Shown here: in pieces, positions 1 through 64,000 of the stretch
Position numbering within the stretch: position 1 is the first letter of the stretch
Layout of the letters: each line of letters opens with the position of its first letter
NCBI GenBank assembly: GCA_030682475.1
Contig: JAUXOA010000077.1
Coordinates: 1 to 64,000, forward strand
Length of the DNA: 64,000 bases
Source of the DNA: Rhodoferax sp.
GTDB lineage: Bacteria; Pseudomonadota; Gammaproteobacteria; Burkholderiales; Burkholderiaceae_C
Direction of reading: 5' to 3'
Made by a program: the position numbers and the translations under genes
The notes under the pieces: generated by a model
What the model saw: the letters and a program-made list of their open reading frames with translations, nothing else
Told to the model about the DNA's origin: nothing
Database searches by the model: none

Positions 1-404
1 TGAGGGGGGTGAAGGTAACGTCCTGCCTGGCGCCGACCGAGGCGGTGAAACAGCCGGATTTAACCCGCCATCTCACCGCCTCAGGGTGGGGGAATTTGAG
101 GTGGCCAAAAGTGGGGGAATTTGGGTGGCCATCAGGGTTGAACTTGCCGCCCCAGAGACACGTATTGGTCCTCATAATTTCAAGCACCCGCTTCTGGTCG
201 CTTGGCTTCACTAGGAACGCGAACCTAACAGGCCTTAATCGGACTGATGCGCTAATGTGACTCATTCTGATACCTCAATTGCTTTTAGGTAACTGTAGAT
301 ACGAAGTAATCGGGGACATGCCGCAGCCTCTTTTTCTAGGAACAATAGGGGACCACATTATTTTTGTTGCCACACGCGTCGGAATAAGAAAGGTTCTTTG
401 GCGC
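1..404. other. Left-edge stretch without a convincing gene
   Basis: I see no credible coding sequence here. The short open frames have no recognisable protein features or ribosome binding sites. The only clear structure is a pair of near-identical 21-22 bp direct repeats at 86-131, listed separately. The sequence may be debris of a mobile element next to the toxin-antitoxin pair. Confidence 0.6.
86..131. repeat. Tandem 21-22 bp direct repeats, possible IS21-like end
   Basis: Two near-identical units, 86-107 and 111-131, share GTGGGGGAATTT and GTGGCCA and differ by one base and one indel. IS21-family elements often carry several such repeats inside their termini, so this may be the end of a lost or adjacent insertion sequence. 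No transposase frame is visible in the window, so that identity is inference. Confidence 0.4.
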
Positions 405-716
405 CTATGCTGCTATCAGTTCGGCGCGTTGCACCTTGGGCATGCCTGCTTTGCGTGCTTGCCATAAATCATATTCGGCTTGTTGTGCAATCCACGCATC
501 CGCATGACCGCCGTTCTCAATTCCTAACCAAGCTTCCAGGCGCAGCGCCATGGCTGGGGAGATTGCGGCGCGCTCATTCAACACGCGGGACAGGGCGGCA
601 CGGGTAACGCCGAGTTGCACCGCAGCAGCGGTCACCGTCAGCCCCAACGCGGGCAATACGTCTTCTCTCAAGGTTGCGCCGGGGTGGGGGGGGTTGTACA
701 TTCTGCTCATGTTCAT
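405..716 (-). CDS. higA: HigA-type antitoxin, XRE-family DNA-binding protein
   Basis: This 103-residue protein is the antitoxin of a toxin-first HigBA module. It should bind and neutralise the HigB toxin and repress the shared promoter through its helix-turn-helix. The start MNMSRMYNPPHPGATLRED is the typical opening of the VapI/HigA family, followed by the helix-turn-helix around residues 25-60 (AAVQLGVTRAALSRVLNERA). The start at 716 is supported by a strong AGGAGG site that overlaps the stop codon of higB, so the two genes are translationally coupled. Only 6 bases separate them. The C-terminal region beyond the HTH probably contacts the toxin. Confidence 0.9.
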   Translation of the reverse strand: MNMSRMYNPPHPGATLREDVLPALGLTVTAAAVQLGVTRAALSRVLNERAAISPAMALRLEAWLGIENGGHADAWIAQQAEYDLWQARKAGMPKVQRAELIAA

Positions 717-722
717 TTCCTC

Positions 723-1001
723 CTAGTGGTAATCCTGATAATCAACGAGCACGGCATCCAGCCCGTCAAAGGTGAACGTCATGCGCCAGTTGCCGTTAAC
801 GCTCACTGAATAGTGTCCGGCAAGCTTTGCGGATAGTGGGTGTAAATCCCAGCCCGGCATGTTCATATAGCTGGGGTCTTTGGCAATGTTAAGGCGGATC
901 AGTTGTCGTTCCAGTTTTGCGGCATGGCGAGGCTGTATCCCTGCTTTGCTGCCGGTCTCGTAGAAGACTTTGAGACCCTTGTGCCGGAATGTCTTAATCA
1001 T
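723..1001 (-). CDS. higB: HigB-type toxin, RelE-superfamily mRNA interferase
   Basis: This 92-residue protein is the toxin of the HigBA pair and is expected to cleave mRNA on the ribosome. The MIKTFRHKGLKVFYETGSKAGI start, the HAAKLERQLIRL helix, the PGWDLHPLSAKLAGHYSVSV segment and the NWRMTFTFDG strand with a final VDYQDYH are characteristic of the RelE/HigB (plasmid maintenance system killer) family. The length is normal and no truncation is visible. It lies upstream of higA, the usual order for HigBA and the reverse of most toxin-antitoxin systems. Its location beside possible mobile-element debris fits acquisition by transfer. Confidence 0.92.
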   Translation of the reverse strand: MIKTFRHKGLKVFYETGSKAGIQPRHAAKLERQLIRLNIAKDPSYMNMPGWDLHPLSAKLAGHYSVSVNGNWRMTFTFDGLDAVLVDYQDYH

Positions 1002-1007
1002 GCTTTG

Positions 1008-1036
1008 ACTGTATAGTGTAGCGTTTCAGATGTCAA
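1008..1036 (-). promoter_or_regulatory. Probable sigma-70 promoter of higBA, near-leaderless
   Basis: Read on the minus strand, a perfect -35 TTGACA (1031-1036) is followed after 17 bases by TACAGT (1008-1013), four of six matches to the -10 consensus. The -10 ends only six bases before the higB ATG at 1001, so the transcript would be almost leaderless. The -10 overlaps an imperfect palindrome that could be a HigA operator. This is pattern matching only. Confidence 0.5.
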
Positions 1037-1157
1037 GAAGTTTACGGGTTGATTCGGCACATATGGCGTTTTAAACTTTACGTCGTCAACCGCCGGTAAA
1101 TAGCTACCACTTTAAAAGGTATTTACACTTTCGGTTTGCCACTTTGAAGGACACACC

Positions 1158-1511
1158 ATGGGCTTGAGCACGCACGTACTGGACACCATGCACGGCACGC
1201 CCGCAGCGGGCATGCAGGTCGCGCTGTACACGACCGAGGGGGAGGCGGCAACGCTGGTCAAGCAGTTCGTGCTCAACCAGGATGGCCGCAACCCGGATGG
1301 ACTGTTGCTTGATAACAGCAATCTGAAGCGTGGCACCTACCGTCTTGTTTTTGATGTTTCGGGTTATTTCCGGGCACGAGGGGTGACGTTGCCGGAGCCT
1401 AATTTTCTGGGCAAGGTGAGCCTTGATTTCGGGATTGCCCATGCGAATCAGCACTACCACGTGCCCCTGCTGGTCAGCCCCTGGAGCTATTCCACCTATC
1501 GGGGTTCATGA
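1158..1511 (+). CDS. uraH: 5-hydroxyisourate hydrolase (transthyretin-like)
   Basis: The enzyme hydrolyses 5-hydroxyisourate, the product of urate oxidation, to OHCU on the way to allantoin. The 117-residue protein begins MGLSTHVLDTMHGTPAAGM, with the conserved LSTHVLD histidine, has an RGTYRLVFDV core strand, and ends in YRGS, the C-terminal signature separating HIU hydrolases from transthyretins. Length is typical. The nearby puuD and xdhC genes belong to the same purine degradation route, although the lipoprotein gene on the other strand sits between. The start at 1158 has GAAGGA upstream. Confidence 0.95.
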   Translation: MGLSTHVLDTMHGTPAAGMQVALYTTEGEAATLVKQFVLNQDGRNPDGLLLDNSNLKRGTYRLVFDVSGYFRARGVTLPEPNFLGKVSLDFGIAHANQHYHVPLLVSPWSYSTYRGS

Positions 1512-1525
1512 GGCGGCTGCGGTTT

Positions 1526-2056
1526 TTAGAGTTGTCCCTCGGTCAGCGTGTCGAGCTGGAAACGGCCGCTGCTGTGCCACAGCCAGGTGTCGGTGTAGGT
1601 CACACGGCCCATGCGTGCGGGGGCCGGATAGGGCGCTGCCAGGCGCACGGTTCGTTCAATCTCGGCCACGACTTCGGGCGCGTGGCTGGGGGCCCGCATC
1701 CAGTTGATGCCAGTGACACGGCCCCGGCTATCGACTTCAACCTGCAGTACGCCGATGGCGTAAAGCAGGGGTGGCATTTTGCCCTGAAAAATCCGGTGTT
1801 GGTTTTGTCCGTAGAGATGATTGGCGGCATCGCGACGGTAGTCACGGGGGTTGGTGGCGCCGGAGATATTTGCCATGGGTCCGGGCGCAGAGGGTGGCGC
1901 AGCCACCGGCGGCGTTGCCACTGGAGTTGGTGTGGGCGCGGGCGCGACTACCGGCGGTGTCGGCAAGGGCGCGGAAGTACAGCCTGCCATGATGGCGACC
2001 ACACCGGCGCAGGCGGCCGCCATCAACGCAGGGTGGGGCTTGGGCAAATTGTTCAT
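1526..2056 (-). CDS. Lipoprotein with a TonB C-terminal-like domain
   Basis: This is a 176-residue predicted lipoprotein of unknown role. A hydrophobic leader ends in a lipobox at IMAGC (Cys about 26). Residues 27-60 form a Pro/Thr/Ala linker, and the C-terminal half (YAIGVLQVEVDSRGRVTG and following) resembles the beta-alpha-beta fold of TonB C-terminal domains. No N-terminal TonB transmembrane anchor or partner ExbB/ExbD gene is seen, so it is unlikely to be a true energy transducer. It is convergent with uraH and divergent from xdhC. Homologues are often annotated simply as energy transducer TonB-like or hypothetical protein. Confidence 0.65.
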   Translation of the reverse strand: MNNLPKPHPALMAAACAGVVAIMAGCTSAPLPTPPVVAPAPTPTPVATPPVAAPPSAPGPMANISGATNPRDYRRDAANHLYGQNQHRIFQGKMPPLLYAIGVLQVEVDSRGRVTGINWMRAPSHAPEVVAEIERTVRLAAPYPAPARMGRVTYTDTWLWHSSGRFQLDTLTEGQL

Positions 2057-2184
2057 GGGGTGTGACAGGAGTGAACCAGTGTTTCCGGGTTAAGCCGCTG
2101 CAGCATCGGTTAAAACGCAGGAGCATACTTTGCTCAAAGTGAGGGGTCTTGTGCGCATTTTCAAGTTTCAAAAGGTAATAGTTT

Positions 2185-2985
2185 GTGAGTACGACGGACA
2201 GATTTTTCGCACGCTTGGCATGTGAAGACGCCATTTTCATCACGGTGCACGCCTCACGCGGCTCGGTGCCGCGCGAAAAAGGCGCCTGGATGGCGGTATT
2301 TTCCCAGGGCGCTGTGGGCACTGTAGGCGGCGGTCACATGGAGTTTGCGGCCATGGCTGAGGCGCGCCAACGCTTGTCTGGCGGTGCAGGCGAACCGGTA
2401 CTGCGCTATGCCTTGGGCCCTGCTTTGGGTCAGTGTTGTGGTGGCGAGGTGCATCTTCGCCTGGAGCCTGTGACTGCGGCTGACATCGACACGCTGCAGG
2501 TGCGCTTGGCGGTAAGGCCTTACCCGGTGGCCCTGTTTGGTGGTGGTCATGTCGGCCATGCGCTGGTGCGTGTGCTGACGCATTTGCCCTTGCAGGTGAG
2601 CTGGATTGACAGTCGCGATGAGATTTTTCCGGCCGACCTGCCCGCCAATGTCAGGTGCGAACATTCTGACCCGGTGCAGGCGGCCGTGGCCCAGTTAGTG
2701 CCGGCCTCGCGTGTGCTGATCATGAGCTTCAGCCATGCAGAAGACCTGGACGTGGTGGCGGCCTGCCTCACGCGCCAGCGATTGCAGGCTGATTTGCCCT
2801 ATGTCGGTCTGATTGGCAGCCAGACCAAGTGGGCCACCTTTCGCCACCGGCTCGAAGCGCGGGGTTTTACACCGCAGGAGTTGTCACATATCACCTGTCC
2901 GATCGGCGTTGCCGGGATTGGCGGCAAAGAGCCCGAGGTGATCGCAGTGGCGGTTGCGGCACAAATCTTGCGAACATGCCGATAA
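2185..2985 (+). CDS. xdhC: Xanthine dehydrogenase accessory protein XdhC
   Basis: XdhC binds the molybdenum cofactor, promotes its sulfuration and inserts it into xanthine dehydrogenase. The protein has 266 residues. The N-terminal part shows ITVHASRGSVPREKGAWM and TVGGGHMEF, typical of the XdhC/CoxI family. The C-terminal Rossmann-like half has ALFGGGHVGHALVRVL and a closing GIAGIGGKEPEVIAVAVAAQ segment close to the family consensus IGGKxPxxIAVSVAAQ. The xdhA/xdhB structural genes are not in this window. The start is GTG at 2185. puuD follows 30 bases downstream, so the two are probably cotranscribed. Confidence 0.93.
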   Translation: MSTTDRFFARLACEDAIFITVHASRGSVPREKGAWMAVFSQGAVGTVGGGHMEFAAMAEARQRLSGGAGEPVLRYALGPALGQCCGGEVHLRLEPVTAADIDTLQVRLAVRPYPVALFGGGHVGHALVRVLTHLPLQVSWIDSRDEIFPADLPANVRCEHSDPVQAAVAQLVPASRVLIMSFSHAEDLDVVAACLTRQRLQADLPYVGLIGSQTKWATFRHRLEARGFTPQELSHITCPIGVAGIGGKEPEVIAVAVAAQILRTCR

Positions 2986-3015
2986 ACTGCATGGGCCAAA
3001 AAAAGGACAAGACTG

Positions 3016-4227
3016 ATGGAAAGCTACTACCTCGACTGGGCCAACCTGCTGTTGCGCTGGGTCCACGTCATCACTGCCATCGCCTGGATCGGCTCCTCGT
3101 TCTATTTTGTTTTTCTCGACAGCAGCCTGACACCGCCGGTCGATGAAGACCTTCAACGCCAGGGCGTCAGCGGCGAGCTGTGGGCGGTGCACGGCGGCGG
3201 CTTTTACCACCCGGTCAAGTTCAATGTGTCGCCACCGCAATTACCGGCGCACCTGCACTGGTTTTATTGGGAGAGTTACAGCACCTGGTTGTCGGGCTTC
3301 GCCTTGTTCACCGTGTCTTATCTGTGGAGCGCCAGCACTTACCTGATTGACAAATCGCGCATGGATTGGGCGCCGGCCACGGCCATCATTGTGGCGCTGT
3401 CATTCCTGGTGGTTTTCTGGCTGCTCTACGACCTGATTTGCCGGGTATTTGGGCAGCGCAAACACGGCGACGCCATCGTTGGCGCGCTGGTGTTCGCGCT
3501 GGTGTGCATTGCGTCCTGGCTGGCCTGCCACTGGTTTGCCGGTCGGGCTGCCTTTTTGCTGGTGGGCGCGATGATGGCCACGGCCATGAGCGCCAGCGTG
3601 TTCTTCTGGATCATTCCGGGGCAGAGAAAGGTGGTGGCGGCCATCAAGGCCGGTGCGCCGGTGGACCCGATTCACGGCCAACGCGGCAAGCAGCGCAGCG
3701 TGCACAACACCTACTTCACGCTGCCGGTTCTGTTTACCATGCTCAGCGGCCATTACAGCTTTACCTACAGCCACCCGCAGAACTGGCTGGTGCTGATCCT
3801 GATGATGTTCGCCGGTGCCGCGATCCGCCAGTTTTTTGTCATGCGCCACGGCTACAAGCTGGGGCGCAACCGCCACCCGCTCTCGTACGCGCTGGTGGGC
3901 GTGGTGGCGATTGTGGCGGTGATCGTCTGGCTCCAACCCGCGCCGACAGCGGCCGCCAACCTGTCCGTCGCCAAGTCAGGTGCTTCTGTGGACTACCAAA
4001 AAGTGCAGGGCGTGCTGGCGCAGCGCTGCTACCTGTGCCACGGCGAACAGGTGCAGATGAAAAACGTGCGACTGGACTCCCCGCAACAACTCAAGACCCA
4101 CGCGCAAAGCGTGTACCTGCAAGTGGTGGTGACCAAGCTGATGCCGATGAACAACGCCACCGACATCACCGACGCCGAGCGCCTGCTCGTGAAACGCTGG
4201 TTTGAGGCGGGGGCCAAGACCGATTAG
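3016..4227 (+). CDS. puuD: Membrane urate hydroxylase PuuD with C-terminal cytochrome c
   Basis: PuuD is an inner-membrane urate oxidase that oxidises urate to 5-hydroxyisourate and passes electrons to a fused cytochrome c rather than directly to oxygen. The 403-residue protein opens with YLDWANLLLRWVHVITAIAW, the start of the urate oxidase N-terminal (DUF989) membrane domain, and has about eight hydrophobic segments up to residue 310. The C-terminal domain carries one heme motif, CYLCH at residues 338-342, with a likely Met ligand in KLMPMNN. This fits UraH acting next. The stop is followed by a short non-coding gap before the collagen-like gene on the other strand. Confidence 0.92.
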   Translation: MESYYLDWANLLLRWVHVITAIAWIGSSFYFVFLDSSLTPPVDEDLQRQGVSGELWAVHGGGFYHPVKFNVSPPQLPAHLHWFYWESYSTWLSGFALFTVSYLWSASTYLIDKSRMDWAPATAIIVALSFLVVFWLLYDLICRVFGQRKHGDAIVGALVFALVCIASWLACHWFAGRAAFLLVGAMMATAMSASVFFWIIPGQRKVVAAIKAGAPVDPIHGQRGKQRSVHNTYFTLPVLFTMLSGHYSFTYSHPQNWLVLILMMFAGAAIRQFFVMRHGYKLGRNRHPLSYALVGVVAIVAVIVWLQPAPTAAANLSVAKSGASVDYQKVQGVLAQRCYLCHGEQVQMKNVRLDSPQQLKTHAQSVYLQVVVTKLMPMNNATDITDAERLLVKRWFEAGAKTD

Positions 4228-4339
4228 GGTTTTGCTGCGCTGCGCGGAAAGCGGGCCCGTACCCGCAGGCCCGGCGCCGCATTGGTTTGCAGGGTCTGCG
4301 GGCAGCCGTCAAGCCGCCGCAGTGCCTGTTCCGGGCCGG

Positions 4340-5099
<760 letters not shown>

Positions 5100-5480
5100 A
5101 TGAGGATCGACAACCTGGACCACTTGGTGCTCACCGTCAGAGACATCGACGCCAGCTGTGATTTTTATGCGGGCGTGCTGGGCATGGAGGTTGTCGCCTT
5201 TGGCGAGGGACGCAAGGCGCTGTCCTTCGGCGTGCAAAAGATCAACCTGCACCCGCACGGGCGCGAGTTCGAGCCCAAGGCCCAGCAGCCCATGCCGGGC
5301 TCGGCCGATCTGTGCTTTCTCACCTCTGTTCCTCTGGAAGAGGTCACGCGTCACCTGCGGTCATGCGGTGTGACGCTGCTCGAAGGGCCGGTGCGGCGCA
5401 CCGGGGCGCAGGGCCCGATCCTCTCGGTCTATTTCTGTGACCCGGACTTCAACCTGATTGAAGTGTCGAACCCGTTGTGA
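5100..5480 (+). CDS. VOC-family (glyoxalase-like) protein
   Basis: This 126-residue protein belongs to the vicinal oxygen chelate fold, a metal-dependent family including glyoxalase I, dioxygenases and fosfomycin-resistance enzymes. Two beta-alpha-beta-beta-beta modules are visible. The first starts IDNLDHLVLTVRDIDASCDFYAGVLGM, with the metal-ligand His; the second carries the FCDPDFNLIEVSNPL motif with the C-terminal Glu ligand. The pattern is closest to the GLOD5-like subgroup. The substrate cannot be told from sequence. It lies 26 bases after the HbpS-like fragment and is convergent with the metallo-hydrolase gene downstream. Confidence 0.85.
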   Translation: MRIDNLDHLVLTVRDIDASCDFYAGVLGMEVVAFGEGRKALSFGVQKINLHPHGREFEPKAQQPMPGSADLCFLTSVPLEEVTRHLRSCGVTLLEGPVRRTGAQGPILSVYFCDPDFNLIEVSNPL

Positions 5481-5521
5481 GACGGTCACCTTGACTCGTT
5501 ATAAGGCGAATGGTCGATGGC

Positions 5522-6451
5522 TCAGAAATTGTCGGTCTCGATCTGGCGCCATACGGTGCTGATGTTGTGGCCCATCATCTCCTGGAACCTGCCCAGCTTT
5601 TCCCAACGCGCCATGTCCAACTTTTTGCGCACATCGCTCTCGGCACCACCGGCTTTGTAGATCGACTCCACCGTCTTGTAGAAAGACGCAATCAGACGGC
5701 CGAACTCCAGTACGTCCTGTCGATCCATCAGTGGTCCGTGTCCTGGCATCACGGTCTTTAACGGGAGTTTGAGGAGGTCCTCGACCACCCCGATCCACTG
5801 CTTCAGGTTTCCATCGGCGAAATTCGGATTGATGGCGTGGACCAGAATATCCCCGGCGGCGAGCACACCATCATCCGGTAGCCAGACCACCATGTCGCCC
5901 GATGTATGGGCGGTCTCGCTGGCGATGAGTTCCATGCGGACACCCTCCAGTTCTATCGCTTGTCTGGACTTGGCTGTAATGACCATCTGGGGGATGACCG
6001 GATGGGTTCCAGCCAAGCTCAGTCCGGTGCGACTCTTCATCCAGTTCACCATGCTTCTTCCCCGGACGCGGATTTCCTTGGCGCAGGCTTCGGTGGAAAT
6101 CACATTGGTACCGGGGAAAGCTGCCAGGCCAAGGTGATGGTCTGGATGGTGGTGGGTAATCAGCACGTGTGTCACCGGTTTGGCCGTCACCGTGCGCAGG
6201 GATGTCAGGATGTGCTCGGCGACAGCCTTGTGCGATCCGGCATCGACCAGGATCACCCCCTCTTGGCCGATGATCGCCAGGCTGTTGGTCATGTAGCCGC
6301 GGTTTTCCTTGTTCGGCGCATCGGTCGGGCCGAGCAAGGCGTACACGCGATCATTGATCTTCTGTACTTTCACCTCGGGAAAGGTGTCAGCAATGGCGCC
6401 GCCGAAAGTCAGCAACACAACAAGGAGCACAAACAGTCGCCGCATGGTCAT
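5522..6451 (-). CDS. Exported MBL-fold metallo-hydrolase
   Basis: A 309-residue metallo-beta-lactamase-fold protein with a cleavable signal peptide (MTMRRLFVLLVVLLTFGGAIA). The zinc site is evident in THHHPDHHLG, followed by an ETAHTSGDMVVWLPDDGVLAAGDIL segment and a PGHGPL motif supplying later ligands. This layout is seen in broad periplasmic MBL hydrolases, some of them linked to PQQ-dependent oxidation systems; the substrate here is unknown. The frame stays open upstream to 6736, overlapping the next gene, but GAAAGG lies 7 bases before the ATG at 6451 and the signal peptide starts there. A second ATG lies six bases downstream. Confidence 0.82.
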   Translation of the reverse strand: MTMRRLFVLLVVLLTFGGAIADTFPEVKVQKINDRVYALLGPTDAPNKENRGYMTNSLAIIGQEGVILVDAGSHKAVAEHILTSLRTVTAKPVTHVLITHHHPDHHLGLAAFPGTNVISTEACAKEIRVRGRSMVNWMKSRTGLSLAGTHPVIPQMVITAKSRQAIELEGVRMELIASETAHTSGDMVVWLPDDGVLAAGDILVHAINPNFADGNLKQWIGVVEDLLKLPLKTVMPGHGPLMDRQDVLEFGRLIASFYKTVESIYKAGGAESDVRKKLDMARWEKLGRFQEMMGHNISTVWRQIETDNF

Positions 6452-6500
6452 TGCCTTTCGTTCAGTCATGGATTGGAAGGACGCCATGATATCCGCGTTA

Positions 6501-7472
6501 TCAATCCACGCGCGCGCCGCTGGCCTTGACCAGGGGCGCGTACTTGGCCAGTTCGTTCTTGATGAAGACACCGAAGGCCTCGGGCGTGGTGGGAACGGGC
6601 TCGGCCAGCAGGGTGGCAAAGCGGGTTTTGGTCTCGGGCGCGTTGAGTGCCGCCACGAAGGCCTGGTTGAGCCGGGCCACCACGTCTTTGGGCGTGGCCG
6701 CCGGTGCCACCAGGCCCCACCAGGTGTCGATGGCAAAGCCCTTCAGCGTGTCGGCCACCGGGGGTGTGTCGGGCAAGGCGCTCGAACGCGTCAGCGTGGT
6801 CACGGCAATGGCTTTGAGTTTGCCGGAACGGATGTTGGGCGCCGCCGTGGCCAGGTTGTCAAAATTGAAATCCACTTGGCCACTGAGCAGGGCCAGTTGC
6901 GCCGGGTTGCCGCCGTTGTAGGGAATGTGCAGGGCGAAGATACCGGCTTGTTTCTTGAACATTTCCCCGGCCAGATGGCCGGCGCTGCCGTTGCCGCCGC
7001 TGCCATAGTTAAGTTTTGCCGGATTGGCCTTGGCATAGGCAATCAGGTCGGAGAGGGTGTTGATCTTCAGGCGCTGGGCGGTCTCGGCGTTCATCACCAG
7101 CACGTTCGGAACCCGCACCATCTGGGTGATGGGGGCGAAATCGCTTGCCGCGTTGTAGGGCATCCTGGCAAAAAGCCATGGGTTGACCGCATGCGTGGCG
7201 GTGGCCGCGATGCCAATGGTCAGGCCGTCGGGCGCCGCTTTGGCCACCGCGTCAGCACCGATGTTACCGCCGGCGCCGGGCCGGTTGTCGATGATGACCG
7301 GCCCCAGGCTGTCCTTGACGCGTTCCGCCAGTGCGCGTGCTGTGACGTCAACCGGACCGCCGGCCGCGTAGGGCACGATCAGTCGGATAGGTTTATCCTG
7401 GGCTTGCAGCATCGGCGCTGTGGCAGAGGTGAGTAGAGCAAGGGCGCTAAGGAGGAGTGTTTTGTAAGGCAT
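6501..7472 (-). CDS. Bug/TctC-family periplasmic solute-binding protein
   Basis: This 323-residue periplasmic receptor belongs to the tripartite tricarboxylate transporter Bug family, which is hugely expanded in Burkholderiales. A signal peptide precedes DKPIRLIVPYAAGGPVDVTAR, the standard start of the mature protein, followed by NRPGAGGNIGADAVAKAAPDG and LNYGSGGNGSAGHLAGE, all family hallmarks. No TctA/TctB membrane subunits are nearby, which is common for orphan Bug receptors; the ligand is probably a carboxylate or similar small organic acid, but this cannot be read from sequence. It lies 49 bases upstream of the metallo-hydrolase and may share its transcript. Confidence 0.92.
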   Translation of the reverse strand: MPYKTLLLSALALLTSATAPMLQAQDKPIRLIVPYAAGGPVDVTARALAERVKDSLGPVIIDNRPGAGGNIGADAVAKAAPDGLTIGIAATATHAVNPWLFARMPYNAASDFAPITQMVRVPNVLVMNAETAQRLKINTLSDLIAYAKANPAKLNYGSGGNGSAGHLAGEMFKKQAGIFALHIPYNGGNPAQLALLSGQVDFNFDNLATAAPNIRSGKLKAIAVTTLTRSSALPDTPPVADTLKGFAIDTWWGLVAPAATPKDVVARLNQAFVAALNAPETKTRFATLLAEPVPTTPEAFGVFIKNELAKYAPLVKASGARVD

Positions 7473-7491
7473 AAGGGTATTTTGCGCGATT

Positions 7492-8562
7492 TCAGGCCGC
7501 TACTGATTCCCGTGCCTTGTCGGCTTCGGTGATGAAAGAGTCGGCGTAAAACTCATCCTCTGGCAGGCCCGCTTGTGTGGTGTACGCGGCCCTGGCCGAG
7601 TCCACCACGATGGGGGCACCACAGGTGTACACCTGGTAGGCGGACAGATCAGGAAAGTCCTGCAACACCGCCTGGTGCACAAAACCGGTGCGGCCAGCCC
7701 AGGCGTCTTCCGCCAGGGCGTCCGAGATGACAGGCACATAGCGCAGACCGGGCATCTCGGCCAGCTTCATCCTCACCCATTCATCCATGTACAGGTCAGC
7801 CGGGCGACGCCCGCCCCAGTAGAGCGTGGCCGGGCGCGTGATGCCCTTGAACTGCATGTGCTCGATGACGGCTTTGATAGGCGCAAACCCAGTGCCCGAG
7901 GCCAGCAGCACAATCGGTTTGCTGCTGTCTTCACGCAAATAGAAACTGCCAAAAGGCCCTTCCACGCGCAGGATTTCCTTTTCCTTCATGGCCTTGAACA
8001 CATGGTCGGTAAATTTGCCGCCCGGCATGTGACGAATGTGAAGCTCCAGCGCGCCGCTACCTGCGGCTTGCGTGTGCGGGGCGTTGGCCATCGAGTAGCT
8101 GCGCCGCGCGCCGTCGCGCAGGATGAACTCCACATACTGGCCTGCGTGGTAGACAAAGCTGTCGTTGGCCGGAAGTTGTAGCTTGAGCAGCATGACATCA
8201 TCGGATTTTTTTTCCATCAAGGTCACGCGTGTCGGCATTTTTTTGATGGGTAAAGCGCCTGTCTGCGTCACTTGGCGCGACTCCAGCACCACGTCGCTGT
8301 GTGCCACGCCGCAGCAGGTCAGCACAAAACCGTTGCTTTCTTCTTCGTCGCTCAAGGCCTTGCTCTGGTGCGTTCCGTGCACCACAAGGCCTGCGAGTTT
8401 TTTGCACTTGCAGGAGCCACAGGCACCGTCTTTGCAACCGTAGGGCAGGCCAATGCCCTGACGAATACCTGCGACCAGCATGGTTTCACCGGGCATGGTG
8501 GTGAACGTGCGCCCGCTGGGTTTGACGGTGATTTGGAAGCCTGGAGTTTCGCTACTCGTCAT
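7492..8562 (-). CDS. Ferredoxin-reductase-type oxidoreductase (2Fe-2S + FAD + NAD)
   Basis: A 356-residue protein with an N-terminal plant-type 2Fe-2S domain (YGCKDGACGSCKCKKLAG, with a later TCCG cysteine), an FAD-binding barrel (RSYSMAN) and an NAD(P) domain (LLASGTGFAPIKAVIEH, YTCGAP). Proteins of this architecture are often named CDP-6-deoxy-delta-3,4-glucoseen reductase, but in Burkholderiales many act as general reductases for oxygenases or unknown partners. No sugar genes are nearby, so the specific name is not supported. The start at 8562 has AAGGA about 10 bases upstream; the frame stays open further upstream with alternative ATGs. Confidence 0.85.
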   Translation of the reverse strand: MTSSETPGFQITVKPSGRTFTTMPGETMLVAGIRQGIGLPYGCKDGACGSCKCKKLAGLVVHGTHQSKALSDEEESNGFVLTCCGVAHSDVVLESRQVTQTGALPIKKMPTRVTLMEKKSDDVMLLKLQLPANDSFVYHAGQYVEFILRDGARRSYSMANAPHTQAAGSGALELHIRHMPGGKFTDHVFKAMKEKEILRVEGPFGSFYLREDSSKPIVLLASGTGFAPIKAVIEHMQFKGITRPATLYWGGRRPADLYMDEWVRMKLAEMPGLRYVPVISDALAEDAWAGRTGFVHQAVLQDFPDLSAYQVYTCGAPIVVDSARAAYTTQAGLPEDEFYADSFITEADKARESVAA

Positions 8563-8585
8563 ATTTTCTGTATCCTTAGGGGACA

Positions 8586-9542
8586 TTGTCAACATTTCAA
8601 TACCCGATTTTGCCTTCAAACCAAAGCCCCCACGCCAGTCTGTATTCCACACGCCCCGGCGCCTTGCCTGCCCGCTTTCGCCGCGCGCGTGTTTTGATCG
8701 TCGGTTGCGGTGATGTCGGCCTGCGGGTGGCGCAAGTCCTGTCGGGGCGGGTGCGCCTGCTGGCGCTCACGCCATCCGTGGATCGAACCAGTGAGCTGCG
8801 CGCCCGTGGCATCACACCCCTGGCAGGCAATCTGGACGCAGCGGCGTCGCTGCGCCGACTGGCCGGTTTGGCAACCCGTGTGCTGTACCTGGCGCCGCCG
8901 CCGGGTCAGGGGTGGCAAGACCCACGCACCCTGGCCTTGACCCGTGCCTTGCGCCTGCGCAGCTTGCCAGAGGCCCTGGTCTATGGCTCCACCAGTGGTG
9001 TGTATGGCGACTGCCAGGGTGAGCTTGCCATCGAAACAAGAACGCCGCGCCCGGATACGCCAAGGGCCAGAAGGCGAATTGATGCTGAAAATGCGATTCG
9101 TTTCTTTGGCCGTGCCACGCAGGTCCGCAGCAGCATTCTGCGCATTCCGGGCATTTACGCGCCCGACCGTGCGGGCGGCACGCCGCGTGAGCGCCTGCTC
9201 AAAGGCACACCGGTGCTACAGGCGGCGGACGACGTCTACACCAACCACATTCATGCCGACGATCTGGCGCGCGCCTGCCTTGCTGCGCTGTGGCGTGGCA
9301 AGCCGCAGCGCGTCTATAACGTGAATGACGACAGCTGCCTCAAGATGGGAGACTATTTTGATCTGGCGGCCGATTTGTATGGCTTGCCACGGCCGCCACG
9401 CGTACCCAGAAGCACGGTAAAAGACCAGTTGCCCTTGATGCTGTTGAGTTTTATGAACGAGTCGCGCCGCCTGGACAACACGCGCCTCAAACGTGAGCTG
9501 CGGCTGAGCTTGCGCTATCCGACGGTAGACGTCGGCTTGTAA
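8586..9542 (+). CDS. NAD(P)-dependent epimerase/dehydratase-like protein
   Basis: A roughly 318-residue extended SDR protein. The Rossmann start RRARVLIVGCGDVGLRVAQVL has the GxxGxxG nucleotide motif, and YGSTSGVYGDCQGE contains the SDR serine and tyrosine region. HADDLARACLAAL and VYNVNDD fit the NAD-dependent epimerase/dehydratase family, YeeZ-like subgroup. The substrate is unknown. The frame begins with a TTG at 8586, only 23 bases from the divergent reductase start; a downstream start just before RVLIVGCG is possible, so the first 30 or so residues are uncertain. Confidence 0.75.
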   Translation: MSTFQYPILPSNQSPHASLYSTRPGALPARFRRARVLIVGCGDVGLRVAQVLSGRVRLLALTPSVDRTSELRARGITPLAGNLDAAASLRRLAGLATRVLYLAPPPGQGWQDPRTLALTRALRLRSLPEALVYGSTSGVYGDCQGELAIETRTPRPDTPRARRRIDAENAIRFFGRATQVRSSILRIPGIYAPDRAGGTPRERLLKGTPVLQAADDVYTNHIHADDLARACLAALWRGKPQRVYNVNDDSCLKMGDYFDLAADLYGLPRPPRVPRSTVKDQLPLMLLSFMNESRRLDNTRLKRELRLSLRYPTVDVGL

Positions 9543-9546
9543 GCGC

Positions 9547-9575
9547 TGGTGCCCGGGGCCGGAATCGAACTGGCA
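9547..9575 (-). repeat. Duplicated 3' end of tRNA-Leu, putative attachment-site repeat
   Basis: These 29 bases repeat the 3' terminal part of the tRNA-Leu gene, T-arm through CCA (10370-10398), with a single mismatch and in the same orientation. There is no tRNA body around this copy. A displaced tRNA 3' end downstream of an intact tRNA gene is the classic footprint of site-specific integration. The bracketed segment (9576-10369) holds only a CheB-like gene and no integrase, so any element has decayed or been deleted. Confidence 0.65.
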
Positions 9576-9617
9576 GCACGTTGACGCAACCGGCGTGTGA
9601 CCCGTGGTCGGTGTCAC

Positions 9618-10187
9618 TCAGGTTTCAACGCGCGCAATGCGAATAATTTCTTGCGCGATATCTTCTGGCGACAGCACAAAATCAATGCAGCCGCTGTCAA
9701 TGGCGCTCTCCGGCATGGCTGGCTGAATCGCCGTTGCGGGCTTTTGCGCGATGGTAATGCCGCCTACTTCCTTGATCCCGCGCAGGGCTGCTGCCCCGTC
9801 GCCGTCGTAGCCAGAAACAATCACAGCAATCAGCTTGCCGTCCCAGAAATTTGTCAAAGACCGCAGGAAAACCGTGATGACATCAGGCCAGCCGCGCGGC
9901 TTTGATATCGGCTTTAGTTTGAACACGTCATCTTCGACGTGCAGGTCCCGATTTGCGGGGATGATAAATACACGGTTCGGCTCGATCAGCAAATTTTCCG
10001 TGATGAGATCAACCGGCATCGTTGTGAAGCGAGGGAGAACTTCGTGCAGTTGGGTCGGCATTATCGTGATGTGATTCACGATGACGATCGCCACACCCAT
10101 GTCAGCCGGAAGGTTCTGCAATAGCCGGATATAGGCATCTAGGCCACCGGCCGAACCGCCGACGCAAACGATAGGAAAATTTTTCAT
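9618..10187 (-). CDS. CheB-type protein-glutamate methylesterase domain protein
   Basis: A single-domain CheB methylesterase of about 189 residues. Family members hydrolyse methyl esters on chemoreceptors using a Ser-His-Asp triad. The triad appears as the Ser in CVGGSAGGLDA, the His in IVNHI and the Asp in SGYDGDGAAAL. It lacks the N-terminal receiver domain of canonical CheB, so control would differ, and no chemotaxis genes are nearby. The ATG at 10187 starts the conserved domain; a GTG/ATG pair at 10220/10217 would add 10-11 residues. It is the only gene between the two copies of the tRNA-Leu 3' end, suggesting acquisition. Confidence 0.8.
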   Translation of the reverse strand: MKNFPIVCVGGSAGGLDAYIRLLQNLPADMGVAIVIVNHITIMPTQLHEVLPRFTTMPVDLITENLLIEPNRVFIIPANRDLHVEDDVFKLKPISKPRGWPDVITVFLRSLTNFWDGKLIAVIVSGYDGDGAAALRGIKEVGGITIAQKPATAIQPAMPESAIDSGCIDFVLSPEDIAQEIIRIARVET

Positions 10188-10369
10188 CGAGGAGCCCGCT
10201 TGAATCTGCAACTGCATCACCTTGGCATTGTCAATGGATTCAATGGTAGCGTAATCTGCCGATCCGATCCTATCAACACGGACAGCTAAAGACGTCGATC
10301 CTGCATCGCGCCAGCCTTATTCGCTACGGTGGACGGTCATTGCTACACCAACGAAAGCGAACTTGTCAA

Positions 10370-10454
10370 TGGTGCCCGGGGCCGGAATCGAACCGGCACT
10401 CCTTTCGGAGGGGGATTTTGAGTCCCCTGCGTCTACCAATTTCACCACCCGGGC
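10370..10454 (-). tRNA. tRNA-Leu (anticodon CAA)
   Basis: The minus strand folds as an 85-nt class II tRNA. The acceptor GCCCGGG pairs with CCCGGGC, the anticodon stem GGGGA/TCCCC encloses loop CTCAAAA with anticodon CAA, a long variable arm CCTCCGAAAGGAG is present, the T-loop reads GGTTCGATTCC, and CCA is encoded. It decodes UUG. A truncated copy of its 3' end lies about 820 bases away at 9547-9575. Confidence 0.95.
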
Positions 10455-10494
10455 AGTTTCAAGCGAAGACCAAAATTATGGCACAGTATGGGCT

Positions 10495-11397
10495 ATGAAA
10501 TACCTGACCATTGAAGATTCCATCGGAAAAACACCCTTGGTGCTGTTGCAACGCATTGGGGCTGAAGAAAATGCCACCCGTGGCAACGTGATTCTGGGCA
10601 AGCTCGAAGGCAATAACCCGGCTGGCTCGGTGAAAGACCGCCCGGCTGTGTCGATGATTGCGCGTGCGCAGGAACGTGGCGACATCAAGCCGGGCGACAC
10701 GCTGATTGAGGCGACTTCGGGCAACACCGGCATTGCGCTGGCCATGGCCGCGGCCATCAAGGGCTACCGCATGATTTTGATCATGCCGGAGGACTTGTCG
10801 ATCGAGCGCGTCCAAACCATGAAAGCGTTTGGTGCGGAACTGATTCTCACGCCCAAGAGCGGCGGCATGGAGTACGCGCGGGATCTGGCCGAGCAGATGC
10901 AGCGCGATGGCAAAGGGCACGTGCTCGACCAGTTTGCCAATGCCGACAATCCGCGGGTCCATTACGAGACCACCGGCCCTGAAATCTGGGCCGACACCCA
11001 CGGGCGGATAAGCCATTTTGTCAGTGCCATGGGCACCACCGGCACCATCACAGGTGTGTCGCAGTTTTTGAAAGAGAAGAACCCGTCCATCCAGATCATT
11101 GGCGTACAGCCCAACGAGGGCTCCCGCATTCCCGGCATTCGAAAGTGGCCGCAGGAATATTTGCCGAAAATCTACAACCCCGCCAACGTCGACGAGTTGA
11201 TCTACGTGAGCCAGGAGAATGCCGAAGACATGTGTCGGCGGCTGGCGCGGGAAGAAGGCATTTTTGCCGGCATTTCTGCGGCGGGTGCGTGCTGGGTGGC
11301 GCAAGAGCTTGCCCGGCGTGAAAGCAACGCGACCATTGTGTTCATCGTCTGCGACCGTGGCGACCGCTATCTTTCCACCGGCGTGTTCCCCGCGTGA
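10495..11397 (+). CDS. cysM: Cysteine synthase B (O-acetylserine sulfhydrylase)
   Basis: This PLP-dependent enzyme makes cysteine from O-acetylserine and sulfide, or S-sulfocysteine from thiosulfate. The 300-residue protein has DSIGKTPLVLLQRI at the start, the PLP lysine in NPAGSVKDRPA, the substrate-binding loop EATSGNTGIALA and the phosphate-binding GTTGTITG. Features such as the RIPGIRKWPQEYLPKIY loop favour CysM over CysK. The ATG at 10495 begins the conserved domain; the frame is open further upstream only through the tRNA-Leu gene. A TusA-like sulfur carrier follows 27 bases downstream, consistent with a sulfur-metabolism pair. Confidence 0.93.
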   Translation: MKYLTIEDSIGKTPLVLLQRIGAEENATRGNVILGKLEGNNPAGSVKDRPAVSMIARAQERGDIKPGDTLIEATSGNTGIALAMAAAIKGYRMILIMPEDLSIERVQTMKAFGAELILTPKSGGMEYARDLAEQMQRDGKGHVLDQFANADNPRVHYETTGPEIWADTHGRISHFVSAMGTTGTITGVSQFLKEKNPSIQIIGVQPNEGSRIPGIRKWPQEYLPKIYNPANVDELIYVSQENAEDMCRRLAREEGIFAGISAAGACWVAQELARRESNATIVFIVCDRGDRYLSTGVFPA

Positions 11398-11424
11398 CCA
11401 ACTGCCTGATTCCAGGGAAATTTG

Positions 11425-11652
11425 ATGCACATCGACAAAGAACTTGACGCCCGTGGCCTGAACTGCCCACTGCCCATACTGAAAGCCAAAAAAGCGCTGG
11501 CCGAGATGCAGAGCGGTCAGACGCTGCGGGTGGTCGCGACTGACGCCGGTTCAATGCGTGACTTTCAGGCTTTTGCCAAGCAGACGGGCAATGAACTGCT
11601 GGCGCAGCAGACCGTGGGTGATGACTTCATCCACGTGCTACGCCGCCGCTAA
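11425..11652 (+). CDS. TusA/SirA-family sulfur carrier protein
   Basis: A 75-residue sulfur-relay protein. The family accepts persulfide sulfur on a conserved cysteine and passes it on, for example to tRNA thiolation or molybdenum cofactor pathways. The sequence ELDARGLNCPLPILKAKKAL holds the CPxP motif with that cysteine, and the remaining beta-alpha-beta fold (LRVVATDAGSMRDFQAFAKQTG) is standard. It follows cysM closely, which suggests joint use of sulfur. It is convergent with valS, leaving only 8 bases between the stop codons. Several paralogues usually exist in one genome, so I do not assign the name tusA. Confidence 0.88.
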   Translation: MHIDKELDARGLNCPLPILKAKKALAEMQSGQTLRVVATDAGSMRDFQAFAKQTGNELLAQQTVGDDFIHVLRRR

Positions 11653-11660
11653 ACAACGCC

Positions 11661-14600
11661 TTACCCCAGGCGATTTAGTTGATCTTTCAACTTGGTCAGG
11701 GTCGCCACAAAGTCGGCCACCCGCTTGCGTTCCTGTTCGATGACCGCTGCTGGTGCTTTGGCCACAAAAGCCTCGTTACCCAGTTTGCCCTGGGCTTTGA
11801 CAATTTCGCCTTCCAGACGCACCGCCTCCTTGCCAAGGCGAATCTTTTCGGCTTCCACGTCAATCTCCATGTGCAGGCAGATGCGTGCTTCGCCCACCAC
11901 GGCCACCGGCGCGGCCTGGGCGGCGGCGGCCCAGGCGGACTCGTCGTCAAACACGCGAACCTCATTGAGTTTGGCCAGTGCCTGCAGTACCGGTGCCGAC
12001 TGCTTCAAAAAGGCCACTTCACCAGTCTGGGTGGCGATGACAAACAGCGGCAGTCGGGTGGCGGGTGACACGCTCATCTCGCCACGCAGATTGCGACAGG
12101 CATCCACCAACTGCTTGAGTTTGTTCACATGGGCTATTGCCGTTTCATCAATCCGCTCGGGCTGACTGACTGGGTAAACGGCAATCGACACGGACTCGCC
12201 AGCACGCCCGGCGACCGGCGCCACTTTTTGCCAAAGTTCTTCGGTCACGAAGGGAATCACCGGGTGCGCGAGCCGCAGAATGGTCTCCAGGGTCCGAATC
12301 AGGGTGCGGCGCGTCGCCCGTTGTTGGGCCAGACCTGCTTGCGGGTCTTTGCAATCTTTGCCTTGTTGAATCTGGACCTTGGCGATTTCCAGATACCAGT
12401 CGCAGAACTCGTTCCAGACGAAGTCATAAATCGTGTTGGCCACGTTGTCCAGGCGGTACTCTTCAAAGCCCTTGGCCACCTCGGCTTCGGCGCGCTGCAG
12501 CAGCGAGACGATCCAGCGGTCGGCCGGGCTGAAATTCAGGTAGCCGTGTGCGGCGCCACCGACCGCACACTCTTCCTTTGTGTGCTCGTTCAAGCCGCAA
12601 TCCTGGCCTTCGCAGTTCATCAGCACGAAGCGGCTGGCGTTCCATAGTTTGTTGCAGAAATTGCGATAGCCCTCGCAGCGCTTGCTGTCGAAGTTGATGC
12701 TGCGGCCCAGCGAGGCCAGCGACGCAAAGGTGAAACGCAGGGCGTCGGCGCCAAACGGGGGAATGCCAGTCGGAAACTCTTTTTCGGTGTTTTTGCGCAC
12801 CTGCGGGGCGGTCTCGGGTTTGCGCAGGCCGTCCGAGCGTTTGAGCAGCAACTCGGGCAGGGCGATGCCATCGATCAAGTCCACCGGGTCCAGCACGTTG
12901 CCCTCCGACTTGCTCATTTTCTTGCCCTGCGCGTCACGCACCAGGCCGTGGATATAGACGTGTTTGAACGGCACTTTGCCTGTGAAGTGGGTGGTCATCA
13001 TGATCATCCGGGCGACCCAGAAAAAGATGATGTCGTAGCCTGTTACCAATACGCTTGAAGGCAGGTAGAGGTTATAGTCGCTCAGGCTGTTGGTGTCGGC
13101 CCCGCTCTGGGCCGAGGCGGGAACGGCCTTGCTCATACTCGCTTCGCTCACCAAATCGCTGCATCCGTCCCCGCCTCGGCCCAGCGCTGCATTGTTGGGC
13201 CAGCCCATGGTGCTGAACGGAACCAAGGCGGAGGAGTACCAGGTGTCGAGCACGTCTTCGTCGCGACGCAGGGTTTTGCCGGGCGTCTGGGCTTGCGCCT
13301 CTTCCTCATTGCGCGCCACATAGACCTTGCCGTCTTCGTCGTACCAGGCCGGAATCTGATGGCCCCACCAGAGCTGGCGGGAAATGCACCAGTCCTGGAT
13401 GTTGTTCATCCACTGGTTGTAGGTGTTGACCCAGTTCTCGGGCACAAACTTCACCTCACCCGACTGCACGGCGTCGATGGCTTTTTGCGCGATTGATTTG
13501 CCGGTGGCGTCCTTATCACTCACCTTCGTCATGGCCACAAACCACTGGTCGGTCAGCATCGGTTCGATCACCTGGCCGGTACGGGCGCACACTGGGACCA
13601 TATTTTTGTGCGGTACAGCTTTTTCCAGAAATCCCTGCGTCTCCAGATCTTTCAGCACTGCCGCACGACATACGTAGCGATCCATGCCCTGGTAGGCGGC
13701 GGGGCCATACTCATTGATTTTTGCGTCCAGCGTAAAGATCGTGATGAGTGGCAAATTGTGGCGTTGCGAGCAGGCGTAGTCGTTGAAGTCATGCGCACCG
13801 GTGATCTTGACGCAGCCACTGCCAAAGGCGCGGTCCACAAAGTCGTCGGCGATGATGGGAATCTTGCGATTGCACAAGGGCAGATCAACCATTTTGCCGA
13901 TCAGGTGAGCGTAACGTGGATCCTCAGGGTGCACGGCCAAGGCACCGTCGGCCAGCATGGTCTCGGGCCGGGTGGTGGCAATGTGCATGCCGCGCAGCGG
14001 CATTCCATCGGCCGTCAATTGCGGCCCGTCGCTGAACGGATATTCGATGTGCCACATGAAGCTGTCGCGCTCCTCGCTCTCCACTTCCAGATCACTCACC
14101 GCGCTTTGCAGCACCGGGTCCCAGTTGACCAGCCGTTTGCCACGGTAGATCAGGCCTTGTTCATAGAGCTCAACAAAAGTTTCGGTCACCGTCCTGGACA
14201 ATTTGTCGTCCATGGTGAAGTACTCGCGGCTCCAGTCCACGCTGTCGCCCATGCGGCGCATCTGCGTGGTGATGGTGTTGCCGGACTTTTCTTTCCATTC
14301 CCAGACCTTGGTCACAAAGTTCTTGCGTCCCAGATCATGGCGGTTGACCTTCTGCTCTTGCAACTGGCGCTCCACCACAATTTGCGTGGCAATACCGGCA
14401 TGGTCGGTGCCCGGAATCCAGACCGTGTTGTCACCGCGCATACGGTGGTAGCGGGTCAGCGAGTCCATGATGGTCTGGTTGAACGCGTGCCCCATGTGCA
14501 GCGTACCCGTCACGTTGGGCGGCGGCAACTGGATGGCGAAGGAGGGAGCGCCGTCTTGGGGCGCCTTGCTGCCACGGTAGCCGGCCTGGGCATAGCCCCG

Positions 14601-14696
14601 GCGTTCCCACTCCGGTCCCCAATGGGCCTCGATGGCGGCCGGCTCAAAAGATTTGGACAGGCTGTTGAGGCCGGGTTGTTGCAGTGCGTCGTTCAT
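11661..14696 (-). CDS. valS: Valyl-tRNA synthetase with an in-frame insertion
   Basis: A class I aminoacyl-tRNA synthetase of 1011 residues that charges tRNA-Val and edits misacylated threonine. The signature [15 protein letters not shown] (HIGH region) is near residue 60, the editing domain has [16 protein letters not shown], and the catalytic loop [10 protein letters not shown] is present. The C-terminal anticodon-binding and coiled-coil regions end in LKDQLNRLG. It is longer than many relatives because an extra stretch of about 35 residues, rich in Ser, Ala and Gly, sits around residues 500-535, just before [16 protein letters not shown]. That stretch is encoded by a palindromic DNA segment listed separately. 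The ATG at 14696 is preferred over an upstream start giving a non-conserved Pro-rich leader. Confidence 0.95.
13107..13184. repeat. Palindromic element inserted in frame within valS
   Basis: The arms 13107-13126 and 13165-13184 are inverted repeats of 20 bases differing at one position (core CTGGGCCGAGGCGGG), separated by 38 bases. The element falls exactly where ValS has about 35 residues not expected from the family, and it keeps the reading frame. This resembles small palindromic elements known to insert into coding genes, such as Rickettsia RPEs. Whether other copies exist in the genome cannot be seen here. Confidence 0.65.
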
Positions 14697-14875
14697 GGTG
14701 TCGTTGGCGTTTCCGCCCGCTGGCCCGGTGCGGGCAACTGGCGGCGGAAGCGGCACACTGATTCAGGTGCCGCTGGTGAAGATAGGCTGGAGAAAGATGA
14801 TTTTATTCGACGCCGGATCCGGTTTCGATTCGCCCCTCAATGCCCCCCCATGCCGGGTGGCGTGTCGTAGCAAGC

Positions 14876-15064
14876 TCAGGGCGGTGGCGCGCTGGCCGCC
14901 TGCAGACATTCCCGCAGCACTTTCGAGTCTCCTACCTGGTTGGCCAGTAGCAGAATGAGCCGGGCGTTGAGCAACTCGGATTGTTCGCGGGCCAGCCCGG
15001 CATGGGCGTCCAGCAACTGTTCGTAGAAAGCGTCAGCGTCCTCAAAATGGAGTGTGGTTTTCAT
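14876..15064 (-). CDS. DUF2783-type small protein
   Basis: A 62-residue acidic helical protein (MKTTLHFEDADAFYEQLLDAHAGL, then SELLNARLILLLANQVGD). This pattern matches the DUF2783 family as I recall it, short proteins found next to FAD-dependent monooxygenases in Burkholderiales. It follows the monooxygenase gene on the same strand after 10 bases, so it is likely cotranscribed and may help or regulate that enzyme. No catalytic motif is visible. The function of the family is unknown. Confidence 0.7.
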   Translation of the reverse strand: MKTTLHFEDADAFYEQLLDAHAGLAREQSELLNARLILLLANQVGDSKVLRECLQAASAPPP

Positions 15065-15074
15065 AGGGAAGGTC

Positions 15075-16808
15075 TCACTTCATGCCAAGCGCATGTTCGA
15101 TGGAATGCACCAATTGGGCGTCAACGGCTTCACCCGTGGCTGACAGATAGCCGTCGGGACGCAAAACCGCCCAGGCATGGCCAAAAACGTGACAGGCGCC
15201 TTGCAGGTGACCTTGTGGGTCGATCACGTGTTCCACCGCCTGTGGGCTAGTGTTCACCTCCAGCACCTGCACACAGCGCACCGGCGCGTGGCTGGCCAAC
15301 TGCCGCAAGCGCTCGCAGGCGGCTGGCGAAATATGTCCGAACACCAGCACAGCCAGGTCGCCATTGGCCCATTCCAGCAGATCATTGACGGTACCGCTGC
15401 TGCCATCGGCCCAGCGGAAAGCCACGTTCGGTACCGACAGTCCGCCGGTGCTCCCGCATACGCTGCTGCGGGTGTAGCTGTTGGCCACCGCCATGCGACC
15501 TGTGTTCACCAATTGGCGGGCGAAGGGGTATTGCCGGGCCAGGCCGATGGTGGCGGCGCGAAACCGGCGTTCGACCCCATCCGCGGGCCGCAAAAAGCGT
15601 GCAGTGCGGTTGGTGACCTGCACGTTTTGCGCGGCCGCTTCGTGTCGCTCTTCGTTGTAACTGTCCAGCAGCGCGGGCGGGGCCTGGTCCTTGAACACGG
15701 CCGCCAGCTTCCAGGCCAGGTTGTCGGCGTCGGCAATGCCGGTATTGCCGCCGCGCGCGCCAAAAGGACTGACGATCTTTGCCGTGTCACCCATGAAGAA
15801 AACGTTGCCAATGCGCAAGCGGTCAAGACACTGGCTGCGGTAGGTGTAAGACCCGACCCACACAATTTCAAATTCCACGTCGGCGCCAAATTGGCGCTGC
15901 AGACGTTCGCGTACCACGTCAACCCGGCACACGTCGTCAGGGTCGACATCAGGCGCCATCTGGTAATCAATGCGCCACACGTCGTCGGCCATCAGGTGTT
16001 GCCAGACCGCACGATTTTCATTGAAGGGCGCTTCGATCCAGGCATGGCGTTCAATGGGCGGATGGTTTTTGAACCGTACGTCGACAATGCACCAGCGGTC
16101 GTCGCCCCGTCTGGAGGTCATGGTGGCAGCGCACCAGGTGTGGAATGGGGTGTGCGATCCGGTGGCGTCAATCACATAGTCGGCCTGCAGTGTGTAACTG
16201 CCGGCTGGTGTCTGCACGGTGAGCGTATTGAGCCCATCCTCCGGTACGAAGTCTGTCACCCGGGACTGCCAGCGCAGGTCCACAAAGCCCAATTCTGCGA
16301 TGCGCTGCACCAGGTAGCCTTCAATATAAAACTGCTGGATGTTGATGAAGGGTGGCTGACAGGACAGACCAAAGTTGCTCTGCTGGCGCAGGTCAAAGGA
16401 GTAGACCTCGTCGTGGCCCGAAAAGGTGCGACCCACATGCCACTGGCTTCCCTTGGCGGCAATGCGTTCGTAAATACCCAGTCGCTGGAATATTTCCAGC
16501 GACTTTTGGGTGTAGCAAATGCCCTGCGAAGATGCGCCCTTCATGCCCACGGTGTTGTTTTCGTCCAGCAGAAGCGCAGGCACCCCCAGCTTGGCCAGCG
16601 CACAGGCCATGGTCAGTCCCGTGATGCCAGCACCCACCACCACGACCGGGTGGCGGCGTACTTCGCCGGTGCGCAACTCCGCCGGTTCGACAAAAGGGTA
16701 CTCTGGCAGGCGATAGCCTGTGCCCTGCGTGAATTCAGGACCTTGGGTGGAGGCCGTTGCGGTGTAAGTCGCCTGTGTCGTGGGCATGGTGAGTAACACT
16801 TTCTGCAT
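15075..16808 (-). CDS. FAD-dependent aromatic-type monooxygenase
   Basis: A 577-residue class A flavoprotein monooxygenase of the PheA/TfdB/MhpA type, which hydroxylates aromatic rings with NAD(P)H and O2. The FAD Rossmann motif is VVVVGAGITGLTMACALAKLG, the middle DATGSHTPFH holds the DG-like region, and RIGNVFFMGDTAKIVSPFGARGGNTGIADADNLAWKL is the GD motif. A C-terminal thioredoxin-like domain is present. In place of the usual HxxPP after GD it has KIVSPFG, so it belongs to a diverged subgroup. The substrate is unknown. The start may be 16808 or the ATG at 16787. The upstream intergenic region, shared with rubrerythrin, has an FNR-like box. Confidence 0.85.
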   Translation of the reverse strand: MQKVLLTMPTTQATYTATASTQGPEFTQGTGYRLPEYPFVEPAELRTGEVRRHPVVVVGAGITGLTMACALAKLGVPALLLDENNTVGMKGASSQGICYTQKSLEIFQRLGIYERIAAKGSQWHVGRTFSGHDEVYSFDLRQQSNFGLSCQPPFINIQQFYIEGYLVQRIAELGFVDLRWQSRVTDFVPEDGLNTLTVQTPAGSYTLQADYVIDATGSHTPFHTWCAATMTSRRGDDRWCIVDVRFKNHPPIERHAWIEAPFNENRAVWQHLMADDVWRIDYQMAPDVDPDDVCRVDVVRERLQRQFGADVEFEIVWVGSYTYRSQCLDRLRIGNVFFMGDTAKIVSPFGARGGNTGIADADNLAWKLAAVFKDQAPPALLDSYNEERHEAAAQNVQVTNRTARFLRPADGVERRFRAATIGLARQYPFARQLVNTGRMAVANSYTRSSVCGSTGGLSVPNVAFRWADGSSGTVNDLLEWANGDLAVLVFGHISPAACERLRQLASHAPVRCVQVLEVNTSPQAVEHVIDPQGHLQGACHVFGHAWAVLRPDGYLSATGEAVDAQLVHSIEHALGMK

Positions 16809-16880
16809 AACGAATTCACGTTATTGTAATTTTTGTGTGTGGGGTTAGCCTGATTAAAAACTGCTTCGTGGATAGTTTTG

Positions 16881-16894
16881 TTGATTTTTATCAA
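16881..16894. promoter_or_regulatory. Perfect FNR/ANR-type box
   Basis: TTGATTTTTATCAA matches the TTGAT-N4-ATCAA consensus at all ten defined positions. It lies in the divergent region between the monooxygenase (start 16808) and rubrerythrin (start 17037), immediately followed by a second perfect inverted repeat, GACTATT-N3-AATAGTC (16896-16912). Control by oxygen of one or both flanking genes is the natural reading; the direction cannot be told from sequence. Confidence 0.65.
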
Positions 16895-17036
16895 AGACTA
16901 TTTTTAATAGTCAAAAACAATAAATGACATTGAGGCAGCCAATTAGACGCCGGTCCCTATCCCGGCTAAGCTGTAGCCGTCTTTGACAATTTTTTGTTCA
17001 AGACGTACCCATTTTTTTAACCACTAGGAGATTTCC

Positions 17037-17459
17037 ATGGCAGCACTCAAAGGCTCCAAGACGGAAGACAACCTGAAAGCCGCCTTCGCAGGCGAGTCCC
17101 AGGCCAACCGCCGTTACCTGTATTTCGCAAACAAGGCCGACGTTGAAGGCCAGCCTGACGTGGCAGCGTTGTTCCGCTCCACCGCCGAAGGTGAAACCGG
17201 CCACGCGCACGGCCACCTGGAATGGCTGGAGCAGTGCGGTGACCCGGCTACCGGCATGCCTTTTGGCGCCACCCGTGACAACCTCAAGTCGGCGGTGGCT
17301 GGCGAGACCCACGAGTACACCGACATGTACCCCGGCATGGCCAAGACCGCCCGTGACGAAGGTCATGACGAAGTGGCTGACTGGTTCGAGACGCTGGCCA
17401 AGGCCGAGCGTTCACACGCCAATCGTTACACCAAGGCACTGGTCGAGCTGGTTGACTAG
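17037..17459 (+). CDS. Rubrerythrin-family diiron protein
   Basis: A 140-residue ferritin-like diiron protein. Rubrerythrins reduce hydrogen peroxide in anaerobic or microaerobic cells. Iron ligands appear as Glu/His in [32 protein letters not shown] and [11 protein letters not shown]. The C-terminal rubredoxin domain found in classic rubrerythrin is absent, so electrons must come from a partner, plausibly the Fe-S protein two hundred bases downstream. The TAGGAGATTTCC site before the ATG supports the start. Together with the Fe-S protein and DUF3501 gene it forms a widely conserved trio. The upstream region contains an FNR-type box. Confidence 0.93.
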
Positions 17460-17525
17460 ATCTTTGACGGCTACTGCGCGGCTGTGATACTGACAGCCGC
17501 TCGCTACGCCGCGAGGCGTGGCGGG

Positions 17526-17684
17526 TTTGCAAAGAAACTTCGATAGGGAACATCTGCATAAGTCCGTTCGCATTGAGCTTGTCGAAATGCTTTCGTTATA
17601 AATCAATAACTTAGAGAAGGCTTCGACAAGCTCAGCCCGAACGGGAGGGGTTATGCAGAGCTTCCATAGAGGTTTCTTTGCAAA
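17526..17684. repeat. Nested palindrome: REP-like hairpin inside a larger inverted repeat
   Basis: The inner part, 17564-17644, begins CCGTTCG and ends CGAACGG with internal GAGCTTGTCGAA/TTCGACAAGCTC arms. It is enclosed by an outer inverted repeat, 17526-17561 and 17651-17684, sharing TTTGCAAAGAAAC and CTGCATAA. A related inner hairpin occurs at 19852-19910. The element separates rubrerythrin from the Fe-S gene and may affect transcription or mRNA stability. Confidence 0.8.
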
Positions 17685-17720
17685 TTTCTTATCTGCTAAA
17701 TCAAGACATCGAGACCCACC

Positions 17721-19070
17721 ATGGCACGCGAAGGCAATCTGCAAGCCCCTACCCGTCACCCGATTGACTGGAAGGGGCCGGACTACTACAACGAAGAAGC
17801 CACCCTGCACGAGATGGAGCGCATCTTCGACATTTGCCACGGCTGTCGCCGCTGCGTGAGCCTGTGCGGATCCTTTCCCACGCTGTTCGACCTGGTGGAC
17901 GAGAGCAAGACCCAGGAGGTCGATGGCATCGATAAAAAAGACTATTGGAAGGTGGTCGACCAGTGTTATCTGTGTGACCTGTGCTACATGACCAAGTGCC
18001 CTTACGTGCCGCCGCATGAGTTCAACCTGGATTTTCCGCACACCATGCTGCGTGCCAAGGCCATCAAGTTCAAGAAGGGCGAGGTGGGCCTGGGCGAGAA
18101 GCTGTTGGCCGCCACCGATGTGCATGGTCAGTTCGCCGGAATTCCGATCGTGGTGCAGGTGGTGAACGCGGTGAACAAGACAGCGATAGCGCGCAATCTG
18201 ATGGAGTCCACGCTGGGCGTGGACAAAAATGCCTGGCTGCCCGCGCTGGCCAGCAAAAAATTCCGTTCCGGCACGCCCACGGCCCGCGCTACGGTGGTAA
18301 CTGACGGCGCCAAGACGCCCGGCCAGGTTGCCATTTTTGCCACCTGCTACATCAACTACAACGAGCCCGGCATCGGCCTGGACTTGCTCAAGATACTCGA
18401 CCACAACGAGGTGCCCTATGTGATCGTCGAAAAAGAGAAATGCTGCGGCATGCCCAAGCTCGAACTCGGTGATCTGGAATCCGTCAACGCCAGCAAAGAA
18501 GCCAACATCCCGGTGCTGGCCAGGTACGCGAAGGATGGCTTTGCGATCCTCGCGGCAGTGCCGAGCTGCGCCCTGATGTTCAAGCAGGAAATCCCGCTGA
18601 TGTACCCGGACGAGGCTGATGTGCAACGGGTCAAGGAGGCGGTGTGGGACCCGTTCGAGTACCTGATGCAGCGCAAGCGCGACGGTCTGCTCAAGACCGA
18701 TTTCCCGGTGCCGCTGGGCAATGTGAGTTACCAGATTCCGTGTCACGGCCGGGTCCAGAACATTGGCAAGAAGACCGAAGAGATGCTCAAGATGATTCCC
18801 GGCACCACGGTCAACACCTTTGAGCGTTGCTCGGGCCACGCTGGCACCTTTGGCGTCAAGAAGGCAAGCCATCAGCAGGCGATGAAGATCGGCAAGCCGC
18901 TGTTCAAAGCCATGGCCAGCATGAAAGATGGCGTCAAGCCTGACTTCATCAGCTCGGACTGTCCGCTGGGGGGTCACCACATTGCCCAGGGTTTTGAAGT
19001 CAATGGTTTGGGCGCGCCTGAGTTGCAGCATCCGCTGTCGCTGGTTGCCAGGGCCTACGGATTGAAGTGA
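17721..19070 (+). CDS. GlpC/HdrD-like iron-sulfur protein with two CCG domains
   Basis: A 449-residue cytoplasmic electron carrier related to GlpC and to heterodisulfide reductase D-type subunits. Two ferredoxin-type 4Fe-4S motifs lie near the N-terminus (CHGCRRCVSLC, then CYLCDLCYMTKCP). Two cysteine-rich CCG-type regions follow, KEKCCGMPKLE and IPCHGRVQNIG...CSGHAGTFG. It is the middle member of the rubrerythrin/Fe-S/DUF3501 set and is a reasonable electron donor for the rubrerythrin, which lacks its own rubredoxin domain. That role is inference; glycerol-3-phosphate dehydrogenase subunits are not nearby, so the glpC name is not used. Confidence 0.85.
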   Translation: MAREGNLQAPTRHPIDWKGPDYYNEEATLHEMERIFDICHGCRRCVSLCGSFPTLFDLVDESKTQEVDGIDKKDYWKVVDQCYLCDLCYMTKCPYVPPHEFNLDFPHTMLRAKAIKFKKGEVGLGEKLLAATDVHGQFAGIPIVVQVVNAVNKTAIARNLMESTLGVDKNAWLPALASKKFRSGTPTARATVVTDGAKTPGQVAIFATCYINYNEPGIGLDLLKILDHNEVPYVIVEKEKCCGMPKLELGDLESVNASKEANIPVLARYAKDGFAILAAVPSCALMFKQEIPLMYPDEADVQRVKEAVWDPFEYLMQRKRDGLLKTDFPVPLGNVSYQIPCHGRVQNIGKKTEEMLKMIPGTTVNTFERCSGHAGTFGVKKASHQQAMKIGKPLFKAMASMKDGVKPDFISSDCPLGGHHIAQGFEVNGLGAPELQHPLSLVARAYGLK

Positions 19071-19190
19071 AGATGACGTCAGGGCATGGGGTGAGAACAG
19101 CCCAAAAAGCACGCCTGAGCGTGCAATCATTTGGTCTATTCCCACCCCATGCCCGGCCAGAGAAAATTATTGTTGAATCTTGGAATTGAA

Positions 19191-19781
19191 ATGCAAATTA
19201 CCGGCCACATCACCCCCGACAGCCTCATGACGCTGGAGGCCTACACCAAGTACCGCAAGGCCCACAAGCTTTCCATCATGGCGCAGCGCAAGTTGCGCAG
19301 CGTGCGCCTGGGCGAGCACATCAACCTGCAGTTCGAGAGCGAGACCACCATTCGCTACCAGATTCAGGAGATGCTGCGCATCGAGAAAATATTTGAAGAA
19401 GACGGCATCCTGCAGGAAATCGAAGTCTATGCGCCGCTGGTGCCCGATGGCAGCAACTGGAAAGCCACGATGCTGATCGAATACCCGGATGAGAACGAGC
19501 GCAAGCGCGAGCTGGCCCGTCTGATCGGCGTCGAAGACCGTCTGTTTATCGAGGTCGAAGGTCATTCCCGTGTGTATGCGATTGCCGACGAAGATATGGA
19601 GCGCGAGAACGACGAAAAAACTTCCGCCGTGCATTTTGTGCGCTTTGAGCTGACCCCCCTTATGTGTGCGGCGGTCAAGGCCGGTGCCGGCGTCAAACTC
19701 GGCTGTGACCATACCCACTACCCGGCGCACACGGTGGTTGCGCTTGAAACACTGGCTTCGCTGGCGGGTGATCTGAAATAG
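19191..19781 (+). CDS. DUF3501 family protein
   Basis: A 196-residue soluble protein of the DUF3501 family, whose function is unknown. The start MQITGHITPDSLMTLEAYTKYRKAHK and RKLRSVRLGEHINLQFESETTIRYQIQEMLRIEKIFEE are characteristic, and the C-terminus ends in a conserved H-Y-P segment (GCDHTHYPAHT). It is almost always found with a rubrerythrin and an Fe-S protein like those upstream, suggesting a joint role in peroxide defence. The frame is open from 19131, but the conserved sequence starts at the ATG at 19191. It is followed by a hairpin with a T-run that probably terminates the operon. Confidence 0.88.
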   Translation: MQITGHITPDSLMTLEAYTKYRKAHKLSIMAQRKLRSVRLGEHINLQFESETTIRYQIQEMLRIEKIFEEDGILQEIEVYAPLVPDGSNWKATMLIEYPDENERKRELARLIGVEDRLFIEVEGHSRVYAIADEDMERENDEKTSAVHFVRFELTPLMCAAVKAGAGVKLGCDHTHYPAHTVVALETLASLAGDLK

Positions 19782-19815
19782 CCGGGTTCCCGGTAGTCGC
19801 CGCTTTCACGATAAT

Positions 19816-19945
19816 AAAGGCTTCATCATGAACCCAGATTGTCCATTAGCACCGTTCGCCCTGAGCTTGTCGAAGGGCAGCGAAGGCTTCGACAAGCTCA
19901 GCCCGAACGGAATTTTCCCAACGGACAGTCTGGGATGAAGCCTTT
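19816..19945. repeat. REP-like hairpin nested in a terminator-like palindrome
   Basis: The inner hairpin, 19852-19910, runs from CCGTTCG to CGAACGG, with arms related to the 17564 element. The outer arms, 19816-19847 and 19920-19945, share AAAGGCTTCATC and CAGA-TGTCC. The right outer arm is followed by CCTTTTTTCG, so the outer palindrome looks like the Rho-independent terminator of the DUF3501 operon, with the REP-like unit inserted in its loop. Confidence 0.7.
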
Positions 19946-19959
19946 TTTCGTTTTATCCC

Positions 19960-20739
19960 ATGCTGTTCCTTCTTTCTCCCGCCAAATCGCTCGACTTTGA
20001 AACCCCAGCGGGGGATGTGCCGCACACCCAGCCGCAGTTCGTGAAACAGTCCACACAACTGATCAATCTGTTGCGACAAAATTCGCCGCAACAGATTGCC
20101 GAGCTGATGTCCCTGAGCGACGCGCTGTCCGGCCTGAACGTGGCACGCTACCAGGCCTGGCGCCCCAAATTCACGGCGAAAAACGCCAAGCAGGCGGTGC
20201 TGGCCTTCAATGGCGATGTGTATGAAGGGCTGGACGCCAAGACCCTCAAACCAGACGATCTGGCCTGGATGCAAGACCATGTCTGCATTTTGAGTGGCCT
20301 GTACGGCGTGCTGCGGCCGCTGGACTGGATGCAGCCCTACCGCTTGGAGATGGGCGCCAAATTGGGCAACGCGCAAGGCAAGAACCTGTACCAGTTCTGG
20401 GGCTCGCAGATTGCGACTTATTTGAACCAGCGTTTGCAGCGTGAGGTCTCGCCGGTGGTGGTGAACCTGGCCTCGCAAGAGTACTTTAAGGCGGTGGACG
20501 GCAAGACGCTCAAGGCCCGTGTCGTGCAGTGCGTGTTTGAGGAATATCGAGGCGGCCAGTACAAGATTATCAGCTTCATGGCCAAGCGTGCGCGCGGGTT
20601 GATGGCGCGCTATGCGGCGACGCAGCGGCTGATGACACCGCATCAACTAGAAGGCTTTCACGATGAAGGCTACGCGTTTGACGCGCAAGCCTCCCAGCCG
20701 GAGCGGCTGGTATTTCGCCGCAAGGCTGTCGCAGCATGA
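19960..20739 (+). CDS. yaaA: Peroxide stress protein YaaA
   Basis: A 259-residue member of the YaaA/UPF0246 family, which lowers intracellular free iron and DNA damage during peroxide stress. The start [16 protein letters not shown] and the segments [42 protein letters not shown] and [11 protein letters not shown] are near-diagnostic. Length is normal. It lies just after the rubrerythrin trio, making a local oxidative-stress neighbourhood, though it is probably transcribed separately after the terminator-like palindrome. Its stop overlaps the queF start by four bases, so the two are coupled. Confidence 0.95.
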
Positions 20740-21605
20740 ACCAGCCTGAAGACTCCCTGCTCGGCAAGGCTGCACCGTACATCGACCAGTACGATGCCAG
20801 CCTGTTGTTCCCGATTGCGCGTGCGGCCAAGCGCGCCGAGATCGGGATTGCCGGCGTGGCGCCTTTTTTTGGCGCCGATATATGGACCGTGTTTGAGTTG
20901 AGTTGGCTAGGGCCCCGTGGCAAGCCGCAGGTGGCGCTGGCGCACATCACCGTACCGTGCGAATCACCCAACATCATCGAGAGCAAGTCGTTGAAACTCT
21001 ACCTCAACAGTTTCAACAACACCCGCTTGGCCGATGTCGATGAGCTTAAAACCCGCCTGCGGACGGACCTGAGTGAAGCTCTGTGGCGCGATGCGTCGCG
21101 TGAACCTTCGGGCAGTGGCCCGGCCCCGGCTTCGATGGGCGTGAAAATCTTGTTGCCCGAGCACTTTGACCGCGAATCGGTCCATGAACAGGGTGGCCTG
21201 AGTCTGGACCGGCTGGATGTGGAGTGCAGCCGTTACACCCCGGCGCCTGATCTGCTGCGCGTGCTGGCGGACGAAGTGCCGGTGACCGAAGTGCTGACCA
21301 GCAACTTGCTCAAAAGCAATTGCCTGGTGACCGGCCAGCCGGACTGGGGCAGCGTGCAGATCAGCTACACGGGCGCGCCGATCGACCAGGCGGGCTTGCT
21401 GCAATACCTGGTGAGTTTTCGTAATCACAATGAATTTCACGAGCAATGTGTGGAACGCATTTTCATGAACATCTGGACGCGCTGCAAGCCGCTCAAACTG
21501 ACGGTCTATGCGCGTTATACGCGCCGTGGTGGCCTCGACATCAACCCGTTTCGCACCAGTTATCCGCAGGCGCTGCCCCCCAACACCCGCACTGCCCGGC
21601 AGTAG
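20736..21605 (+). CDS. queF: NADPH-dependent preQ0 reductase QueF
   Basis: QueF reduces 7-cyano-7-deazaguanine (preQ0) to preQ1 in queuosine biosynthesis. The 289-residue length matches the long, bimodular (E. coli-type) QueF. The substrate-binding [16 protein letters not shown] motif lies in the first half, and the second half has the catalytic cysteine in [18 protein letters not shown] and [14 protein letters not shown]. The C-terminus [16 protein letters not shown] is also conserved. It overlaps the yaaA stop by four bases. No preQ1 riboswitch is visible upstream, as expected for a gene in second position. Confidence 0.95.
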
Positions 21606-21666
21606 TTGCAGGCGCTGCCTGAATTCCGGCGGACGCCAATCGCACCCGGCTTGCGTACGGAGCAGC

Positions 21667-22953
21667 TTAAAAGAGTTGACTGATTTTTGTCGCTAAATCA
21701 GTAGCTGATGACGCAGATAATTTGGAGGTTGATGGCCTATTTTCTTCACAGGTTTCGGTGCCGCCGGCCTTGACCAGCGTGCCCACACGCACCCCCAGCA
21801 AGCGCAGGCGCTGGTCCAGCGGCACGCGCTTGAGGCAAAGTCCGGCCGTGTGGCGAATGGTTTGGGCATCGGCGGTGTAAATGTCCAGCGTCTGGTCGCG
21901 CGTCACGCTTTTAAAGTCGTCGTAGCGCAGCTTGATGCCTATAGTCTTGCCGACATAGCCTTTACGCTGCAGGTCGGCGGCGACTTGGCTGCACAGTCGG
22001 GTGAAGATGGTGCCCAGTTCGACTTTGTCGCGCACGGCGTGCAGGTCACGCTCAAACGTGGTCTCACGGCTCACGCAGACGGGTTCACTCTCAAGCACCA
22101 CCGGGCGCTGGTCGCGGCCATGGGCGGCGTCCCACATCCAGGCGCCGGTCTTTTTACCGAAGTGTTGCACCAGCCAGGGCAGTTCCCTCGCAGCGAGCTG
22201 GCCGATGGTTTCAATACCCAGACCCTGGAGTTTTTCATCGGCCTTGGGGCCAATGCCGTTGATCTTGCGACACGCCAGCGGCCAGATTTTGCCCTGCAAG
22301 TCGCCCTCAAAAATGATGGATATGCCGTTCGGTTTGTTGAATTCACTGGCCATTTTGGCCAGCAACTTATTGGGTGCCACGCCCACTGAACAGGTCAACC
22401 CGGTCTGGTCAAAAATGGCTTTCTGGACCAACCGCGCCAGCACCCGTCCGCCCTCGCGCTGGCCACCGGGTACCTCGGTAAAGTCAATGTAGACCTCATC
22501 GACGCCCCGGTCTTCCATGAGCGGTGCGATGTCGGCGATGATGGCTTTGAAGGCGTGCGAGTATTTGCGGTATTGATTGAAGTCCACCGGCAACAATATC
22601 GCCTGCGGGCACAGTTTGGCCGCTTTCATCAGACCCAGCGCCGAGCCCACGCCAAACTGACGGGCCGCGTAGGTGGCGGTGGTGATCACGCCACGACCGG
22701 TATAGCCTTTGAGCCGGTGGAAGGCGTCCAGTGGAATATCGGCCAGGGTGTGCCCTGCATAGGTCTGGCGCAGCGTTTCGTCTTCAGCGCGCCGGCCACC
22801 GCCAATCACCACCGGCAAACCTTTGAGCTGCGGGTAGCGCAGCAACTCGACTGACGCATAAAAGGCGTCCATGTCAAGGTGGGCGATGCGGCGTCGCACG
22901 CCGCCTGGATGCTCATTCATGGGGTATTGGGGAGCCAGGAAACCTCGTACCAT
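21667..22953 (-). CDS. dinB: DNA polymerase IV (Y-family)
   Basis: An error-prone translesion polymerase of about 428 residues. The catalytic palm shows AHLDMDAFYASVE, with the metal-binding aspartate, and DRGVDEVYIDFTEV. The helix-hairpin-helix region is CRKINGIGPKADEKLQGLG, and the little-finger domain follows (VGKTIGIKLRYDDFKSVTRDQTL). A GAGGAG site 9 bases before the ATG at 22953 supports that start; the alternative at 22920 begins nearer the conserved part. A C-terminal tail of about 30 residues after VGTLVK is poorly conserved. The gene is divergent from the spermidine synthase-like gene with only 32 bases between, and I see no clear LexA box. Confidence 0.93.
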   Translation of the reverse strand: MVRGFLAPQYPMNEHPGGVRRRIAHLDMDAFYASVELLRYPQLKGLPVVIGGGRRAEDETLRQTYAGHTLADIPLDAFHRLKGYTGRGVITTATYAARQFGVGSALGLMKAAKLCPQAILLPVDFNQYRKYSHAFKAIIADIAPLMEDRGVDEVYIDFTEVPGGQREGGRVLARLVQKAIFDQTGLTCSVGVAPNKLLAKMASEFNKPNGISIIFEGDLQGKIWPLACRKINGIGPKADEKLQGLGIETIGQLAARELPWLVQHFGKKTGAWMWDAAHGRDQRPVVLESEPVCVSRETTFERDLHAVRDKVELGTIFTRLCSQVAADLQRKGYVGKTIGIKLRYDDFKSVTRDQTLDIYTADAQTIRHTAGLCLKRVPLDQRLRLLGVRVGTLVKAGGTETCEENRPSTSKLSASSATDLATKISQLF

Positions 22954-22985
22954 ACCCCCATTCTCCTCGTCTCCATGGATCGTCG

Positions 22986-24587
22986 ATGCCAAGTCAAGTT
23001 CACCCCAGCCCTGTGCCAAGTCAATGGTTGCGCTCCTACCTGCTGCTGACGGCCGGTCTTTGTGGCGCCATCGTGATGGTGGTCGAAGTGCTTGGATCGC
23101 GCGTCATTGGCCCATTTTTCGGTGTTTCCCTGTTTGTCTGGACCTCGCTCATCACGGTGACCCTGGTGGCGCTGGCGCTGGGCTATGCCTTCGGCGGCCG
23201 TTTGGCCGACCGTACCGAGTCGCCCGCCCTGCTGTATGCCATTGTGCTGGCGGCCGGTTTGTGTGTGTTGGCGGTCCCGCTGCTGCAAGCCGTGGTGCTC
23301 AAGGCCTGTGTTGGTTTGGGCTTGCGTCTGGGCTCGCTGCTTGCCTCGGCCGTGCTGTTCGGGCCGGCGCTGTTCCTTTTGGGCTGCGTCTCGCCGCTGC
23401 TGGTTCGCCTGCTGGCCAATGAAATGAAAAGCCTGGGACGCACGGTCGGCGGACTGTATGCCTTATCAACTGCCGGCAGCTTTGTCGGCACCGTCGCCAC
23501 CGGCTTTTTCCTGATTGGGGTGCTGGGCGTGAGCCGGATCTTCCTGCTGTCCGGCGCGCTGCTGTGCGCGCTCGCGGCCACCTATTTTTTCGCGTTCCGG
23601 CGTCAAAGATTACTGGGCTTGGTTGCCATGCTGTTGCCGCTTGGCCTGTTTCTGATACCGTCAGACGCGCTGCCATCCAAAATACTGGTCGATGGCACGC
23701 GCGCCACTGTCATTGAAAAACGCGACAGCTTTTACGGCAACCTGCGAGTGGTGGACTACCAGGCGGGCGAGCGCCATACCCGTGAACTGGCGATCGATGG
23801 ACTGATTCAGGGTGGCGGCGACGTAGCGACCGGTCTGTCGGTCTACGAGTACCCTTACCCCATGCAATTTCTGCCCGTCGCCCTGCACCCGGACGGGCGC
23901 AGCAGTTTGGTCATTGGACTCGGTGCCGGGTTCATTGCACGCTGGTACGCTGCGCGCGGCATTGAAACGGAAGTGGTTGACATCGATCCAGCGGTGGTCG
24001 ATCTGGCACGCAAGCACTTCAATTTTCCAGCAACCATCCCAGTGCATATCGAGGATGCGCGGCACTTTCTGGCCCAGAGCAAGAAAAGTTTTGACTACAT
24101 CGTGCTCGACGTCTTCAACGGCGACACTACGCCCGGCCACCTGCTCAGTGTCGAAGCCATGCGGCTGCTGGCGCAGCGCCTCAAGCCACAGGGCGTGTTG
24201 GCGATCAATCTGATCGGCAGTCTTCGGCGCGAGAATTTCATGACGGCCTCCGTGATCCATACACTGCAAACGGTGTTCGACCAGGTGCAGATCATCCCGC
24301 TGATCCGGGACGTGGCCCAGCAGCAAAGCGGGAACCTGGTCGTGCTGGCCTACCGCGGGGCCCAGCGCAGTTCTAATAGTGCCGCCTACGCGCAGGAGCC
24401 GGTCCATCCGATGGCCCGCGACTTGGTCACCCACGCCTTGCAAAAACGATTCAGTTTCCCCGTCGACACCCCGGCGATGCTGCTGACCGACGATTTCAAT
24501 CCGATTGACCTGCGCGACCTGTGGATGAAGGAGGAGGTTCGCAGCAACATCCTGGAGACGACCGACCTTGACATTTTGTTGGGTTAA
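22986..24587 (+). CDS. Membrane-anchored spermidine synthase-like protein
   Basis: A 533-residue fusion of an N-terminal membrane domain (about seven or eight hydrophobic segments up to residue 220) and a C-terminal spermidine-synthase-type methyltransferase-fold domain. The nucleotide-binding part is VIGLGAGFIARWYAARGIETEVVDIDP and the DARHFL/DYIVLDVFNGDTTPGHL segment matches the family. Such fused proteins are widespread, and their aminopropyltransferase activity is usually unproven. The gene ends in a four-base overlap with the convergent cytochrome gene, and marks the left boundary of the cytochrome locus. Confidence 0.85.
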   Translation: MPSQVHPSPVPSQWLRSYLLLTAGLCGAIVMVVEVLGSRVIGPFFGVSLFVWTSLITVTLVALALGYAFGGRLADRTESPALLYAIVLAAGLCVLAVPLLQAVVLKACVGLGLRLGSLLASAVLFGPALFLLGCVSPLLVRLLANEMKSLGRTVGGLYALSTAGSFVGTVATGFFLIGVLGVSRIFLLSGALLCALAATYFFAFRRQRLLGLVAMLLPLGLFLIPSDALPSKILVDGTRATVIEKRDSFYGNLRVVDYQAGERHTRELAIDGLIQGGGDVATGLSVYEYPYPMQFLPVALHPDGRSSLVIGLGAGFIARWYAARGIETEVVDIDPAVVDLARKHFNFPATIPVHIEDARHFLAQSKKSFDYIVLDVFNGDTTPGHLLSVEAMRLLAQRLKPQGVLAINLIGSLRRENFMTASVIHTLQTVFDQVQIIPLIRDVAQQQSGNLVVLAYRGAQRSSNSAAYAQEPVHPMARDLVTHALQKRFSFPVDTPAMLLTDDFNPIDLRDLWMKEEVRSNILETTDLDILLG

Positions 24588-25654
24588 GGCCTGTGGCCGG
24601 TGGTCGATGGTCCCGTCGCCAACGGATGAAAGGCCCGCGCGATGTAGGCGATGACGGCTTGAATATCCGGTTCCGGCAACACCGATTTCCAGGCCGGCAT
24701 CGAGGTCTCGGGCAAGCCATCCCGAATCACGACGGCCAGACGCTCGCGCGTCATGCCGGACATGAAGGCCGCCTGGGTTAAATCACGTGGGTGCGGCTCC
24801 AGGAAGCTGCCGATCCAGTTGCGCCCGGTGCCGTCAGCAGCATGACAAAACGCGCAATTCTGCTGGTAGAGCGCTTCGCCACGTTGTTCCTGCTTTGACA
24901 AGCCTGCAAGCTGCGGCACTTTGTCATGCAGAGCATAGGGTGTGGCGCTCGTGATGGCGTCCACTTTGGGCCCATCGCCCGGTGAAGCACGGCCAGGCGA
25001 AGCGTAATTGTCGCCCGGTGAAAATCCGTTGCGTGGATACGAAAGCGGGCGCAAGTCCCAGGGTGCACCCGGTTCACTCACTTTTGAGCGGTCATGGCAA
25101 CTGACGCAGCTTGCCATGTACAAGCGCCGACCGGCTCTTTGCTCCGGCGTCATTTGTTCGACTGGGGCGTCGATCGCGATTATTCCAGTCGCAAACGGGA
25201 AGGCAGCAGCGTAGCGTTGGTGATCCGGCCAGCCATTTTCTGGTGTGTGGTAGCGCGTGTTGGTCGCTTTGTCAACCATGAATTCCTGGCGTACGAAGTC
25301 TGTCACGGCCGCTATTTCGTTCGGCTGCAATATCCCTTTGAAACCCAGCATGGCGGTGCCGGTGCGCCCGTTTGTGACGGCGTCCAGCATTTTCTCCCGG
25401 CTTATTTGCTCGACTGAAGTGGCGATGAAATCGCGCGGACGCGGAGCGAGGTAAGTGCTGGCCAGGGTCTGCGCATCGCCTGAATAGCCGTGGCAGAAAT
25501 AGCAGCGGAAATTGTAGATCCGTCGTCCCCACTCATGCTCCGCAGACGCGGCAGAAGGAGCGATCGATATTTGGGGCGCTGGCGCTGTTGGCGGTGGCGG
25601 ATCAGAACACGCCGCCAGCGCCACTACCAGCATCAGTAAACGCAGGCTTCTCAC
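24584..25654 (-). CDS. Triheme c-type cytochrome lipoprotein
   Basis: A 356-residue lipoprotein: the leader ends in ALAAC, giving a lipidated cysteine near residue 16. Three class I-like cytochrome domains carry CYFCH, CVSCH and CAFCH, with domain patterns such as RRIYNFRCYFCHGYSGD and LYQQNCAFCHAADGTG. Met ligands are plausible at NGRTGTAMLGF and ETSMPAW. It probably moves electrons at a membrane surface in the periplasm or outer membrane. It is coupled (ATGA overlap) to the triheme gene upstream, and both follow the sigma-54 promoter candidate at 26918-26934. No catalytic partner domain is visible. Confidence 0.88.
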   Translation of the reverse strand: MRSLRLLMLVVALAACSDPPPPTAPAPQISIAPSAASAEHEWGRRIYNFRCYFCHGYSGDAQTLASTYLAPRPRDFIATSVEQISREKMLDAVTNGRTGTAMLGFKGILQPNEIAAVTDFVRQEFMVDKATNTRYHTPENGWPDHQRYAAAFPFATGIIAIDAPVEQMTPEQRAGRRLYMASCVSCHDRSKVSEPGAPWDLRPLSYPRNGFSPGDNYASPGRASPGDGPKVDAITSATPYALHDKVPQLAGLSKQEQRGEALYQQNCAFCHAADGTGRNWIGSFLEPHPRDLTQAAFMSGMTRERLAVVIRDGLPETSMPAWKSVLPEPDIQAVIAYIARAFHPLATGPSTTGHRP

Positions 25655-26823
25655 TGTTTCGCAGCATTCGCTGACTTCGGGTTGCCTGCGCCTGGCTGGA
25701 TGAAACGTTGAAATACGAATTCGCTGACATTGGCGATTTCCTGCGGACTCAGCACCTTGTTCCAGGCTGGCATATCGGTGCCCAGTTTGCCCTCCGAAAT
25801 CATTTCGAATAGCTCGACACGATTCAACATCTGGCGCGACGCGGGATGCAGAAAATCGCGTGGTTTCGGATTGATGAAATAGGCCCGCGGTCCGCGACCG
25901 TCGCCGGTCTTGCCGTGGCAGGTGGCGCAGTTATCCAGGTAGAAAGCCTCGCCCTTGGCCACGTTGCCTTTCAGGCCACTCGGCATGGGCTCCGACATCT
26001 TGGTCCCGACATGTTTATGAATGTGTCCGGTCGCTGGCTTTGGGGCGCTCGCGGCCATCGCCGTCGTCGCTGCCTTGGGTTCATCCGGCGCCGCCTGACG
26101 CCGGGCATTGCTGATTCCAGAAATGCCATCCGTGCTCGCCATGAAGCCTTCGCGGACGTAATCCACCACGGCGCTGATATCTTCCTGGCTGAGCTGGGTT
26201 TTGAAACCGGCCATCGCCGTGTTCGGGCGTCCAAAGGTGACCGAGGTGATCATGCGTTGTTGCGTCATTACGGCGCTTGCGCCAGGGGCCGTGAAATCGC
26301 GCGGCGGTGGATTCAGGCTGTTTTGTGCGCGGCTGCGGCCATCGCCTTTTTCGCCATGGCAGACCGAGCAATTCTTGCTATATACGATGCGCCCGCGGCT
26401 GCTGTCGGGGTTGGCGGAGGCCGGCATGAAGGTATTGCGCACATAGTCCACGACGGCTTCGATCTCCTTCTGGGTGAGCTGGATTTTCCAGGGCGTCATG
26501 GCGGTGCCGGCGCGGCCGTTTTTCACAGCGTCGATCATGCGCTCGCGCGTCTGTTGGGCGGCAGCCGGCTTTGTGAAATCGAACGGCGGCGGATTCAGGC
26601 TGTTTTGTGCGCGGCTGCGGCCATCGCCTTTGTCGCCGTGGCAGACCGAGCAGTAATTGTGATAAAGGACAGCCGGGCGGATCTCTCCCTTGGACGTGCT
26701 ATGGGAGCCCGCCATTGCCGGCGAAAAGCTGCCCGCGATCCAGAGCAGCAACAGACAGGCGAAGCGACGATAGGCGAGTGGCAGCGGGGTGCGTGCGAGG
26801 GAAAACGGTCTGATTCGGGTCAT
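25651..26823 (-). CDS. Triheme class I cytochrome c with repeated domains
   Basis: A roughly 390-residue exported protein. After the signal peptide, ending near AMA, come three cytochrome c domains with CSVCH, CSVCH and CATCH. The first two are strongly alike (GDKGDGRSRAQNSLNPPP and GEKGDGRSRAQNSLNPPP), evidence of recent internal duplication. Met ligands are likely at GTAMTPW, NTAMAGF and TDMPAW. A His/Pro/Ala-rich linker separates domains two and three. It is the first gene of a two-gene operon with the lipoprotein cytochrome. The open frame extends upstream to 26961, but the signal peptide begins at the ATG at 26823, and the longer version would overlap the sigma-54-type promoter. Confidence 0.88.
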   Translation of the reverse strand: MTRIRPFSLARTPLPLAYRRFACLLLLWIAGSFSPAMAGSHSTSKGEIRPAVLYHNYCSVCHGDKGDGRSRAQNSLNPPPFDFTKPAAAQQTRERMIDAVKNGRAGTAMTPWKIQLTQKEIEAVVDYVRNTFMPASANPDSSRGRIVYSKNCSVCHGEKGDGRSRAQNSLNPPPRDFTAPGASAVMTQQRMITSVTFGRPNTAMAGFKTQLSQEDISAVVDYVREGFMASTDGISGISNARRQAAPDEPKAATTAMAASAPKPATGHIHKHVGTKMSEPMPSGLKGNVAKGEAFYLDNCATCHGKTGDGRGPRAYFINPKPRDFLHPASRQMLNRVELFEMISEGKLGTDMPAWNKVLSPQEIANVSEFVFQRFIQPGAGNPKSANAAKQ

Positions 26824-26917
26824 TTTGATATATAAGCAAGGTTGCGCAAGCGCGATGCATGATGTTACCTCTGCACAATTCCAAAGAAATAGAAGCCGAT
26901 AATGAATACCAAATCTC

Positions 26918-26934
26918 TGCAAGTTTAATGCCAG
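26918..26934 (-). promoter_or_regulatory. Sigma-54 (-24/-12) promoter candidate for the triheme operon
   Basis: Minus strand CTGGCATTAAACTTGCA has GG and GC separated by 10 bases, and TTGCA at the -12 element, an excellent fit to CTGGCAC-N5-TTGCA. Transcription would start about 85 bases before the ATG at 26823. A weak FNR-like sequence (8 of 10) lies at 26952-26965. An NtrC-type activator is encoded in the same locus at 49475. Confidence 0.75.
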
Positions 26935-26982
26935 GTCATGATTTATCCTTGTTATTGCCAATCAAAAGAGCGTGTTTAAACG

Positions 26983-29166
26983 GTGACTGAACTCCCGATC
27001 CGTCCGCCAGACAAGCCAATCGACCAGCGACAAAACCGGACGGTCATCCTGCTGTCTCTGATGATGTTGCTGGTGCCTGCCATGGGGGTTCCAGGGGAAG
27101 AACTGCTGCAAGACACCTTGAAGTCCATCCTGGTCTCTTTTTTTGCACTGGCCGCGTCATTTTCTTTTTTCTGGCCTCAGCGCCAGCAAAAAGGAGAGAT
27201 GCACTTTCACAGCCTATTGTGTTTCCCGCTTGTGCTCATGGCCTATGCCCTGGGCAGTATGGCGTGGTCGCACGCCTACCTGGGCGGCGTGGAAGCGATC
27301 CGCTGGTTGGTGTTCAGCCTGATTCTTTTTCTGGGCATGAATACGCTAAGCCTGGTTCGGGTCACGCAACTGGCTTGGGGTATTCACCTCGGTGCGGTGC
27401 TTGCATCACTGTGGGCCGCTTTGCAATTCTGGGTTGATTTCACGTTCTTTCCCCAATTCGCCAACCCGGCGTCAACCTTTGTCAATCGCAATTTTTTCGC
27501 CGAATTCCTTGTTTGCACCCTGCCTTTTTCCGTTCTGCTCATGAGCCGGGTGCGAAACAAGACTTTGGTTTTTCTGTTGTTATTTTCTCTTGGCTTCAAT
27601 GTCGTGGCGCTGATGATGACAGGGGCCCGTTCTGCGCTATTGGGTTTGTGGCTGTTGGTGTTGCTGCTTCCGGCCATCGTCGGTTTGTACAGAAAACAGT
27701 TTGTCGCTAAAGACTGGCGCATGGGCCATTGCATCGCGCTGGTCGCGCTGTTGATCACCACGGTCTGGGGTCTGGGCTCGATCAATACGGCCAACCCCAA
27801 GCTGATAGCCGAGTATGGCCAAGCTGACGCGATTGATCGGGCGCTCAAGCGCACCTTGTCGATGACCAAGGCCGAGGAATACAGCCACGGGTCTTTTTCA
27901 ATCCGCGCCCTGATGTGGAAGGCCACCGGACGAATGATCCAGGCCAACCCGGTGATCGGGGTCGGCGCCGGCGCGTGGGAAGTGCAGGCGCCTCTCTACC
28001 AGGAAGAGGGGAGCCAGATTGAGACCGATTTATACGCGCACAACGAGATATTGCAATTGCTGGCCGAGTACGGGCTGGCCGGCTGGCTGGTTCTTTTGAG
28101 CCTGTTGTCCTATCTCACATGGGCCGCCTGCCGAACCTGGTCAGATCAGACTTGCGAGGGGAAACAGGAAGCGCCGCTGCGCGCCTTGACACTGGCCAGC
28201 TTGCTGATGCTGCTGCTCGTCAGCAACGCGGGCTTCCCGTGGCGCCTGGCAACAAGCGGGGCTTTGTTCGCGCTCAGTCTGTCCATTCTGGCCGCCTCTG
28301 ATGTTCGCCTGGCTGCTGGCAGACCTTTTTTATGGCATGCGGTGCCATGGCAGGCGCGCTACGCCTGGGGGGCCTTCTGCGCCACGGTGCTTGGTACGGC
28401 GCTCGCGGCGTACATTGCACAACAAGCGATCGCCTGCGAAGGTCGGCTGGTGCGGGCCTACAAGATGGCGCTGACCATCACCCGGTCTGGCAGTTCCGAT
28501 GACCGGCGCTGGGACCAGTCGAAGGCCGAAATACGCCGGCTCATGCGCGAAGGTATCGCGATCAATCCGCATTACAGAAAGATCACCCCCCTGGTTGCTG
28601 ACGAACTGGCCAGTTGGGGCGACTGGGAGAACGCGGTCTGGATCTGGGAATCGGTCCTGGTATCGCGCCCGCATATTGTGCTGCTCACGGCCAATATTTC
28701 GCGCGCTTATCTGCAAACTCGCGACTACCAGAAATCATTGGTCTTTTTTGACCGTGCGGCAAAACTTCAACCCACCGCGCCTGCGGTACGCGCGCTGCAC
28801 GCTCTGTTGTTGATCCAGAGCGGGCAGTACCCGCAAGCGGCACAAATTGTCAGGGAGCTCTTGCAGGCCAATGTGGTCGACGACAGCGTGATGATGTTGA
28901 CCTATTTGCTCGGCACCACCACCCGGGACTGGAGACTGACCATCCAGGCGCTTGAGCTTCGCATCCAGAAGGCACCGATTGACGTCGCCAATGACTGGCT
29001 GAACCTGGGGAATGTTTACAACAAGGCGGAGGTCAACAACCAGGCCCAGGCGCTGGAGAGCTACCGCGCGGCGCTCAACGCGGTCCCGTATTACCTGCAA
29101 GACGGTGTTTGGGCGAAAATTCCTCCGGTTTACCGGACCAAGTTGCAGCAAGCCGTCCAGCAATAA
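26983..29166 (+). CDS. O-antigen-ligase-like (Wzy_C) membrane protein with TPR tail
   Basis: A 727-residue polytopic protein. About 12 hydrophobic segments fill residues 20-460. The periplasmic loop motif AHNEILQLLAEYGLAGW matches the conserved H-N-x3-Q-x3-E-x-G of WaaL/PglL/Wzy-type ligases. The last 230 residues form TPR-like helical repeats (residues about 560-720). Members link or polymerise glycans at the periplasmic face; PglL types glycosylate proteins. No sugar-nucleotide genes are nearby. Its position at the head of the cytochrome array raises the possibility that it glycosylates a secreted cytochrome, which is inference. The start is GTG at 26983, divergent from the triheme operon. 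Confidence 0.75.
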   Translation: MTELPIRPPDKPIDQRQNRTVILLSLMMLLVPAMGVPGEELLQDTLKSILVSFFALAASFSFFWPQRQQKGEMHFHSLLCFPLVLMAYALGSMAWSHAYLGGVEAIRWLVFSLILFLGMNTLSLVRVTQLAWGIHLGAVLASLWAALQFWVDFTFFPQFANPASTFVNRNFFAEFLVCTLPFSVLLMSRVRNKTLVFLLLFSLGFNVVALMMTGARSALLGLWLLVLLLPAIVGLYRKQFVAKDWRMGHCIALVALLITTVWGLGSINTANPKLIAEYGQADAIDRALKRTLSMTKAEEYSHGSFSIRALMWKATGRMIQANPVIGVGAGAWEVQAPLYQEEGSQIETDLYAHNEILQLLAEYGLAGWLVLLSLLSYLTWAACRTWSDQTCEGKQEAPLRALTLASLLMLLLVSNAGFPWRLATSGALFALSLSILAASDVRLAAGRPFLWHAVPWQARYAWGAFCATVLGTALAAYIAQQAIACEGRLVRAYKMALTITRSGSSDDRRWDQSKAEIRRLMREGIAINPHYRKITPLVADELASWGDWENAVWIWESVLVSRPHIVLLTANISRAYLQTRDYQKSLVFFDRAAKLQPTAPAVRALHALLLIQSGQYPQAAQIVRELLQANVVDDSVMMLTYLLGTTTRDWRLTIQALELRIQKAPIDVANDWLNLGNVYNKAEVNNQAQALESYRAALNAVPYYLQDGVWAKIPPVYRTKLQQAVQQ

Positions 29167-29305
29167 GCATCAGCGCCCATTCGAGGGTGCTATGGCGTCA
29201 GGCAAGCGCAATTCGCTGGAGTGGTACATTGTCAATGTTGTACTATTCACATCTGAAATTGTTTCAGCTCGCCTGTATCTGACAAGAGGATGAAAAAACT
29301 TAAAC

Positions 29306-30421
29306 ATGGAAAAACACACTTTGCGCCGGACCATGCTCGGCTTTCTCCAACTGGTCGGCATTGCGCTGCTGGCCGCTTGCGCGGCACCGCCCCAAGCCAC
29401 CAAGGCGCCAGAAATTCCGGTCTTTCCGCCGCCGCCGGAGGAAGCACGCTTCTTCTACGAGCGCACCCTCTACAGCAGTGCCGATGTCGTCAAGGAAGAC
29501 AAAAACGCCGCCCTGCGGCGGCTGCTGCTGGGGGAAACGAGAGTCGGCGAAGGCTTGGGCAAACCCTATGGCGTCGCGGTCTACCATGGCCGTGTCTTTG
29601 TCAGCGACACGGCGCAGGGCTCGGTCGCGGTGTTTGATATTCCGGGCCAGCGCTTTTACCGGATCGGCGACGGCGACGGCCTTGGCAGGCTGGGCACACC
29701 CTTCGGTCTTGACGTCGATGGCAAGGGCAATCTGTACGTGGTTGACAACGCGGCCAAACTGGTTCAGGTTTACGGCCTGGACGGCAAACACCTGCGTACC
29801 TTGGCCAGCGGCGGAAAATGGTTTGTGCGTCCCTCCGGCATCGCAGTCGATGCCGAGGGCAGCCGCATTTATGTGGTGGACAGCGGCGGCATCAGCAGCG
29901 ACGAACATCGGGTGCGCGTGTTCGACGCCCAAAGCGGCCAGCATTTGCTGGATTTTGGCAAACGCGGCTCGGAACCGGGCGAGCTGAATTTACCGCGCGA
30001 CGTGACGATTGGCAAGGATGGTTTGCTGTATGTGGTGGACGGCGGCAATTTCAGGGTCCAGGTGTTCCGCCCGGATGGCACGTTTGTGCGGGTCTTCGGC
30101 GGCATCGGACGCCAGGGCGGACAATTTTCCCGGCCCAAGGAAGTGGCCACCGATCCGCAGGGCAACGTCTATATCGTCGATACTGCCTTCGGCAATTTCC
30201 AGATCTTCACGCCCGAGGGCAAGCTCTTGTTGTCGGTTGGCAGCCGGTCCGAGCGGGACGGCATGGCCAAATACATGCTGCCCTCCGGCATTGCGATCGA
30301 TGGCGACGGTCGCGTTTACATGGTGGACCAGTACTTCAGCAAGGTCGATATCTACCGGCCGGCCAAGCTCGCTGCCGATGCCGGCTTTACCGTGAAGAAG
30401 GAAGCGGTCATCAAAAAATAG
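29306..30421 (+). CDS. NHL-repeat beta-propeller lipoprotein
   Basis: A 371-residue lipoprotein: leader LVGIALLAAC gives the lipidated Cys near residue 25. The mature part is a six-bladed NHL propeller, with repeated units such as GVAVYHGRVFVSDTAQGSVAVFD and PKEVATDPQGNVYIVDTAFGNFQIF, covering residues 85-355. Such propellers usually act as binding scaffolds rather than enzymes. Two further NHL proteins (38921, 39909) are in the locus, both close to cytochromes. It lies just before the tetraheme gene, separated by a hairpin and regulatory sites. A role in assembly or docking of extracellular cytochromes is plausible but unproven. Confidence 0.8.
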   Translation: MEKHTLRRTMLGFLQLVGIALLAACAAPPQATKAPEIPVFPPPPEEARFFYERTLYSSADVVKEDKNAALRRLLLGETRVGEGLGKPYGVAVYHGRVFVSDTAQGSVAVFDIPGQRFYRIGDGDGLGRLGTPFGLDVDGKGNLYVVDNAAKLVQVYGLDGKHLRTLASGGKWFVRPSGIAVDAEGSRIYVVDSGGISSDEHRVRVFDAQSGQHLLDFGKRGSEPGELNLPRDVTIGKDGLLYVVDGGNFRVQVFRPDGTFVRVFGGIGRQGGQFSRPKEVATDPQGNVYIVDTAFGNFQIFTPEGKLLLSVGSRSERDGMAKYMLPSGIAIDGDGRVYMVDQYFSKVDIYRPAKLAADAGFTVKKEAVIKK

Positions 30422-30433
30422 CAGCGTTATTTT

Positions 30434-30465
30434 CCCGAAAACAGGAACGGATTCCTGTTTTCGGG
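30434..30465 (+). terminator. Perfect 14-bp stem hairpin after the NHL lipoprotein gene
   Basis: CCCGAAAACAGGAA (30434-30447) pairs exactly with TTCCTGTTTTCGGG (30452-30465) around a four-base loop. No T-run follows, so it may be an mRNA-protecting hairpin or a weak, Rho-assisted terminator. It separates the NHL gene from the tetraheme promoter. Confidence 0.6.
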
Positions 30466-30514
30466 AGCAGGGGATCGCGAGAAAGGAAAGAATCCTCTTT
30501 TAACGCCAAAATGT

Positions 30515-30528
30515 CTGATTTGAATCAA
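30515..30528 (+). promoter_or_regulatory. FNR-like box upstream of the tetraheme gene
   Basis: CTGATTTGAATCAA matches 9 of the 10 defined positions of TTGAT-N4-ATCAA. It sits eight bases upstream of the -24 element of the sigma-54 promoter candidate at 30537, an unusually close position, so it might instead act as a repressor site or serve another Crp/FNR-family regulator. Confidence 0.45.
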
Positions 30529-30536
30529 ACATATAA

Positions 30537-30553
30537 CTGGCCTGGAACTTGCT
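30537..30553 (+). promoter_or_regulatory. Sigma-54 (-24/-12) promoter candidate for the tetraheme gene
   Basis: CTGGCCTGGAACTTGCT has GG and GC 10 bases apart with TTGC at -12, a good sigma-54 match. The predicted transcription start lies about 73 bases before the ATG at 30638. The NtrC-type regulator encoded at 49475 contains GAFTGA, so a local activator is available. Confidence 0.75.
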
Positions 30554-30637
30554 TAATTGAAGTGGACGAGTCAAAATCAACGCACTGGGTTTGGTTTTAA
30601 TCCATGACTATGTAAATACAGAAAGGCGGGTGGCAAA

Positions 30638-31507
30638 ATGATGAACAAATCTTTGTTAAAAGGCGTCATGACACGAGGGGTCGGCAGTGTGGCCATCTTG
30701 TTATTGACCATGGGGGTCTTTGGCAGTCAGCAGGCCTTGGCTGCGATCGCAGGCGGGAAGCATGATCTGACCCCGACCGGGAGTGCTACAAACAAGTTCA
30801 CTGCTACTGCTGCTGGTGCCACTGAAATCTGCGTCTTTTGCCATACACCGCACGGCTCGGCTTCTACTGCTGAACTGCCCTTATGGAACCGCACGGCGTC
30901 GGCGGGTGCTTACACGACCTACAACACCTTGGGCACTTCCAGTCTGGATGGCGCAACCGCAGCAGTCGGTTCCGTGTCGCTCGCCTGTCTTTCCTGCCAT
31001 GACGGCGCGACGGCCATGAACACCATGGTCAATGCGCCGGGCTCGGGTCTCGGGGGTGGCGCTTATTCCGGCACTTGGTCTGCCGGCACCGGCACGATGG
31101 CGGCGGGGATTGCCAATCTCGGTAAGGATTTAAAGAATGACCATCCGATCGGCATTCAATACGGCGGCGGCATGGCAGGCAACGTCGCATATACGCAAGC
31201 CGCTATTGGCGATGGCGGTTTTAAGGATACTGATTTTAAAGGCGTGCAATTCGCAACTTTGAATAGTCAGCCGCTATGGTGGGTCGATACTGGAGGAGCA
31301 GGGCGTCAGAAGACCGACCTGATGCTCTACACGCGGACTGGTGCGTCCGCAACTCCAGCCGGCACGAGCACTGCGGCGATTACCCTTGCCGGAGCTCAGG
31401 CTTTTGTTGAGTGCGCAAGTTGCCACGATCCGCATAGCACCAATACAACCTTCCTGCGTATCTCCAATGCCGGAAGCGCAGTGTGCCTGGCTTGCCATAT
31501 CAAGTAG
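30638..31507 (+). CDS. Secreted tetraheme cytochrome, OmcE-like nanowire candidate
   Basis: A 289-residue exported protein with a signal peptide ending around residue 36 (QQALA) and four heme motifs: CVFCH 65-69, CLSCH 117-121, CASCH 259-263 and CLACH 283-287. Conserved surroundings are KHDLT, CVFCHTPHG, PLWNRT, DHPI, CHDPH and FLR. The four-heme count, size and CVFCHTPH/PLWN/DHPI layout recall extracellular OmcE-type filament cytochromes; that assignment is from memory and needs structural checking. The 11-heme protein at 40988 begins with a homologous four-heme module. The gene has its own sigma-54-type promoter and terminator, suggesting high and separately controlled expression. Confidence 0.85.
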   Translation: MMNKSLLKGVMTRGVGSVAILLLTMGVFGSQQALAAIAGGKHDLTPTGSATNKFTATAAGATEICVFCHTPHGSASTAELPLWNRTASAGAYTTYNTLGTSSLDGATAAVGSVSLACLSCHDGATAMNTMVNAPGSGLGGGAYSGTWSAGTGTMAAGIANLGKDLKNDHPIGIQYGGGMAGNVAYTQAAIGDGGFKDTDFKGVQFATLNSQPLWWVDTGGAGRQKTDLMLYTRTGASATPAGTSTAAITLAGAQAFVECASCHDPHSTNTTFLRISNAGSAVCLACHIK

Positions 31508-31537
31508 TAGATAATTGATTGTTGCTTGACCATCGAG

Positions 31538-31571
31538 GGGTAGACAGGGTAACTTGTCTACCCTTTGTTTT
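31538..31571 (+). terminator. Rho-independent terminator after the tetraheme gene
   Basis: GGGTAGACA (31538-31546) pairs with TGTCTACCC (31555-31563) around an eight-base loop, followed by TTTGTTTT. It sits about 30 bases after the stop codon, so the tetraheme message can be made as a monocistronic transcript, with the genes below depending on read-through or another promoter. Confidence 0.85.
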
Positions 31572-31622
31572 GCCGGTTTTGAACCTGCCGGTTTTCAACG
31601 TTAACGAGGAAGCCTGCCTTTC

Positions 31623-32597
31623 ATGAGACTCCTACCGAATTATTTTTCGAGAGCTGTGTTGCTCTCGTTGGCGTTGCTGGCTGCCACCGCCGCCGCCGCA
31701 CAGTCGGCTGTTTTCGCCAAAGTCGGCGACGTCGTGATCACGCAGGACGACTACAACGCAGCGTTCAGCGTCGCCTCACGCGGCAAGTTCTACCATGGCA
31801 AACCGCCCGAAAACGAAGTCGCTTTGCTGCAGCGTGAAGTGGGCGAACAGATGGTCGCGCGCATCCTGCTGCTGCGCGAAGCCAAGCAGCGCGGGCTGCG
31901 TGCGGACGCCGCCGAGATTCAAAAAACGCTGCAAAGCTACGAGCAGCGCTATGCCAGCAGCGAGCAATGGAAAAAGAACCGGGCGCAGGCCTTGCCACCC
32001 TTGCAGGCTCGCCTGGAGCAGGAAGACCTGCTGAGCCAGCTTGAAAAGACCGTGCGCTCAAGCGCGAAACCGAACGAAAAGCAGGTCAAAGCCTATTATG
32101 CGGCGCATCAGGTCAAGTTTACCGAGCCCGAGCAAATGCGCGTCTCGGTGATATTGTTGAAGGTTGATCCATCGGCCACCAGCGCTACCTGGAAAAAGTC
32201 CGATGAGCAGGCGCAGGCACTTGCCAAACGGGTACGCGCCGGAGAGGATTTCGCGGCGCTGGCGCGCCAGCATTCCGGCGATGGCTCGGCGCAGCAGGGC
32301 GGCGATATGGGTTATCTGCACAGTGGCATGCTGCCCGAAGGCACCCAGGAGGCGCTGTCCAAATTAAAAACCGGCGAGATCAGCGATTCGCTGCGTTTGC
32401 TGGAAGGGTTCGCGCTATTTCGGCTGACCGACCGCAAGGCCGCCCAATTGCATGGGTTTGATGCGGTCAAAGTACGGGCCCAAGAATTAGCACAGCGCGA
32501 GCAAAGCGACGCCGCCTGGACGGCCTTCGTGGCGGAGCTGAAAACGAAGACGCCGATACAGATTGACCCGTCGCGCTTTTTGCCGCTGGCCAGGTAA
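31623..32597 (+). CDS. Periplasmic parvulin-type prolyl isomerase
   Basis: A 324-residue exported protein: signal peptide to about residue 26 (AAAAQSA), an N-terminal chaperone-like helical region related to SurA/PrsA (residues 30-165), and a parvulin rotamase domain at about 175-270 (QMRVSVILLKVD, then AGEDFAALARQHSGDGSAQQGGDMGYLHSGML). It likely helps fold exported proteins, probably the beta-barrel encoded next or extracellular cytochromes. It starts the long gene run after the tetraheme terminator. The beta-barrel gene begins 22 bases downstream, which supports a dedicated chaperone-client pair. Confidence 0.88.
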   Translation: MRLLPNYFSRAVLLSLALLAATAAAAQSAVFAKVGDVVITQDDYNAAFSVASRGKFYHGKPPENEVALLQREVGEQMVARILLLREAKQRGLRADAAEIQKTLQSYEQRYASSEQWKKNRAQALPPLQARLEQEDLLSQLEKTVRSSAKPNEKQVKAYYAAHQVKFTEPEQMRVSVILLKVDPSATSATWKKSDEQAQALAKRVRAGEDFAALARQHSGDGSAQQGGDMGYLHSGMLPEGTQEALSKLKTGEISDSLRLLEGFALFRLTDRKAAQLHGFDAVKVRAQELAQREQSDAAWTAFVAELKTKTPIQIDPSRFLPLAR

Positions 32598-32619
32598 CTC
32601 AGCGCGGGGCCACTGCCAG

Positions 32620-34569
32620 GTGAGACTGCTGATCGCATTGCTGGCAGTGCTGTGCCACGGCACGGCGCACCCGGCCTTGCCACCCGCAGAGGCGGATGCC
32701 CCGGCGCAAAAGCCCGCTCCGGCAGCGACCGGCAGCACGGAGTCCGATGACAATCAGGGATTCACCTGGTTCCTGCCCCCGGTGCGAATCGGCGGTACAT
32801 TGTCGTATGGCCTTCGACGCGATAGCTTTGATGGACAACAGCGCAGCCAAAGCGGGCTGACGGCCACCTTGAACGCCAGTACCAACACCTATATCTGGCA
32901 GCCCTGGTTCGCGCGCGTCAATGGTGGCCTGGGTTTTACGACCTCAACGGACAGCAGCGGCACCATCGGAGCAGCCAGCAGCAGCAAGAGCGTCGTCGTG
33001 ACCGGCAGCGGACAGTTGTCGGTGCTGGCGCAAAGCAAATTTCCGTTTCAGGCGCATTTTCAACGCAACGACAGCCGTGCTTCTTCCGATCTGGCGCTGG
33101 CCAATGGTCACGCCAGTCAGCGCTACGGCTTTACCCAGCGCTACTACCGTCCCGAGGGCGATGCGTCGCTCGGCTGGGACCGCAGCACCCAAACCAGCGC
33201 CGACGCCGGACGCGACCTGCAGGACAGCCTGCAGCTCAGGTTGGCGCACCGGCTCGAATTTCATCGCCTGCAACTGAGCGGCGACCGCGCCACCAACAAA
33301 CGCGAGAACACCGGTGAGCGCGCGGTGCAAAACAACCTGTCCTTGCAGCACAGTTACACGCCGGACCCCTCGATTTCGGTAGAAAGCCTGGCCAATATCA
33401 GTCGCTCCGACTATCGCCTGCAGCAAGGCAATAACGATATGCGCCTGCTGCAACTCAGCAGCAATGCGTTCTGGCGCCCGCAGGGAAAACCGATGACCGT
33501 GACGGGTGGCGTCCGCATGTTCGCGTTGGAGTCAGACTCCACCGGCTTTGCCGTCAATGGCAACTTGACTGGCAACCGCTTTCTCAATGCCAACGCCAAC
33601 CTGGGAGTGAATTATGAATTCAACCGGTTCATTCGCATCAATGCCGGCGTGAACGTCAATATGGTGGAAAACAACGGTGTGAAAACCCTCAGCAGCAATA
33701 CCAACCAATCCGTCGGCGCGAGCTATCAACCCGACGCCATTGAACTGGGCACCTTTCGGTATAACTGGGGTGCTTCTGCCAATCTGGGCAACCAGACTGG
33801 CAACGAGAATTCAGACCGTCAATTGACCTTGCAACTCAGTCACAACCTGAGCCGCAGCACCAGGCTGGAGGGCGGGTCAACGGTCGCTATGAATGTCAGT
33901 CAAAGCGTGTCCGCTACCGCCAGCGGCAGCGCGGCGAGCAGTCCAGCCGAAGCCAGAGCCACCCAACATCTGACCCATAGCGGTTCCTTGTCGTGGGATC
34001 TGTCGCAGCAAGCCGGTGCGGCGCTGGTCCGCTTGAGCGCGAGTGATTCCCGGGCGCTGGACGGCAAGCAGGAGTTTTTTCAACTCATCAATTTTCAGGC
34101 CTCAAGTAATTTGCCGACCAGCGGCTACAGTTCATGGACTGGCAATCTCACGGTGCAAGCGGTGCGCCAAGGGGCAAACACGATGATTGACAATACGGCC
34201 CCGCTCAACCCGCAAATTCTCACAGAGCCAAGCAGGGGTTTTGTGACCAACTCGGGCGGCTCCATCAGCTATCAAAATCAACGTGTCCTCGGAGTTCGTC
34301 GCTTGCGTTTCGTATCTGATCTGCGCCTGAACAGTCAGTCGCTGCTGCCGCTGTTGGGCAGCGGCAAGGGCCAGGAGCTCGCGGCCTGGGGTAACCGCCT
34401 GAGTTATTCAATCGGGCGCACGCAATTGCAAGCCAGCATGCAGATTTCGAGCAGCAGTCCACAAAAGAGCAGCGTCGGTCCGGTAACGAAAGTGGAGAAT
34501 GTGGAGAATGTGAGAAAAATCAATAAATCCATCATGTTTTCCATTTCGCGCAGTTTTGGGGATTTTTGA
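32620..34569 (+). CDS. Outer-membrane beta-barrel protein (putative conduit porin)
   Basis: About 649 residues. A signal peptide (VRLLIALLAVLCHGTAHPALP) follows a GTG start at 32620, preferred to an overlapping upstream start in the prolyl isomerase gene. The mature chain is made of alternating polar/aromatic strands typical of a large barrel, such as RFVSDLRLNSQS and SYQPDAIELGTFRYNWGAS, and ends in a C-terminal aromatic strand SIMFSISRSFGDF with terminal Phe, the usual Bam-recognition signal. No sequence match to MtrB/PioB is evident to me. Surrounded by multihaem cytochromes, it is a strong candidate for the porin of an outer-membrane electron conduit. Confidence 0.75.
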   Translation: MRLLIALLAVLCHGTAHPALPPAEADAPAQKPAPAATGSTESDDNQGFTWFLPPVRIGGTLSYGLRRDSFDGQQRSQSGLTATLNASTNTYIWQPWFARVNGGLGFTTSTDSSGTIGAASSSKSVVVTGSGQLSVLAQSKFPFQAHFQRNDSRASSDLALANGHASQRYGFTQRYYRPEGDASLGWDRSTQTSADAGRDLQDSLQLRLAHRLEFHRLQLSGDRATNKRENTGERAVQNNLSLQHSYTPDPSISVESLANISRSDYRLQQGNNDMRLLQLSSNAFWRPQGKPMTVTGGVRMFALESDSTGFAVNGNLTGNRFLNANANLGVNYEFNRFIRINAGVNVNMVENNGVKTLSSNTNQSVGASYQPDAIELGTFRYNWGASANLGNQTGNENSDRQLTLQLSHNLSRSTRLEGGSTVAMNVSQSVSATASGSAASSPAEARATQHLTHSGSLSWDLSQQAGAALVRLSASDSRALDGKQEFFQLINFQASSNLPTSGYSSWTGNLTVQAVRQGANTMIDNTAPLNPQILTEPSRGFVTNSGGSISYQNQRVLGVRRLRFVSDLRLNSQSLLPLLGSGKGQELAAWGNRLSYSIGRTQLQASMQISSSSPQKSSVGPVTKVENVENVRKINKSIMFSISRSFGDF

Positions 34570-34604
34570 GTTTTTCAGGTTTATTTTTTGGAAGGTGGGT
34601 TGAA

Positions 34605-35048
34605 ATGTTGATGTTGATTAACTTTGGTGCAGCCATCAAGAGAGGGCTGCTGATCTTGATGTTCCTGGTGGCCGGGCTGGCAAACATGCAGCCGGCGCAT
34701 GCCGAATATGGCGATGTCGTTATGAACAATTATTCGGACGCTGCCGGCATGCGTCCGGCCGTATTTCCGCATTGGTTCCACCGAATTCGATTTAGCTGCA
34801 AGGTATGTCACGCCGATCTCGGTTTCAAATTCAAGGCCGGTGGCAATGAAATCAACATGGTCAAGATCATCGACGGTCAATACTGCGGCGCCTGCCATAA
34901 CGGCAACATCGCGTGGTCAGTAGAGAACTGCGACCTGTGCCATACCGGCAAACCGGGCGCCTTGACCCAGGTGCACGAGAGCACCATCAATTCCCTGGTC
35001 ACGCCCGTCGGCGCTACGGCACCTGCACAGCCGCAGCAGAAGAAATAG
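34605..35048 (+). CDS. Triheme c7-like periplasmic cytochrome
   Basis: A 147-residue protein with a signal peptide ending at QPAHA, then EYGDVVMNNYSD and three heme motifs CKVCH, CGACH and CDLCH, of the cytochrome c7/c3 type. The FPHWFHRIRFSCKVCH segment supplies the His axial ligand upstream of the first heme. Such small triheme proteins typically carry electrons across the periplasm to outer-membrane partners. It has a close paralogue at 38523 (EYGDVVLNKRSE; HWFHRIRFRCKVCH). The ATG at 34605 follows GGAAGG; an open TTG start lies 39 bases earlier. It directly follows the beta-barrel gene. Confidence 0.88.
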   Translation: MLMLINFGAAIKRGLLILMFLVAGLANMQPAHAEYGDVVMNNYSDAAGMRPAVFPHWFHRIRFSCKVCHADLGFKFKAGGNEINMVKIIDGQYCGACHNGNIAWSVENCDLCHTGKPGALTQVHESTINSLVTPVGATAPAQPQQKK

Positions 35049-35056
35049 GAGCCGCC

Positions 35057-36097
35057 ATGAAAAACTCAATCTTGCTGCGCGCAGCGCTCTTTCTTTTCAT
35101 GACATTTGCCATGTTGACCGATGTCGCTGCTGCTGACCCGCCTAACGGCAAGGCAATTTACGATAGCAATTGCATCGCCTGCCATGGTACCGGCGCGGCC
35201 GGCGCACCCAAACTGGGTGATGTCGCTGCTTGGGCGCCGCGCATCAAGACCGGGTCAGCGGCGCTGTTCGCGAGTGCAACCAAGGGCAAGGGCCCGATGA
35301 TGCCGGCCCGTGGTGGCAATCCGAAGCTGTCCGATGCCGAGGTACAGGCAGCGGTGAATTACATCATCAGCCAATCGGCTGCTAGCGCCAAGTCGGCAGC
35401 GCCCGCGCCGGTGGCGGCCAAACCGGCAGCGCCCGCACCAGTGGCGGTCAAACCGGCCAAGCCAGCCGAGCCGGCCGTCAAGACGGCGCCGGCTGGAGCG
35501 CCTGCCGTCGCTGCACCGGCTGCTCCAGTTACTGCGCCGGTCGCCACTGTGCCGGTTGCGCCACCGGTCGCAACTGCACCGGGCGGCAACGTCAATACCT
35601 TTAATCGATTGATGCGTCCGCCTGCACAGCGCAACTTGCCGCCGGCGGAGGATGGCATTCACGATCCTGCCAACGACGGCACCCTTTCGCTGCAGCCGCC
35701 GCTGACCGCGTTCGCCCCACTGCCCAAGAGCAACGATGGCAATCGGATCGATTGGGTGAAGTCGCTCAACCAAAATCTGATTCATCCGCGCGTTGATCGC
35801 AATGATCCGAATACCGCAGCGATGGTGATGGATCTGAACATCGTGCGTGAAGTCAAAGGCTCGATGCCGGACGTGGTTTTTCCGCACAAGCAGCACACGC
35901 AATGGCTGGACTGCTCCAACTGCCATCCCGCAATTTTCATTCCGCAAAAGGGTGCCAACCAGATCAGCATGGCAGCGATCCTGCTGGGACAGAAATGCGG
36001 CGTCTGCCATGGCAAGGTAGCGTTCCCGGTATCGGACTGCCGCCGCTGCCACTCGAACAGCAAAACCATGCCCGTGAAGGCGGAAGTCAAACCATGA
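35057..36097 (+). CDS. Fused cytochrome: class I c domain plus c7-like triheme domain
   Basis: A 346-residue exported protein built from two cytochrome types. Residues 27-115 form a single-heme class I (c5-like) domain with CIACH and a likely Met ligand in GPMMPARGG. An Ala/Pro/Val-rich linker of about 75 residues follows (AAPAPVAAKPAAPAPVA). The C-terminal domain has CSNCH, CGVCH and CRRCH, and its GIHDPAND and VFPHKQHTQWLDCSNCH segments match the separate protein at 37987. The long linker suggests it spans or reaches across the periplasm. It overlaps the following gene by ATGA and follows the c7-like gene after 8 bases. Confidence 0.88.
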   Translation: MKNSILLRAALFLFMTFAMLTDVAAADPPNGKAIYDSNCIACHGTGAAGAPKLGDVAAWAPRIKTGSAALFASATKGKGPMMPARGGNPKLSDAEVQAAVNYIISQSAASAKSAAPAPVAAKPAAPAPVAVKPAKPAEPAVKTAPAGAPAVAAPAAPVTAPVATVPVAPPVATAPGGNVNTFNRLMRPPAQRNLPPAEDGIHDPANDGTLSLQPPLTAFAPLPKSNDGNRIDWVKSLNQNLIHPRVDRNDPNTAAMVMDLNIVREVKGSMPDVVFPHKQHTQWLDCSNCHPAIFIPQKGANQISMAAILLGQKCGVCHGKVAFPVSDCRRCHSNSKTMPVKAEVKP

Positions 36098-37047
36098 AAA
36101 AAGGCAGCCATCGCGCGACGTTCGCATGGGCAGTGTTGTTGTTGGCCGGTGCGGCGCCGGCTGCCGACCACTTACCCGCTGCGGCCAAGCCCGATGCACC
36201 AAGCGGTGCTGAAGTTGGTGCCAATCCCTTGAGCGTGACGCTGGAGAGAAAGCTGCGGCTGGTCAAGCTGCAGTTGGCGCAATCACCGGCAGCACAGCGC
36301 ATCCGGCAAAGCAATAATACACAGGCGAAAAGGAAACTTGCCGATGCCCAGGCGCACTACGCAAAGGCGCAAGCCGAGGCCCATGCAGGCCGCCCGGAAA
36401 CGGCGCTCCAACTATTGGATGAGTCGCTGCGGCAAATCGTTTCAGCTTCCAGCCTGGTGCCAGATGTGGCACAACAGACGGCGCAGGAGCGCAGCCGCAA
36501 TACCGATTTGCGCGAGGCGATACACACCTTTCAAACGCTGCATAAAAACCTTTCAAGCCGCATGGCGACAAGAAAAGGGCAGGCTGCGACTGTTGCCGCC
36601 GAGATTGGCCAGATCGACGCTATGGTGGACAAGGCCGACGCTCTTGTCGCCAGCGGCAATCAGTACGAAGCCAACGTGGTTTTGAACGCCGCGTACAAGA
36701 TCGTGGTTTCTACCTTGAATAAAATGCTGGCGGCGGAAACGATTGTGTATGGCCTGAAGTTCGATTCGCCGACCGATGAGTTTCGGCACGAACTGGCGCG
36801 CAATCGCAGTTACGAAGAATTGATTCCGATAGCGTTGGTACAGTTGAATTCGACACGCGAATCGGCCACCCTGGCCGAACGCTATGTGCAGCAGAGCCGC
36901 GATCTGCGCGCTGCGGCACAAAAGCAGGCGAGCGGCGGTGACCACCCCGCCGCCATGAAAACCCTGCAGCTTGCGACCAACCATTTGCAGCGCTCATTGC
37001 GCATTGCGGGTCTGGTCGTGCCGCAGTCGCCAGAGAGCATGCCATAG
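36094..37047 (+). CDS. Secreted all-helical protein, paralogue of the next gene
   Basis: A 317-residue exported protein of unknown function. A signal peptide (to about residue 24, APAADH) is followed by Ala/Gln/Lys-rich helices, such as LERKLRLVKLQLAQSPAAQRIRQSNN and YAKAQAEAHAGRPETALQLLDESLRQI, with coiled-coil or TPR-like spacing. No heme motif is present. Both this and the product of 37056 contain an amphipathic YGLKFDSPTDEF/LHFASKEEEYIY-type segment, so they are tandem paralogues that diverged substantially. Overlap with the cytochrome genes on either side implies a structural or chaperone role in the same complex. Confidence 0.7.
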   Translation: MKKGSHRATFAWAVLLLAGAAPAADHLPAAAKPDAPSGAEVGANPLSVTLERKLRLVKLQLAQSPAAQRIRQSNNTQAKRKLADAQAHYAKAQAEAHAGRPETALQLLDESLRQIVSASSLVPDVAQQTAQERSRNTDLREAIHTFQTLHKNLSSRMATRKGQAATVAAEIGQIDAMVDKADALVASGNQYEANVVLNAAYKIVVSTLNKMLAAETIVYGLKFDSPTDEFRHELARNRSYEELIPIALVQLNSTRESATLAERYVQQSRDLRAAAQKQASGGDHPAAMKTLQLATNHLQRSLRIAGLVVPQSPESMP

Positions 37048-37055
37048 AGGTACCT

Positions 37056-37979
37056 ATGAAAAAACATCTCAGAAACGGCCTGATCCTGTTGTTATGGAGC
37101 GCCAGTCTGCCCATTGCAATGGTCACAGCGGCCGAGCAGACGCAGGCTACCAATCCGGGCGCGGTACGTGCTTCGCGTCCGCCGGAGGACAAGGAAAAAC
37201 TGGAGCGCCGTCTTGCATCGGTGGCGACGCTGATCGAGAAATCGTCCGCCGCCCGGCAAATTGAGGCGAGTGCAGTTCCGCAGGCGCTGGCGTCGCGCGT
37301 CAAAGCGCGCGAATTGCGGCAACAGGCCGATGACGCGTACAAGACAGGCAACTATGAAGATGCGTCGCGCCTGCTGGATCAGGCGGCGAAGATGTTTTTC
37401 GAGGGTGTGCGGCTGGCTGCGCCGGAACAGATAACCGGCGATAAAAAGAAACTCGATTTCGATAATCGGATGGAAAGCGTGAAGGCCTTGCTGGCGGCGC
37501 AAAAGCGCATCAGCGTGGAGAAACGCCTGGGTGCCAAGGGTACCGAAACCAGCAATACGATCGAAGCGCAAATCCGCGACGCCACCGCGCTGGCCGCCGC
37601 CGGAAAACTGGATGAGGGTCGCGCGCTGCTGGACAAGGTTTACCTCACGACAAAACTGGCAGTGGAGGGACTGCGCCAAGGCGATACCCTGGTGCGCTCG
37701 CTGCATTTTGCCAGCAAGGAGGAGGAATATATCTACGAGGTCGATCGTAACGACACTCACAATATGCTGATCAAGGTGTTGCTCAATGAAAAACGGGCCA
37801 GCAATGCGGGCCTCGAAAGCATGGTGCAGAAATACCTCGAACAGGCGGCTGTCTTGCGCGCCAGCGCAGAGGCTATGGCGGCCAAAAAAGATTTTGAATC
37901 GGGCATCAAGCTGCTGGAAGACTCGACCAAGGAATTGGTGCGAGCCATTCGCAGCGCGGGTGTCTACATTCCGGGATAG
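37056..37979 (+). CDS. Secreted all-helical protein, paralogue of the previous gene
   Basis: A 307-residue exported protein with a signal peptide (MKKHLRNGLILLLWSASLPIAMVTAAEQ) and no recognised domain. Helical segments align loosely with the product of 36094: LERRLASVATLIEKSSAARQIE with LERKLRLVKLQLAQSPAAQRIR, and AYKTGNYEDASRLLDQAAKM with AHAGRPETALQLLDESLR. It has no heme-binding motif and is rich in Ala, Lys, Glu and Arg. Eight bases separate it from the gene before and seven from the cytochrome after. The conserved pairing with cytochromes suggests scaffolding, not electron transfer; this is inference. Confidence 0.68.
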   Translation: MKKHLRNGLILLLWSASLPIAMVTAAEQTQATNPGAVRASRPPEDKEKLERRLASVATLIEKSSAARQIEASAVPQALASRVKARELRQQADDAYKTGNYEDASRLLDQAAKMFFEGVRLAAPEQITGDKKKLDFDNRMESVKALLAAQKRISVEKRLGAKGTETSNTIEAQIRDATALAAAGKLDEGRALLDKVYLTTKLAVEGLRQGDTLVRSLHFASKEEEYIYEVDRNDTHNMLIKVLLNEKRASNAGLESMVQKYLEQAAVLRASAEAMAAKKDFESGIKLLEDSTKELVRAIRSAGVYIPG

Positions 37980-37986
37980 GCACCAC

Positions 37987-38526
37987 ATGGGCACGCACGT
38001 GACAAGGGTCTTGACGTTGATGAGGTGGGGCGCTCTGGGCTTGCTGGCGATGCTGATGCTGGCCGGCCCGGCCTGGGGCGCCGGCAATCAGCTACCACTG
38101 GCCAAGGACGGTGTGCATGATCCTGCCAATCCGGCTATCAAGATGCTACAGGAACCACGCGAAGCCTTGCGCAGTTTACCGGCTGACGTGGTTGGCAACA
38201 ACGTCCGTTGGGTCAAGGCGCTGGAACAGGGCCTGATCACGCCGCGCACCAATATCTTGCCCGATACCCCGATTAAGGTACTGGACCAGGACGTGATCAT
38301 GCCGCGCACTGGCGAGTTGCCGATGGTGCGATTTCCGCACAAGCAGCACACCGAGTGGCTGGACTGCAGCAACTGCCATGAGAAACTGTTCAAATCCAAG
38401 GCGGGCGCTACAACGACAATGAATATGTTCCAAATCCTGCAAGGCGAGTATTGCGGGGTCTGTCATGGCGCCGTGGCCTTTCCTTTGACCGAATGTAACC
38501 GCTGTCACAGTGTGGTGCGCAAATGA
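37987..38526 (+). CDS. Triheme c7-like cytochrome, homologue of the fused protein's C-terminus
   Basis: A 179-residue exported protein. The signal peptide (LLAMLMLAGPAWGAGN) leads to a mature part containing GVHDPANPAIKML, then VRFPHKQHTEWLDCSNCH, CGVCH and CNRCH, three c-type hemes. This matches the C-terminal half of the protein at 35057 closely, so one arose from the other by duplication with or without the class I domain. It probably acts in the periplasm as a diffusing or docking electron carrier. The stop overlaps the start of the next cytochrome by four bases. Confidence 0.88.
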   Translation: MGTHVTRVLTLMRWGALGLLAMLMLAGPAWGAGNQLPLAKDGVHDPANPAIKMLQEPREALRSLPADVVGNNVRWVKALEQGLITPRTNILPDTPIKVLDQDVIMPRTGELPMVRFPHKQHTEWLDCSNCHEKLFKSKAGATTTMNMFQILQGEYCGVCHGAVAFPLTECNRCHSVVRK

Positions 38527-38903
38527 GGGTCGTTCGCCTCGTGTGCGCCGTGTTTGCAGTTTGGCTGGCACTGCTCAGCCTGCCAGCACAAGCGGAATAT
38601 GGAGATGTGGTACTGAACAAACGGTCCGAAAAAGAGGGCGTGCGCCCGGTGGTTTTCCAGCACTGGTTTCACCGGATTCGTTTTCGCTGCAAGGTGTGCC
38701 ACTCGGAACTTGGCTTTCAAATGCGCGCCGGCAGCAACGACGTACTGATGGCGGATATTATTGACGGCAAATTTTGCGGCATGTGCCATAACGACCGTAT
38801 TGCGTGGGGAGCGGCCCACTGCGATCTGTGCCATTCCGGCAAACCCGGCCTGCCAAGCGGCATCTATGGCGGCGACTCGACGACCGGACCAGGTCGTTGG
38901 TAA
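38523..38903 (+). CDS. Triheme c7-like cytochrome, paralogue of 34605
   Basis: A 126-residue exported cytochrome with CKVCH, CGMCH and CDLCH. Signal peptide to LPAQA, then EYGDVVLNKRSEKEG, VFQHWFHRIRFRCKVCHSEL and DLCHSGKPGLPSG. It is clearly homologous to the 147-residue protein at 34605, with the same spacing of hemes. The pair flank the helical-protein and c7-like genes, consistent with segmental duplication inside the locus. Likely periplasmic carrier. An ATGA overlap links it to the previous gene. Confidence 0.88.
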   Translation: MRVVRLVCAVFAVWLALLSLPAQAEYGDVVLNKRSEKEGVRPVVFQHWFHRIRFRCKVCHSELGFQMRAGSNDVLMADIIDGKFCGMCHNDRIAWGAAHCDLCHSGKPGLPSGIYGGDSTTGPGRW

Positions 38904-38920
38904 AAAAAGGGGAGGCAGTG

Positions 38921-39916
38921 ATGACAGTACCTGAGTTTCAACACCGTGGCCCGTCATGGCGCATGGGGCTGGTATTTTTCGTCGCAACCCTGCTGTGCGT
39001 TCATGCAGCGGCGCAAACTGCCCTTGGCACTGCCAACAAACAGCCGCTGCTGACCCCGTGGGCCACGCTGGCCGGCGCCTGGGTCGCAGCGCCACGGCCC
39101 AGCCCCTCGTCTTCGCTGCCACGCAAGCCAGCTTTTGGTGCTTACCTTTCATGGCAATCGCCCACCGCGGTGGCTGCGCGCGGCAACTATGTGTACGTGG
39201 TCGATGGCGGGCGCCGCCAGATTTTTCGCTATGACCTGGCGCAGCAAACCATGACGCCGTTCACCGACTATGCGGCCGGCGCCGTCTCCGCTATCACGGT
39301 CGCGCCCGACCTGTCGCTTTACGTCGCCGATACCAATGCGCGCCAGGTCTTGCATTTTTCATTCGATGGCCGGCTGCTGCAAAGGTTCAGCAACGACATG
39401 GAGATGGCGCGTCCGGTGGCGGTGTTGCTCGATGAGTCGAGCGGCAGGCTCTGGGTGGCCGACAGTCTGCGCAACCAGGTGCTGGTCTTCAATAGCCTGG
39501 GGCGCGTGCTGTCGGCGCTGCGCTCACGTGAAGGCCGCAGTATCGAAGCCATGGCGCAGGGGCCGGATGGCCTGTACCTGGTCGACCGCCTGAGCCGACA
39601 GGTGGTCGTAATCGGGCAAGATGGCACAGATATTGCTGTACTCGGCAAGGGTACGCTGAAGATGCCGGGTGTGATTGCGGTGGACCGCTACAACCGCGTG
39701 TTTGTCAGCGACAGTTTCGATAACACGATCAAGGTGTATGAGCAGGGGCAGTTGGTGGCAAGCGTCGGCGGCAGCGGTGCAATACCCGCTTCATTCAATC
39801 GGATCACCAGTTTATGGATGGATCAAAACATGCTGTATGTCGCCGACAGTCTGAATGCACGCATTCAGACCTTTCATGTGGCATCACCTGCGGTGAAAGG
39901 GCGCGCTCATGATTAG
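38921..39916 (+). CDS. Exported NHL-repeat beta-propeller protein
   Basis: A 331-residue protein with a signal peptide (FFVATLLCVHAAAQ) and no lipobox, so probably soluble in the periplasm or exported further. Propeller units such as AVAARGNYVYVVDGGRRQIFRYD, AITVAPDLSLYVADTNARQVLHF and RITSLWMDQNMLYVADSLNARIQTF are regular NHL blades. A GGGGAGG site sits just before the start. It overlaps the next NHL lipoprotein gene by eight bases. NHL propellers often bind proteins or glycans; a partner among the cytochromes is likely. Confidence 0.82.
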   Translation: MTVPEFQHRGPSWRMGLVFFVATLLCVHAAAQTALGTANKQPLLTPWATLAGAWVAAPRPSPSSSLPRKPAFGAYLSWQSPTAVAARGNYVYVVDGGRRQIFRYDLAQQTMTPFTDYAAGAVSAITVAPDLSLYVADTNARQVLHFSFDGRLLQRFSNDMEMARPVAVLLDESSGRLWVADSLRNQVLVFNSLGRVLSALRSREGRSIEAMAQGPDGLYLVDRLSRQVVVIGQDGTDIAVLGKGTLKMPGVIAVDRYNRVFVSDSFDNTIKVYEQGQLVASVGGSGAIPASFNRITSLWMDQNMLYVADSLNARIQTFHVASPAVKGRAHD

Positions 39917-40991
39917 CAATTGCTCTCGCAGCAAGGCCTGGTTACTGGGGCTGGCTGCCCTGCTGTTGCTGTCCGGCTGCGCGGAGACCAAGTACGTGAT
40001 GCACGTCGACCCCGACTACCGCACTGCCAGCACCGCGCGGATCTGGCCGGCGGCGCCGGAAACACCACGTTACCGCTATGTGGGTCAATTGCTGGGCCAG
40101 GAGAATTTTGTTTCCGAAGAGGCCAATCAGCGCAATGCCGGCTTGAAACTGTTCTACTGGCTGGTTGGCTTGTTCGACGACACCGAAGAAAAAATCACCT
40201 TGAAACGCCCGCAAAGCGGTGCCGTCGATGCCCAAGGCCGGGTTTATGTCACGGATATCAGCAATCACGCAATATTTGTGTTCGATCAGGCGGCTGGCAA
40301 GCTGCTGGTCTGGAATCAGGCGACGGCGAAGAGGAATTTTGTCACGCCGATCGGCATTGCCATCGGTGCCGGCGGGCAGATTCTGGTGGCGGATGCCGAA
40401 CTGGGCCGGGTGTTCCGTCTGGACCCTGAGGGCAAGCCGCTCGGTGATTTCGGTCACGAGGTCCTGAAACGCCCCACTGGTCTGGCGCGCGACCCGGTGC
40501 GGGGACGCATTTACGTGTCAGACACGCACGCGCACGATGTCAAGGTGTTCAATGACGCAGGAGTGCTGCTGGAGGTCATTGGGAATCGCGGCGAGGGCGA
40601 CGGCGAGTTGAACTTCCCCACCCACCTGTCGTTCGCGGGCGACAAGCTGTATGTGGCCGATAGCATGAACGCGCGGGTGCAGATATTCGATGCGCAAGGC
40701 AAGGCTGCCGGAACGCTCGGTCAGCGCGGACTTTATATAGGTAACCTGACACGCCCGAAAGGCGTGACGGTGGATGGCGCCGGCAATATTTACGTGGTCG
40801 AATCTTTTTACGATCACCTGCTGGTGTTCAATAGCCAGGGCAATTTTTTGCTGCCGATTGGCGGCACCGGCAAAGAAGTTGGCCAGTTTTATTTGCCGGC
40901 CGGCGTCTGGAGCGACCCGCAGGGACGGATTTATGTGGCCGACATGTTTAACGGCCGCATCGTCATTTTTCAATTCCTGGGAGGAGCATGA
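39909..40991 (+). CDS. NHL-repeat beta-propeller lipoprotein
   Basis: A 360-residue lipoprotein (leader ALLLLSGC, Cys near residue 24) with an N-terminal region resembling that of the NHL lipoprotein at 29306 (both have PRYRYVGQLL/ARFFYERTLY-like segments) followed by six NHL blades, such as GIAIGAGGQILVADAELGRVFRLD and GVTVDGAGNIYVVESFYDHLLVF. It likely sits at the outer membrane. It overlaps both neighbours, including the 11-heme cytochrome that follows by ATGA, suggesting assembly with that protein. Confidence 0.82.
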   Translation: MISNCSRSKAWLLGLAALLLLSGCAETKYVMHVDPDYRTASTARIWPAAPETPRYRYVGQLLGQENFVSEEANQRNAGLKLFYWLVGLFDDTEEKITLKRPQSGAVDAQGRVYVTDISNHAIFVFDQAAGKLLVWNQATAKRNFVTPIGIAIGAGGQILVADAELGRVFRLDPEGKPLGDFGHEVLKRPTGLARDPVRGRIYVSDTHAHDVKVFNDAGVLLEVIGNRGEGDGELNFPTHLSFAGDKLYVADSMNARVQIFDAQGKAAGTLGQRGLYIGNLTRPKGVTVDGAGNIYVVESFYDHLLVFNSQGNFLLPIGGTGKEVGQFYLPAGVWSDPQGRIYVADMFNGRIVIFQFLGGA

Positions 40992-43597
40992 TGGCGTGGC
41001 ATAAGCGTTCGGCGGCGGGGCTCATCGTCCTTGGGCTGGTCTTGGTTGCTGCGATCGCGCAGGCGCAGATTGCGGCGACGAACAAGATTCCCGATGTGCG
41101 CGGCACCAAACATAATTTGTCTGCGGCCCCCGATGGTTCGGCGACCCCCTCCGGCGGCACGGTGCCGGTCCGGGCCGTCAAGGCGACTTCTGAAACCCAG
41201 GTTTGCGTGTTTTGCCATACGCCGCATGGGGCGACCACTGGCATTGTGGCGCCACTCTGGAACCGCACACTCTCCACCCAGACTTATACGCCTTACGCCT
41301 CCAGTTCAATGGAAGCCGATGCGGCGGAATTGGCGGCGGCGCCCGGCGGCGGCTCCAAACTCTGCCTGTCATGCCACGATGGCACGATGGCGATCGACAA
41401 GGTCAACGTACTGAACGGTGCGACGGGCGTTACCATCCCGATGACCACCGCTTCCCCGGTCAAAATGCCGAGCGGCAGCGCAACCACTGGGTTTACCCGG
41501 AATTTGGGTGTCAACCTCAGTGCCGACCATCCGATTTCCTTTACTTATAGCAGCACGATTGCCGGCTACGATGGCGAACTGCGCAGCCCCGATGGCGCGC
41601 TGGTCGGGAACCGTGTGGCCGGAGCCACACCACCCAAAATGCCGCTGGAAAATGGCCAGATGCAGTGCGCAACCTGCCATGACCCGCATCTGCGTGATAA
41701 AACCACCAGCAATGGCAATGCCAAATTTCTTCGCATGAACCGCTTCCAGGTGACGCAGCCGACCGGCGGCGCTTTTAGCCCCGCCGGCGATATCATCTGC
41801 CTAGCTTGCCATGACAAGGCTGGCGTATCGTGGGCCTATTCGGCGCATGCCAATAGCCAGGTGGCGACGCAGACTTATACCCCGACGGCGGCACAGCAAC
41901 GTGAATTCCCGTCCTCGCTGGATTCCCCTGTCAATGTCAATCCGCCGGTATGGCAGGCAGGGTGTCTGAATTGCCACGATACGCACACCGTGCAGGGTGC
42001 GCGGCGCTTGCTGCGCGAAGGCACCGACAGCATAGCAATTCCCAAGTCCGGCGGCAATGCCGCGCTCGAGGAAACCTGCTATCAATGCCACACGACCAGC
42101 GCCGCTTCTGCGGTGACCTATGCGCCGCTTACGGCGAATGCCATTCCGGACATCAAGACCGATTTTGGTTTAGCCCGGCGCATGCCGATCAAGTCTTCCG
42201 ATCAGCCTGCCCTTGCCGAGGTGCATGACATCGGCGGCGTATTCAACGACAACGTCGATGCCAATTGCAGCAAAACCACCGGCAAGTGTGGCAAGGACAT
42301 GCTCGAATCGCGCGCCAAGCTCGGTGTCGGCACCCTGACCAACCGGCACGCCGAATGCAGCGACTGTCATAACCCGCATCGGGTGGTGAAGTTCCGTGAT
42401 TTTCGCGGTAAGCCCCCCGGCAGCATTACCGGTACACCCGATCCGGCCGGTACCCATCCGCACACCGATGATACCTTGACGAATCACACTAACATTGCAT
42501 CAGGCGTACTGCGCGGCAGTTGGGGGGTCGAACCGACCTACGGTTCCGCATCGTTTCAATCACTGCCCTCCGGCTATAGCGTCAAGCGCGGCGATCCGGG
42601 CACCAATGCCAGTTCTCTGGTTACCGAAACCTACGTGACGCGGGAATACCAGATCTGTCTGAAATGCCATTCCGATTACGGTTACACGGACAACAACACC
42701 TATCCCACCGGCAACCGTCCGGATCTGGGCAGCTTTACCGGCGGCACGCCAACCGGTACCAACAACCTGACCCAGTACACCAACCAGGCCAAGGAATTTC
42801 AGGCGCCAGTGGCGCACAAGGGTGAGCCGCTGAATCTGGGTACTGATGCAGGCGCTGCCGCAGCCTACAACACCAACAACCACCGCTCCTGGCATCCGGT
42901 GATGGACAACACCGGCCGCATCCCCTCATCTCGCAAGGTCGACGCGACTAACTGGCTGGTGCCGTGGAGGAACGCGGTCGGCACCCAAACCATGTACTGC
43001 TCGGACTGCCACGGATCCAGCACCGGCAATACCACCGCGATCCCGACCGGTGGTGACAACGGCAACCCTTGGGGCCCCCACGGCTCGACCAATAATTTCA
43101 TTCTGAAAGGAACCTGGAGCGCTACGACCGGCGCTTCTGATCGCTCGCCTACGGCGGCGGATATCGCGGCCAACGGCCTGTGTTTCAAGTGCCACGACAT
43201 TTATCAATATGCTGACCGCAACGCGTCCAAAAGCAGCGGTTTTGGCGGCTTTAGCAGCAACATGCACGCGACGCACGCAGACAGGATCGGCAGGACGCGT
43301 TGCAGTTGGTGTCACGTGGCGGTGCCGCACGGCTGGAAAAACAAGGCCTTTCTGGTGAACCTGAACGATGTCGGCCCGGAAGCCGGGCTGGCCGCCGGAA
43401 CCCAAGTGCGTAACGGCACGACGGCTGCTTACAACCAGGGGCCTTATTACATGAATGCCATCCTGAAGGTGCGCAACTTCAAGGCCAGCGGCAACTGGAC
43501 CGCCGCCGATTGCGGCTCTTCCGGCGCGCCCGGCAACGGGGAGACGGGGCGGCAGTGGATGCGGAATTCGACCGAAAACTGCGCCAACCCGCCCTGA
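40988..43597 (+). CDS. Large secreted 11-heme cytochrome
   Basis: An 869-residue exported protein with a signal peptide ending near AIAQA and eleven CxxCH motifs: CVFCH (73-77), CLSCH, CATCH, CLACH, CLNCH, CYQCH, CSDCH, CLKCH, CSDCH, CFKCH and CSWCH (772-776). The first four, with KHNLS, CVFCHTPHG, PLWNRT, CLSCHDG, DHPI and CHDPH, are homologous to the tetraheme protein at 30638. The remaining seven hemes are spread over long linkers. A pair of cysteines near the C-terminus (DCGSS, ENCAN) could form a disulfide. It is probably surface-exposed and may receive or deliver electrons through the porin. It overlaps the ResB-like gene downstream. Confidence 0.9.
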   Translation: MMAWHKRSAAGLIVLGLVLVAAIAQAQIAATNKIPDVRGTKHNLSAAPDGSATPSGGTVPVRAVKATSETQVCVFCHTPHGATTGIVAPLWNRTLSTQTYTPYASSSMEADAAELAAAPGGGSKLCLSCHDGTMAIDKVNVLNGATGVTIPMTTASPVKMPSGSATTGFTRNLGVNLSADHPISFTYSSTIAGYDGELRSPDGALVGNRVAGATPPKMPLENGQMQCATCHDPHLRDKTTSNGNAKFLRMNRFQVTQPTGGAFSPAGDIICLACHDKAGVSWAYSAHANSQVATQTYTPTAAQQREFPSSLDSPVNVNPPVWQAGCLNCHDTHTVQGARRLLREGTDSIAIPKSGGNAALEETCYQCHTTSAASAVTYAPLTANAIPDIKTDFGLARRMPIKSSDQPALAEVHDIGGVFNDNVDANCSKTTGKCGKDMLESRAKLGVGTLTNRHAECSDCHNPHRVVKFRDFRGKPPGSITGTPDPAGTHPHTDDTLTNHTNIASGVLRGSWGVEPTYGSASFQSLPSGYSVKRGDPGTNASSLVTETYVTREYQICLKCHSDYGYTDNNTYPTGNRPDLGSFTGGTPTGTNNLTQYTNQAKEFQAPVAHKGEPLNLGTDAGAAAAYNTNNHRSWHPVMDNTGRIPSSRKVDATNWLVPWRNAVGTQTMYCSDCHGSSTGNTTAIPTGGDNGNPWGPHGSTNNFILKGTWSATTGASDRSPTAADIAANGLCFKCHDIYQYADRNASKSSGFGGFSSNMHATHADRIGRTRCSWCHVAVPHGWKNKAFLVNLNDVGPEAGLAAGTQVRNGTTAAYNQGPYYMNAILKVRNFKASGNWTAADCGSSGAPGNGETGRQWMRNSTENCANPP

Positions 43598-44571
43598 TGC
43601 GAGTGGTTCTGGCGCTGGCGTCGCTCAAGTTCACACCGGTCGGCTTGCTGCTGCTCGGCGTCACCTCGGTCGCCGTCTACAAGTTCGATCACGCTGCCAC
43701 GCCCTGGCTGGCGGCGCCATTGCTGCTGCTGGCCATCAACCTGATCGCTGCGGTCGCCACCAATGGCGTCTTTCGCAGGCAGTTGCCGCTGCTGGTGTTC
43801 CACCTGGCCTTGATTGCGCTGGTATTGCTGGCGGCGGCCGGGCGTTTGACTTACCTGAAAGGGAGCGTCGAAATTTCCGAAGGCGCGCAGTTCGATGGCC
43901 AGTTGACCGCATTAGAGGCTGGTCCCTGGCATCGGTTTGGGCTGGATCGGGTGCATTTCAGCAACGAGAGTTTTCGCATTGCTTATTCACCCGGGCTGCA
44001 ACGAGACAATACGCGCAATGCGGTACGCTACCTTGATGCCGATGGGGCGGAGCAGCGCACTGAAATCGGCGATCAGACGCCATTGGTGCTGGCCGGTTAT
44101 CGTTTTTACACCAGCTCGAACAAGGGTTTTGCTCCCACCTTTGTCTGGTACCCGGCCGCTGGTGGCGAGCCGGTGCTGGGGACGGTACATCTGCCGTCCT
44201 ATCCGGTGCAAGAGTATCGTCAAGCGCGCGATTGGCAATTGCCTGGCACTGCGATCAAGGTCTGGACCATGCTCCAGTTCGACGAAGTCATTCTTGATCC
44301 GGCAAAGCAGTCCGAGTTCCGGTTGCCGAACCAGTACAAGATCATCGTGCGCATTGGCGACTTGCGGCGTGAATTGCAAGCGGCCGAAGCGATTGAGCTG
44401 CCCGAAGGACGGCTGGTCTACGACGGCTTGCGGACCTGGATGGGTTATTCGGTGCTTTATGATTGGACCATCCACTGGCTGCTGGCGGCCTGCGTCGTTG
44501 CCATTTTGAGCCTGGCCTGGCACTTCTGGCGCAAATTTGCGTCAACACCCTGGAACAGCGAAGAAAGATAG
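43597..44571 (+). CDS. ResB/CcsB-type cytochrome c synthetase subunit (short form)
   Basis: A 324-residue membrane protein of the System II cytochrome c maturation pathway, which with CcsA delivers heme across the membrane and ligates it. Transmembrane segments occupy residues 1-35, 40-60, 65-85 and 300-320; a large periplasmic domain lies between (AGYRFYTSSNKGFAPTFVWYPAAGG). The length is shorter than the roughly 450-residue ResB of many bacteria. The ATG at 43597 shares its A with the TGA stop of the 11-heme gene, so the two are strictly coupled. This argues for a dedicated synthetase for the multihaem proteins here. Confidence 0.82.
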   Translation: MRVVLALASLKFTPVGLLLLGVTSVAVYKFDHAATPWLAAPLLLLAINLIAAVATNGVFRRQLPLLVFHLALIALVLLAAAGRLTYLKGSVEISEGAQFDGQLTALEAGPWHRFGLDRVHFSNESFRIAYSPGLQRDNTRNAVRYLDADGAEQRTEIGDQTPLVLAGYRFYTSSNKGFAPTFVWYPAAGGEPVLGTVHLPSYPVQEYRQARDWQLPGTAIKVWTMLQFDEVILDPAKQSEFRLPNQYKIIVRIGDLRRELQAAEAIELPEGRLVYDGLRTWMGYSVLYDWTIHWLLAACVVAILSLAWHFWRKFASTPWNSEER

Positions 44572-45384
44572 ATGGAACTTGAGCTAAAAATTTTGTGGGC
44601 CGGCATCATCTGCTACGTGTTGGGTGGCTCGCTGGCGATCGGTGCCGTGGTGCTGAAGAAGCGCCCTGAGCGAATGATTCTGGCACTGATTTCTTTCGGC
44701 TGGCTGCTGCATACGGCCGCCCTGCTGATTCGTTGGGAGCGCCTGGGGCAGGGGCCGTTTGTCACCATGTTCGAAATTTTATCGAGCAACATCTGGAGCC
44801 TGGTGCTGGTGTTTGTCATCAGCTACTGGCGCATCCCGCAAATTCGGCCCTCGGCCGCGCTGGTGATGCCGATCCTGTTCGTGATGATGGGCTGGCTGAT
44901 GCTGTCGAGTCCGGGCGAGGTGCACTTTCCGAAATCGTTTCGCACACCGTGGCTGTATATCCATGTCGGGTTAGGCAAGGTATTCCTCGGCGCGATGCTG
45001 GTGGCCGTCGGGCTGGCGGGCGTGATCCAGATGCGCCGCAGCGCTGTCGGATTGATCTGGTTCCAGCGTTTGCCGTCGGACCAGCAACTGGACGACCTGG
45101 CGTACCGCTTCATGGCGCTGGCGTTGATCTTCAACAGCCTGATGGTGGTGGCCGGCGCCATCTGGGCGCAGGATGCCTGGGGACGCTACTGGGCCTGGGA
45201 TCCGCTGGAAACCTGGGCCTTTATTACCTGGCTGTTGCTGGCCGTGGCGCTGCATGTGAGGCTGACGTTCAAGCCCGCGCCGCGGCTATCGTCAATGATG
45301 GCGTTTGCGGTGTTTGTGATCGCGTTCCTGACGTTTTTTGGGGTGCCGTTTGTGACGGATCGGCCGCATCAAGGCACGTTTTGA
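44572..45384 (+). CDS. CcsA/ResC-type heme handling protein
   Basis: A 270-residue polytopic partner of the ResB-like protein. About eight transmembrane segments and the WGRYWAWDPLETWAF tryptophan-rich heme-handling motif, with conserved flanking His residues (near residues 60-130 and 220-265), identify the CcsA/CcmC/CcmF superfamily. It presents heme at the periplasmic surface for ligation to CxxCH. It starts immediately after the ResB stop. The housekeeping System II genes are probably elsewhere in the genome, making this a locus-specific copy. Confidence 0.88.
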   Translation: MELELKILWAGIICYVLGGSLAIGAVVLKKRPERMILALISFGWLLHTAALLIRWERLGQGPFVTMFEILSSNIWSLVLVFVISYWRIPQIRPSAALVMPILFVMMGWLMLSSPGEVHFPKSFRTPWLYIHVGLGKVFLGAMLVAVGLAGVIQMRRSAVGLIWFQRLPSDQQLDDLAYRFMALALIFNSLMVVAGAIWAQDAWGRYWAWDPLETWAFITWLLLAVALHVRLTFKPAPRLSSMMAFAVFVIAFLTFFGVPFVTDRPHQGTF

Positions 45385-45452
45385 GCGCCAGCCCCTGGCA
45401 GCCCACTCCCTTTGACTCGTTGTTGACTCGCTGTTCAAGCACAAGCGCCCCC

Positions 45453-47399
45453 ATGGAATCCGCACTCCACGCCCATCCCGATGTCCGCCGCCTGACCGCT
45501 GGCTGGCTGCTGCTGGCGTTAAGCGCGCTCGCCCTCTCAACGCTGTGTGCAGTTCTGCTGATTGCCGCGCGTACCCCCTGGCTCGGCACGCTCGTCGCTT
45601 CTGGTGAACTGTTCGGCCGCGCGCTGGTACTGCATGTCAGCCTGGCGGTGGTGGTCTGGTTTCTGGCTTGTGCCGCTGCGTTCTGGACGCTGGCAGCCGG
45701 TACGCAGGCTAGCGCCTTGCGCTGGACCACGCTGGCGCTGGCTGTGGCTGGACTGATGGCGATGGTGCTGCCGCTCTTCTTCGACGCCGCGCAGCCAGTG
45801 CTGGTCAATTACGTGCCGGTGCTCGATCATCCGGTGTTTCTGGCCGGTCTGGCGCTCTTCATCGCCGGGGTCGCGCTGTCGGGTGCGGCCTCGGTGCCGG
45901 GTGCGCTGCGCCAGTTAAACGAGGGGCCGGTCTGGCGCCTCGGCGCGCTGTTGTCGATGCTGGCCGCAGCGGTGGCGCTCGGTGCCTGGCTGGCGTCCAT
46001 GGCGATGGCGGGCTTGCCCACCAATCAGGCCCGATTCGAGCTGCTGGCCTGGGGACCGGGCCACGTCTTGCAGTTTGTCCACGTCATTCTGTTGATGAGC
46101 GTCTGGAGTGTATTGGGCGAACAGCTGCTGGGGCAGGCGATTGCGCCGCGTCGCTGGCTGGTCGGCTTGCTGCTGCTGGCTGCCGTTCCGGTGCTGGTGG
46201 CGCCTGTCATCTATCTCAATTATCCGATTGACAGCCCCGATTTTCGCCGTGCCTTCACGCTGTTGATGGCCTTGGGTATCTGGCCGGCCGCCGCGCTGCT
46301 GGCGCTGCGCCTGTTGCTGCTGTTAAACCGTGCGGAGCGCGCGGTCTGGACGGCACCGCAAGCACCGGCCCTGCTGTTGTCGATCCTGCTGTTCCTGCTC
46401 GGCTGCGTGCTGGGCGCGCTGATCCAGAGTGACTCGACCATGGTGCCCGCGCATTACCACGGCACGGTCGGCGCCGTGACGCTGGCTTACATGGCGCTGG
46501 GCTACCAGTTGCTGCCGACCTTCGGCGCGCGTGTCGGCGGCGGCGCGCTACTGCGCTGGCAGCCGCTGCTGTACGGCTCGGGCCTGATGATTCTGGCGCT
46601 GGCGCTGGCCTGGTCGGGCACGCTCGGGGTGCCGCGCAAGACTTTGCACGTCGACGTCATCGTGCAATATCCAGCTTATTTTGCTGCCATGGGCCTGGCC
46701 GGGCTGGGTGGCTTGCTGGCCATAGTCGGTGCTGCCTTGTTCGTGCTGAACGTCCTGCGCAGTCTGCGTGCCGGCTGGCCCACGCCGACACAGAACCCAG
46801 GTCGGCGCGATGTCAGGTGGCCTGCGATAGCGCTCGCGCTCGGGCTGACCGCGGCGATTGGCCTGCTGCTGGCCTATGGCTCGGCCGACCACGGCACCGC
46901 AGTGGCGGCCAAACGCGCGGATCCGCGCCAGGACGCCACGGGGCACGCAGCCCAGATGCGCAAGGAAGAAGTCAAGCGCCGCTTCGCGCAGGGTGTGACT
47001 TTGCTCAACGCCAAGCAGTTTGAGGCGGCCGCGAGTGAATTGCACCGGGTCCTCGAGCTGGCGCCGCAGATGCCGGAAGCGCATGTCAACATGGGCTTTG
47101 CCATGCTCGGCGTGCAGCGCTACGCGATGGCCAGAGACTTTTTCAACGTGGCGATCGATTTGAATAAGCATCAGCTCAACGCCTACTACGGATTGGCCGT
47201 CGCACTGGAAGGCTTGCGCGATCTGCCGGGTGCGCTGGGCGCCATGCGCAGTTACGTTCACCTGAGCAAAGCAGACAATGCCTATTTGCCCAAGGCGAAT
47301 GCAGCCCTATGGGAATGGGAAGCCGAGATGAAGACGGCCCAGGGAGACAATGGTGAGAAAAGCGCCATTGCAGGCGCAAAGCGAGTCGTGAATCCATGA
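45453..47399 (+). CDS. Heme-copper-oxidase-like membrane protein with C-terminal TPR domain
   Basis: About 648 residues. Roughly 12 transmembrane segments (residues 15-480) resemble subunit I of heme-copper oxidases: an early His in LVLHVSLAVVVWF, a helix motif WGPGHVLQFVHV and a late PAHYHGTVGAVTLAYM that supplies the two heme-ligating His (HxH). The tandem His pair that binds CuB in helix VII is not found; that region reads APVIYLNYPIDSPDFRRAF. The last 130 residues carry TPR repeats (RFAQGVTLLNAKQFEAAASELHRVL, and following). It may be a diheme quinol or cytochrome c oxidoreductase rather than an O2 reductase. ATG at 45453 chosen; a TTG overlapping the CcsA stop is possible. Confidence 0.65.
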   Translation: MESALHAHPDVRRLTAGWLLLALSALALSTLCAVLLIAARTPWLGTLVASGELFGRALVLHVSLAVVVWFLACAAAFWTLAAGTQASALRWTTLALAVAGLMAMVLPLFFDAAQPVLVNYVPVLDHPVFLAGLALFIAGVALSGAASVPGALRQLNEGPVWRLGALLSMLAAAVALGAWLASMAMAGLPTNQARFELLAWGPGHVLQFVHVILLMSVWSVLGEQLLGQAIAPRRWLVGLLLLAAVPVLVAPVIYLNYPIDSPDFRRAFTLLMALGIWPAAALLALRLLLLLNRAERAVWTAPQAPALLLSILLFLLGCVLGALIQSDSTMVPAHYHGTVGAVTLAYMALGYQLLPTFGARVGGGALLRWQPLLYGSGLMILALALAWSGTLGVPRKTLHVDVIVQYPAYFAAMGLAGLGGLLAIVGAALFVLNVLRSLRAGWPTPTQNPGRRDVRWPAIALALGLTAAIGLLLAYGSADHGTAVAAKRADPRQDATGHAAQMRKEEVKRRFAQGVTLLNAKQFEAAASELHRVLELAPQMPEAHVNMGFAMLGVQRYAMARDFFNVAIDLNKHQLNAYYGLAVALEGLRDLPGALGAMRSYVHLSKADNAYLPKANAALWEWEAEMKTAQGDNGEKSAIAGAKRVVNP

Positions 47400-47986
47400 T
47401 GCTTACCCCGCAGTGTTCGGTCAGTCTCGTGTTCTGCCTGCGGCGCGTGACGGTAGTGTGCCTTTTGCTGGCGTCCCTTGCGGCCTGCGATAAAGCAGCC
47501 GCGCCGGCCATACCCCTATTGATGGAAGGGCAGGCTTTTCCGTCTTCCATGCTTGATTTCATTTCAGGCGGAAGCGATGCCGGCCAAGCCTGGCAAGGGA
47601 AAATACTGGTGCTTAATATCTGGGCGACATGGTGCCCGCCGTGTCGCCGCGAGATGCCCGACCTGGAGCATTTGAGCAAGATACTGGATCCGAAACGTTT
47701 CGTGGTGATCGGTCTGTCCGTCGATGCGGATGCTTTACTGGCATCCGAATTTCTTTTACAGAATGGCATCACCTTTGGCAATTTTTTTGATCAGGACGGC
47801 AAGATGTCGCGTCAATTGGCCTTGAAGGTTTATCCGGAGACTTTTGTGATTGCGCCGGACCGCACCCTGCTGCGGCGCATGACTGGACTGCACGCGTGGG
47901 GCAGCCCCGAGATGGTCAGCATGCTGGAAGGCCTCTATCAGGCGCAGCAGCGTACAAACGGGGGGGGAACGAATGTTCGCAAATAA
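47396..47986 (+). CDS. TlpA/ResA-like thiol-disulfide lipoprotein
   Basis: A 196-residue redoxin with a lipobox (LASLAAC, Cys about 31) and a thioredoxin-fold domain, active site WATWCPPCRRE. Proteins like ResA and TlpA reduce disulfides between CxxCH cysteines so that heme can be attached. Its position behind ResB/CcsA supports that use, as a partner distinct from CcmG at 60233. It overlaps both the HCO-like gene (ATGA) and the kinase gene downstream. The conserved cis-proline is in YPETFV. Confidence 0.88.
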   Translation: MMLTPQCSVSLVFCLRRVTVVCLLLASLAACDKAAAPAIPLLMEGQAFPSSMLDFISGGSDAGQAWQGKILVLNIWATWCPPCRREMPDLEHLSKILDPKRFVVIGLSVDADALLASEFLLQNGITFGNFFDQDGKMSRQLALKVYPETFVIAPDRTLLRRMTGLHAWGSPEMVSMLEGLYQAQQRTNGGGTNVRK

Positions 47987-49478
47987 CGGGCGTGGTTTCG
48001 CCCTGTCCATCAGAATCAAAGGACTGATCGTGTTCGCCGCGTTGATGTTCTATTCGGTCGTCATCGCCCTATTTGCATTTCATCAAAAAAACCTGTTGCT
48101 GCACGATTTCGAAGAAATACAGCGGACGATTGAAACCGAAACGATGTTGAGGCAGGCGGACGTCTCGACCTTCCATGCGCTAATGGCGATATTCGTCAAT
48201 ATCGATGCGTCCGACCATGCAGCGGGGATGCAGCGTATCCAGATGCATTATCAATTGTTGCAGCGTCGGCAAGCAGAGTTGACAGCACGTTTGCCCGACG
48301 CTTCCCTGAACGTGGCAGGTTTGAATGCGGCCTGGGACGAGGTCAACAAGGATTCGTCCAGGGCCAATCTGAACCGGCTGATCGTTGCACTGCTCAAGAC
48401 CAAGAATGATCTCGCCTTGTTGACAGAGCAAGTGCAAGAGAGCCGAAAATCGATGTCCGAGCGTTACCGCACGCAGAGTGACTCAGCGGCGATGACGACC
48501 TTCCTGCTCGGGATGCTGGGGCTGGGGCTGGTGGGCACAATCATAGGCTTGTTTTTCCGGCGCTTGACCGACGATTTGCGGATGCTGCAAAACAGGGCGC
48601 TGGAAATCGTGAAAGGTTTTCGTGGCAAGCCGATTGCGATCACGCGGCACGATGAAGTCGGCCAGTTGATGATGGCCGTCAACAGTATGGCGGACACGCT
48701 GGACCAGCACGAAAAAGAGTTGATGCTCGAGCGGCAAAAGTATTTTCATCAGGAAAAAATGGCCGCTATTGGCGCATTGGCTGCCGGCGTCTCGCATGAA
48801 ATCGGCAATCCGATTGCCGCCATTTCCGGCATCGCGCAAGAAATGATCGAACGTCGCGCGGCGAGCGGAGGCGCTTGTAGGGTAGAAGATTGTCACGACT
48901 GTCGGCCGGACCTGATTTACGCGCAGACGCAACGGCTGGCTGCGATCACGCGCGAAATTTCAGAGTTCGCGTCACCGCGCGCCGCCGAAGCGCAGTTTCT
49001 CGACTTGAATGAGCAGTTGCGCAGTACCAGCAGTTTGATCCGCTACGACAAACGCCTGCAGCACGTCACCTTGCGGCTCGATCTGGATGCCCAGTTACCG
49101 GCGATTTACGGCGTCGCCGATCAACTGACGCAGCTCATCATGAATCTGTTGATCAATGCCATGGATGCATTGGAAGGCGTGCAAGGCCGTACGCCAACCA
49201 TCGTGATTAGCACGCGCGCGGACACTGAGCGCGCCTGTGTGGTCATCGAGGACAACGGCCATGGCATCGAGCAGGAAACGCTGAGCCGGGTATTCGAGCC
49301 CTTCTTCACGACCAAGTCGGCTGGTAAGGGCACCGGACTCGGATTGTCCTTGTGTTACTCGATCGCCAAGAAGCACGGCGGCACCATCGAGATCGATTCC
49401 ACCCCGGGTACGGGCACGCGAGTGCAGGTCTTTTTCCCTTTTAACGATAGCGCCTTTAACGAAGCGAATTTCATATGA
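47973..49478 (+). CDS. Membrane sensor histidine kinase with cysteine cluster
   Basis: A 501-residue kinase. Two membrane segments (about 12-32 and 170-192) enclose a periplasmic helical sensor of roughly 140 residues; HAMP follows (RLTDDLRML...). The dimerisation domain has VSHEIGNPIAAI with phospho-acceptor His275, and the ATPase domain has NLLINAMDAL, EDNGHGIE and GKGTGLGLSL. Unusually, Cys302, Cys307 and Cys310 (CRVEDCHDC) sit just after the first DHp helix and could bind a metal cluster or sense redox state. It overlaps the redoxin upstream and the NtrC-type regulator downstream, its probable partner. Confidence 0.9.
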   Translation: MFANNGRGFALSIRIKGLIVFAALMFYSVVIALFAFHQKNLLLHDFEEIQRTIETETMLRQADVSTFHALMAIFVNIDASDHAAGMQRIQMHYQLLQRRQAELTARLPDASLNVAGLNAAWDEVNKDSSRANLNRLIVALLKTKNDLALLTEQVQESRKSMSERYRTQSDSAAMTTFLLGMLGLGLVGTIIGLFFRRLTDDLRMLQNRALEIVKGFRGKPIAITRHDEVGQLMMAVNSMADTLDQHEKELMLERQKYFHQEKMAAIGALAAGVSHEIGNPIAAISGIAQEMIERRAASGGACRVEDCHDCRPDLIYAQTQRLAAITREISEFASPRAAEAQFLDLNEQLRSTSSLIRYDKRLQHVTLRLDLDAQLPAIYGVADQLTQLIMNLLINAMDALEGVQGRTPTIVISTRADTERACVVIEDNGHGIEQETLSRVFEPFFTTKSAGKGTGLGLSLCYSIAKKHGGTIEIDSTPGTGTRVQVFFPFNDSAFNEANFI

Positions 49479-50869
49479 AATCCCTGGACGTGATGGTGAT
49501 TGATGATGAGCCGGCGATTCGACAGATACTGACGGCGTATTTGCTCAGGGCGGGCTACAACGTTTTTCAGGCACCGAATGGCCTGGAGGCATTCGAACGC
49601 CTGTCCAAAGGCGATATTGAGGTCGCGATTTGCGATATAAGAATGCCCGATATCAGCGGTATTGAATTGGTGCGGCGAGTTCGCGCTGCCGGAGTCGATA
49701 CCAGTTTCATCATGATGACTGCGTTCGCATCGGTGGACACCGCGATTGAAGCGATCCAGGCCGGCGCATCCGAGTACATGATCAAGCCGGTACGCAACGA
49801 GGAGATGCTGCTGCGTCTCGTGAAAGTAGGCGACATGCGCGGTTTGCACGCCGAGAATCGCGTGCTGCGCAGTCTGGTGCAGGGCAAGAAGGAAGAACAG
49901 TTTGCCTTCATATCGCCCGCGATGCGTGATCTGGATCGCCTGATCGCCAAAGTGTCGCCCACCGACAGTACAGTTCTCATTACTGGAGAAAGCGGCACCG
50001 GCAAGGGCGTCATCGCGCGCCGTATTCATCAGCAAAGCCCGCGCGCCAGTGCGCCTTTCATCCCGGTGAACTGCGGCGCGCTGCCGGAAAATCTGATTGA
50101 AAGCGAATTGTTCGGCCATACCAAGGGCGCATTCACCGGCGCCGACAAGGCCAGGAAAGGCCTCTTTCTGGAAGCGGACAGCGGGACGATTTTTCTCGAT
50201 GAAATTGGCGAGTTACCGCTGCTGTTGCAGGTCAAGCTGCTGCACGTGATCGAAGAAAAATCGATCCGGGCGGTCGGCAGCGAACAGGCGCGGCGCGCCG
50301 ATGTGCGGATCGTGGCGGCCACCAATCGCGACCTGACGCAAATGGTGGCCGAAGGGAGATTCCGCGAAGACCTGTATTTCCGCCTGAGTGTGTTCCATAT
50401 CCACGCGCCGCCATTGCGTGAACTGAGTCAGGATATTGCGAAATTGGTGCTATTTTTCCTGCAACGAGGGGCGATACGCCTGAATGTGGGGGGAGAGATA
50501 TCGATTGACCCCGAAGCGGAAGAAATTCTGATTGCGTACGAGTGGCCGGGGAATATGCGGGAGATGGAGAGCGTGATTGATCGCGCATTGATTCTGGCGG
50601 ACGAAGGGCATGTCACTTGTGCTGATCTGCCGCCCCATATTACCAAGGGTGCGCGCGCAGGAATGCCAGGATTGGCGATACCGGATGGCGGCGATAATCT
50701 GCGCGATCAGGTCAGGCGGTTCGAGAGTGCGCTTATTTGCAAGGCGATCGAGGACTCGGCTGGCGATCGCCGTGTGGCAGCGTTAAAACTGGGAATAGGC
50801 TTGTCCAGTCTTTATCGGAAACTGGAAGAGTTGGAAACGCATGGGTTGCTACAGGATAATATGGTATGA
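49475..50869 (+). CDS. NtrC-family sigma-54 response regulator
   Basis: A 464-residue activator: receiver domain with phospho-acceptor Asp54 (ICDIRMPD) and acidic pocket IDDEP; AAA+ domain with Walker A GESGTGKG, sigma-54-contact loop GAFTGA and Walker B GTIFLDEIGELP; and a C-terminal Fis-type DNA-binding helix-turn-helix (AALKLGIGLSSLYRKLEEL). It should activate -24/-12 promoters when phosphorylated by the upstream kinase, with which it overlaps by four bases. The two sigma-54-type promoters at 26918 and 30537 in this locus are likely targets, which is inference. Confidence 0.93.
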   Translation: MKSLDVMVIDDEPAIRQILTAYLLRAGYNVFQAPNGLEAFERLSKGDIEVAICDIRMPDISGIELVRRVRAAGVDTSFIMMTAFASVDTAIEAIQAGASEYMIKPVRNEEMLLRLVKVGDMRGLHAENRVLRSLVQGKKEEQFAFISPAMRDLDRLIAKVSPTDSTVLITGESGTGKGVIARRIHQQSPRASAPFIPVNCGALPENLIESELFGHTKGAFTGADKARKGLFLEADSGTIFLDEIGELPLLLQVKLLHVIEEKSIRAVGSEQARRADVRIVAATNRDLTQMVAEGRFREDLYFRLSVFHIHAPPLRELSQDIAKLVLFFLQRGAIRLNVGGEISIDPEAEEILIAYEWPGNMREMESVIDRALILADEGHVTCADLPPHITKGARAGMPGLAIPDGGDNLRDQVRRFESALICKAIEDSAGDRRVAALKLGIGLSSLYRKLEELETHGLLQDNMV

Positions 50870-50936
50870 GTCCCGTCACGAAACCCGATCGGCCTGACGC
50901 GCTGGTCCTCTTGTTGTGTAGTGAGAAGGAAAACAC

Positions 50937-51500
50937 ATGAAAAAGAAAACAATGCTTGAAACAGGTCTGAAATACCTGGGTGTGGGAATGGTGTTGTGGG
51001 CTCTCATCACACCTTGGGCGGTGGCGGGACCTGAACAGGATACCGAATTGGCGGAAAAAGAATTCGCACGCGGCGATTTGCTGGCGTCGATGGGCTTATG
51101 GAGAAAGGCGGCGGAACAAGGTTATGCGCCAGCGCAGGTACGCTTGGCCGATATCCTGGACAAAGCCGAAGAGGACGTAGAGGCGGCAGATTGGTACCGC
51201 AAAGCGGCAGTCCAGGGCAATGCCGCCGGTGAATATGGGCTGGCACAGATGTACCTCAAGGGCGAGGGCGTCAAGAAGGATGTTGAGCAAGCGCGATTTT
51301 ATAATTTGCGGGCAGCGGAAAAAGGCTATCTGGAGGCCGTGGTATTGATGATGGAGGCCTACCGAAGCGGTGGCATGGGTGTTGCAGTCGATATCACACA
51401 GGCCGATGCATGGGAAGCCAAGCTAATCGCCTTGTCGCCCGGCTACAAAAGAGCGCCTGTGATAGACAAGGAAAAGGACAAAAAGGGGGGTGCCAAATGA
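50937..51500 (+). CDS. Exported Sel1-repeat protein
   Basis: A 187-residue protein with a signal peptide (GVGMVLWALITPWAVA) and two to three Sel1/TPR-like repeats (LWRKAAEQGYAPAQVRLADIL, ADWYRKAAVQGNAAGEYGLAQMYLKGEGV, ARFYNLRAAEKGYLEAV). These repeats mediate protein interactions. AGAAGGA precedes the ATG. It shares an ATGA overlap with the small cytochrome that follows. The tail is Lys-rich. No function beyond scaffolding can be proposed. Confidence 0.82.
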   Translation: MKKKTMLETGLKYLGVGMVLWALITPWAVAGPEQDTELAEKEFARGDLLASMGLWRKAAEQGYAPAQVRLADILDKAEEDVEAADWYRKAAVQGNAAGEYGLAQMYLKGEGVKKDVEQARFYNLRAAEKGYLEAVVLMMEAYRSGGMGVAVDITQADAWEAKLIALSPGYKRAPVIDKEKDKKGGAK

Positions 51501-51814
51501 AGTTGACAACGAACATTTTTAGCACGGCGCTGGCGGGATTAACCCTGCTGTTGGCCTGTGGTGCGGCGCAGGGCGCAGACACCAACAAGGGGCGCCAGTT
51601 GTTTGCCGCCAACTGCGCGATCTGTCATGGCCAAACCGGAAGAAGCGTGATGCCCGGTGCGCCCAATTTTGATCGCGGCGAGGGCCTGTTGCGGCCCGAT
51701 TTCACTTTGCTCACCGCCATCCGCTCGGGCAAGAACGCGATGCCGGCTTTTCAGGGCATCTTGCCTGACCGGGATATTCTGGATGTGATTGCTTATTTGA
51801 GAACTTTGCATTGA
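51497..51814 (+). CDS. Small monoheme cytochrome c
   Basis: A 105-residue exported class I cytochrome c. Signal peptide to about AQGAD, heme motif CAICH in LFAANCAICHGQTG, and a likely Met ligand in KNAMPAF. The size fits a diffusible periplasmic electron carrier. It overlaps the Sel1 gene and the propeller gene that follows, so it is probably expressed with the two propellers, which have no heme of their own. Confidence 0.9.
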   Translation: MKLTTNIFSTALAGLTLLLACGAAQGADTNKGRQLFAANCAICHGQTGRSVMPGAPNFDRGEGLLRPDFTLLTAIRSGKNAMPAFQGILPDRDILDVIAYLRTLH

Positions 51815-52902
51815 TGCGTTTGTTGAAATTCTTGTTGTTGAGCGCATCGATTGCGATCTCCGTCAGTGTGGCTCATGCCCAGGGCAAGACCGTGGACGGT
51901 GGGCTTGCGCCCCATGTTATTGAAACCTTCAACGTCGGCGACAGCGCCTACGTCCGTGCCCTGGCGGTCGAGCAGAAAGCGGGTGCGCTGTGGGTCGGGA
52001 CATCGAAGGGGGTGCATGAAATCGATGTGGCTTCCGGCAAACTGCGAAACACCTTTACCCGTGCGAGCGGGTTGGCCAATGAATACGTGTTCGCCATTGG
52101 CATCGACCAGCAAGGCTACAAGTGGTTTGGCACCAACTCCGGTGGCGTATCGCGCTATCGCGACGGCAAATGGAAAACCTATTTTCCGATGCACGGCCTC
52201 GCCGATTACTGGGTTTACTCATTCGCGAATCAGAAAAATGGTGACTTGTGGATTGGCACTTGGGCCGGCGCGAATGTGGTCGACATGAAAACCCTGAAAT
52301 TCCGCACCTACGTCAAGGAATTGGTCAACGAGTGGGTGTATGGCCTGGGCGTCGATGCGCGCGATCAGGTCTGGTTCGCCACCGAGGGCGGCGTCTCCAT
52401 GTTTGACGGCAAGGCCTGGCGCTCCTGGACCCACAAGGATGGCATGGGCGCCGCCAATCCGGGCAAGTTGCTGGCAAGTCCGAATACCGGGCTTGGTACG
52501 CGCTCACGCCATGATCTGGGACTCGGTTCGGAAGATGGTTCGCCGAGCTACAACCCAAACTATGTATTCTCGATTCTGGTGGCCGCAGATCAGTCGATCT
52601 GGGCCGGCACCTGGGGCGGTGGTGTGAGCCGCTTTGACGGCAAAAAGTGGACCAACTTCACGACCAAGGACGGCTTGGCCGGCAACATTGTGTACAGCAT
52701 GGCGCAGGATGCGAAAGGCGTCTTCTGGTTCGGCACCAACAAAGGATTGACACGCTACGACGGCAAGAGCTGGCGCAGCATTGATAACCGGAGCGGACTG
52801 CTCGACAACAACGTGTATGCGCTCGCGGTTGCCCCGAACGGGGACATCTGGGCCGGAACCAAACGTGGCGTCGCGCGTGTCGGTCAATCAAAAGGGAAAT
52901 AA
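51814..52902 (+). CDS. Exported Reg_prop beta-propeller protein (no kinase domain)
   Basis: A 362-residue protein with a signal peptide (LLLSASIAISVSVAHA) and seven or so two-component-regulator propeller blades such as ALAVEQKAGALWVGTSKGVHEID and SMAQDAKGVFWFGTNKGLTRYDG. In most proteins this fold forms the periplasmic sensor of a hybrid kinase; here it stands alone. An insert between blades (MGAANPGKLLASPNTGLGTR) differs from the paralogue at 52910. It begins in the ATG overlapping the cytochrome stop. A ligand or partner protein is unknown. Confidence 0.82.
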   Translation: MRLLKFLLLSASIAISVSVAHAQGKTVDGGLAPHVIETFNVGDSAYVRALAVEQKAGALWVGTSKGVHEIDVASGKLRNTFTRASGLANEYVFAIGIDQQGYKWFGTNSGGVSRYRDGKWKTYFPMHGLADYWVYSFANQKNGDLWIGTWAGANVVDMKTLKFRTYVKELVNEWVYGLGVDARDQVWFATEGGVSMFDGKAWRSWTHKDGMGAANPGKLLASPNTGLGTRSRHDLGLGSEDGSPSYNPNYVFSILVAADQSIWAGTWGGGVSRFDGKKWTNFTTKDGLAGNIVYSMAQDAKGVFWFGTNKGLTRYDGKSWRSIDNRSGLLDNNVYALAVAPNGDIWAGTKRGVARVGQSKGK

Positions 52903-52909
52903 GGAAATC

Positions 52910-54166
52910 ATGGTGCAATTGAACAAGAAATCTATCGTCATCATCGTGGCCGGGGTAGTTGGCGTGGCGGGCTTGATTAGCGGCGCCTATTACGCCGGTC
53001 TGAAACAGATGTCCAAATCGCAGGGTACCGCGTTGCAGTTGCCGGTTGCCGGGCAGTTGAAAGCGGGTGAGCAAATGTCGCCGAATCATCCGGCGACGAA
53101 CACGCAGGGCGGACCGCAGCAGCAAGGCAAGGTGCAAGTCGACCCGAACGCTAAATTCACCCACTTTCGCGTCGGTAACCGCAATGTCAAATCGATGCTG
53201 CTGGATGGTAAATTGCTGTGGGTCGGCACCTCCGGCGGTGTGATTCGGTATGACACCAGTACCGACGACTATCGCTTGTTCGACTCCCGCAACGGCTTGC
53301 TGTCGAACGGCATATTTCACGTCAGCAAACTGGACGGCAAGATACTGGTCGGCACCTATGGCGGCGGCATGTCCTTGTACGATCAAGCCAAGGACACCTG
53401 GGAAAACTTCAATATCCCCGACGGCCTGGGCGATGCGTTCGTTTATGGCGCGCTGAAGGTGGCCAACGGTGACGTTTGGGTGGCAACCTGGTCGGGCGCC
53501 AACCGGATACGCGGCGGCGCGCTCAAGGATCGTTCCAAGTGGGATCTGTTCACGGTTGAAAACACCAAAGGTGGTTTGCTCAACGACTGGGTGTATGGCG
53601 TCGCCGAAGGCAAGAACGGTGAAATATGGATGGCAACCGAAGGCGGTCTGGTGCGCTACAAGGATGGCAAGTGGGACAACTGGAATCACGCCAAGGGCTT
53701 GGGTGCACCGTTTGACAAGGTCAAGGACGACATCAAGTTCAACAACGACCCGGCACAGGTGTCCGCGCATCATGCCAAGCAAAAAGAGGAAATGGGGTTG
53801 CAGGGCGTGAGTGTCGCTTACAACCCCAATTACATTATCGCGCTACAGGTGGACCGCGATGGCGTTGTCTGGGCCGGTACCTGGGGCGGTGGCCTGGCCC
53901 GTTTTGACGGCAAGACCTGGCGTAACTACACGGTTGCGGACGGTTTGCCCGGCAACCATGTGTTCATGCTGCATCAGGATGACAAGGGCGTGCTGTGGAT
54001 CGGCACCAACAATGGTCTGGCACGGCGCGAAGGCGATAAGTTTGTCGTCATGACGACCGAACAGGGTCTGTTTTCGAACAATGTGTTTTCGATGGCGACC
54101 GGTGCTGGCGGTGACCAGTGGATTGGCAGTTTTGGCGGCGTTGCACATTTGAAGCCGGGCAAATAA
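52910..54166 (+). CDS. Membrane-anchored Reg_prop beta-propeller protein
   Basis: A 418-residue paralogue of the previous protein. An N-terminal hydrophobic segment (IVIIVAGVVGVAGLISGAYYAG, residues 9-30) is followed by a flexible Gln/Pro-rich stretch and propeller blades with the WVGTSGGVIRYD and GGVWAGTWGGGLARFDG-type consensus. The anchor is not cleaved by a clear signal peptidase site. An insert of about 40 residues (KVKDDIKFNNDPAQVSAHHAK) precedes the last blades. AAGGAA precedes the ATG. The pair may act as sensor or docking platforms in the inner membrane and periplasm. Confidence 0.82.
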   Translation: MVQLNKKSIVIIVAGVVGVAGLISGAYYAGLKQMSKSQGTALQLPVAGQLKAGEQMSPNHPATNTQGGPQQQGKVQVDPNAKFTHFRVGNRNVKSMLLDGKLLWVGTSGGVIRYDTSTDDYRLFDSRNGLLSNGIFHVSKLDGKILVGTYGGGMSLYDQAKDTWENFNIPDGLGDAFVYGALKVANGDVWVATWSGANRIRGGALKDRSKWDLFTVENTKGGLLNDWVYGVAEGKNGEIWMATEGGLVRYKDGKWDNWNHAKGLGAPFDKVKDDIKFNNDPAQVSAHHAKQKEEMGLQGVSVAYNPNYIIALQVDRDGVVWAGTWGGGLARFDGKTWRNYTVADGLPGNHVFMLHQDDKGVLWIGTNNGLARREGDKFVVMTTEQGLFSNNVFSMATGAGGDQWIGSFGGVAHLKPGK

Positions 54167-54199
54167 ATAGACGTAAGCAGGTCTGCCGAGCCATGCCCC

Positions 54200-55240
54200 A
54201 TGGCGCTCATGCGTAAATATGTTTGCTATCTGGCGGCGCTGATGTTGCTGTCAACGCTGCTGGCTGGCTGCAAGAAAAATGAAAACACCTATGCAACGCA
54301 AGGCAAGGTGTTTGGCACCAGCGTCCAGATCAGCATTTACGGCGAATCGCAGGCGCGCGCAAACGTGCTGGGCACCAGGGTGCTGCAGGAATTCGAACGC
54401 TTGCACCACAAGTTCCATGCCTGGCAGCCGAGCGCGCTAACCGCGCTCAACGACAGCATCGCCCGTGGCGAAACCTTTCAAGCCGATGCCGAAATGGTGG
54501 ACCTGCTCAAGGCAGCCACCGCTCTTGCAGAAAATTCCGACAACACTTTCAACCCGGCGATTGGTCGTTTGATCCGCTTGTGGGGATTCCAGAGCAGCGA
54601 AATCACGCCGCAAGGGCCGTCGGCTGCGCAAGTAAAACGCTGGGTCGATGCCAATCCGCGCATGAGCGACCTGGTCTTTGACGGCACCCGGATTTCAAGC
54701 CGCAACAAGGCGGTCATGCTGGATCTGGGCGGTTTCGCGAAAGGCTATGCGCTGGACCGGGCCGCGCAGATTTTGCGCGCCGAGCAGGTCGAGGCGGCGC
54801 TGGTCAATATCGGTGGCAACATTCTCGCCATCGGTCAGCCCGGCGAACGCCCATGGCGGGTCGGCGTGCAGGATCCGCGCGGCGACGGGATGGTTGCCAG
54901 CGTGGACCTGCATGACAATGAAGCGATTGGTACCAGTGGCGACTATCAGCGTTATTTCATGCAGGATGGCAAACGCCGTCCGCACATTATCGATCCCAGA
55001 ACTGGCGAGCCGATTGATCTGGTCGCGTCCGTCACCATCATCACCGCCGGCGGCACCGATGCCGGCACGCGTTCGGACGGAAATACCAAACCGCTGTTTA
55101 TTGTCGGCCCGCAGCACTGGCAGGTGATGGCGCAGCGCCTGGGTTTAAAGGAAGTGATGCTGATTGACGTGAACCGAAATATTGAAATCACCCCGGCGCT
55201 GCGGACGCGGATGATATCGGAAAAGAAGAAGGCAGGATGA
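54200..55240 (+). CDS. apbE: FAD:protein FMN transferase (ApbE family)
   Basis: A 346-residue lipoprotein (lipobox LLAGC, Cys about 24). ApbE attaches FMN covalently to threonine or serine of partner proteins. The conserved LDLGGFAKGYALDRAAQIL, NIGGNILAIG and RRPHIIDPRTGEPIDLVASVTIITAGGTDAGTRSDG segments confirm the family. No obvious flavinylation target is encoded in the locus, so the partner may lie elsewhere or be one of the unassigned proteins. The next operon, ccm, begins 126 bases downstream. Confidence 0.9.
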   Translation: MALMRKYVCYLAALMLLSTLLAGCKKNENTYATQGKVFGTSVQISIYGESQARANVLGTRVLQEFERLHHKFHAWQPSALTALNDSIARGETFQADAEMVDLLKAATALAENSDNTFNPAIGRLIRLWGFQSSEITPQGPSAAQVKRWVDANPRMSDLVFDGTRISSRNKAVMLDLGGFAKGYALDRAAQILRAEQVEAALVNIGGNILAIGQPGERPWRVGVQDPRGDGMVASVDLHDNEAIGTSGDYQRYFMQDGKRRPHIIDPRTGEPIDLVASVTIITAGGTDAGTRSDGNTKPLFIVGPQHWQVMAQRLGLKEVMLIDVNRNIEITPALRTRMISEKKKAG

Positions 55241-55366
55241 CTGACTCAGTGTGGTGATGGACAAGATCGGATCGGCCCGCGGATTGATTCGCTATGCAGC
55301 CAGCCTTGCCGTCGATCAGTCGCACGTGCCTCATGCTGTACCATCCACCGCCAATGGGGGTGGCAA

Positions 55367-56002
55367 ATGACTTTGCAGGCGTATCAGCTTGCTTGCACAC
55401 GTGGCGAGCGAGAGCTGTTCAATGACATCAATTTTGAAATCAAGGCGGGCGATGCCATGCGCGTCGCCGGCACCAATGGCAGCGGCAAGACCAGTCTGCT
55501 GCGCATGCTGTGTGGTTTGACCTATCCGGCTGCGGGAGAAGTGCGCTGGTTCGGACGTAAACTGCGCGCGGTGCGCGAAGAATTCGGCAGCCAGTTGATC
55601 TATCTCGGCCATGCCAACGGCGTGAAGGACGATCTGCTTGCATGGGAAAATGTTGTCGTCGCTTCAACCCTGTCGGGTAATCCGGTCAGCCGCGACCAGG
55701 CGTATGACGCGCTGGAGGCGCTCGGTCTGGCCCGGGCCGCTGATCTGCCAACCCGGGTCTTGTCGCAAGGGCAACGCAAACGTGTCGCGCTGGCGCGGCT
55801 GTGGCTCGGCATGCACAAGCCCTTGTGGATTCTCGACGAGCCGTTCACGGCACTCGACCAGAAGGCGGTCACGGCGCTTTGCGGCACCTTGAACCAGCAC
55901 CTTGCGCAGGGCGGTATGGTGATTTACACAACGCATCAGGAAATCGATCTCAGCGCGCAACGCTTGCTGTATCTGGACCTGAGCCGGGACGCCACATGCT
56001 GA
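55367..56002 (+). CDS. ccmA: CcmA, ATPase of the heme exporter
   Basis: A 211-residue ABC ATPase of System I cytochrome c maturation. Walker A GTNGSGKTS, signature LSQGQRKRVALARL and Walker B LWILDEPFTALD are intact. CcmA works with CcmB, CcmC and CcmD to release heme-bound CcmE. The gene overlaps ccmB (ATGCTGA) and starts the ccm run. Confidence 0.95.
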   Translation: MTLQAYQLACTRGERELFNDINFEIKAGDAMRVAGTNGSGKTSLLRMLCGLTYPAAGEVRWFGRKLRAVREEFGSQLIYLGHANGVKDDLLAWENVVVASTLSGNPVSRDQAYDALEALGLARAADLPTRVLSQGQRKRVALARLWLGMHKPLWILDEPFTALDQKAVTALCGTLNQHLAQGGMVIYTTHQEIDLSAQRLLYLDLSRDATC

Positions 56003-56664
56003 AGGCACTCAACTGCATTATTCGGCGCGACCTGCTGCTGGCGTTTCGGCGCCGCTCGGACGTGCTCACCACCTTGTTCTTTTTTGTCATTGTGGCCACT
56101 CTGTTCCCGCTGGGGGTCGGGCCGGAGGCGGCGCTGCTGCGCACGATGGCGCCGGGCATTCTGTGGGTGGCCGCGCTGCTGGCGTCGATGCTGGCGCTGG
56201 GGCGCTTGTTTGCGCTGGATTACGAAGACGGGACGCTGGAGCAAATGCTGCTGGCTGCCGAGCCGTTGACGGTGATCGTGATCGGCAAGGTCATTGCGCA
56301 TTGGCTGGTATCGGGTCTGCCCCTGGTCTTGCTGGCGCCATTGCTCGCGGTGCAGTTTGACCTGCCGCGCGAGTCGGTTGCGGTACTATTTTTCAGCTTG
56401 TTGATCGGGACACCGGTATTGAGCCTGATCGGCTCGATCGGCGCCGCGCTGACGCTTGGTGTGCGCGGTGGCGGGGTCTTGGTATCGCTGCTGGTACTGC
56501 CGCTTTACATCCCCGTTCTCATCTTCGGTGCCGGTGCAGTGGGTGCGCAAGCCAGCGGTCTCGGCAGCAGCGCACATTTGTTGTTGTTAGGTGGTGTACT
56601 GGCAGGCGCAGCGGCGCTTGCGCCATGGGCCACGGCGGCGTCGCTGCGCGTTTCTCTTGAGTAA
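55996..56664 (+). CDS. ccmB: CcmB, membrane subunit of the heme exporter
   Basis: A 222-residue protein with six predicted transmembrane segments, opening MLKALNCIIRRDLLLAFRRR, the usual CcmB start. It forms the membrane part of the CcmABCD complex. The ATG at 55996 overlaps the ccmA stop; the frame is open further upstream only through ccmA. Confidence 0.93.
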   Translation: MLKALNCIIRRDLLLAFRRRSDVLTTLFFFVIVATLFPLGVGPEAALLRTMAPGILWVAALLASMLALGRLFALDYEDGTLEQMLLAAEPLTVIVIGKVIAHWLVSGLPLVLLAPLLAVQFDLPRESVAVLFFSLLIGTPVLSLIGSIGAALTLGVRGGGVLVSLLVLPLYIPVLIFGAGAVGAQASGLGSSAHLLLLGGVLAGAAALAPWATAASLRVSLE

Positions 56665-56784
56665 CGTGGTAAAATTCCTGCCCTGCAGAGGGACAATATC
56701 TGCAATCCCGCGCGCCTGTGCTCATGAACGACTATATTGCGCCAAGCAGCCGACCGAACCCTATTTCTGGAAGCACTAGCACCG

Positions 56785-57567
56785 GTGTCTATCTCTGACA
56801 ACATCCCGTCCGATACCCGCGAATCGAGCCGTATTCACTGGTTTAAATACGCGTCGCCGCAGAATTTCTTCTCGATTTCAGGAAAACTGATTCCCTGGTT
56901 TTCCGCCATTGCTGTGATTCTTGGCGTGATCGGTCTCTACGTCGGTTTTTTTGTGGCGCCGACCGATCACCAGCAGGGCGAGGCCTACCGCATCATCTTT
57001 CTGCACGTGCCGGCGGCCTGGATGGCGATGTTCATCTATCTGGTGATGGCATTCTGGGCCGCCATCGGCCTGGCTTTCAATACGCGCATGTCATCCATGA
57101 TGGCCAGTGCGCTGGCGCCCACCGGCGCCATGTTCGCCTTCCTCGCCCTGTGGACCGGCGCACTGTGGGGCAAGCCAACCTGGGGCGCCTGGTGGGTCTG
57201 GGATGCACGCCTGACGTCCACCTTGATCCTGCTGTTCCTGTACGTCGGCTTCATGGCGCTACAGGCATCCATTGACGAGCCGCGGCGTGCCGACAAGGCG
57301 GGCGCCATACTGGCCCTGGTCGGTGTCGTCAATGTCCCGATCATTTATTTTTCCGTGCAGTGGTGGAACACGCTGCACCAGGGCTCATCGCTCAATATGA
57401 AAGACGCGCCGACCATGGCGATGACCATGCTGCTGGGCATGCTGATCATGGCGCTGGCGTTCTGGGCCTACACCATTGCCGTGACGCTGCTGCGTGTGCG
57501 CTGCATCGTGCTGGAGCGGGAACGGCACACCGATTGGGTCAAACAAACCATGGAGGCAAAAAAATGA
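56785..57567 (+). CDS. ccmC: CcmC, heme-delivery protein
   Basis: A roughly 260-residue membrane protein that transfers heme to CcmE. Six transmembrane segments and the tryptophan-rich motif WGAWWVWDARLTSTLIL are present, flanked by conserved His (LHVPAAWM, WWNTLHQGSS). A GTG at 56785 is the preferred start; an open frame extends to a TTG at 56737. About 120 bases separate it from ccmB. Its stop overlaps ccmD. Confidence 0.94.
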   Translation: MSISDNIPSDTRESSRIHWFKYASPQNFFSISGKLIPWFSAIAVILGVIGLYVGFFVAPTDHQQGEAYRIIFLHVPAAWMAMFIYLVMAFWAAIGLAFNTRMSSMMASALAPTGAMFAFLALWTGALWGKPTWGAWWVWDARLTSTLILLFLYVGFMALQASIDEPRRADKAGAILALVGVVNVPIIYFSVQWWNTLHQGSSLNMKDAPTMAMTMLLGMLIMALAFWAYTIAVTLLRVRCIVLERERHTDWVKQTMEAKK

Positions 57568-57749
57568 TCTGGGGAAGCTGGAGTGATTTTTTTGCGATGG
57601 GCGGTTACGCCCTGTACGTGTGGGGTTCGTTTGTCGTCGTCTTCGGTTTCATAGCGGGTGAAGTCATGCTACTGAAGCAGCGCGGCAAGTCGATCCGCGC
57701 ACAACTGGCCAACGCGCGCACCCCCCATGCGCCGCGCACAAGGAGATAA
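57564..57749 (+). CDS. ccmD: CcmD, small heme exporter subunit
   Basis: A 61-residue single-pass membrane protein (MIWGSWSDFFAMGGYALYVWGSF), which helps release holo-CcmE. FFAMGGYALYVW is characteristic. It overlaps ccmC by ATGA and precedes ccmE by three bases. Confidence 0.9.
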   Translation: MIWGSWSDFFAMGGYALYVWGSFVVVFGFIAGEVMLLKQRGKSIRAQLANARTPHAPRTRR

Positions 57750-57752
57750 ACC

Positions 57753-58232
57753 ATGATGAAACCAAGGCATAAACGCCTGATCCTGATCGCTACCGGGCTG
57801 GCCACGCTGGCATTGGCGGCGTGGCTGGTGCTGTCGGCGTTCCAGAAAAACATGGTGTTCTTTTTCACGCCGACCCAGATCCTGGCCGGCGAAGCGCCGC
57901 AGGGCCGCAGCTTTCGCATGGGCGGCATGGTCGAGATGGGCAGTATAAAACGGCAGGCTGACGGCATGACCGTGGCTTTCACCGTGACCGACAATGCGCA
58001 GCGCATCCCTGTCCAGTACCGCGGCATTCTGCCCGACTTGTTCAAGGAAGGAAAAGGCGTGGTGGCACAGGGCAAGATGGGCAAGGACAAGCTGTTCCTG
58101 GCCGAAGAGGTGCTGGCCAAGCATGATGAAAACTACATGCCGCCGGAAGCCGCCTATGCGCTGGAAAAAGGCAAACAGGCCAACCAAGCCGCCGGCGTCA
58201 CCGGCGGCAATCAGACCAAGGACATCAAATGA
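57753..58232 (+). CDS. ccmE: CcmE, heme chaperone
   Basis: A 159-residue membrane-anchored chaperone that carries heme covalently on a His. The anchor is residues 8-28, the OB fold follows ([14 protein letters not shown]), and the heme-binding His124 lies in [12 protein letters not shown], with Tyr128. The tail is Gln/Asn-rich. Stop and ccmF start overlap. Confidence 0.95.
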
Positions 58233-60223
58233 TTCCCGAACTCGGTAATTTCTCGTTGATTCTGGCGCTGTGCCTGGCACTGGCACAGGGCACCCTTCCA
58301 ATCGCCGGGTCCTTTCGCGGCAATGAGCGCTGGATGGCGCTGGCGCGACCGGCGGCCACCGGACAGTTCGTGTTCATTTCGATCGCGTTTGCATGCCTGG
58401 TCTATGCGTTTGTCAGCAACGATTTTTCGGTGACCAATGTCGCAACCAATTCGAATTCGACGCTGCCGGTCTATTACCGCTTTGCCGCCTCCTGGGGCAG
58501 CCACGAAGGATCCTTGCTGCTATGGACCTGGATGCTGGTGATGTGGACGTTCGCGGTTGCCCGCTTTAGCCACCAGTTGCCGGACGAAACGGTGGCCCGC
58601 GTGCTGGGGGTGATGGGATTGGTCAGCGTCGGCTTCCTGAGCTTCATGTTGTTCACCTCCAATCCGTTTGACCGTCTGCTGCCGGGCGCCGTGGATGGAC
58701 GTGACCTGAATCCGCTGCTACAGGATTTTGGCATGATCATTCATCCGCCGCTGCTGTACATGGGCTACGTCGGCTTTTCGGTAGCCTTCTCGTTTGCGAT
58801 TGCCGCGCTGATGGGCGGTCAACTCGATGCCACGTGGGCGCGCTGGTCGCGGCCCTGGACGTTGGCGGCGTGGATGTTTTTGACGCTCGGCATTTTCATG
58901 GGCAGCTTCTGGGCCTACTATGAGCTCGGCTGGGGCGGCTGGTGGTTTTGGGATGCGGTGGAAAACGCTTCCTTCATGCCGTGGCTGGTCGGCACCGCGC
59001 TGATCCATTCGCTGGCCGTCACCGAAAAGCGTGGCAGCTTTAAGAGCTGGACGGTGCTGCTCGCCATCGTTACCTTCTCGCTGTCGCTGCTCGGTGCCTT
59101 CCTGGTGCGTTCCGGCGTGCTGACCTCGGTCCACGCCTTTGCCACCGATCCGCGCCGTGGCCTTTACCTGCTGGTGTTTCTCGCGATCGTGATCGGCGGC
59201 TCGCTGCTGCTGTATGCATGGCGTGCACCCAAAATCGGTCTGGGCGGCAAATTCAGCCTGTTCTCGCGTGAATCCATGCTACTGGTCAATAACGTCCTGT
59301 TGCTGGCGGCGGCCGGCACGGTCTTGCTGGGTACGCTGTATCCGCTGCTCCTGGATGCGCTGGGCCTCGGCAAAATCTCGGTCGGCCCACCGTATTTCGA
59401 GTCGGTATTCGTCCCCTTGATGATCCCGGTTCTGCTGCTGATGGCGGTCGGACCTCTCGTGCGCTGGAAAGACGCGTCCTTCAAGGATGTTTTGCACCGC
59501 CTGCGCTGGATCGCGCTGGGCGTATTGCTGTTTGCGGTGGCCGCGGCCTTGCTGTTTGCGCCATCGCCGATGGTGGTGCTCGGCGTCACGTTCGCGGTCT
59601 GGGTCTTGCTTGCCACTGCGTCCCACCTGTTGGAGCGACTACGTCGCGCACCGGCCGGCACACCGCTGTGGAAACGGATGTCCAGCCAGCCGCGCAGTTA
59701 CTGGGGCATGCTGGTGGCGCATGCCGGTATTGGCGTGTTCGTGATCGGCGTAACGCTGGTCAATGGCCTGGAGACCAGCAACGAGGTCGTCATGCGCGTG
59801 GGCGACACCACCAGCGCCGGTGGCTATACCTTCCGCATGACCGATCTGAGGGAAATCAAGGGCCCCAACTACATTGCCGAGCAAGGGACTTTCGACGTCA
59901 CGTACGGCGATAAAAAAATTGCGACCATGGCGGCGCAGAAACGGCTCTACACGGTGCAAAAGATGCCGATGACCGAAGCCGCGATTAACCGGGGTTTTAC
60001 GCGCGACCTCTATGTATCGATGGGTGAGGCGGCCAGTCAGGACTCCTGGATTGTGCGCGTCCAGCACAAACCCTTTATCAGTTGGATCTGGGCGGGTTGC
60101 CTGATCATGGCTTTGGGTGGTTTTTTAGCGGCGTCCGACCGCCGCTATCGCATGGCTTCACGCAAGCGGCAAGCGGCCGCACCGGAAGCAGTTGGCGTTC
60201 AGCCAATCACCGCTGCAATTTAA
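58229..60223 (+). CDS. ccmF: CcmF, heme ligation subunit
   Basis: A 664-residue polytopic protein of the heme lyase complex. [18 protein letters not shown] is the tryptophan-rich motif; [17 protein letters not shown]-like helix ([13 protein letters not shown]) supplies the His ligands. About 15 transmembrane segments, normal length. CcmF joins heme from CcmE to apocytochromes with CcmH/CcmI. Confidence 0.95.
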
Positions 60224-60232
60224 GGCCGACGC

Positions 60233-60760
60233 ATGAAACGATTTCTTTTGCCGCTCGGCCTGTTCGTTGCGCTGGTCGTGTTTCTCGGTATTGGGCTGCG
60301 TTTGAATCCACGCGAGATTCCATCCCCCTTCATCGGCAAACCGGCGCCAACATTCAACTTGACGCAATTGCATGAACCCACCAAAATGATCTCGCCCAAG
60401 GATATGGCGGGGCAGGTCTGGCTGTTGAATGTCTGGGCCTCGTGGTGCGTGTCGTGCCGCGTGGAGCATCCGGTGTTGATGGACTTGGCCCGGCAGGGCG
60501 TGGTGCCCATTTTGGGCCTTAACTACAAGGACGGGCGTGACGCCGGGGTCGGTTGGTTGCGTCAGTTCGGCAATCCCTACAAGGTGTCGGCATTCGATGC
60601 GGACGGCCGCGTTGGTATTGACTACGGCGTCTATGGCGTTCCTGAAACATTCGTCATTGACAAGCTCGGCGTGATCCGGATGAAGCATATTGGTCCGGTG
60701 AGCACCGAAGACATCAATAACAAAATCCTACCTTTGATTAAAGAGTTGAACCGTGCGTAA
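60233..60760 (+). CDS. ccmG: CcmG/DsbE thiol-disulfide protein
   Basis: A 175-residue membrane-anchored thioredoxin-like protein. Active site WASWCVSCRVEHP and the GVYGVPETFVIDKLGVI segment with the cis-proline fit CcmG/DsbE. It keeps CxxCH cysteines reduced for heme attachment. It overlaps ccmH by eight bases. Confidence 0.94.
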   Translation: MKRFLLPLGLFVALVVFLGIGLRLNPREIPSPFIGKPAPTFNLTQLHEPTKMISPKDMAGQVWLLNVWASWCVSCRVEHPVLMDLARQGVVPILGLNYKDGRDAGVGWLRQFGNPYKVSAFDADGRVGIDYGVYGVPETFVIDKLGVIRMKHIGPVSTEDINNKILPLIKELNRA

Positions 60761-61223
60761 ATTATTTTTTGGCTGTTTTTTTGCGCTATTGACTGCGCTC
60801 ACCCATGCCGGTGAAGCGCAACCGGTCGCCGCCAACCCGGCACTGGAAAAGCATGTCATGGCGATCGCCGAAGAGTTGCGCTGCCTGGTGTGTCAGAACC
60901 AGACCATTGCCGACTCGAGCGCCCCGCTGGCAGTCGACCTGAAAAATCAGGTGCGCGAAAAGCTCGAGCAAGGTATGTCGGACAAAGACATTCTCGACTA
61001 CATGGTGCAGCGCTACGGCGATTTTGTGCTGTACCGGCCACCGGTCAAGGTCACCACCTGGCTGCTCTGGTTCGGACCTTTTTTATTGCTGATCGGCGGC
61101 ATTGTGTTTCTCGGCCTGAAGCTGCGCCGTGGCCGTCCGCACGTTGATGCATTGCCGCAAGCCCAAATGCAGCGCGCCTCAGATCTGCTGCGCGCCACTC
61201 CCGAGATGAAAGAGACCCAATGA
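60753..61223 (+). CDS. ccmH: CcmH, thiol-disulfide component of the heme lyase
   Basis: A 156-residue protein with signal peptide, the active site LRCLVCQNQTIADS and a C-terminal membrane anchor (WFGPFLLLIGGIVFLGL). Equivalent to CcmL or the N-terminal part of E. coli CcmH. It binds apocytochrome and hands it to CcmF/CcmI. Confidence 0.95.
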   Translation: MRKLFFGCFFALLTALTHAGEAQPVAANPALEKHVMAIAEELRCLVCQNQTIADSSAPLAVDLKNQVREKLEQGMSDKDILDYMVQRYGDFVLYRPPVKVTTWLLWFGPFLLLIGGIVFLGLKLRRGRPHVDALPQAQMQRASDLLRATPEMKETQ

Positions 61224-62479
61224 CCGTATTTTTGATTGTCGCTGCGCTGTTGCTGGCCGCTGCCCTGCTTTTTGTTTTGCCGACGCTGCTGCGTAAAACG
61301 GCTGTTGTAAAGCCCCATGCGTTGCGCGATGAAGTCAATCTGACGGTGCTGCGCGATCAGTTGCGCGAACTCGATGCCGATCTGGCGGCCGGTACCATTA
61401 ATGCACCGGCCTATGAGAGCGCAAGGCAGGAACTGGAAAGACGCGTGGCCGAAGACGTGCAGCCCGGTGTGGCGAGCACCGGAGCCACAGCGGACAAGCG
61501 CTGGACTGCGGTGGGGGTCGGCCTGAGCGTACCGCTCGTTGCCGTGTCGCTGTATTTGTTGCTGGGCTCGCCCGCTGGACTCGACCCGACAAAGGTCACC
61601 GCACCGCAGGATCAAGCGCACGCGGTGACCGAGGAGCAGATCATCAACATGATTGGCGCCCTCGCACAGCGCCTGCAGAAGGAACCCGACAATGCGGAAG
61701 GCTGGAGCATGCTGGCGCGTTCTTACAATGCACTGGGTCGCTTCGGTGATGCCGCCGATGCCTATGGGCGCCTGGTGAAATTGGTCCCCGGCGACGCCGG
61801 TCTGCTGGCCGATTACGCCGACACCTTGGCCATGTCGTTGAACAAAAGCCTGCAAGGCGAGCCAGAAAAACTGATCGCCCGTGCATTGGCCGCCGACCCG
61901 AAAAATATCAAGGCGCTGGCCTTGTCCGGCAGTGCCGCATTCGAGCGGCGCGACTATCAAGGTGCCGTTACGCAATGGAAAAAAATTCTGCTGCTGGTGC
62001 CGCCGGAGTCTGATATCGCGCGTTCGACCGTGAACAGCATCGGCGAGGCGCAAGCTCAGGCCGGCCAAGCGGCCAGCGCGCAAGCACCGATGGCTGCAGC
62101 AGCAAGCGCACCGACAGCGGTGGCTGCTGGGGCCGGCGTCGAAGTTGCAGGGACGGTCGAACTTGACGCTGCCTTGCGCTCCAAGGTTGCCGCTACCGAC
62201 ACCGTCTTTATCTTCGCCCGCGCTGCGCAGGGTCCGCGTTTCCCCTTGGCGGTCTTGCGCAAGCAGGTGAAAGATCTGCCGGTGAGCTTTGTGCTCGATG
62301 ACAGCATGAGCATGGTTCCCGATGCCAAGCTGTCGGGCTTTCCGATGGTGGTGGTGGGCGCGCGTATTTCGAAGTCGGGTAGTGCCACACCCAGTGCCGG
62401 TGACTTCGAGGGCGTGACCGAGCCCGTGCGTCCCGGCGCGAAAGGTCTGAAAATCCGGATCAGTTCGCAGCGTCAATAG
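61220..62479 (+). CDS. ccmI: CcmI, TPR protein of cytochrome c maturation
   Basis: A 419-residue apocytochrome chaperone. Two N-terminal membrane segments (about 4-22 and 95-115) and TPR repeats (NAEGWSMLARSYNALGRFGDAADAYGRLVKL and following) are followed by a C-terminal domain with PRFPLAVLRKQVKDLPVSFVLDDSMSM. Length and layout match CcmI. It overlaps ccmH by ATGA. Confidence 0.92.
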   Translation: MTVFLIVAALLLAAALLFVLPTLLRKTAVVKPHALRDEVNLTVLRDQLRELDADLAAGTINAPAYESARQELERRVAEDVQPGVASTGATADKRWTAVGVGLSVPLVAVSLYLLLGSPAGLDPTKVTAPQDQAHAVTEEQIINMIGALAQRLQKEPDNAEGWSMLARSYNALGRFGDAADAYGRLVKLVPGDAGLLADYADTLAMSLNKSLQGEPEKLIARALAADPKNIKALALSGSAAFERRDYQGAVTQWKKILLLVPPESDIARSTVNSIGEAQAQAGQAASAQAPMAAAASAPTAVAAGAGVEVAGTVELDAALRSKVAATDTVFIFARAAQGPRFPLAVLRKQVKDLPVSFVLDDSMSMVPDAKLSGFPMVVVGARISKSGSATPSAGDFEGVTEPVRPGAKGLKIRISSQRQ

Positions 62480-62545
62480 ACGGCTTGCTAATTTCCGGGT
62501 TTTATACTCACAGCCATGCCTCACATTAGCAAAGGTCCTTACCCC

Positions 62546-63268
62546 ATGAACACGCGTATCCTGGCCGCGCTGGCCATCTTTGCCAGTTCGCTTCTTCTTG
62601 TTAGCGCCTGCGGACAATCCAGCCCGCCCGAAGCAGACGGCAAAGCACAGCCACTACCCGCCGCACCGCCAGCCCAATCTTCTCCAGCCCAAGCGGCAGC
62701 TACAGTGGCCCAAGTGCCGCCAGTTGCAGCACCGGAAGCGGCGGCACCGATTTTCGCTGCGGTCGCACCGCCAGCCGTCGCCCGACTCGCAAAATCCGAC
62801 AGGCTGGTGATTCAGGGTTTTGCCTCCCCGGTGCCTGCCGCCTGGACACCAACGCAACCGGGCAGCGCCATGCGCGTTGCCCAGTTTGCCTTGCCACCTG
62901 CTGGCGGCGCTGAGGCTGGCGAACTTGTTGCATTTTTCTTCCCGAAAGGGCAAGGCGGCAGTCATGACGCGAACATCGAGCGCTGGGCCTCGCAATTTGC
63001 CACTGCCGACGGCAAGCCGGTGGCACCAAAAATCAGCACCAGCAAAGGTGGCGACATCGAGGTCACCCTGGTGGAGCTACAGGGAAGCTATGCGCGCGGT
63101 GTGGGCATGGGACCGACTGGTGATGTCAAGCCGGATCAAACGCTCATGACGGCACTGGTGGAGACATCGATTGGCCGTATCACCTTGCAGATGTATGGCC
63201 CGAGCAAAACCATATCGCCCCAACGCGACAATTTCATCAAGCTCGCCAAAGGCTTCCGCCCGGCTTAA
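62546..63268 (+). CDS. Pro/Ala-rich lipoprotein with conserved C-terminal domain
   Basis: A 240-residue lipoprotein (lipobox LLVSAC). A Pro/Ala/Gln-rich stretch (residues 25-80) leads to a C-terminal domain with SAMRVAQFALP, GGSHDANIERWASQF, VTLVELQGSYARG and a final LVETSIGRITLQMYGP, a pattern I have seen in uncharacterised exported proteins of several phyla. Function is unknown. The ATG at 62546 begins the leader; 62516 is an alternative. It ends the plus-strand array. Confidence 0.7.
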   Translation: MNTRILAALAIFASSLLLVSACGQSSPPEADGKAQPLPAAPPAQSSPAQAAATVAQVPPVAAPEAAAPIFAAVAPPAVARLAKSDRLVIQGFASPVPAAWTPTQPGSAMRVAQFALPPAGGAEAGELVAFFFPKGQGGSHDANIERWASQFATADGKPVAPKISTSKGGDIEVTLVELQGSYARGVGMGPTGDVKPDQTLMTALVETSIGRITLQMYGPSKTISPQRDNFIKLAKGFRPA

Positions 63269-63326
63269 TTGCCATTGCAGCCCTACCATGCCCAAGCTGG
63301 TGACGCACCTGCTATAGGGCTGTTCG

Positions 63327-64000
63327 TCAAGTCGGGTAAGTGCCCGGCAGCAAAATGCCTTTCTCTACCGTATTGATGTTGGTGTGGCCGCAAAACGCCA
63401 TCGTGATGTCCAGTTCCTTGTGGATGATCTGCAGTGCCTTGGTGACGCCGGCCTCGCCCATGGCGCCCAGGCCATAGACCACGGCGCGGCCGATCATCGT
63501 GCCCTTGGCACCCAGCGCCCAGGCCTTGAGCACGTCTTGCCCGGACCGGATGCCGCCGTCCATCCAGACCTCGATCTGCGAACCCACAGCCTCGACGATG
63601 GCGGGCAGCGCAGCGATGCTGGAAGGGGCGCCATCGAGCTGGCGCCCGCCGTGGTTGCTGACGATCATGGCATCGGCCCCGCTGGCCACCGCCAGGCGGG
63701 CGTCTTCGACGTCCATAATGCCTTTGAGGATGAGCTTGCCGCCCCACAGCTTGCGCACCCATTCGACATCGGCCCACGACAGTCGCGGGTCGAACTGCTC
63801 GTTGGTCCATGAGGCCAGCGAACTCATGTTGGTCACCTCTTCGACATGGCCCACCAGGTTGCGGAAGGTGTGTCGGCGCGTGCCCAGCATGCCCAGGCAC
63901 CAGCGTGGTTTGGTCATCAGGTTGACGATGTTGGACAGGGTCGGCTTGGGCGGCGCGGTGAGTCCATTCTTCAGGTCCTTGTGGCGCTGCCCGATCACCT
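63327..64000 (-). CDS. FMN-dependent alpha-hydroxy-acid dehydrogenase (partial)
   Basis: The C-terminal roughly 224 residues of a glycolate oxidase/L-lactate dehydrogenase-type flavoenzyme; the 5' end lies beyond the window. The FMN and substrate motifs ADAMIVSNHGGRQLDG (catalytic His) and WMDGGIRSGQDVLKAWALGAKGTMIGRA (phosphate binding) are intact. It oxidises an L-2-hydroxy acid. It is convergent with the lipoprotein gene and marks the right boundary of the cytochrome locus. Confidence 0.92.
   Translation of the reverse strand, partial: VIGQRHKDLKNGLTAPPKPTLSNIVNLMTKPRWCLGMLGTRRHTFRNLVGHVEEVTNMSSLASWTNEQFDPRLSWADVEWVRKLWGGKLILKGIMDVEDARLAVASGADAMIVSNHGGRQLDGAPSSIAALPAIVEAVGSQIEVWMDGGIRSGQDVLKAWALGAKGTMIGRAVVYGLGAMGEAGVTKALQIIHKELDITMAFCGHTNINTVEKGILLPGTYPT

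Follow-up and report, generated by a model that had tools for sequence, protein, structure and literature searches.

A Uet porin-cytochrome locus with an OmcE-type tetrahaem cytochrome in Rhodoferax sp.

A 64,000-nucleotide stretch of DNA from Rhodoferax sp. (assembly GCA_030682475.1, contig JAUXOA010000077.1, positions 1 to 64,000 of the forward strand; hereafter the window) contains, between positions 24584 and 63268, a run of multihaem cytochrome genes with a coding density of 96%. A preliminary description, made from the sequence alone, proposed that this nearly gapless run is probably a self-contained extracellular electron transfer system, without a recognisable MtrCAB, PioAB or Cyc2 type protein, which raises the question of what the locus is and what it may do. 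Nine of the 36 proteins counted carry 35 CxxCH motifs (3, 3, 4, 3, 4, 3, 3, 11 and 1), as the preliminary description had reported, and the number stands far above the background from 500 residue shuffles of the same 36 proteins, which gave 0.08 motifs on average, a total of at most 2, and never more than one per protein. Pfam and NCBIfam models likewise bore out the prolyl isomerase, the two Reg_prop propellers, a ResB and a CcsA-type protein (cytochrome maturation system II), CcmA-C and CcmE-I (system I), and an NtrC-type response regulator with its adjoining kinase, and the beta-barrel, although without a Pfam family, is predicted to be a large one. The NHL propellers were found to number three, and the haem-copper-oxidase (HCO)-like protein, a COX1-like match, is fused to a TPR domain. 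Additionally, the first two cytochromes lie on the minus strand, and an O-antigen-ligase-TPR protein is present. The features are as follows, with the basis of each assignment in brackets.

24584..25654, minus strand: tri-haem lipoprotein cytochrome with three class-I domains, a divergent neighbour (family match, motifs)
25651..26823, minus strand: tri-haem cytochrome with three class-I domains (family match; 7 of 9 relatives)
26983-29166: O-antigen ligase-TPR protein (family scan)
29306..30421, plus strand: NHL beta-propeller lipoprotein upstream of UetA (family match; NHL0 model in 8 of 9 relatives)
30638..31507, plus strand: UetA, four-haem OmcE-type cytochrome (matches to PDB 7tfs and 9yuq, conserved His)
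31656..32597, plus strand: UetB, SurA-like PPIC-type prolyl isomerase (family match)
32620..34569, plus strand: UetC, outer-membrane beta-barrel, 28 long strands predicted (predicted structure; without Pfam family)
34605..35048, plus strand: UetD, tri-haem c7-type cytochrome (family match, motif count)
35057..36097, plus strand: UetE equivalent, class-I mono-haem domain fused to a c7-type tri-haem domain (family match, motifs)
36094..37047, plus strand: secreted protein with weak TPR/YfdX matches (family scan, locus reading)
37056..37979, plus strand: UetF equivalent, TPR-like periplasmic protein, weak TPR (family scan; position of the Tenderia counterpart)
38020..38526, plus strand: UetG-like 1, tri-haem c7-type cytochrome (family match)
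38541..38903, plus strand: UetG-like 2, tri-haem c7-type cytochrome (family match)
38921..39916, plus strand: UetH, NHL propeller (family match)
39909..40991, plus strand: UetI, NHL propeller with an LSGC lipobox at residues 21-24, found by eye (family match)
40988..43597, plus strand: UetJ, undecahaem cytochrome with an N-terminal OmcE-like module (11 CxxCH, OmcE match, aligned His)
43555..44571, plus strand: ResB-like protein, system II cytochrome c synthesis (family match)
44572..45384, plus strand: CcsA-like protein (Cytochrom_C_asm), system II (family match)
45453..47399, plus strand: HCO-like membrane domain without the helix-VII CuB His pair, fused to a C-terminal TPR domain (profile, alignment, structure)
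47396..47986, plus strand: thioredoxin-like lipoprotein (family match)
47973..49478, plus strand: sensor histidine kinase (family match; downstream in 4 of 11 relatives reaching that far)
49475..50869, plus strand: sigma-54-dependent response regulator (family match; 4 of 10 relatives)
50937..51500, plus strand: Sel1-repeat protein (family match; 4 of 10 relatives)
51497..51814, plus strand: mono-haem class-I cytochrome (family match; 4 of 10 relatives)
51814..52902, plus strand: Reg_prop propeller 1 (family match; 3 of 10 relatives)
52910..54166, plus strand: Reg_prop propeller 2 (family match; 4 of 10 relatives)
55367..62479, plus strand: Ccm system I, CcmA, B, C, E, F, G, H and I (family match)

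Gene content and order identify the core of the locus (29306-47399) as a porin-cytochrome system of the Uet kind, which has a name in the literature but has been little studied. Uet stands for undecahaem electron transfer; the cluster, uetABCDEFGHIJ, is described from Ca. Tenderia electrophaga and Gallionella (PMC10734462; PMC12575090), and the match was judged from the published descriptions of those clusters. Like them, the window encodes, in matching order as far as those descriptions go, a four-haem cytochrome, a prolyl isomerase and a barrel (UetA to UetC), tri-haem cytochromes and a TPR protein, two NHL proteins (UetH, UetI), and an 11-CxxCH protein of a conserved family, UetJ (PMC10734462; PMC5371394). 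Where the descriptions have three tri-haem cytochromes (UetD, UetE and UetG) with the TPR protein UetF, a TPR gene that in Tenderia is placed between tri-haem genes (PMC5371394), we found four small cytochromes and a UetF equivalent whose TPR match is weak (E 0.0048). Compared with the ten named genes as described, the window has one extra tri-haem cytochrome and one extra secreted protein; its second small cytochrome bears a fused mono-haem domain, and an NHL lipoprotein upstream and the HCO-TPR fusion downstream are additional. The idea of an unrecognised type of electron transfer system was abandoned, since the published Uet description matches (PMC10734462; PMC12575090). The proposed role has fared better: no homologues were found that belong to a known periplasmic pathway without an outer-membrane or extracellular part, and electron transfer at the outer membrane or beyond is the best reading.

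The MtrCAB, MtoAB and PioAB systems also place a large barrel beside multihaem cytochromes, but they combine an MtrB_PioB porin with a decahaem MtrA, and the locus in the window has neither. UetC, predicted to be a large outer-membrane barrel of 28 strands, matched no Pfam family, MtrB_PioB included; its similarity to MtrB is weak, with hits to TonB receptors interspersed, and searches against the PDB returned generic barrels. The statement that MtrCAB is missing holds for the locus but not for the genome, where another region pairs an MtrB-type porin gene with one for a decahaem cytochrome.

UetA is, judged by homology, an OmcE-type four-haem cytochrome, kin of the Geobacter 'nanowire' building block. 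It matches the OmcE filament cytochrome (PDB 7tfs) with an E-value of 3.1e-26 and PDB 9yuq with 2e-29, the homology covering residues 25-176 and, separately, 253-289. Eight histidines of UetA are in step with OmcE, four in CxxCH motifs and four further ones at the same places, and the latter four are kept in 90-100% of 40 aligned rows that were picked for four CxxCH motifs. Our limited literature search, which did not reach the founding Uet paper, found no paper joining UetA with OmcE. OmcE-type filaments ligate haem across subunits (PMC12954529), and a strong competing reading, to which we give almost as much weight as to its opposite, is that UetA does not polymerise at all but is a monomeric secreted or surface cytochrome, with Uet an ordinary porin-cytochrome conduit. 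UetA differs from OmcE by an insert of about 40 residues that follows the second haem site and precedes the third, and stands apart by its partnership with a barrel and UetJ; no filament data were seen for any Uet protein, and the accessible text of PMC10734462 terms it just an extracellular tetraheme cytochrome. Against a monomer stand the significant homology to a filament subunit and the retention of all eight histidines. OmcE is also described as glycosylated (PMC9473688); the O-antigen-ligase-TPR protein was considered as a glycosylation partner and rejected, as its gene occurs in none of the nine relatives reaching that far (and in 0 of 108 loci, most with flanks ending sooner).

UetJ is an 11-haem protein of 869 residues that opens with an OmcE-like module, in which the eight histidines of UetA are kept and aligned. 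Among the best 80 loci listed, 50 have 7.5 kb or more of sequence before UetJ; 12 of these show no UetC there, and in at least two of the 12 (L075, L096) tandem UetJ copies push UetA to UetC past the fetched stretch. Three genomes with a lone UetJ were searched whole. Those of Polaromonas (L050) and A. tolulyticum (L087) carry UetA and UetC elsewhere, so the lone UetJ there is an extra copy; in the A. evansii draft (L081) UetA was found and a UetC match was not. With both partners present in two of the three, a lone UetJ was not accepted as proof that UetJ works without UetA to UetC.

Among the matches listed, 34 loci have UetC together with 5.5 kb or more of sequence downstream of UetJ; there, 30 of them encode ResB, 29 CcsA and 26 a TPR protein, and a ResB-CcsA-TPR set is on this evidence a conserved companion of Uet. 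The window has both system II family proteins and a thioredoxin-like lipoprotein, as in system II generally; what the Uet version adds is a TPR protein that is conserved across loci, joined in some of them by the HCO-like protein. The HCO domain itself is found in just 8 of the same 34 loci, so it cannot be obligatory, and the HCO-TPR fusion was discarded as a single conserved protein since TPR is the part widely conserved across loci. Its fold is that of a haem-copper oxidase (Foldseek to ba3, E 1.4e-10, TM 0.67 on the target; profile E 1.5e-15), and it shares with ba3 subunit I histidines at four aligned positions, metal ligands of ba3 among them. It retains the low-spin haem pair and the histidine on the other haem side, but differs from ba3 by the TPR fusion and the loss of the helix-VII His-His of CuB, which is missing from the corresponding alignment columns in 18 of 18 HCO-like rows (in L060 and L095 an HH lies outside the aligned places shown; an exception nearby is an oxidase-cluster row, G323, with three histidines a few residues further on). 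Without the CuB pair, a terminal oxidase was ruled out. The protein could instead be the missing inner-membrane component that connects the system electrically with the respiratory chain or the quinone pool, rather than a maturation factor, a reading that we find somewhat doubtful: the retained haem histidines would suit it, and a close relative encoded in the same genome is flanked by two cytochrome b-type proteins within a COX1/COX2/SCO1 cluster, but the protein adjoins ResB-CcsA and is here fused to TPR.

Taken as a whole, we consider it quite probable that 29306-47399 encodes a Uet porin-cytochrome system with an OmcE-type UetA, a UetC barrel conduit, UetJ and its own maturation set. The small c7-type cytochromes would ferry electrons over the periplasm and, by way of UetC, on to UetJ. 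Export of UetA may be aided by UetB and the propellers; once outside, UetA might form an OmcE-like filament, which the N-terminal module of UetJ could join as terminal subunit. The ResB-CcsA-TPR-thioredoxin set would serve maturation of the Uet haem load, and the kinase and sigma-54 regulator, where present, may control expression. A scan for sigma-54 promoters with a consensus of 11 positions gave one site of at least 9/11, inside uetC on the minus strand, and lent no support.

Electrons may flow either way, but RuBisCO and the MtrB-type porin in the genome, together with the relatives of the locus in Tenderia and Gallionella, speak for uptake, with Fe(II), minerals or cathodes as the source. 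Tenderia is a cathode oxidiser (PMC5371394; PMC12575090) in which the three tri-haem genes are among those most highly expressed at the cathode; its undecahaem gene is steady across electrode potentials and the change in the tri-haem genes is not significant (PMC5371394). The cathodic growth of Tenderia and the RuBisCO and MtrB-type genes argue against extracellular Mn or Fe reduction with outward flow, which we regard as less likely. Caution is nonetheless called for, as an undecahaem cytochrome is cited for the Mn(III)-reducing Ca. Dechloromonas occultata (PMC13264449), and a Dechloromonas MAG (L060) carries UetA to UetJ together with ResB, CcsA, HCO and TPR.

The synteny search that the preliminary description had proposed, for which we used the best 80 of a longer match list by score, recovered the gene order in Beta-, Gamma- and Alphaproteobacteria and in Magnetococcales among the matches listed; no record titled Tenderia is among those 80. 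Upstream of UetJ, the same 50 loci with 7.5 kb or more carry UetC in 38, UetB in 37, at least two small cytochromes in 39 and an NHL protein in 45, and contigs with the window's gene order that reach far enough encode UetA in 9 of 10 and UetC in 9 of 10. The ORF list shows split UetB, UetC and UetJ frames for Ramlibacter montanisoli. Outside the core, the tri-haem lipoprotein has a model match upstream in 6 of 9 relatives reaching that far, and by our reading of the gene maps the two minus-strand tri-haem genes are also adjacent in L028, L038, L039 and L042. The O-antigen-ligase and ApbE genes (the latter in 1 of 9 relatives reaching that far) are not conserved parts; that they do not travel with the locus could suggest a chance assembly of cytochrome genes rather than one functional unit, but this is highly improbable, being contradicted by the recurrence of the A-to-J order and ResB-CcsA across classes. 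The proposal that the locus is self-contained found no support here: these two genes do not travel with it, Ccm is the general maturation system, found near Uet genes in some loci only, and no canonical inner-membrane quinone-linked cytochrome came up when the genes of the locus were scanned against protein families.

What appears new here is the homology of UetA to OmcE, the OmcE-like start of UetJ, the ResB-CcsA-TPR companions, the CuB-less HCO-like protein, the predicted 28-strand UetC, and a genome that combines the locus with MtrB-type and RuBisCO genes. In this locus a CuB-less haem-copper-oxidase fold is fused with TPR and lies next to genes for cytochrome maturation. The link of UetA and UetJ to OmcE points to a small gene set in which a barrel has as its neighbours a protein that may be a filament subunit and another that could be the terminal subunit. 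We tentatively suggest, while holding it the less likely outcome, that Uet is an OmcE-type filament with its own export and anchoring, in which UetC would be the portal, UetJ the terminal subunit connecting to the barrel, and ResB-CcsA-TPR (with the CuB-less HCO fold in some species) the haem-loading unit. The filament idea is testable in Sphaerotilus mobilis DSM 10617, a named strain whose genes for UetA, UetC and UetJ span about 12 kb. According to a review (PMC12307469), it is still largely unresolved how cytochrome filaments are secreted, anchored and coupled to redox partners, and if the suggestion is true, Uet would provide a concrete Pseudomonadota gene set for the anchoring and secretion of such filaments.

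The preliminary description of 24584-63268, 96% of which is coding, listed nine c-type cytochromes with 35 CxxCH motifs. Both numbers were borne out (3, 3, 4, 3, 4, 3, 3, 11 and 1 motifs per protein); 500 residue-shuffle trials gave a mean of 0.08 and a maximum of 2 motifs summed over all 36 proteins, and Pfam and NCBIfam recovered the remaining parts it had named. The inventory is amended in that the two foremost cytochromes lie on the minus strand, a third NHL protein stands 5' of the 4-haem gene besides the NHL propellers already recognised, and the COX1-like protein, present as claimed, has a C-terminal TPR domain attached. The extracellular electron transfer (EET) reading also holds: this is a real EET locus, and a member of a kind already described, the undecahaem electron transfer (Uet) cluster. 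It runs 4-haem cytochrome, prolyl isomerase, barrel, 3-haem, 4-haem, secreted protein, TPR-like protein, 3-haem, 3-haem, NHL, NHL and 11-haem cytochrome; the 4-haem, isomerase, barrel, tri-haem, NHL and 11-haem components are likewise those of published Uet.

Uet was first named in Tenderiales and is described in PMC10734462 as a porin-multihaem complex comprising the undecahaem cytochrome UetJ, a tetrahaem located outside the cell (UetA), three tri-haems in the periplasm (UetDEG), the prolyl isomerase UetB, the NHL proteins UetHI and the barrel UetC, which its authors report in 4 of 6 Gallionella genomes. The cluster name uetABCDEFGHIJ appears in PMC12575090, and PMC13386937 places UetJ and its porin in Leptothrix-group genomes. 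In Tenderia, PMC5371394 lists tri-haem genes Tel_16515, 16520 and 16530 (among the top-expressed genes, with no significant shift between two potentials), the TPR gene Tel_16525 and the undecahaem gene Tel_16545, whose expression was unchanged between potentials. We infer the correspondence of Uet letters to these tags from gene order. The Uet core and the other features discussed here are placed as follows.

26983-29166, TPR-repeat protein of the O-antigen-ligase type (Wzy_C), immediately 5' of the locus
29306-47399, Uet core
30638-31507, plus strand, UetA
32620-34569, plus strand, UetC
40988-43597, plus strand, UetJ
45453-47399, plus strand, haem-copper-oxidase-like (HCO-like) protein
54200-55240, ApbE (a flavin transferase lipoprotein), after the Reg_prop genes and ahead of Ccm
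62546-63268, final lipoprotein, without a Pfam family

Flanking genes were counted on contigs of the window's order reaching far enough. On the 5' side the NHL protein recurs in 8 of 9 relatives and the two tri-haem models in 6/9 and 7/9, adjacent and divergent in four as read from the gene listing; the O-antigen ligase was found in none of the nine relatives reaching that far. Recurrence was 4/11 for the kinase, 4/10 each for the regulator, Sel1, mono-haem and second Reg_prop genes, 3/10 for the first Reg_prop gene, 2/5 for CcmF and 1/9 for ApbE.

UetJ is patchily spread in the window's order, since a match at E 1e-30 or better occurs in 15 of 399 genomes (own included) and 13 of 159 genera. 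A scan of genome contigs with a UetJ alignment left 79 loci, from the best 80 of at least 575 confirmed stretches, to which all locus counts below refer; by record title these come from Betaproteobacteria, Gammaproteobacteria, Alphaproteobacteria, Magnetococcales and a small number of further groups. The synteny search proposed earlier recovered among these loci both the A-to-J order and the genes behind it, as A-B-C-small cytochromes-TPR-NHL-J-ResB-CcsA-TPR. Among the 50 loci with at least 7.5 kb 5' of UetJ, UetC was present in 38, UetB in 37, NHL in 45 and two or more small cytochromes in 39. Among the 54 with 5.5 kb on the 3' side, the 34 with UetC carried ResB (30), CcsA (29), TPR (26) and an HCO-like domain (8); the other 20, some of them cut 5', had 12, 7, 9 and 3, respectively.

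UetC was not seen 5' of UetJ in 12 of the 50 loci. Two of these stretches (L075, L096) stop short of UetC because UetJ is doubled. Aromatoleum-/Azoarcus-type loci hold two diverged UetJ copies, in L081, L078 and L101 about 6 kb apart, with UetA-C absent within the fetched stretch. A Polaromonas locus, L050, has a UetJ near the window's in sequence amid unrelated genes; this lone extra copy (L050:9923-12487, in a metagenome-assembled genome) is distant from the same genome's UetA and UetC. In one genome (G216, L033/L034) UetJ through the small cytochromes are present and the 5' UetA, B and C are unmatched; its genus mate (L035/L036) differs. Whole-genome searches of six records (L067, L107, L050, L087, L081, L060) found UetA in 6/6 and UetC in 5/6, the draft genome L081 yielding UetA and no UetC match. 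Since both genes lie elsewhere in L050 and L087, the lone UetJ looks like an extra copy in a Uet-bearing genome in two of three cases, which weakens the lone-UetJ evidence against the model. The UetJ family may have a further use besides Uet.

UetC has no Pfam family. Its predicted structure (mean pLDDT 86.6, pTM 0.69), with 28 long strands by our count, drew Foldseek matches to TonB-type receptors and to MtrB (6r2q_B, rank 5, E 3.6e-8, TM 0.39); these matches point to a large predicted barrel and do not imply kinship to either.

By sequence, UetA and UetJ are relatives of the filament-forming cytochrome OmcE. Two parts of UetA, residues 25-176 and 253-289, match OmcE (PDB 7tfs) at E 3.1e-26, and UetA also matches a second multihaem cytochrome of known structure (9yuq) at E 2e-29. 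Of 40 rows (the window plus 39 distinct UetA picked for four CxxCH), 90% retain His42, 95% retain His72 and 100% retain both His169 and His266. UetJ matches OmcE over residues 15-248 (E 1.2e-17), with three CxxCH within, and its OmcE-like module would be complete, because the fourth haem site and all eight module histidines fall in register in the UetA/UetJ alignment. In OmcE filaments, one haem is ligated across the subunit interface (PMC12954529).

ResB and then a CcsA-family protein follow UetJ directly and gaplessly, the third conserved gene being a TPR protein. It is fused behind the HCO-like domain in the window and four distinct loci (L024, identical to L117; L030; L040; L052); in the remaining loci the HCO-like gene either stands apart from it or is missing. 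Gene position and the TPR fusion modestly favour a role with cytochrome maturation, the main rival being an electron link. Oxygen reduction is unlikely because CuB is missing. The HCO-like protein matches ba3 oxidase subunit I by profile (E 1.5e-15) and by model (E 1.4e-10), and all 15 aligned rows share His61, His204, His334 and His336; the helix VII His-His is at its aligned place in none of 18 HCO-like rows (15 from Uet, 3 from oxidase clusters) and in both true COX1 rows. In ba3, the histidines at these positions bind haem and CuB. The HCO-like family extends beyond Uet: it is matched in 36 of 399 genomes at E 1e-15, two weakly (probably true oxidases) and 34 above 390 bits, of which 26 lack a UetJ match at E 1e-30. 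Contig C81 of the window's own genome (L138:5880-14888) has a second CuB-less HCO-like gene with a cytochrome b-type protein on either side, one bearing ferredoxin-like domains (Fer4/FlpD) and the other FAD/2Fe-2S domains (Fer2/FAD), in a cluster with COX1 (His-His kept), COX2, UbiA-family and SCO1 genes.

The genome encodes RuBisCO (429.5 bits; a 489-residue frame containing GLDFMKDDE, an active-site motif). Its contig C19 (L144:5175-10591) holds a separate Mtr/Mto-like cluster, in which an MtrB_PioB porin (511 bits) is flanked by a 10-CxxCH frame and a 689-residue, 8-CxxCH frame with a cytochrome b561-type domain. RuBisCO and this cluster suggest that the host is autotrophic and has another extracellular electron route besides Uet. 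The genome, which is 94% complete, gave no second UetA apart from the UetJ module. Host genes together with the Tenderia and Gallionella data favour electron uptake through Uet; flow may instead be outward, as PMC13264449 cites an undecahaem cytochrome in a Mn(III)-reducing bacterium. The noteworthy features of the locus are the tie to OmcE, the module within UetJ and the fusion of a CuB-less HCO to TPR.
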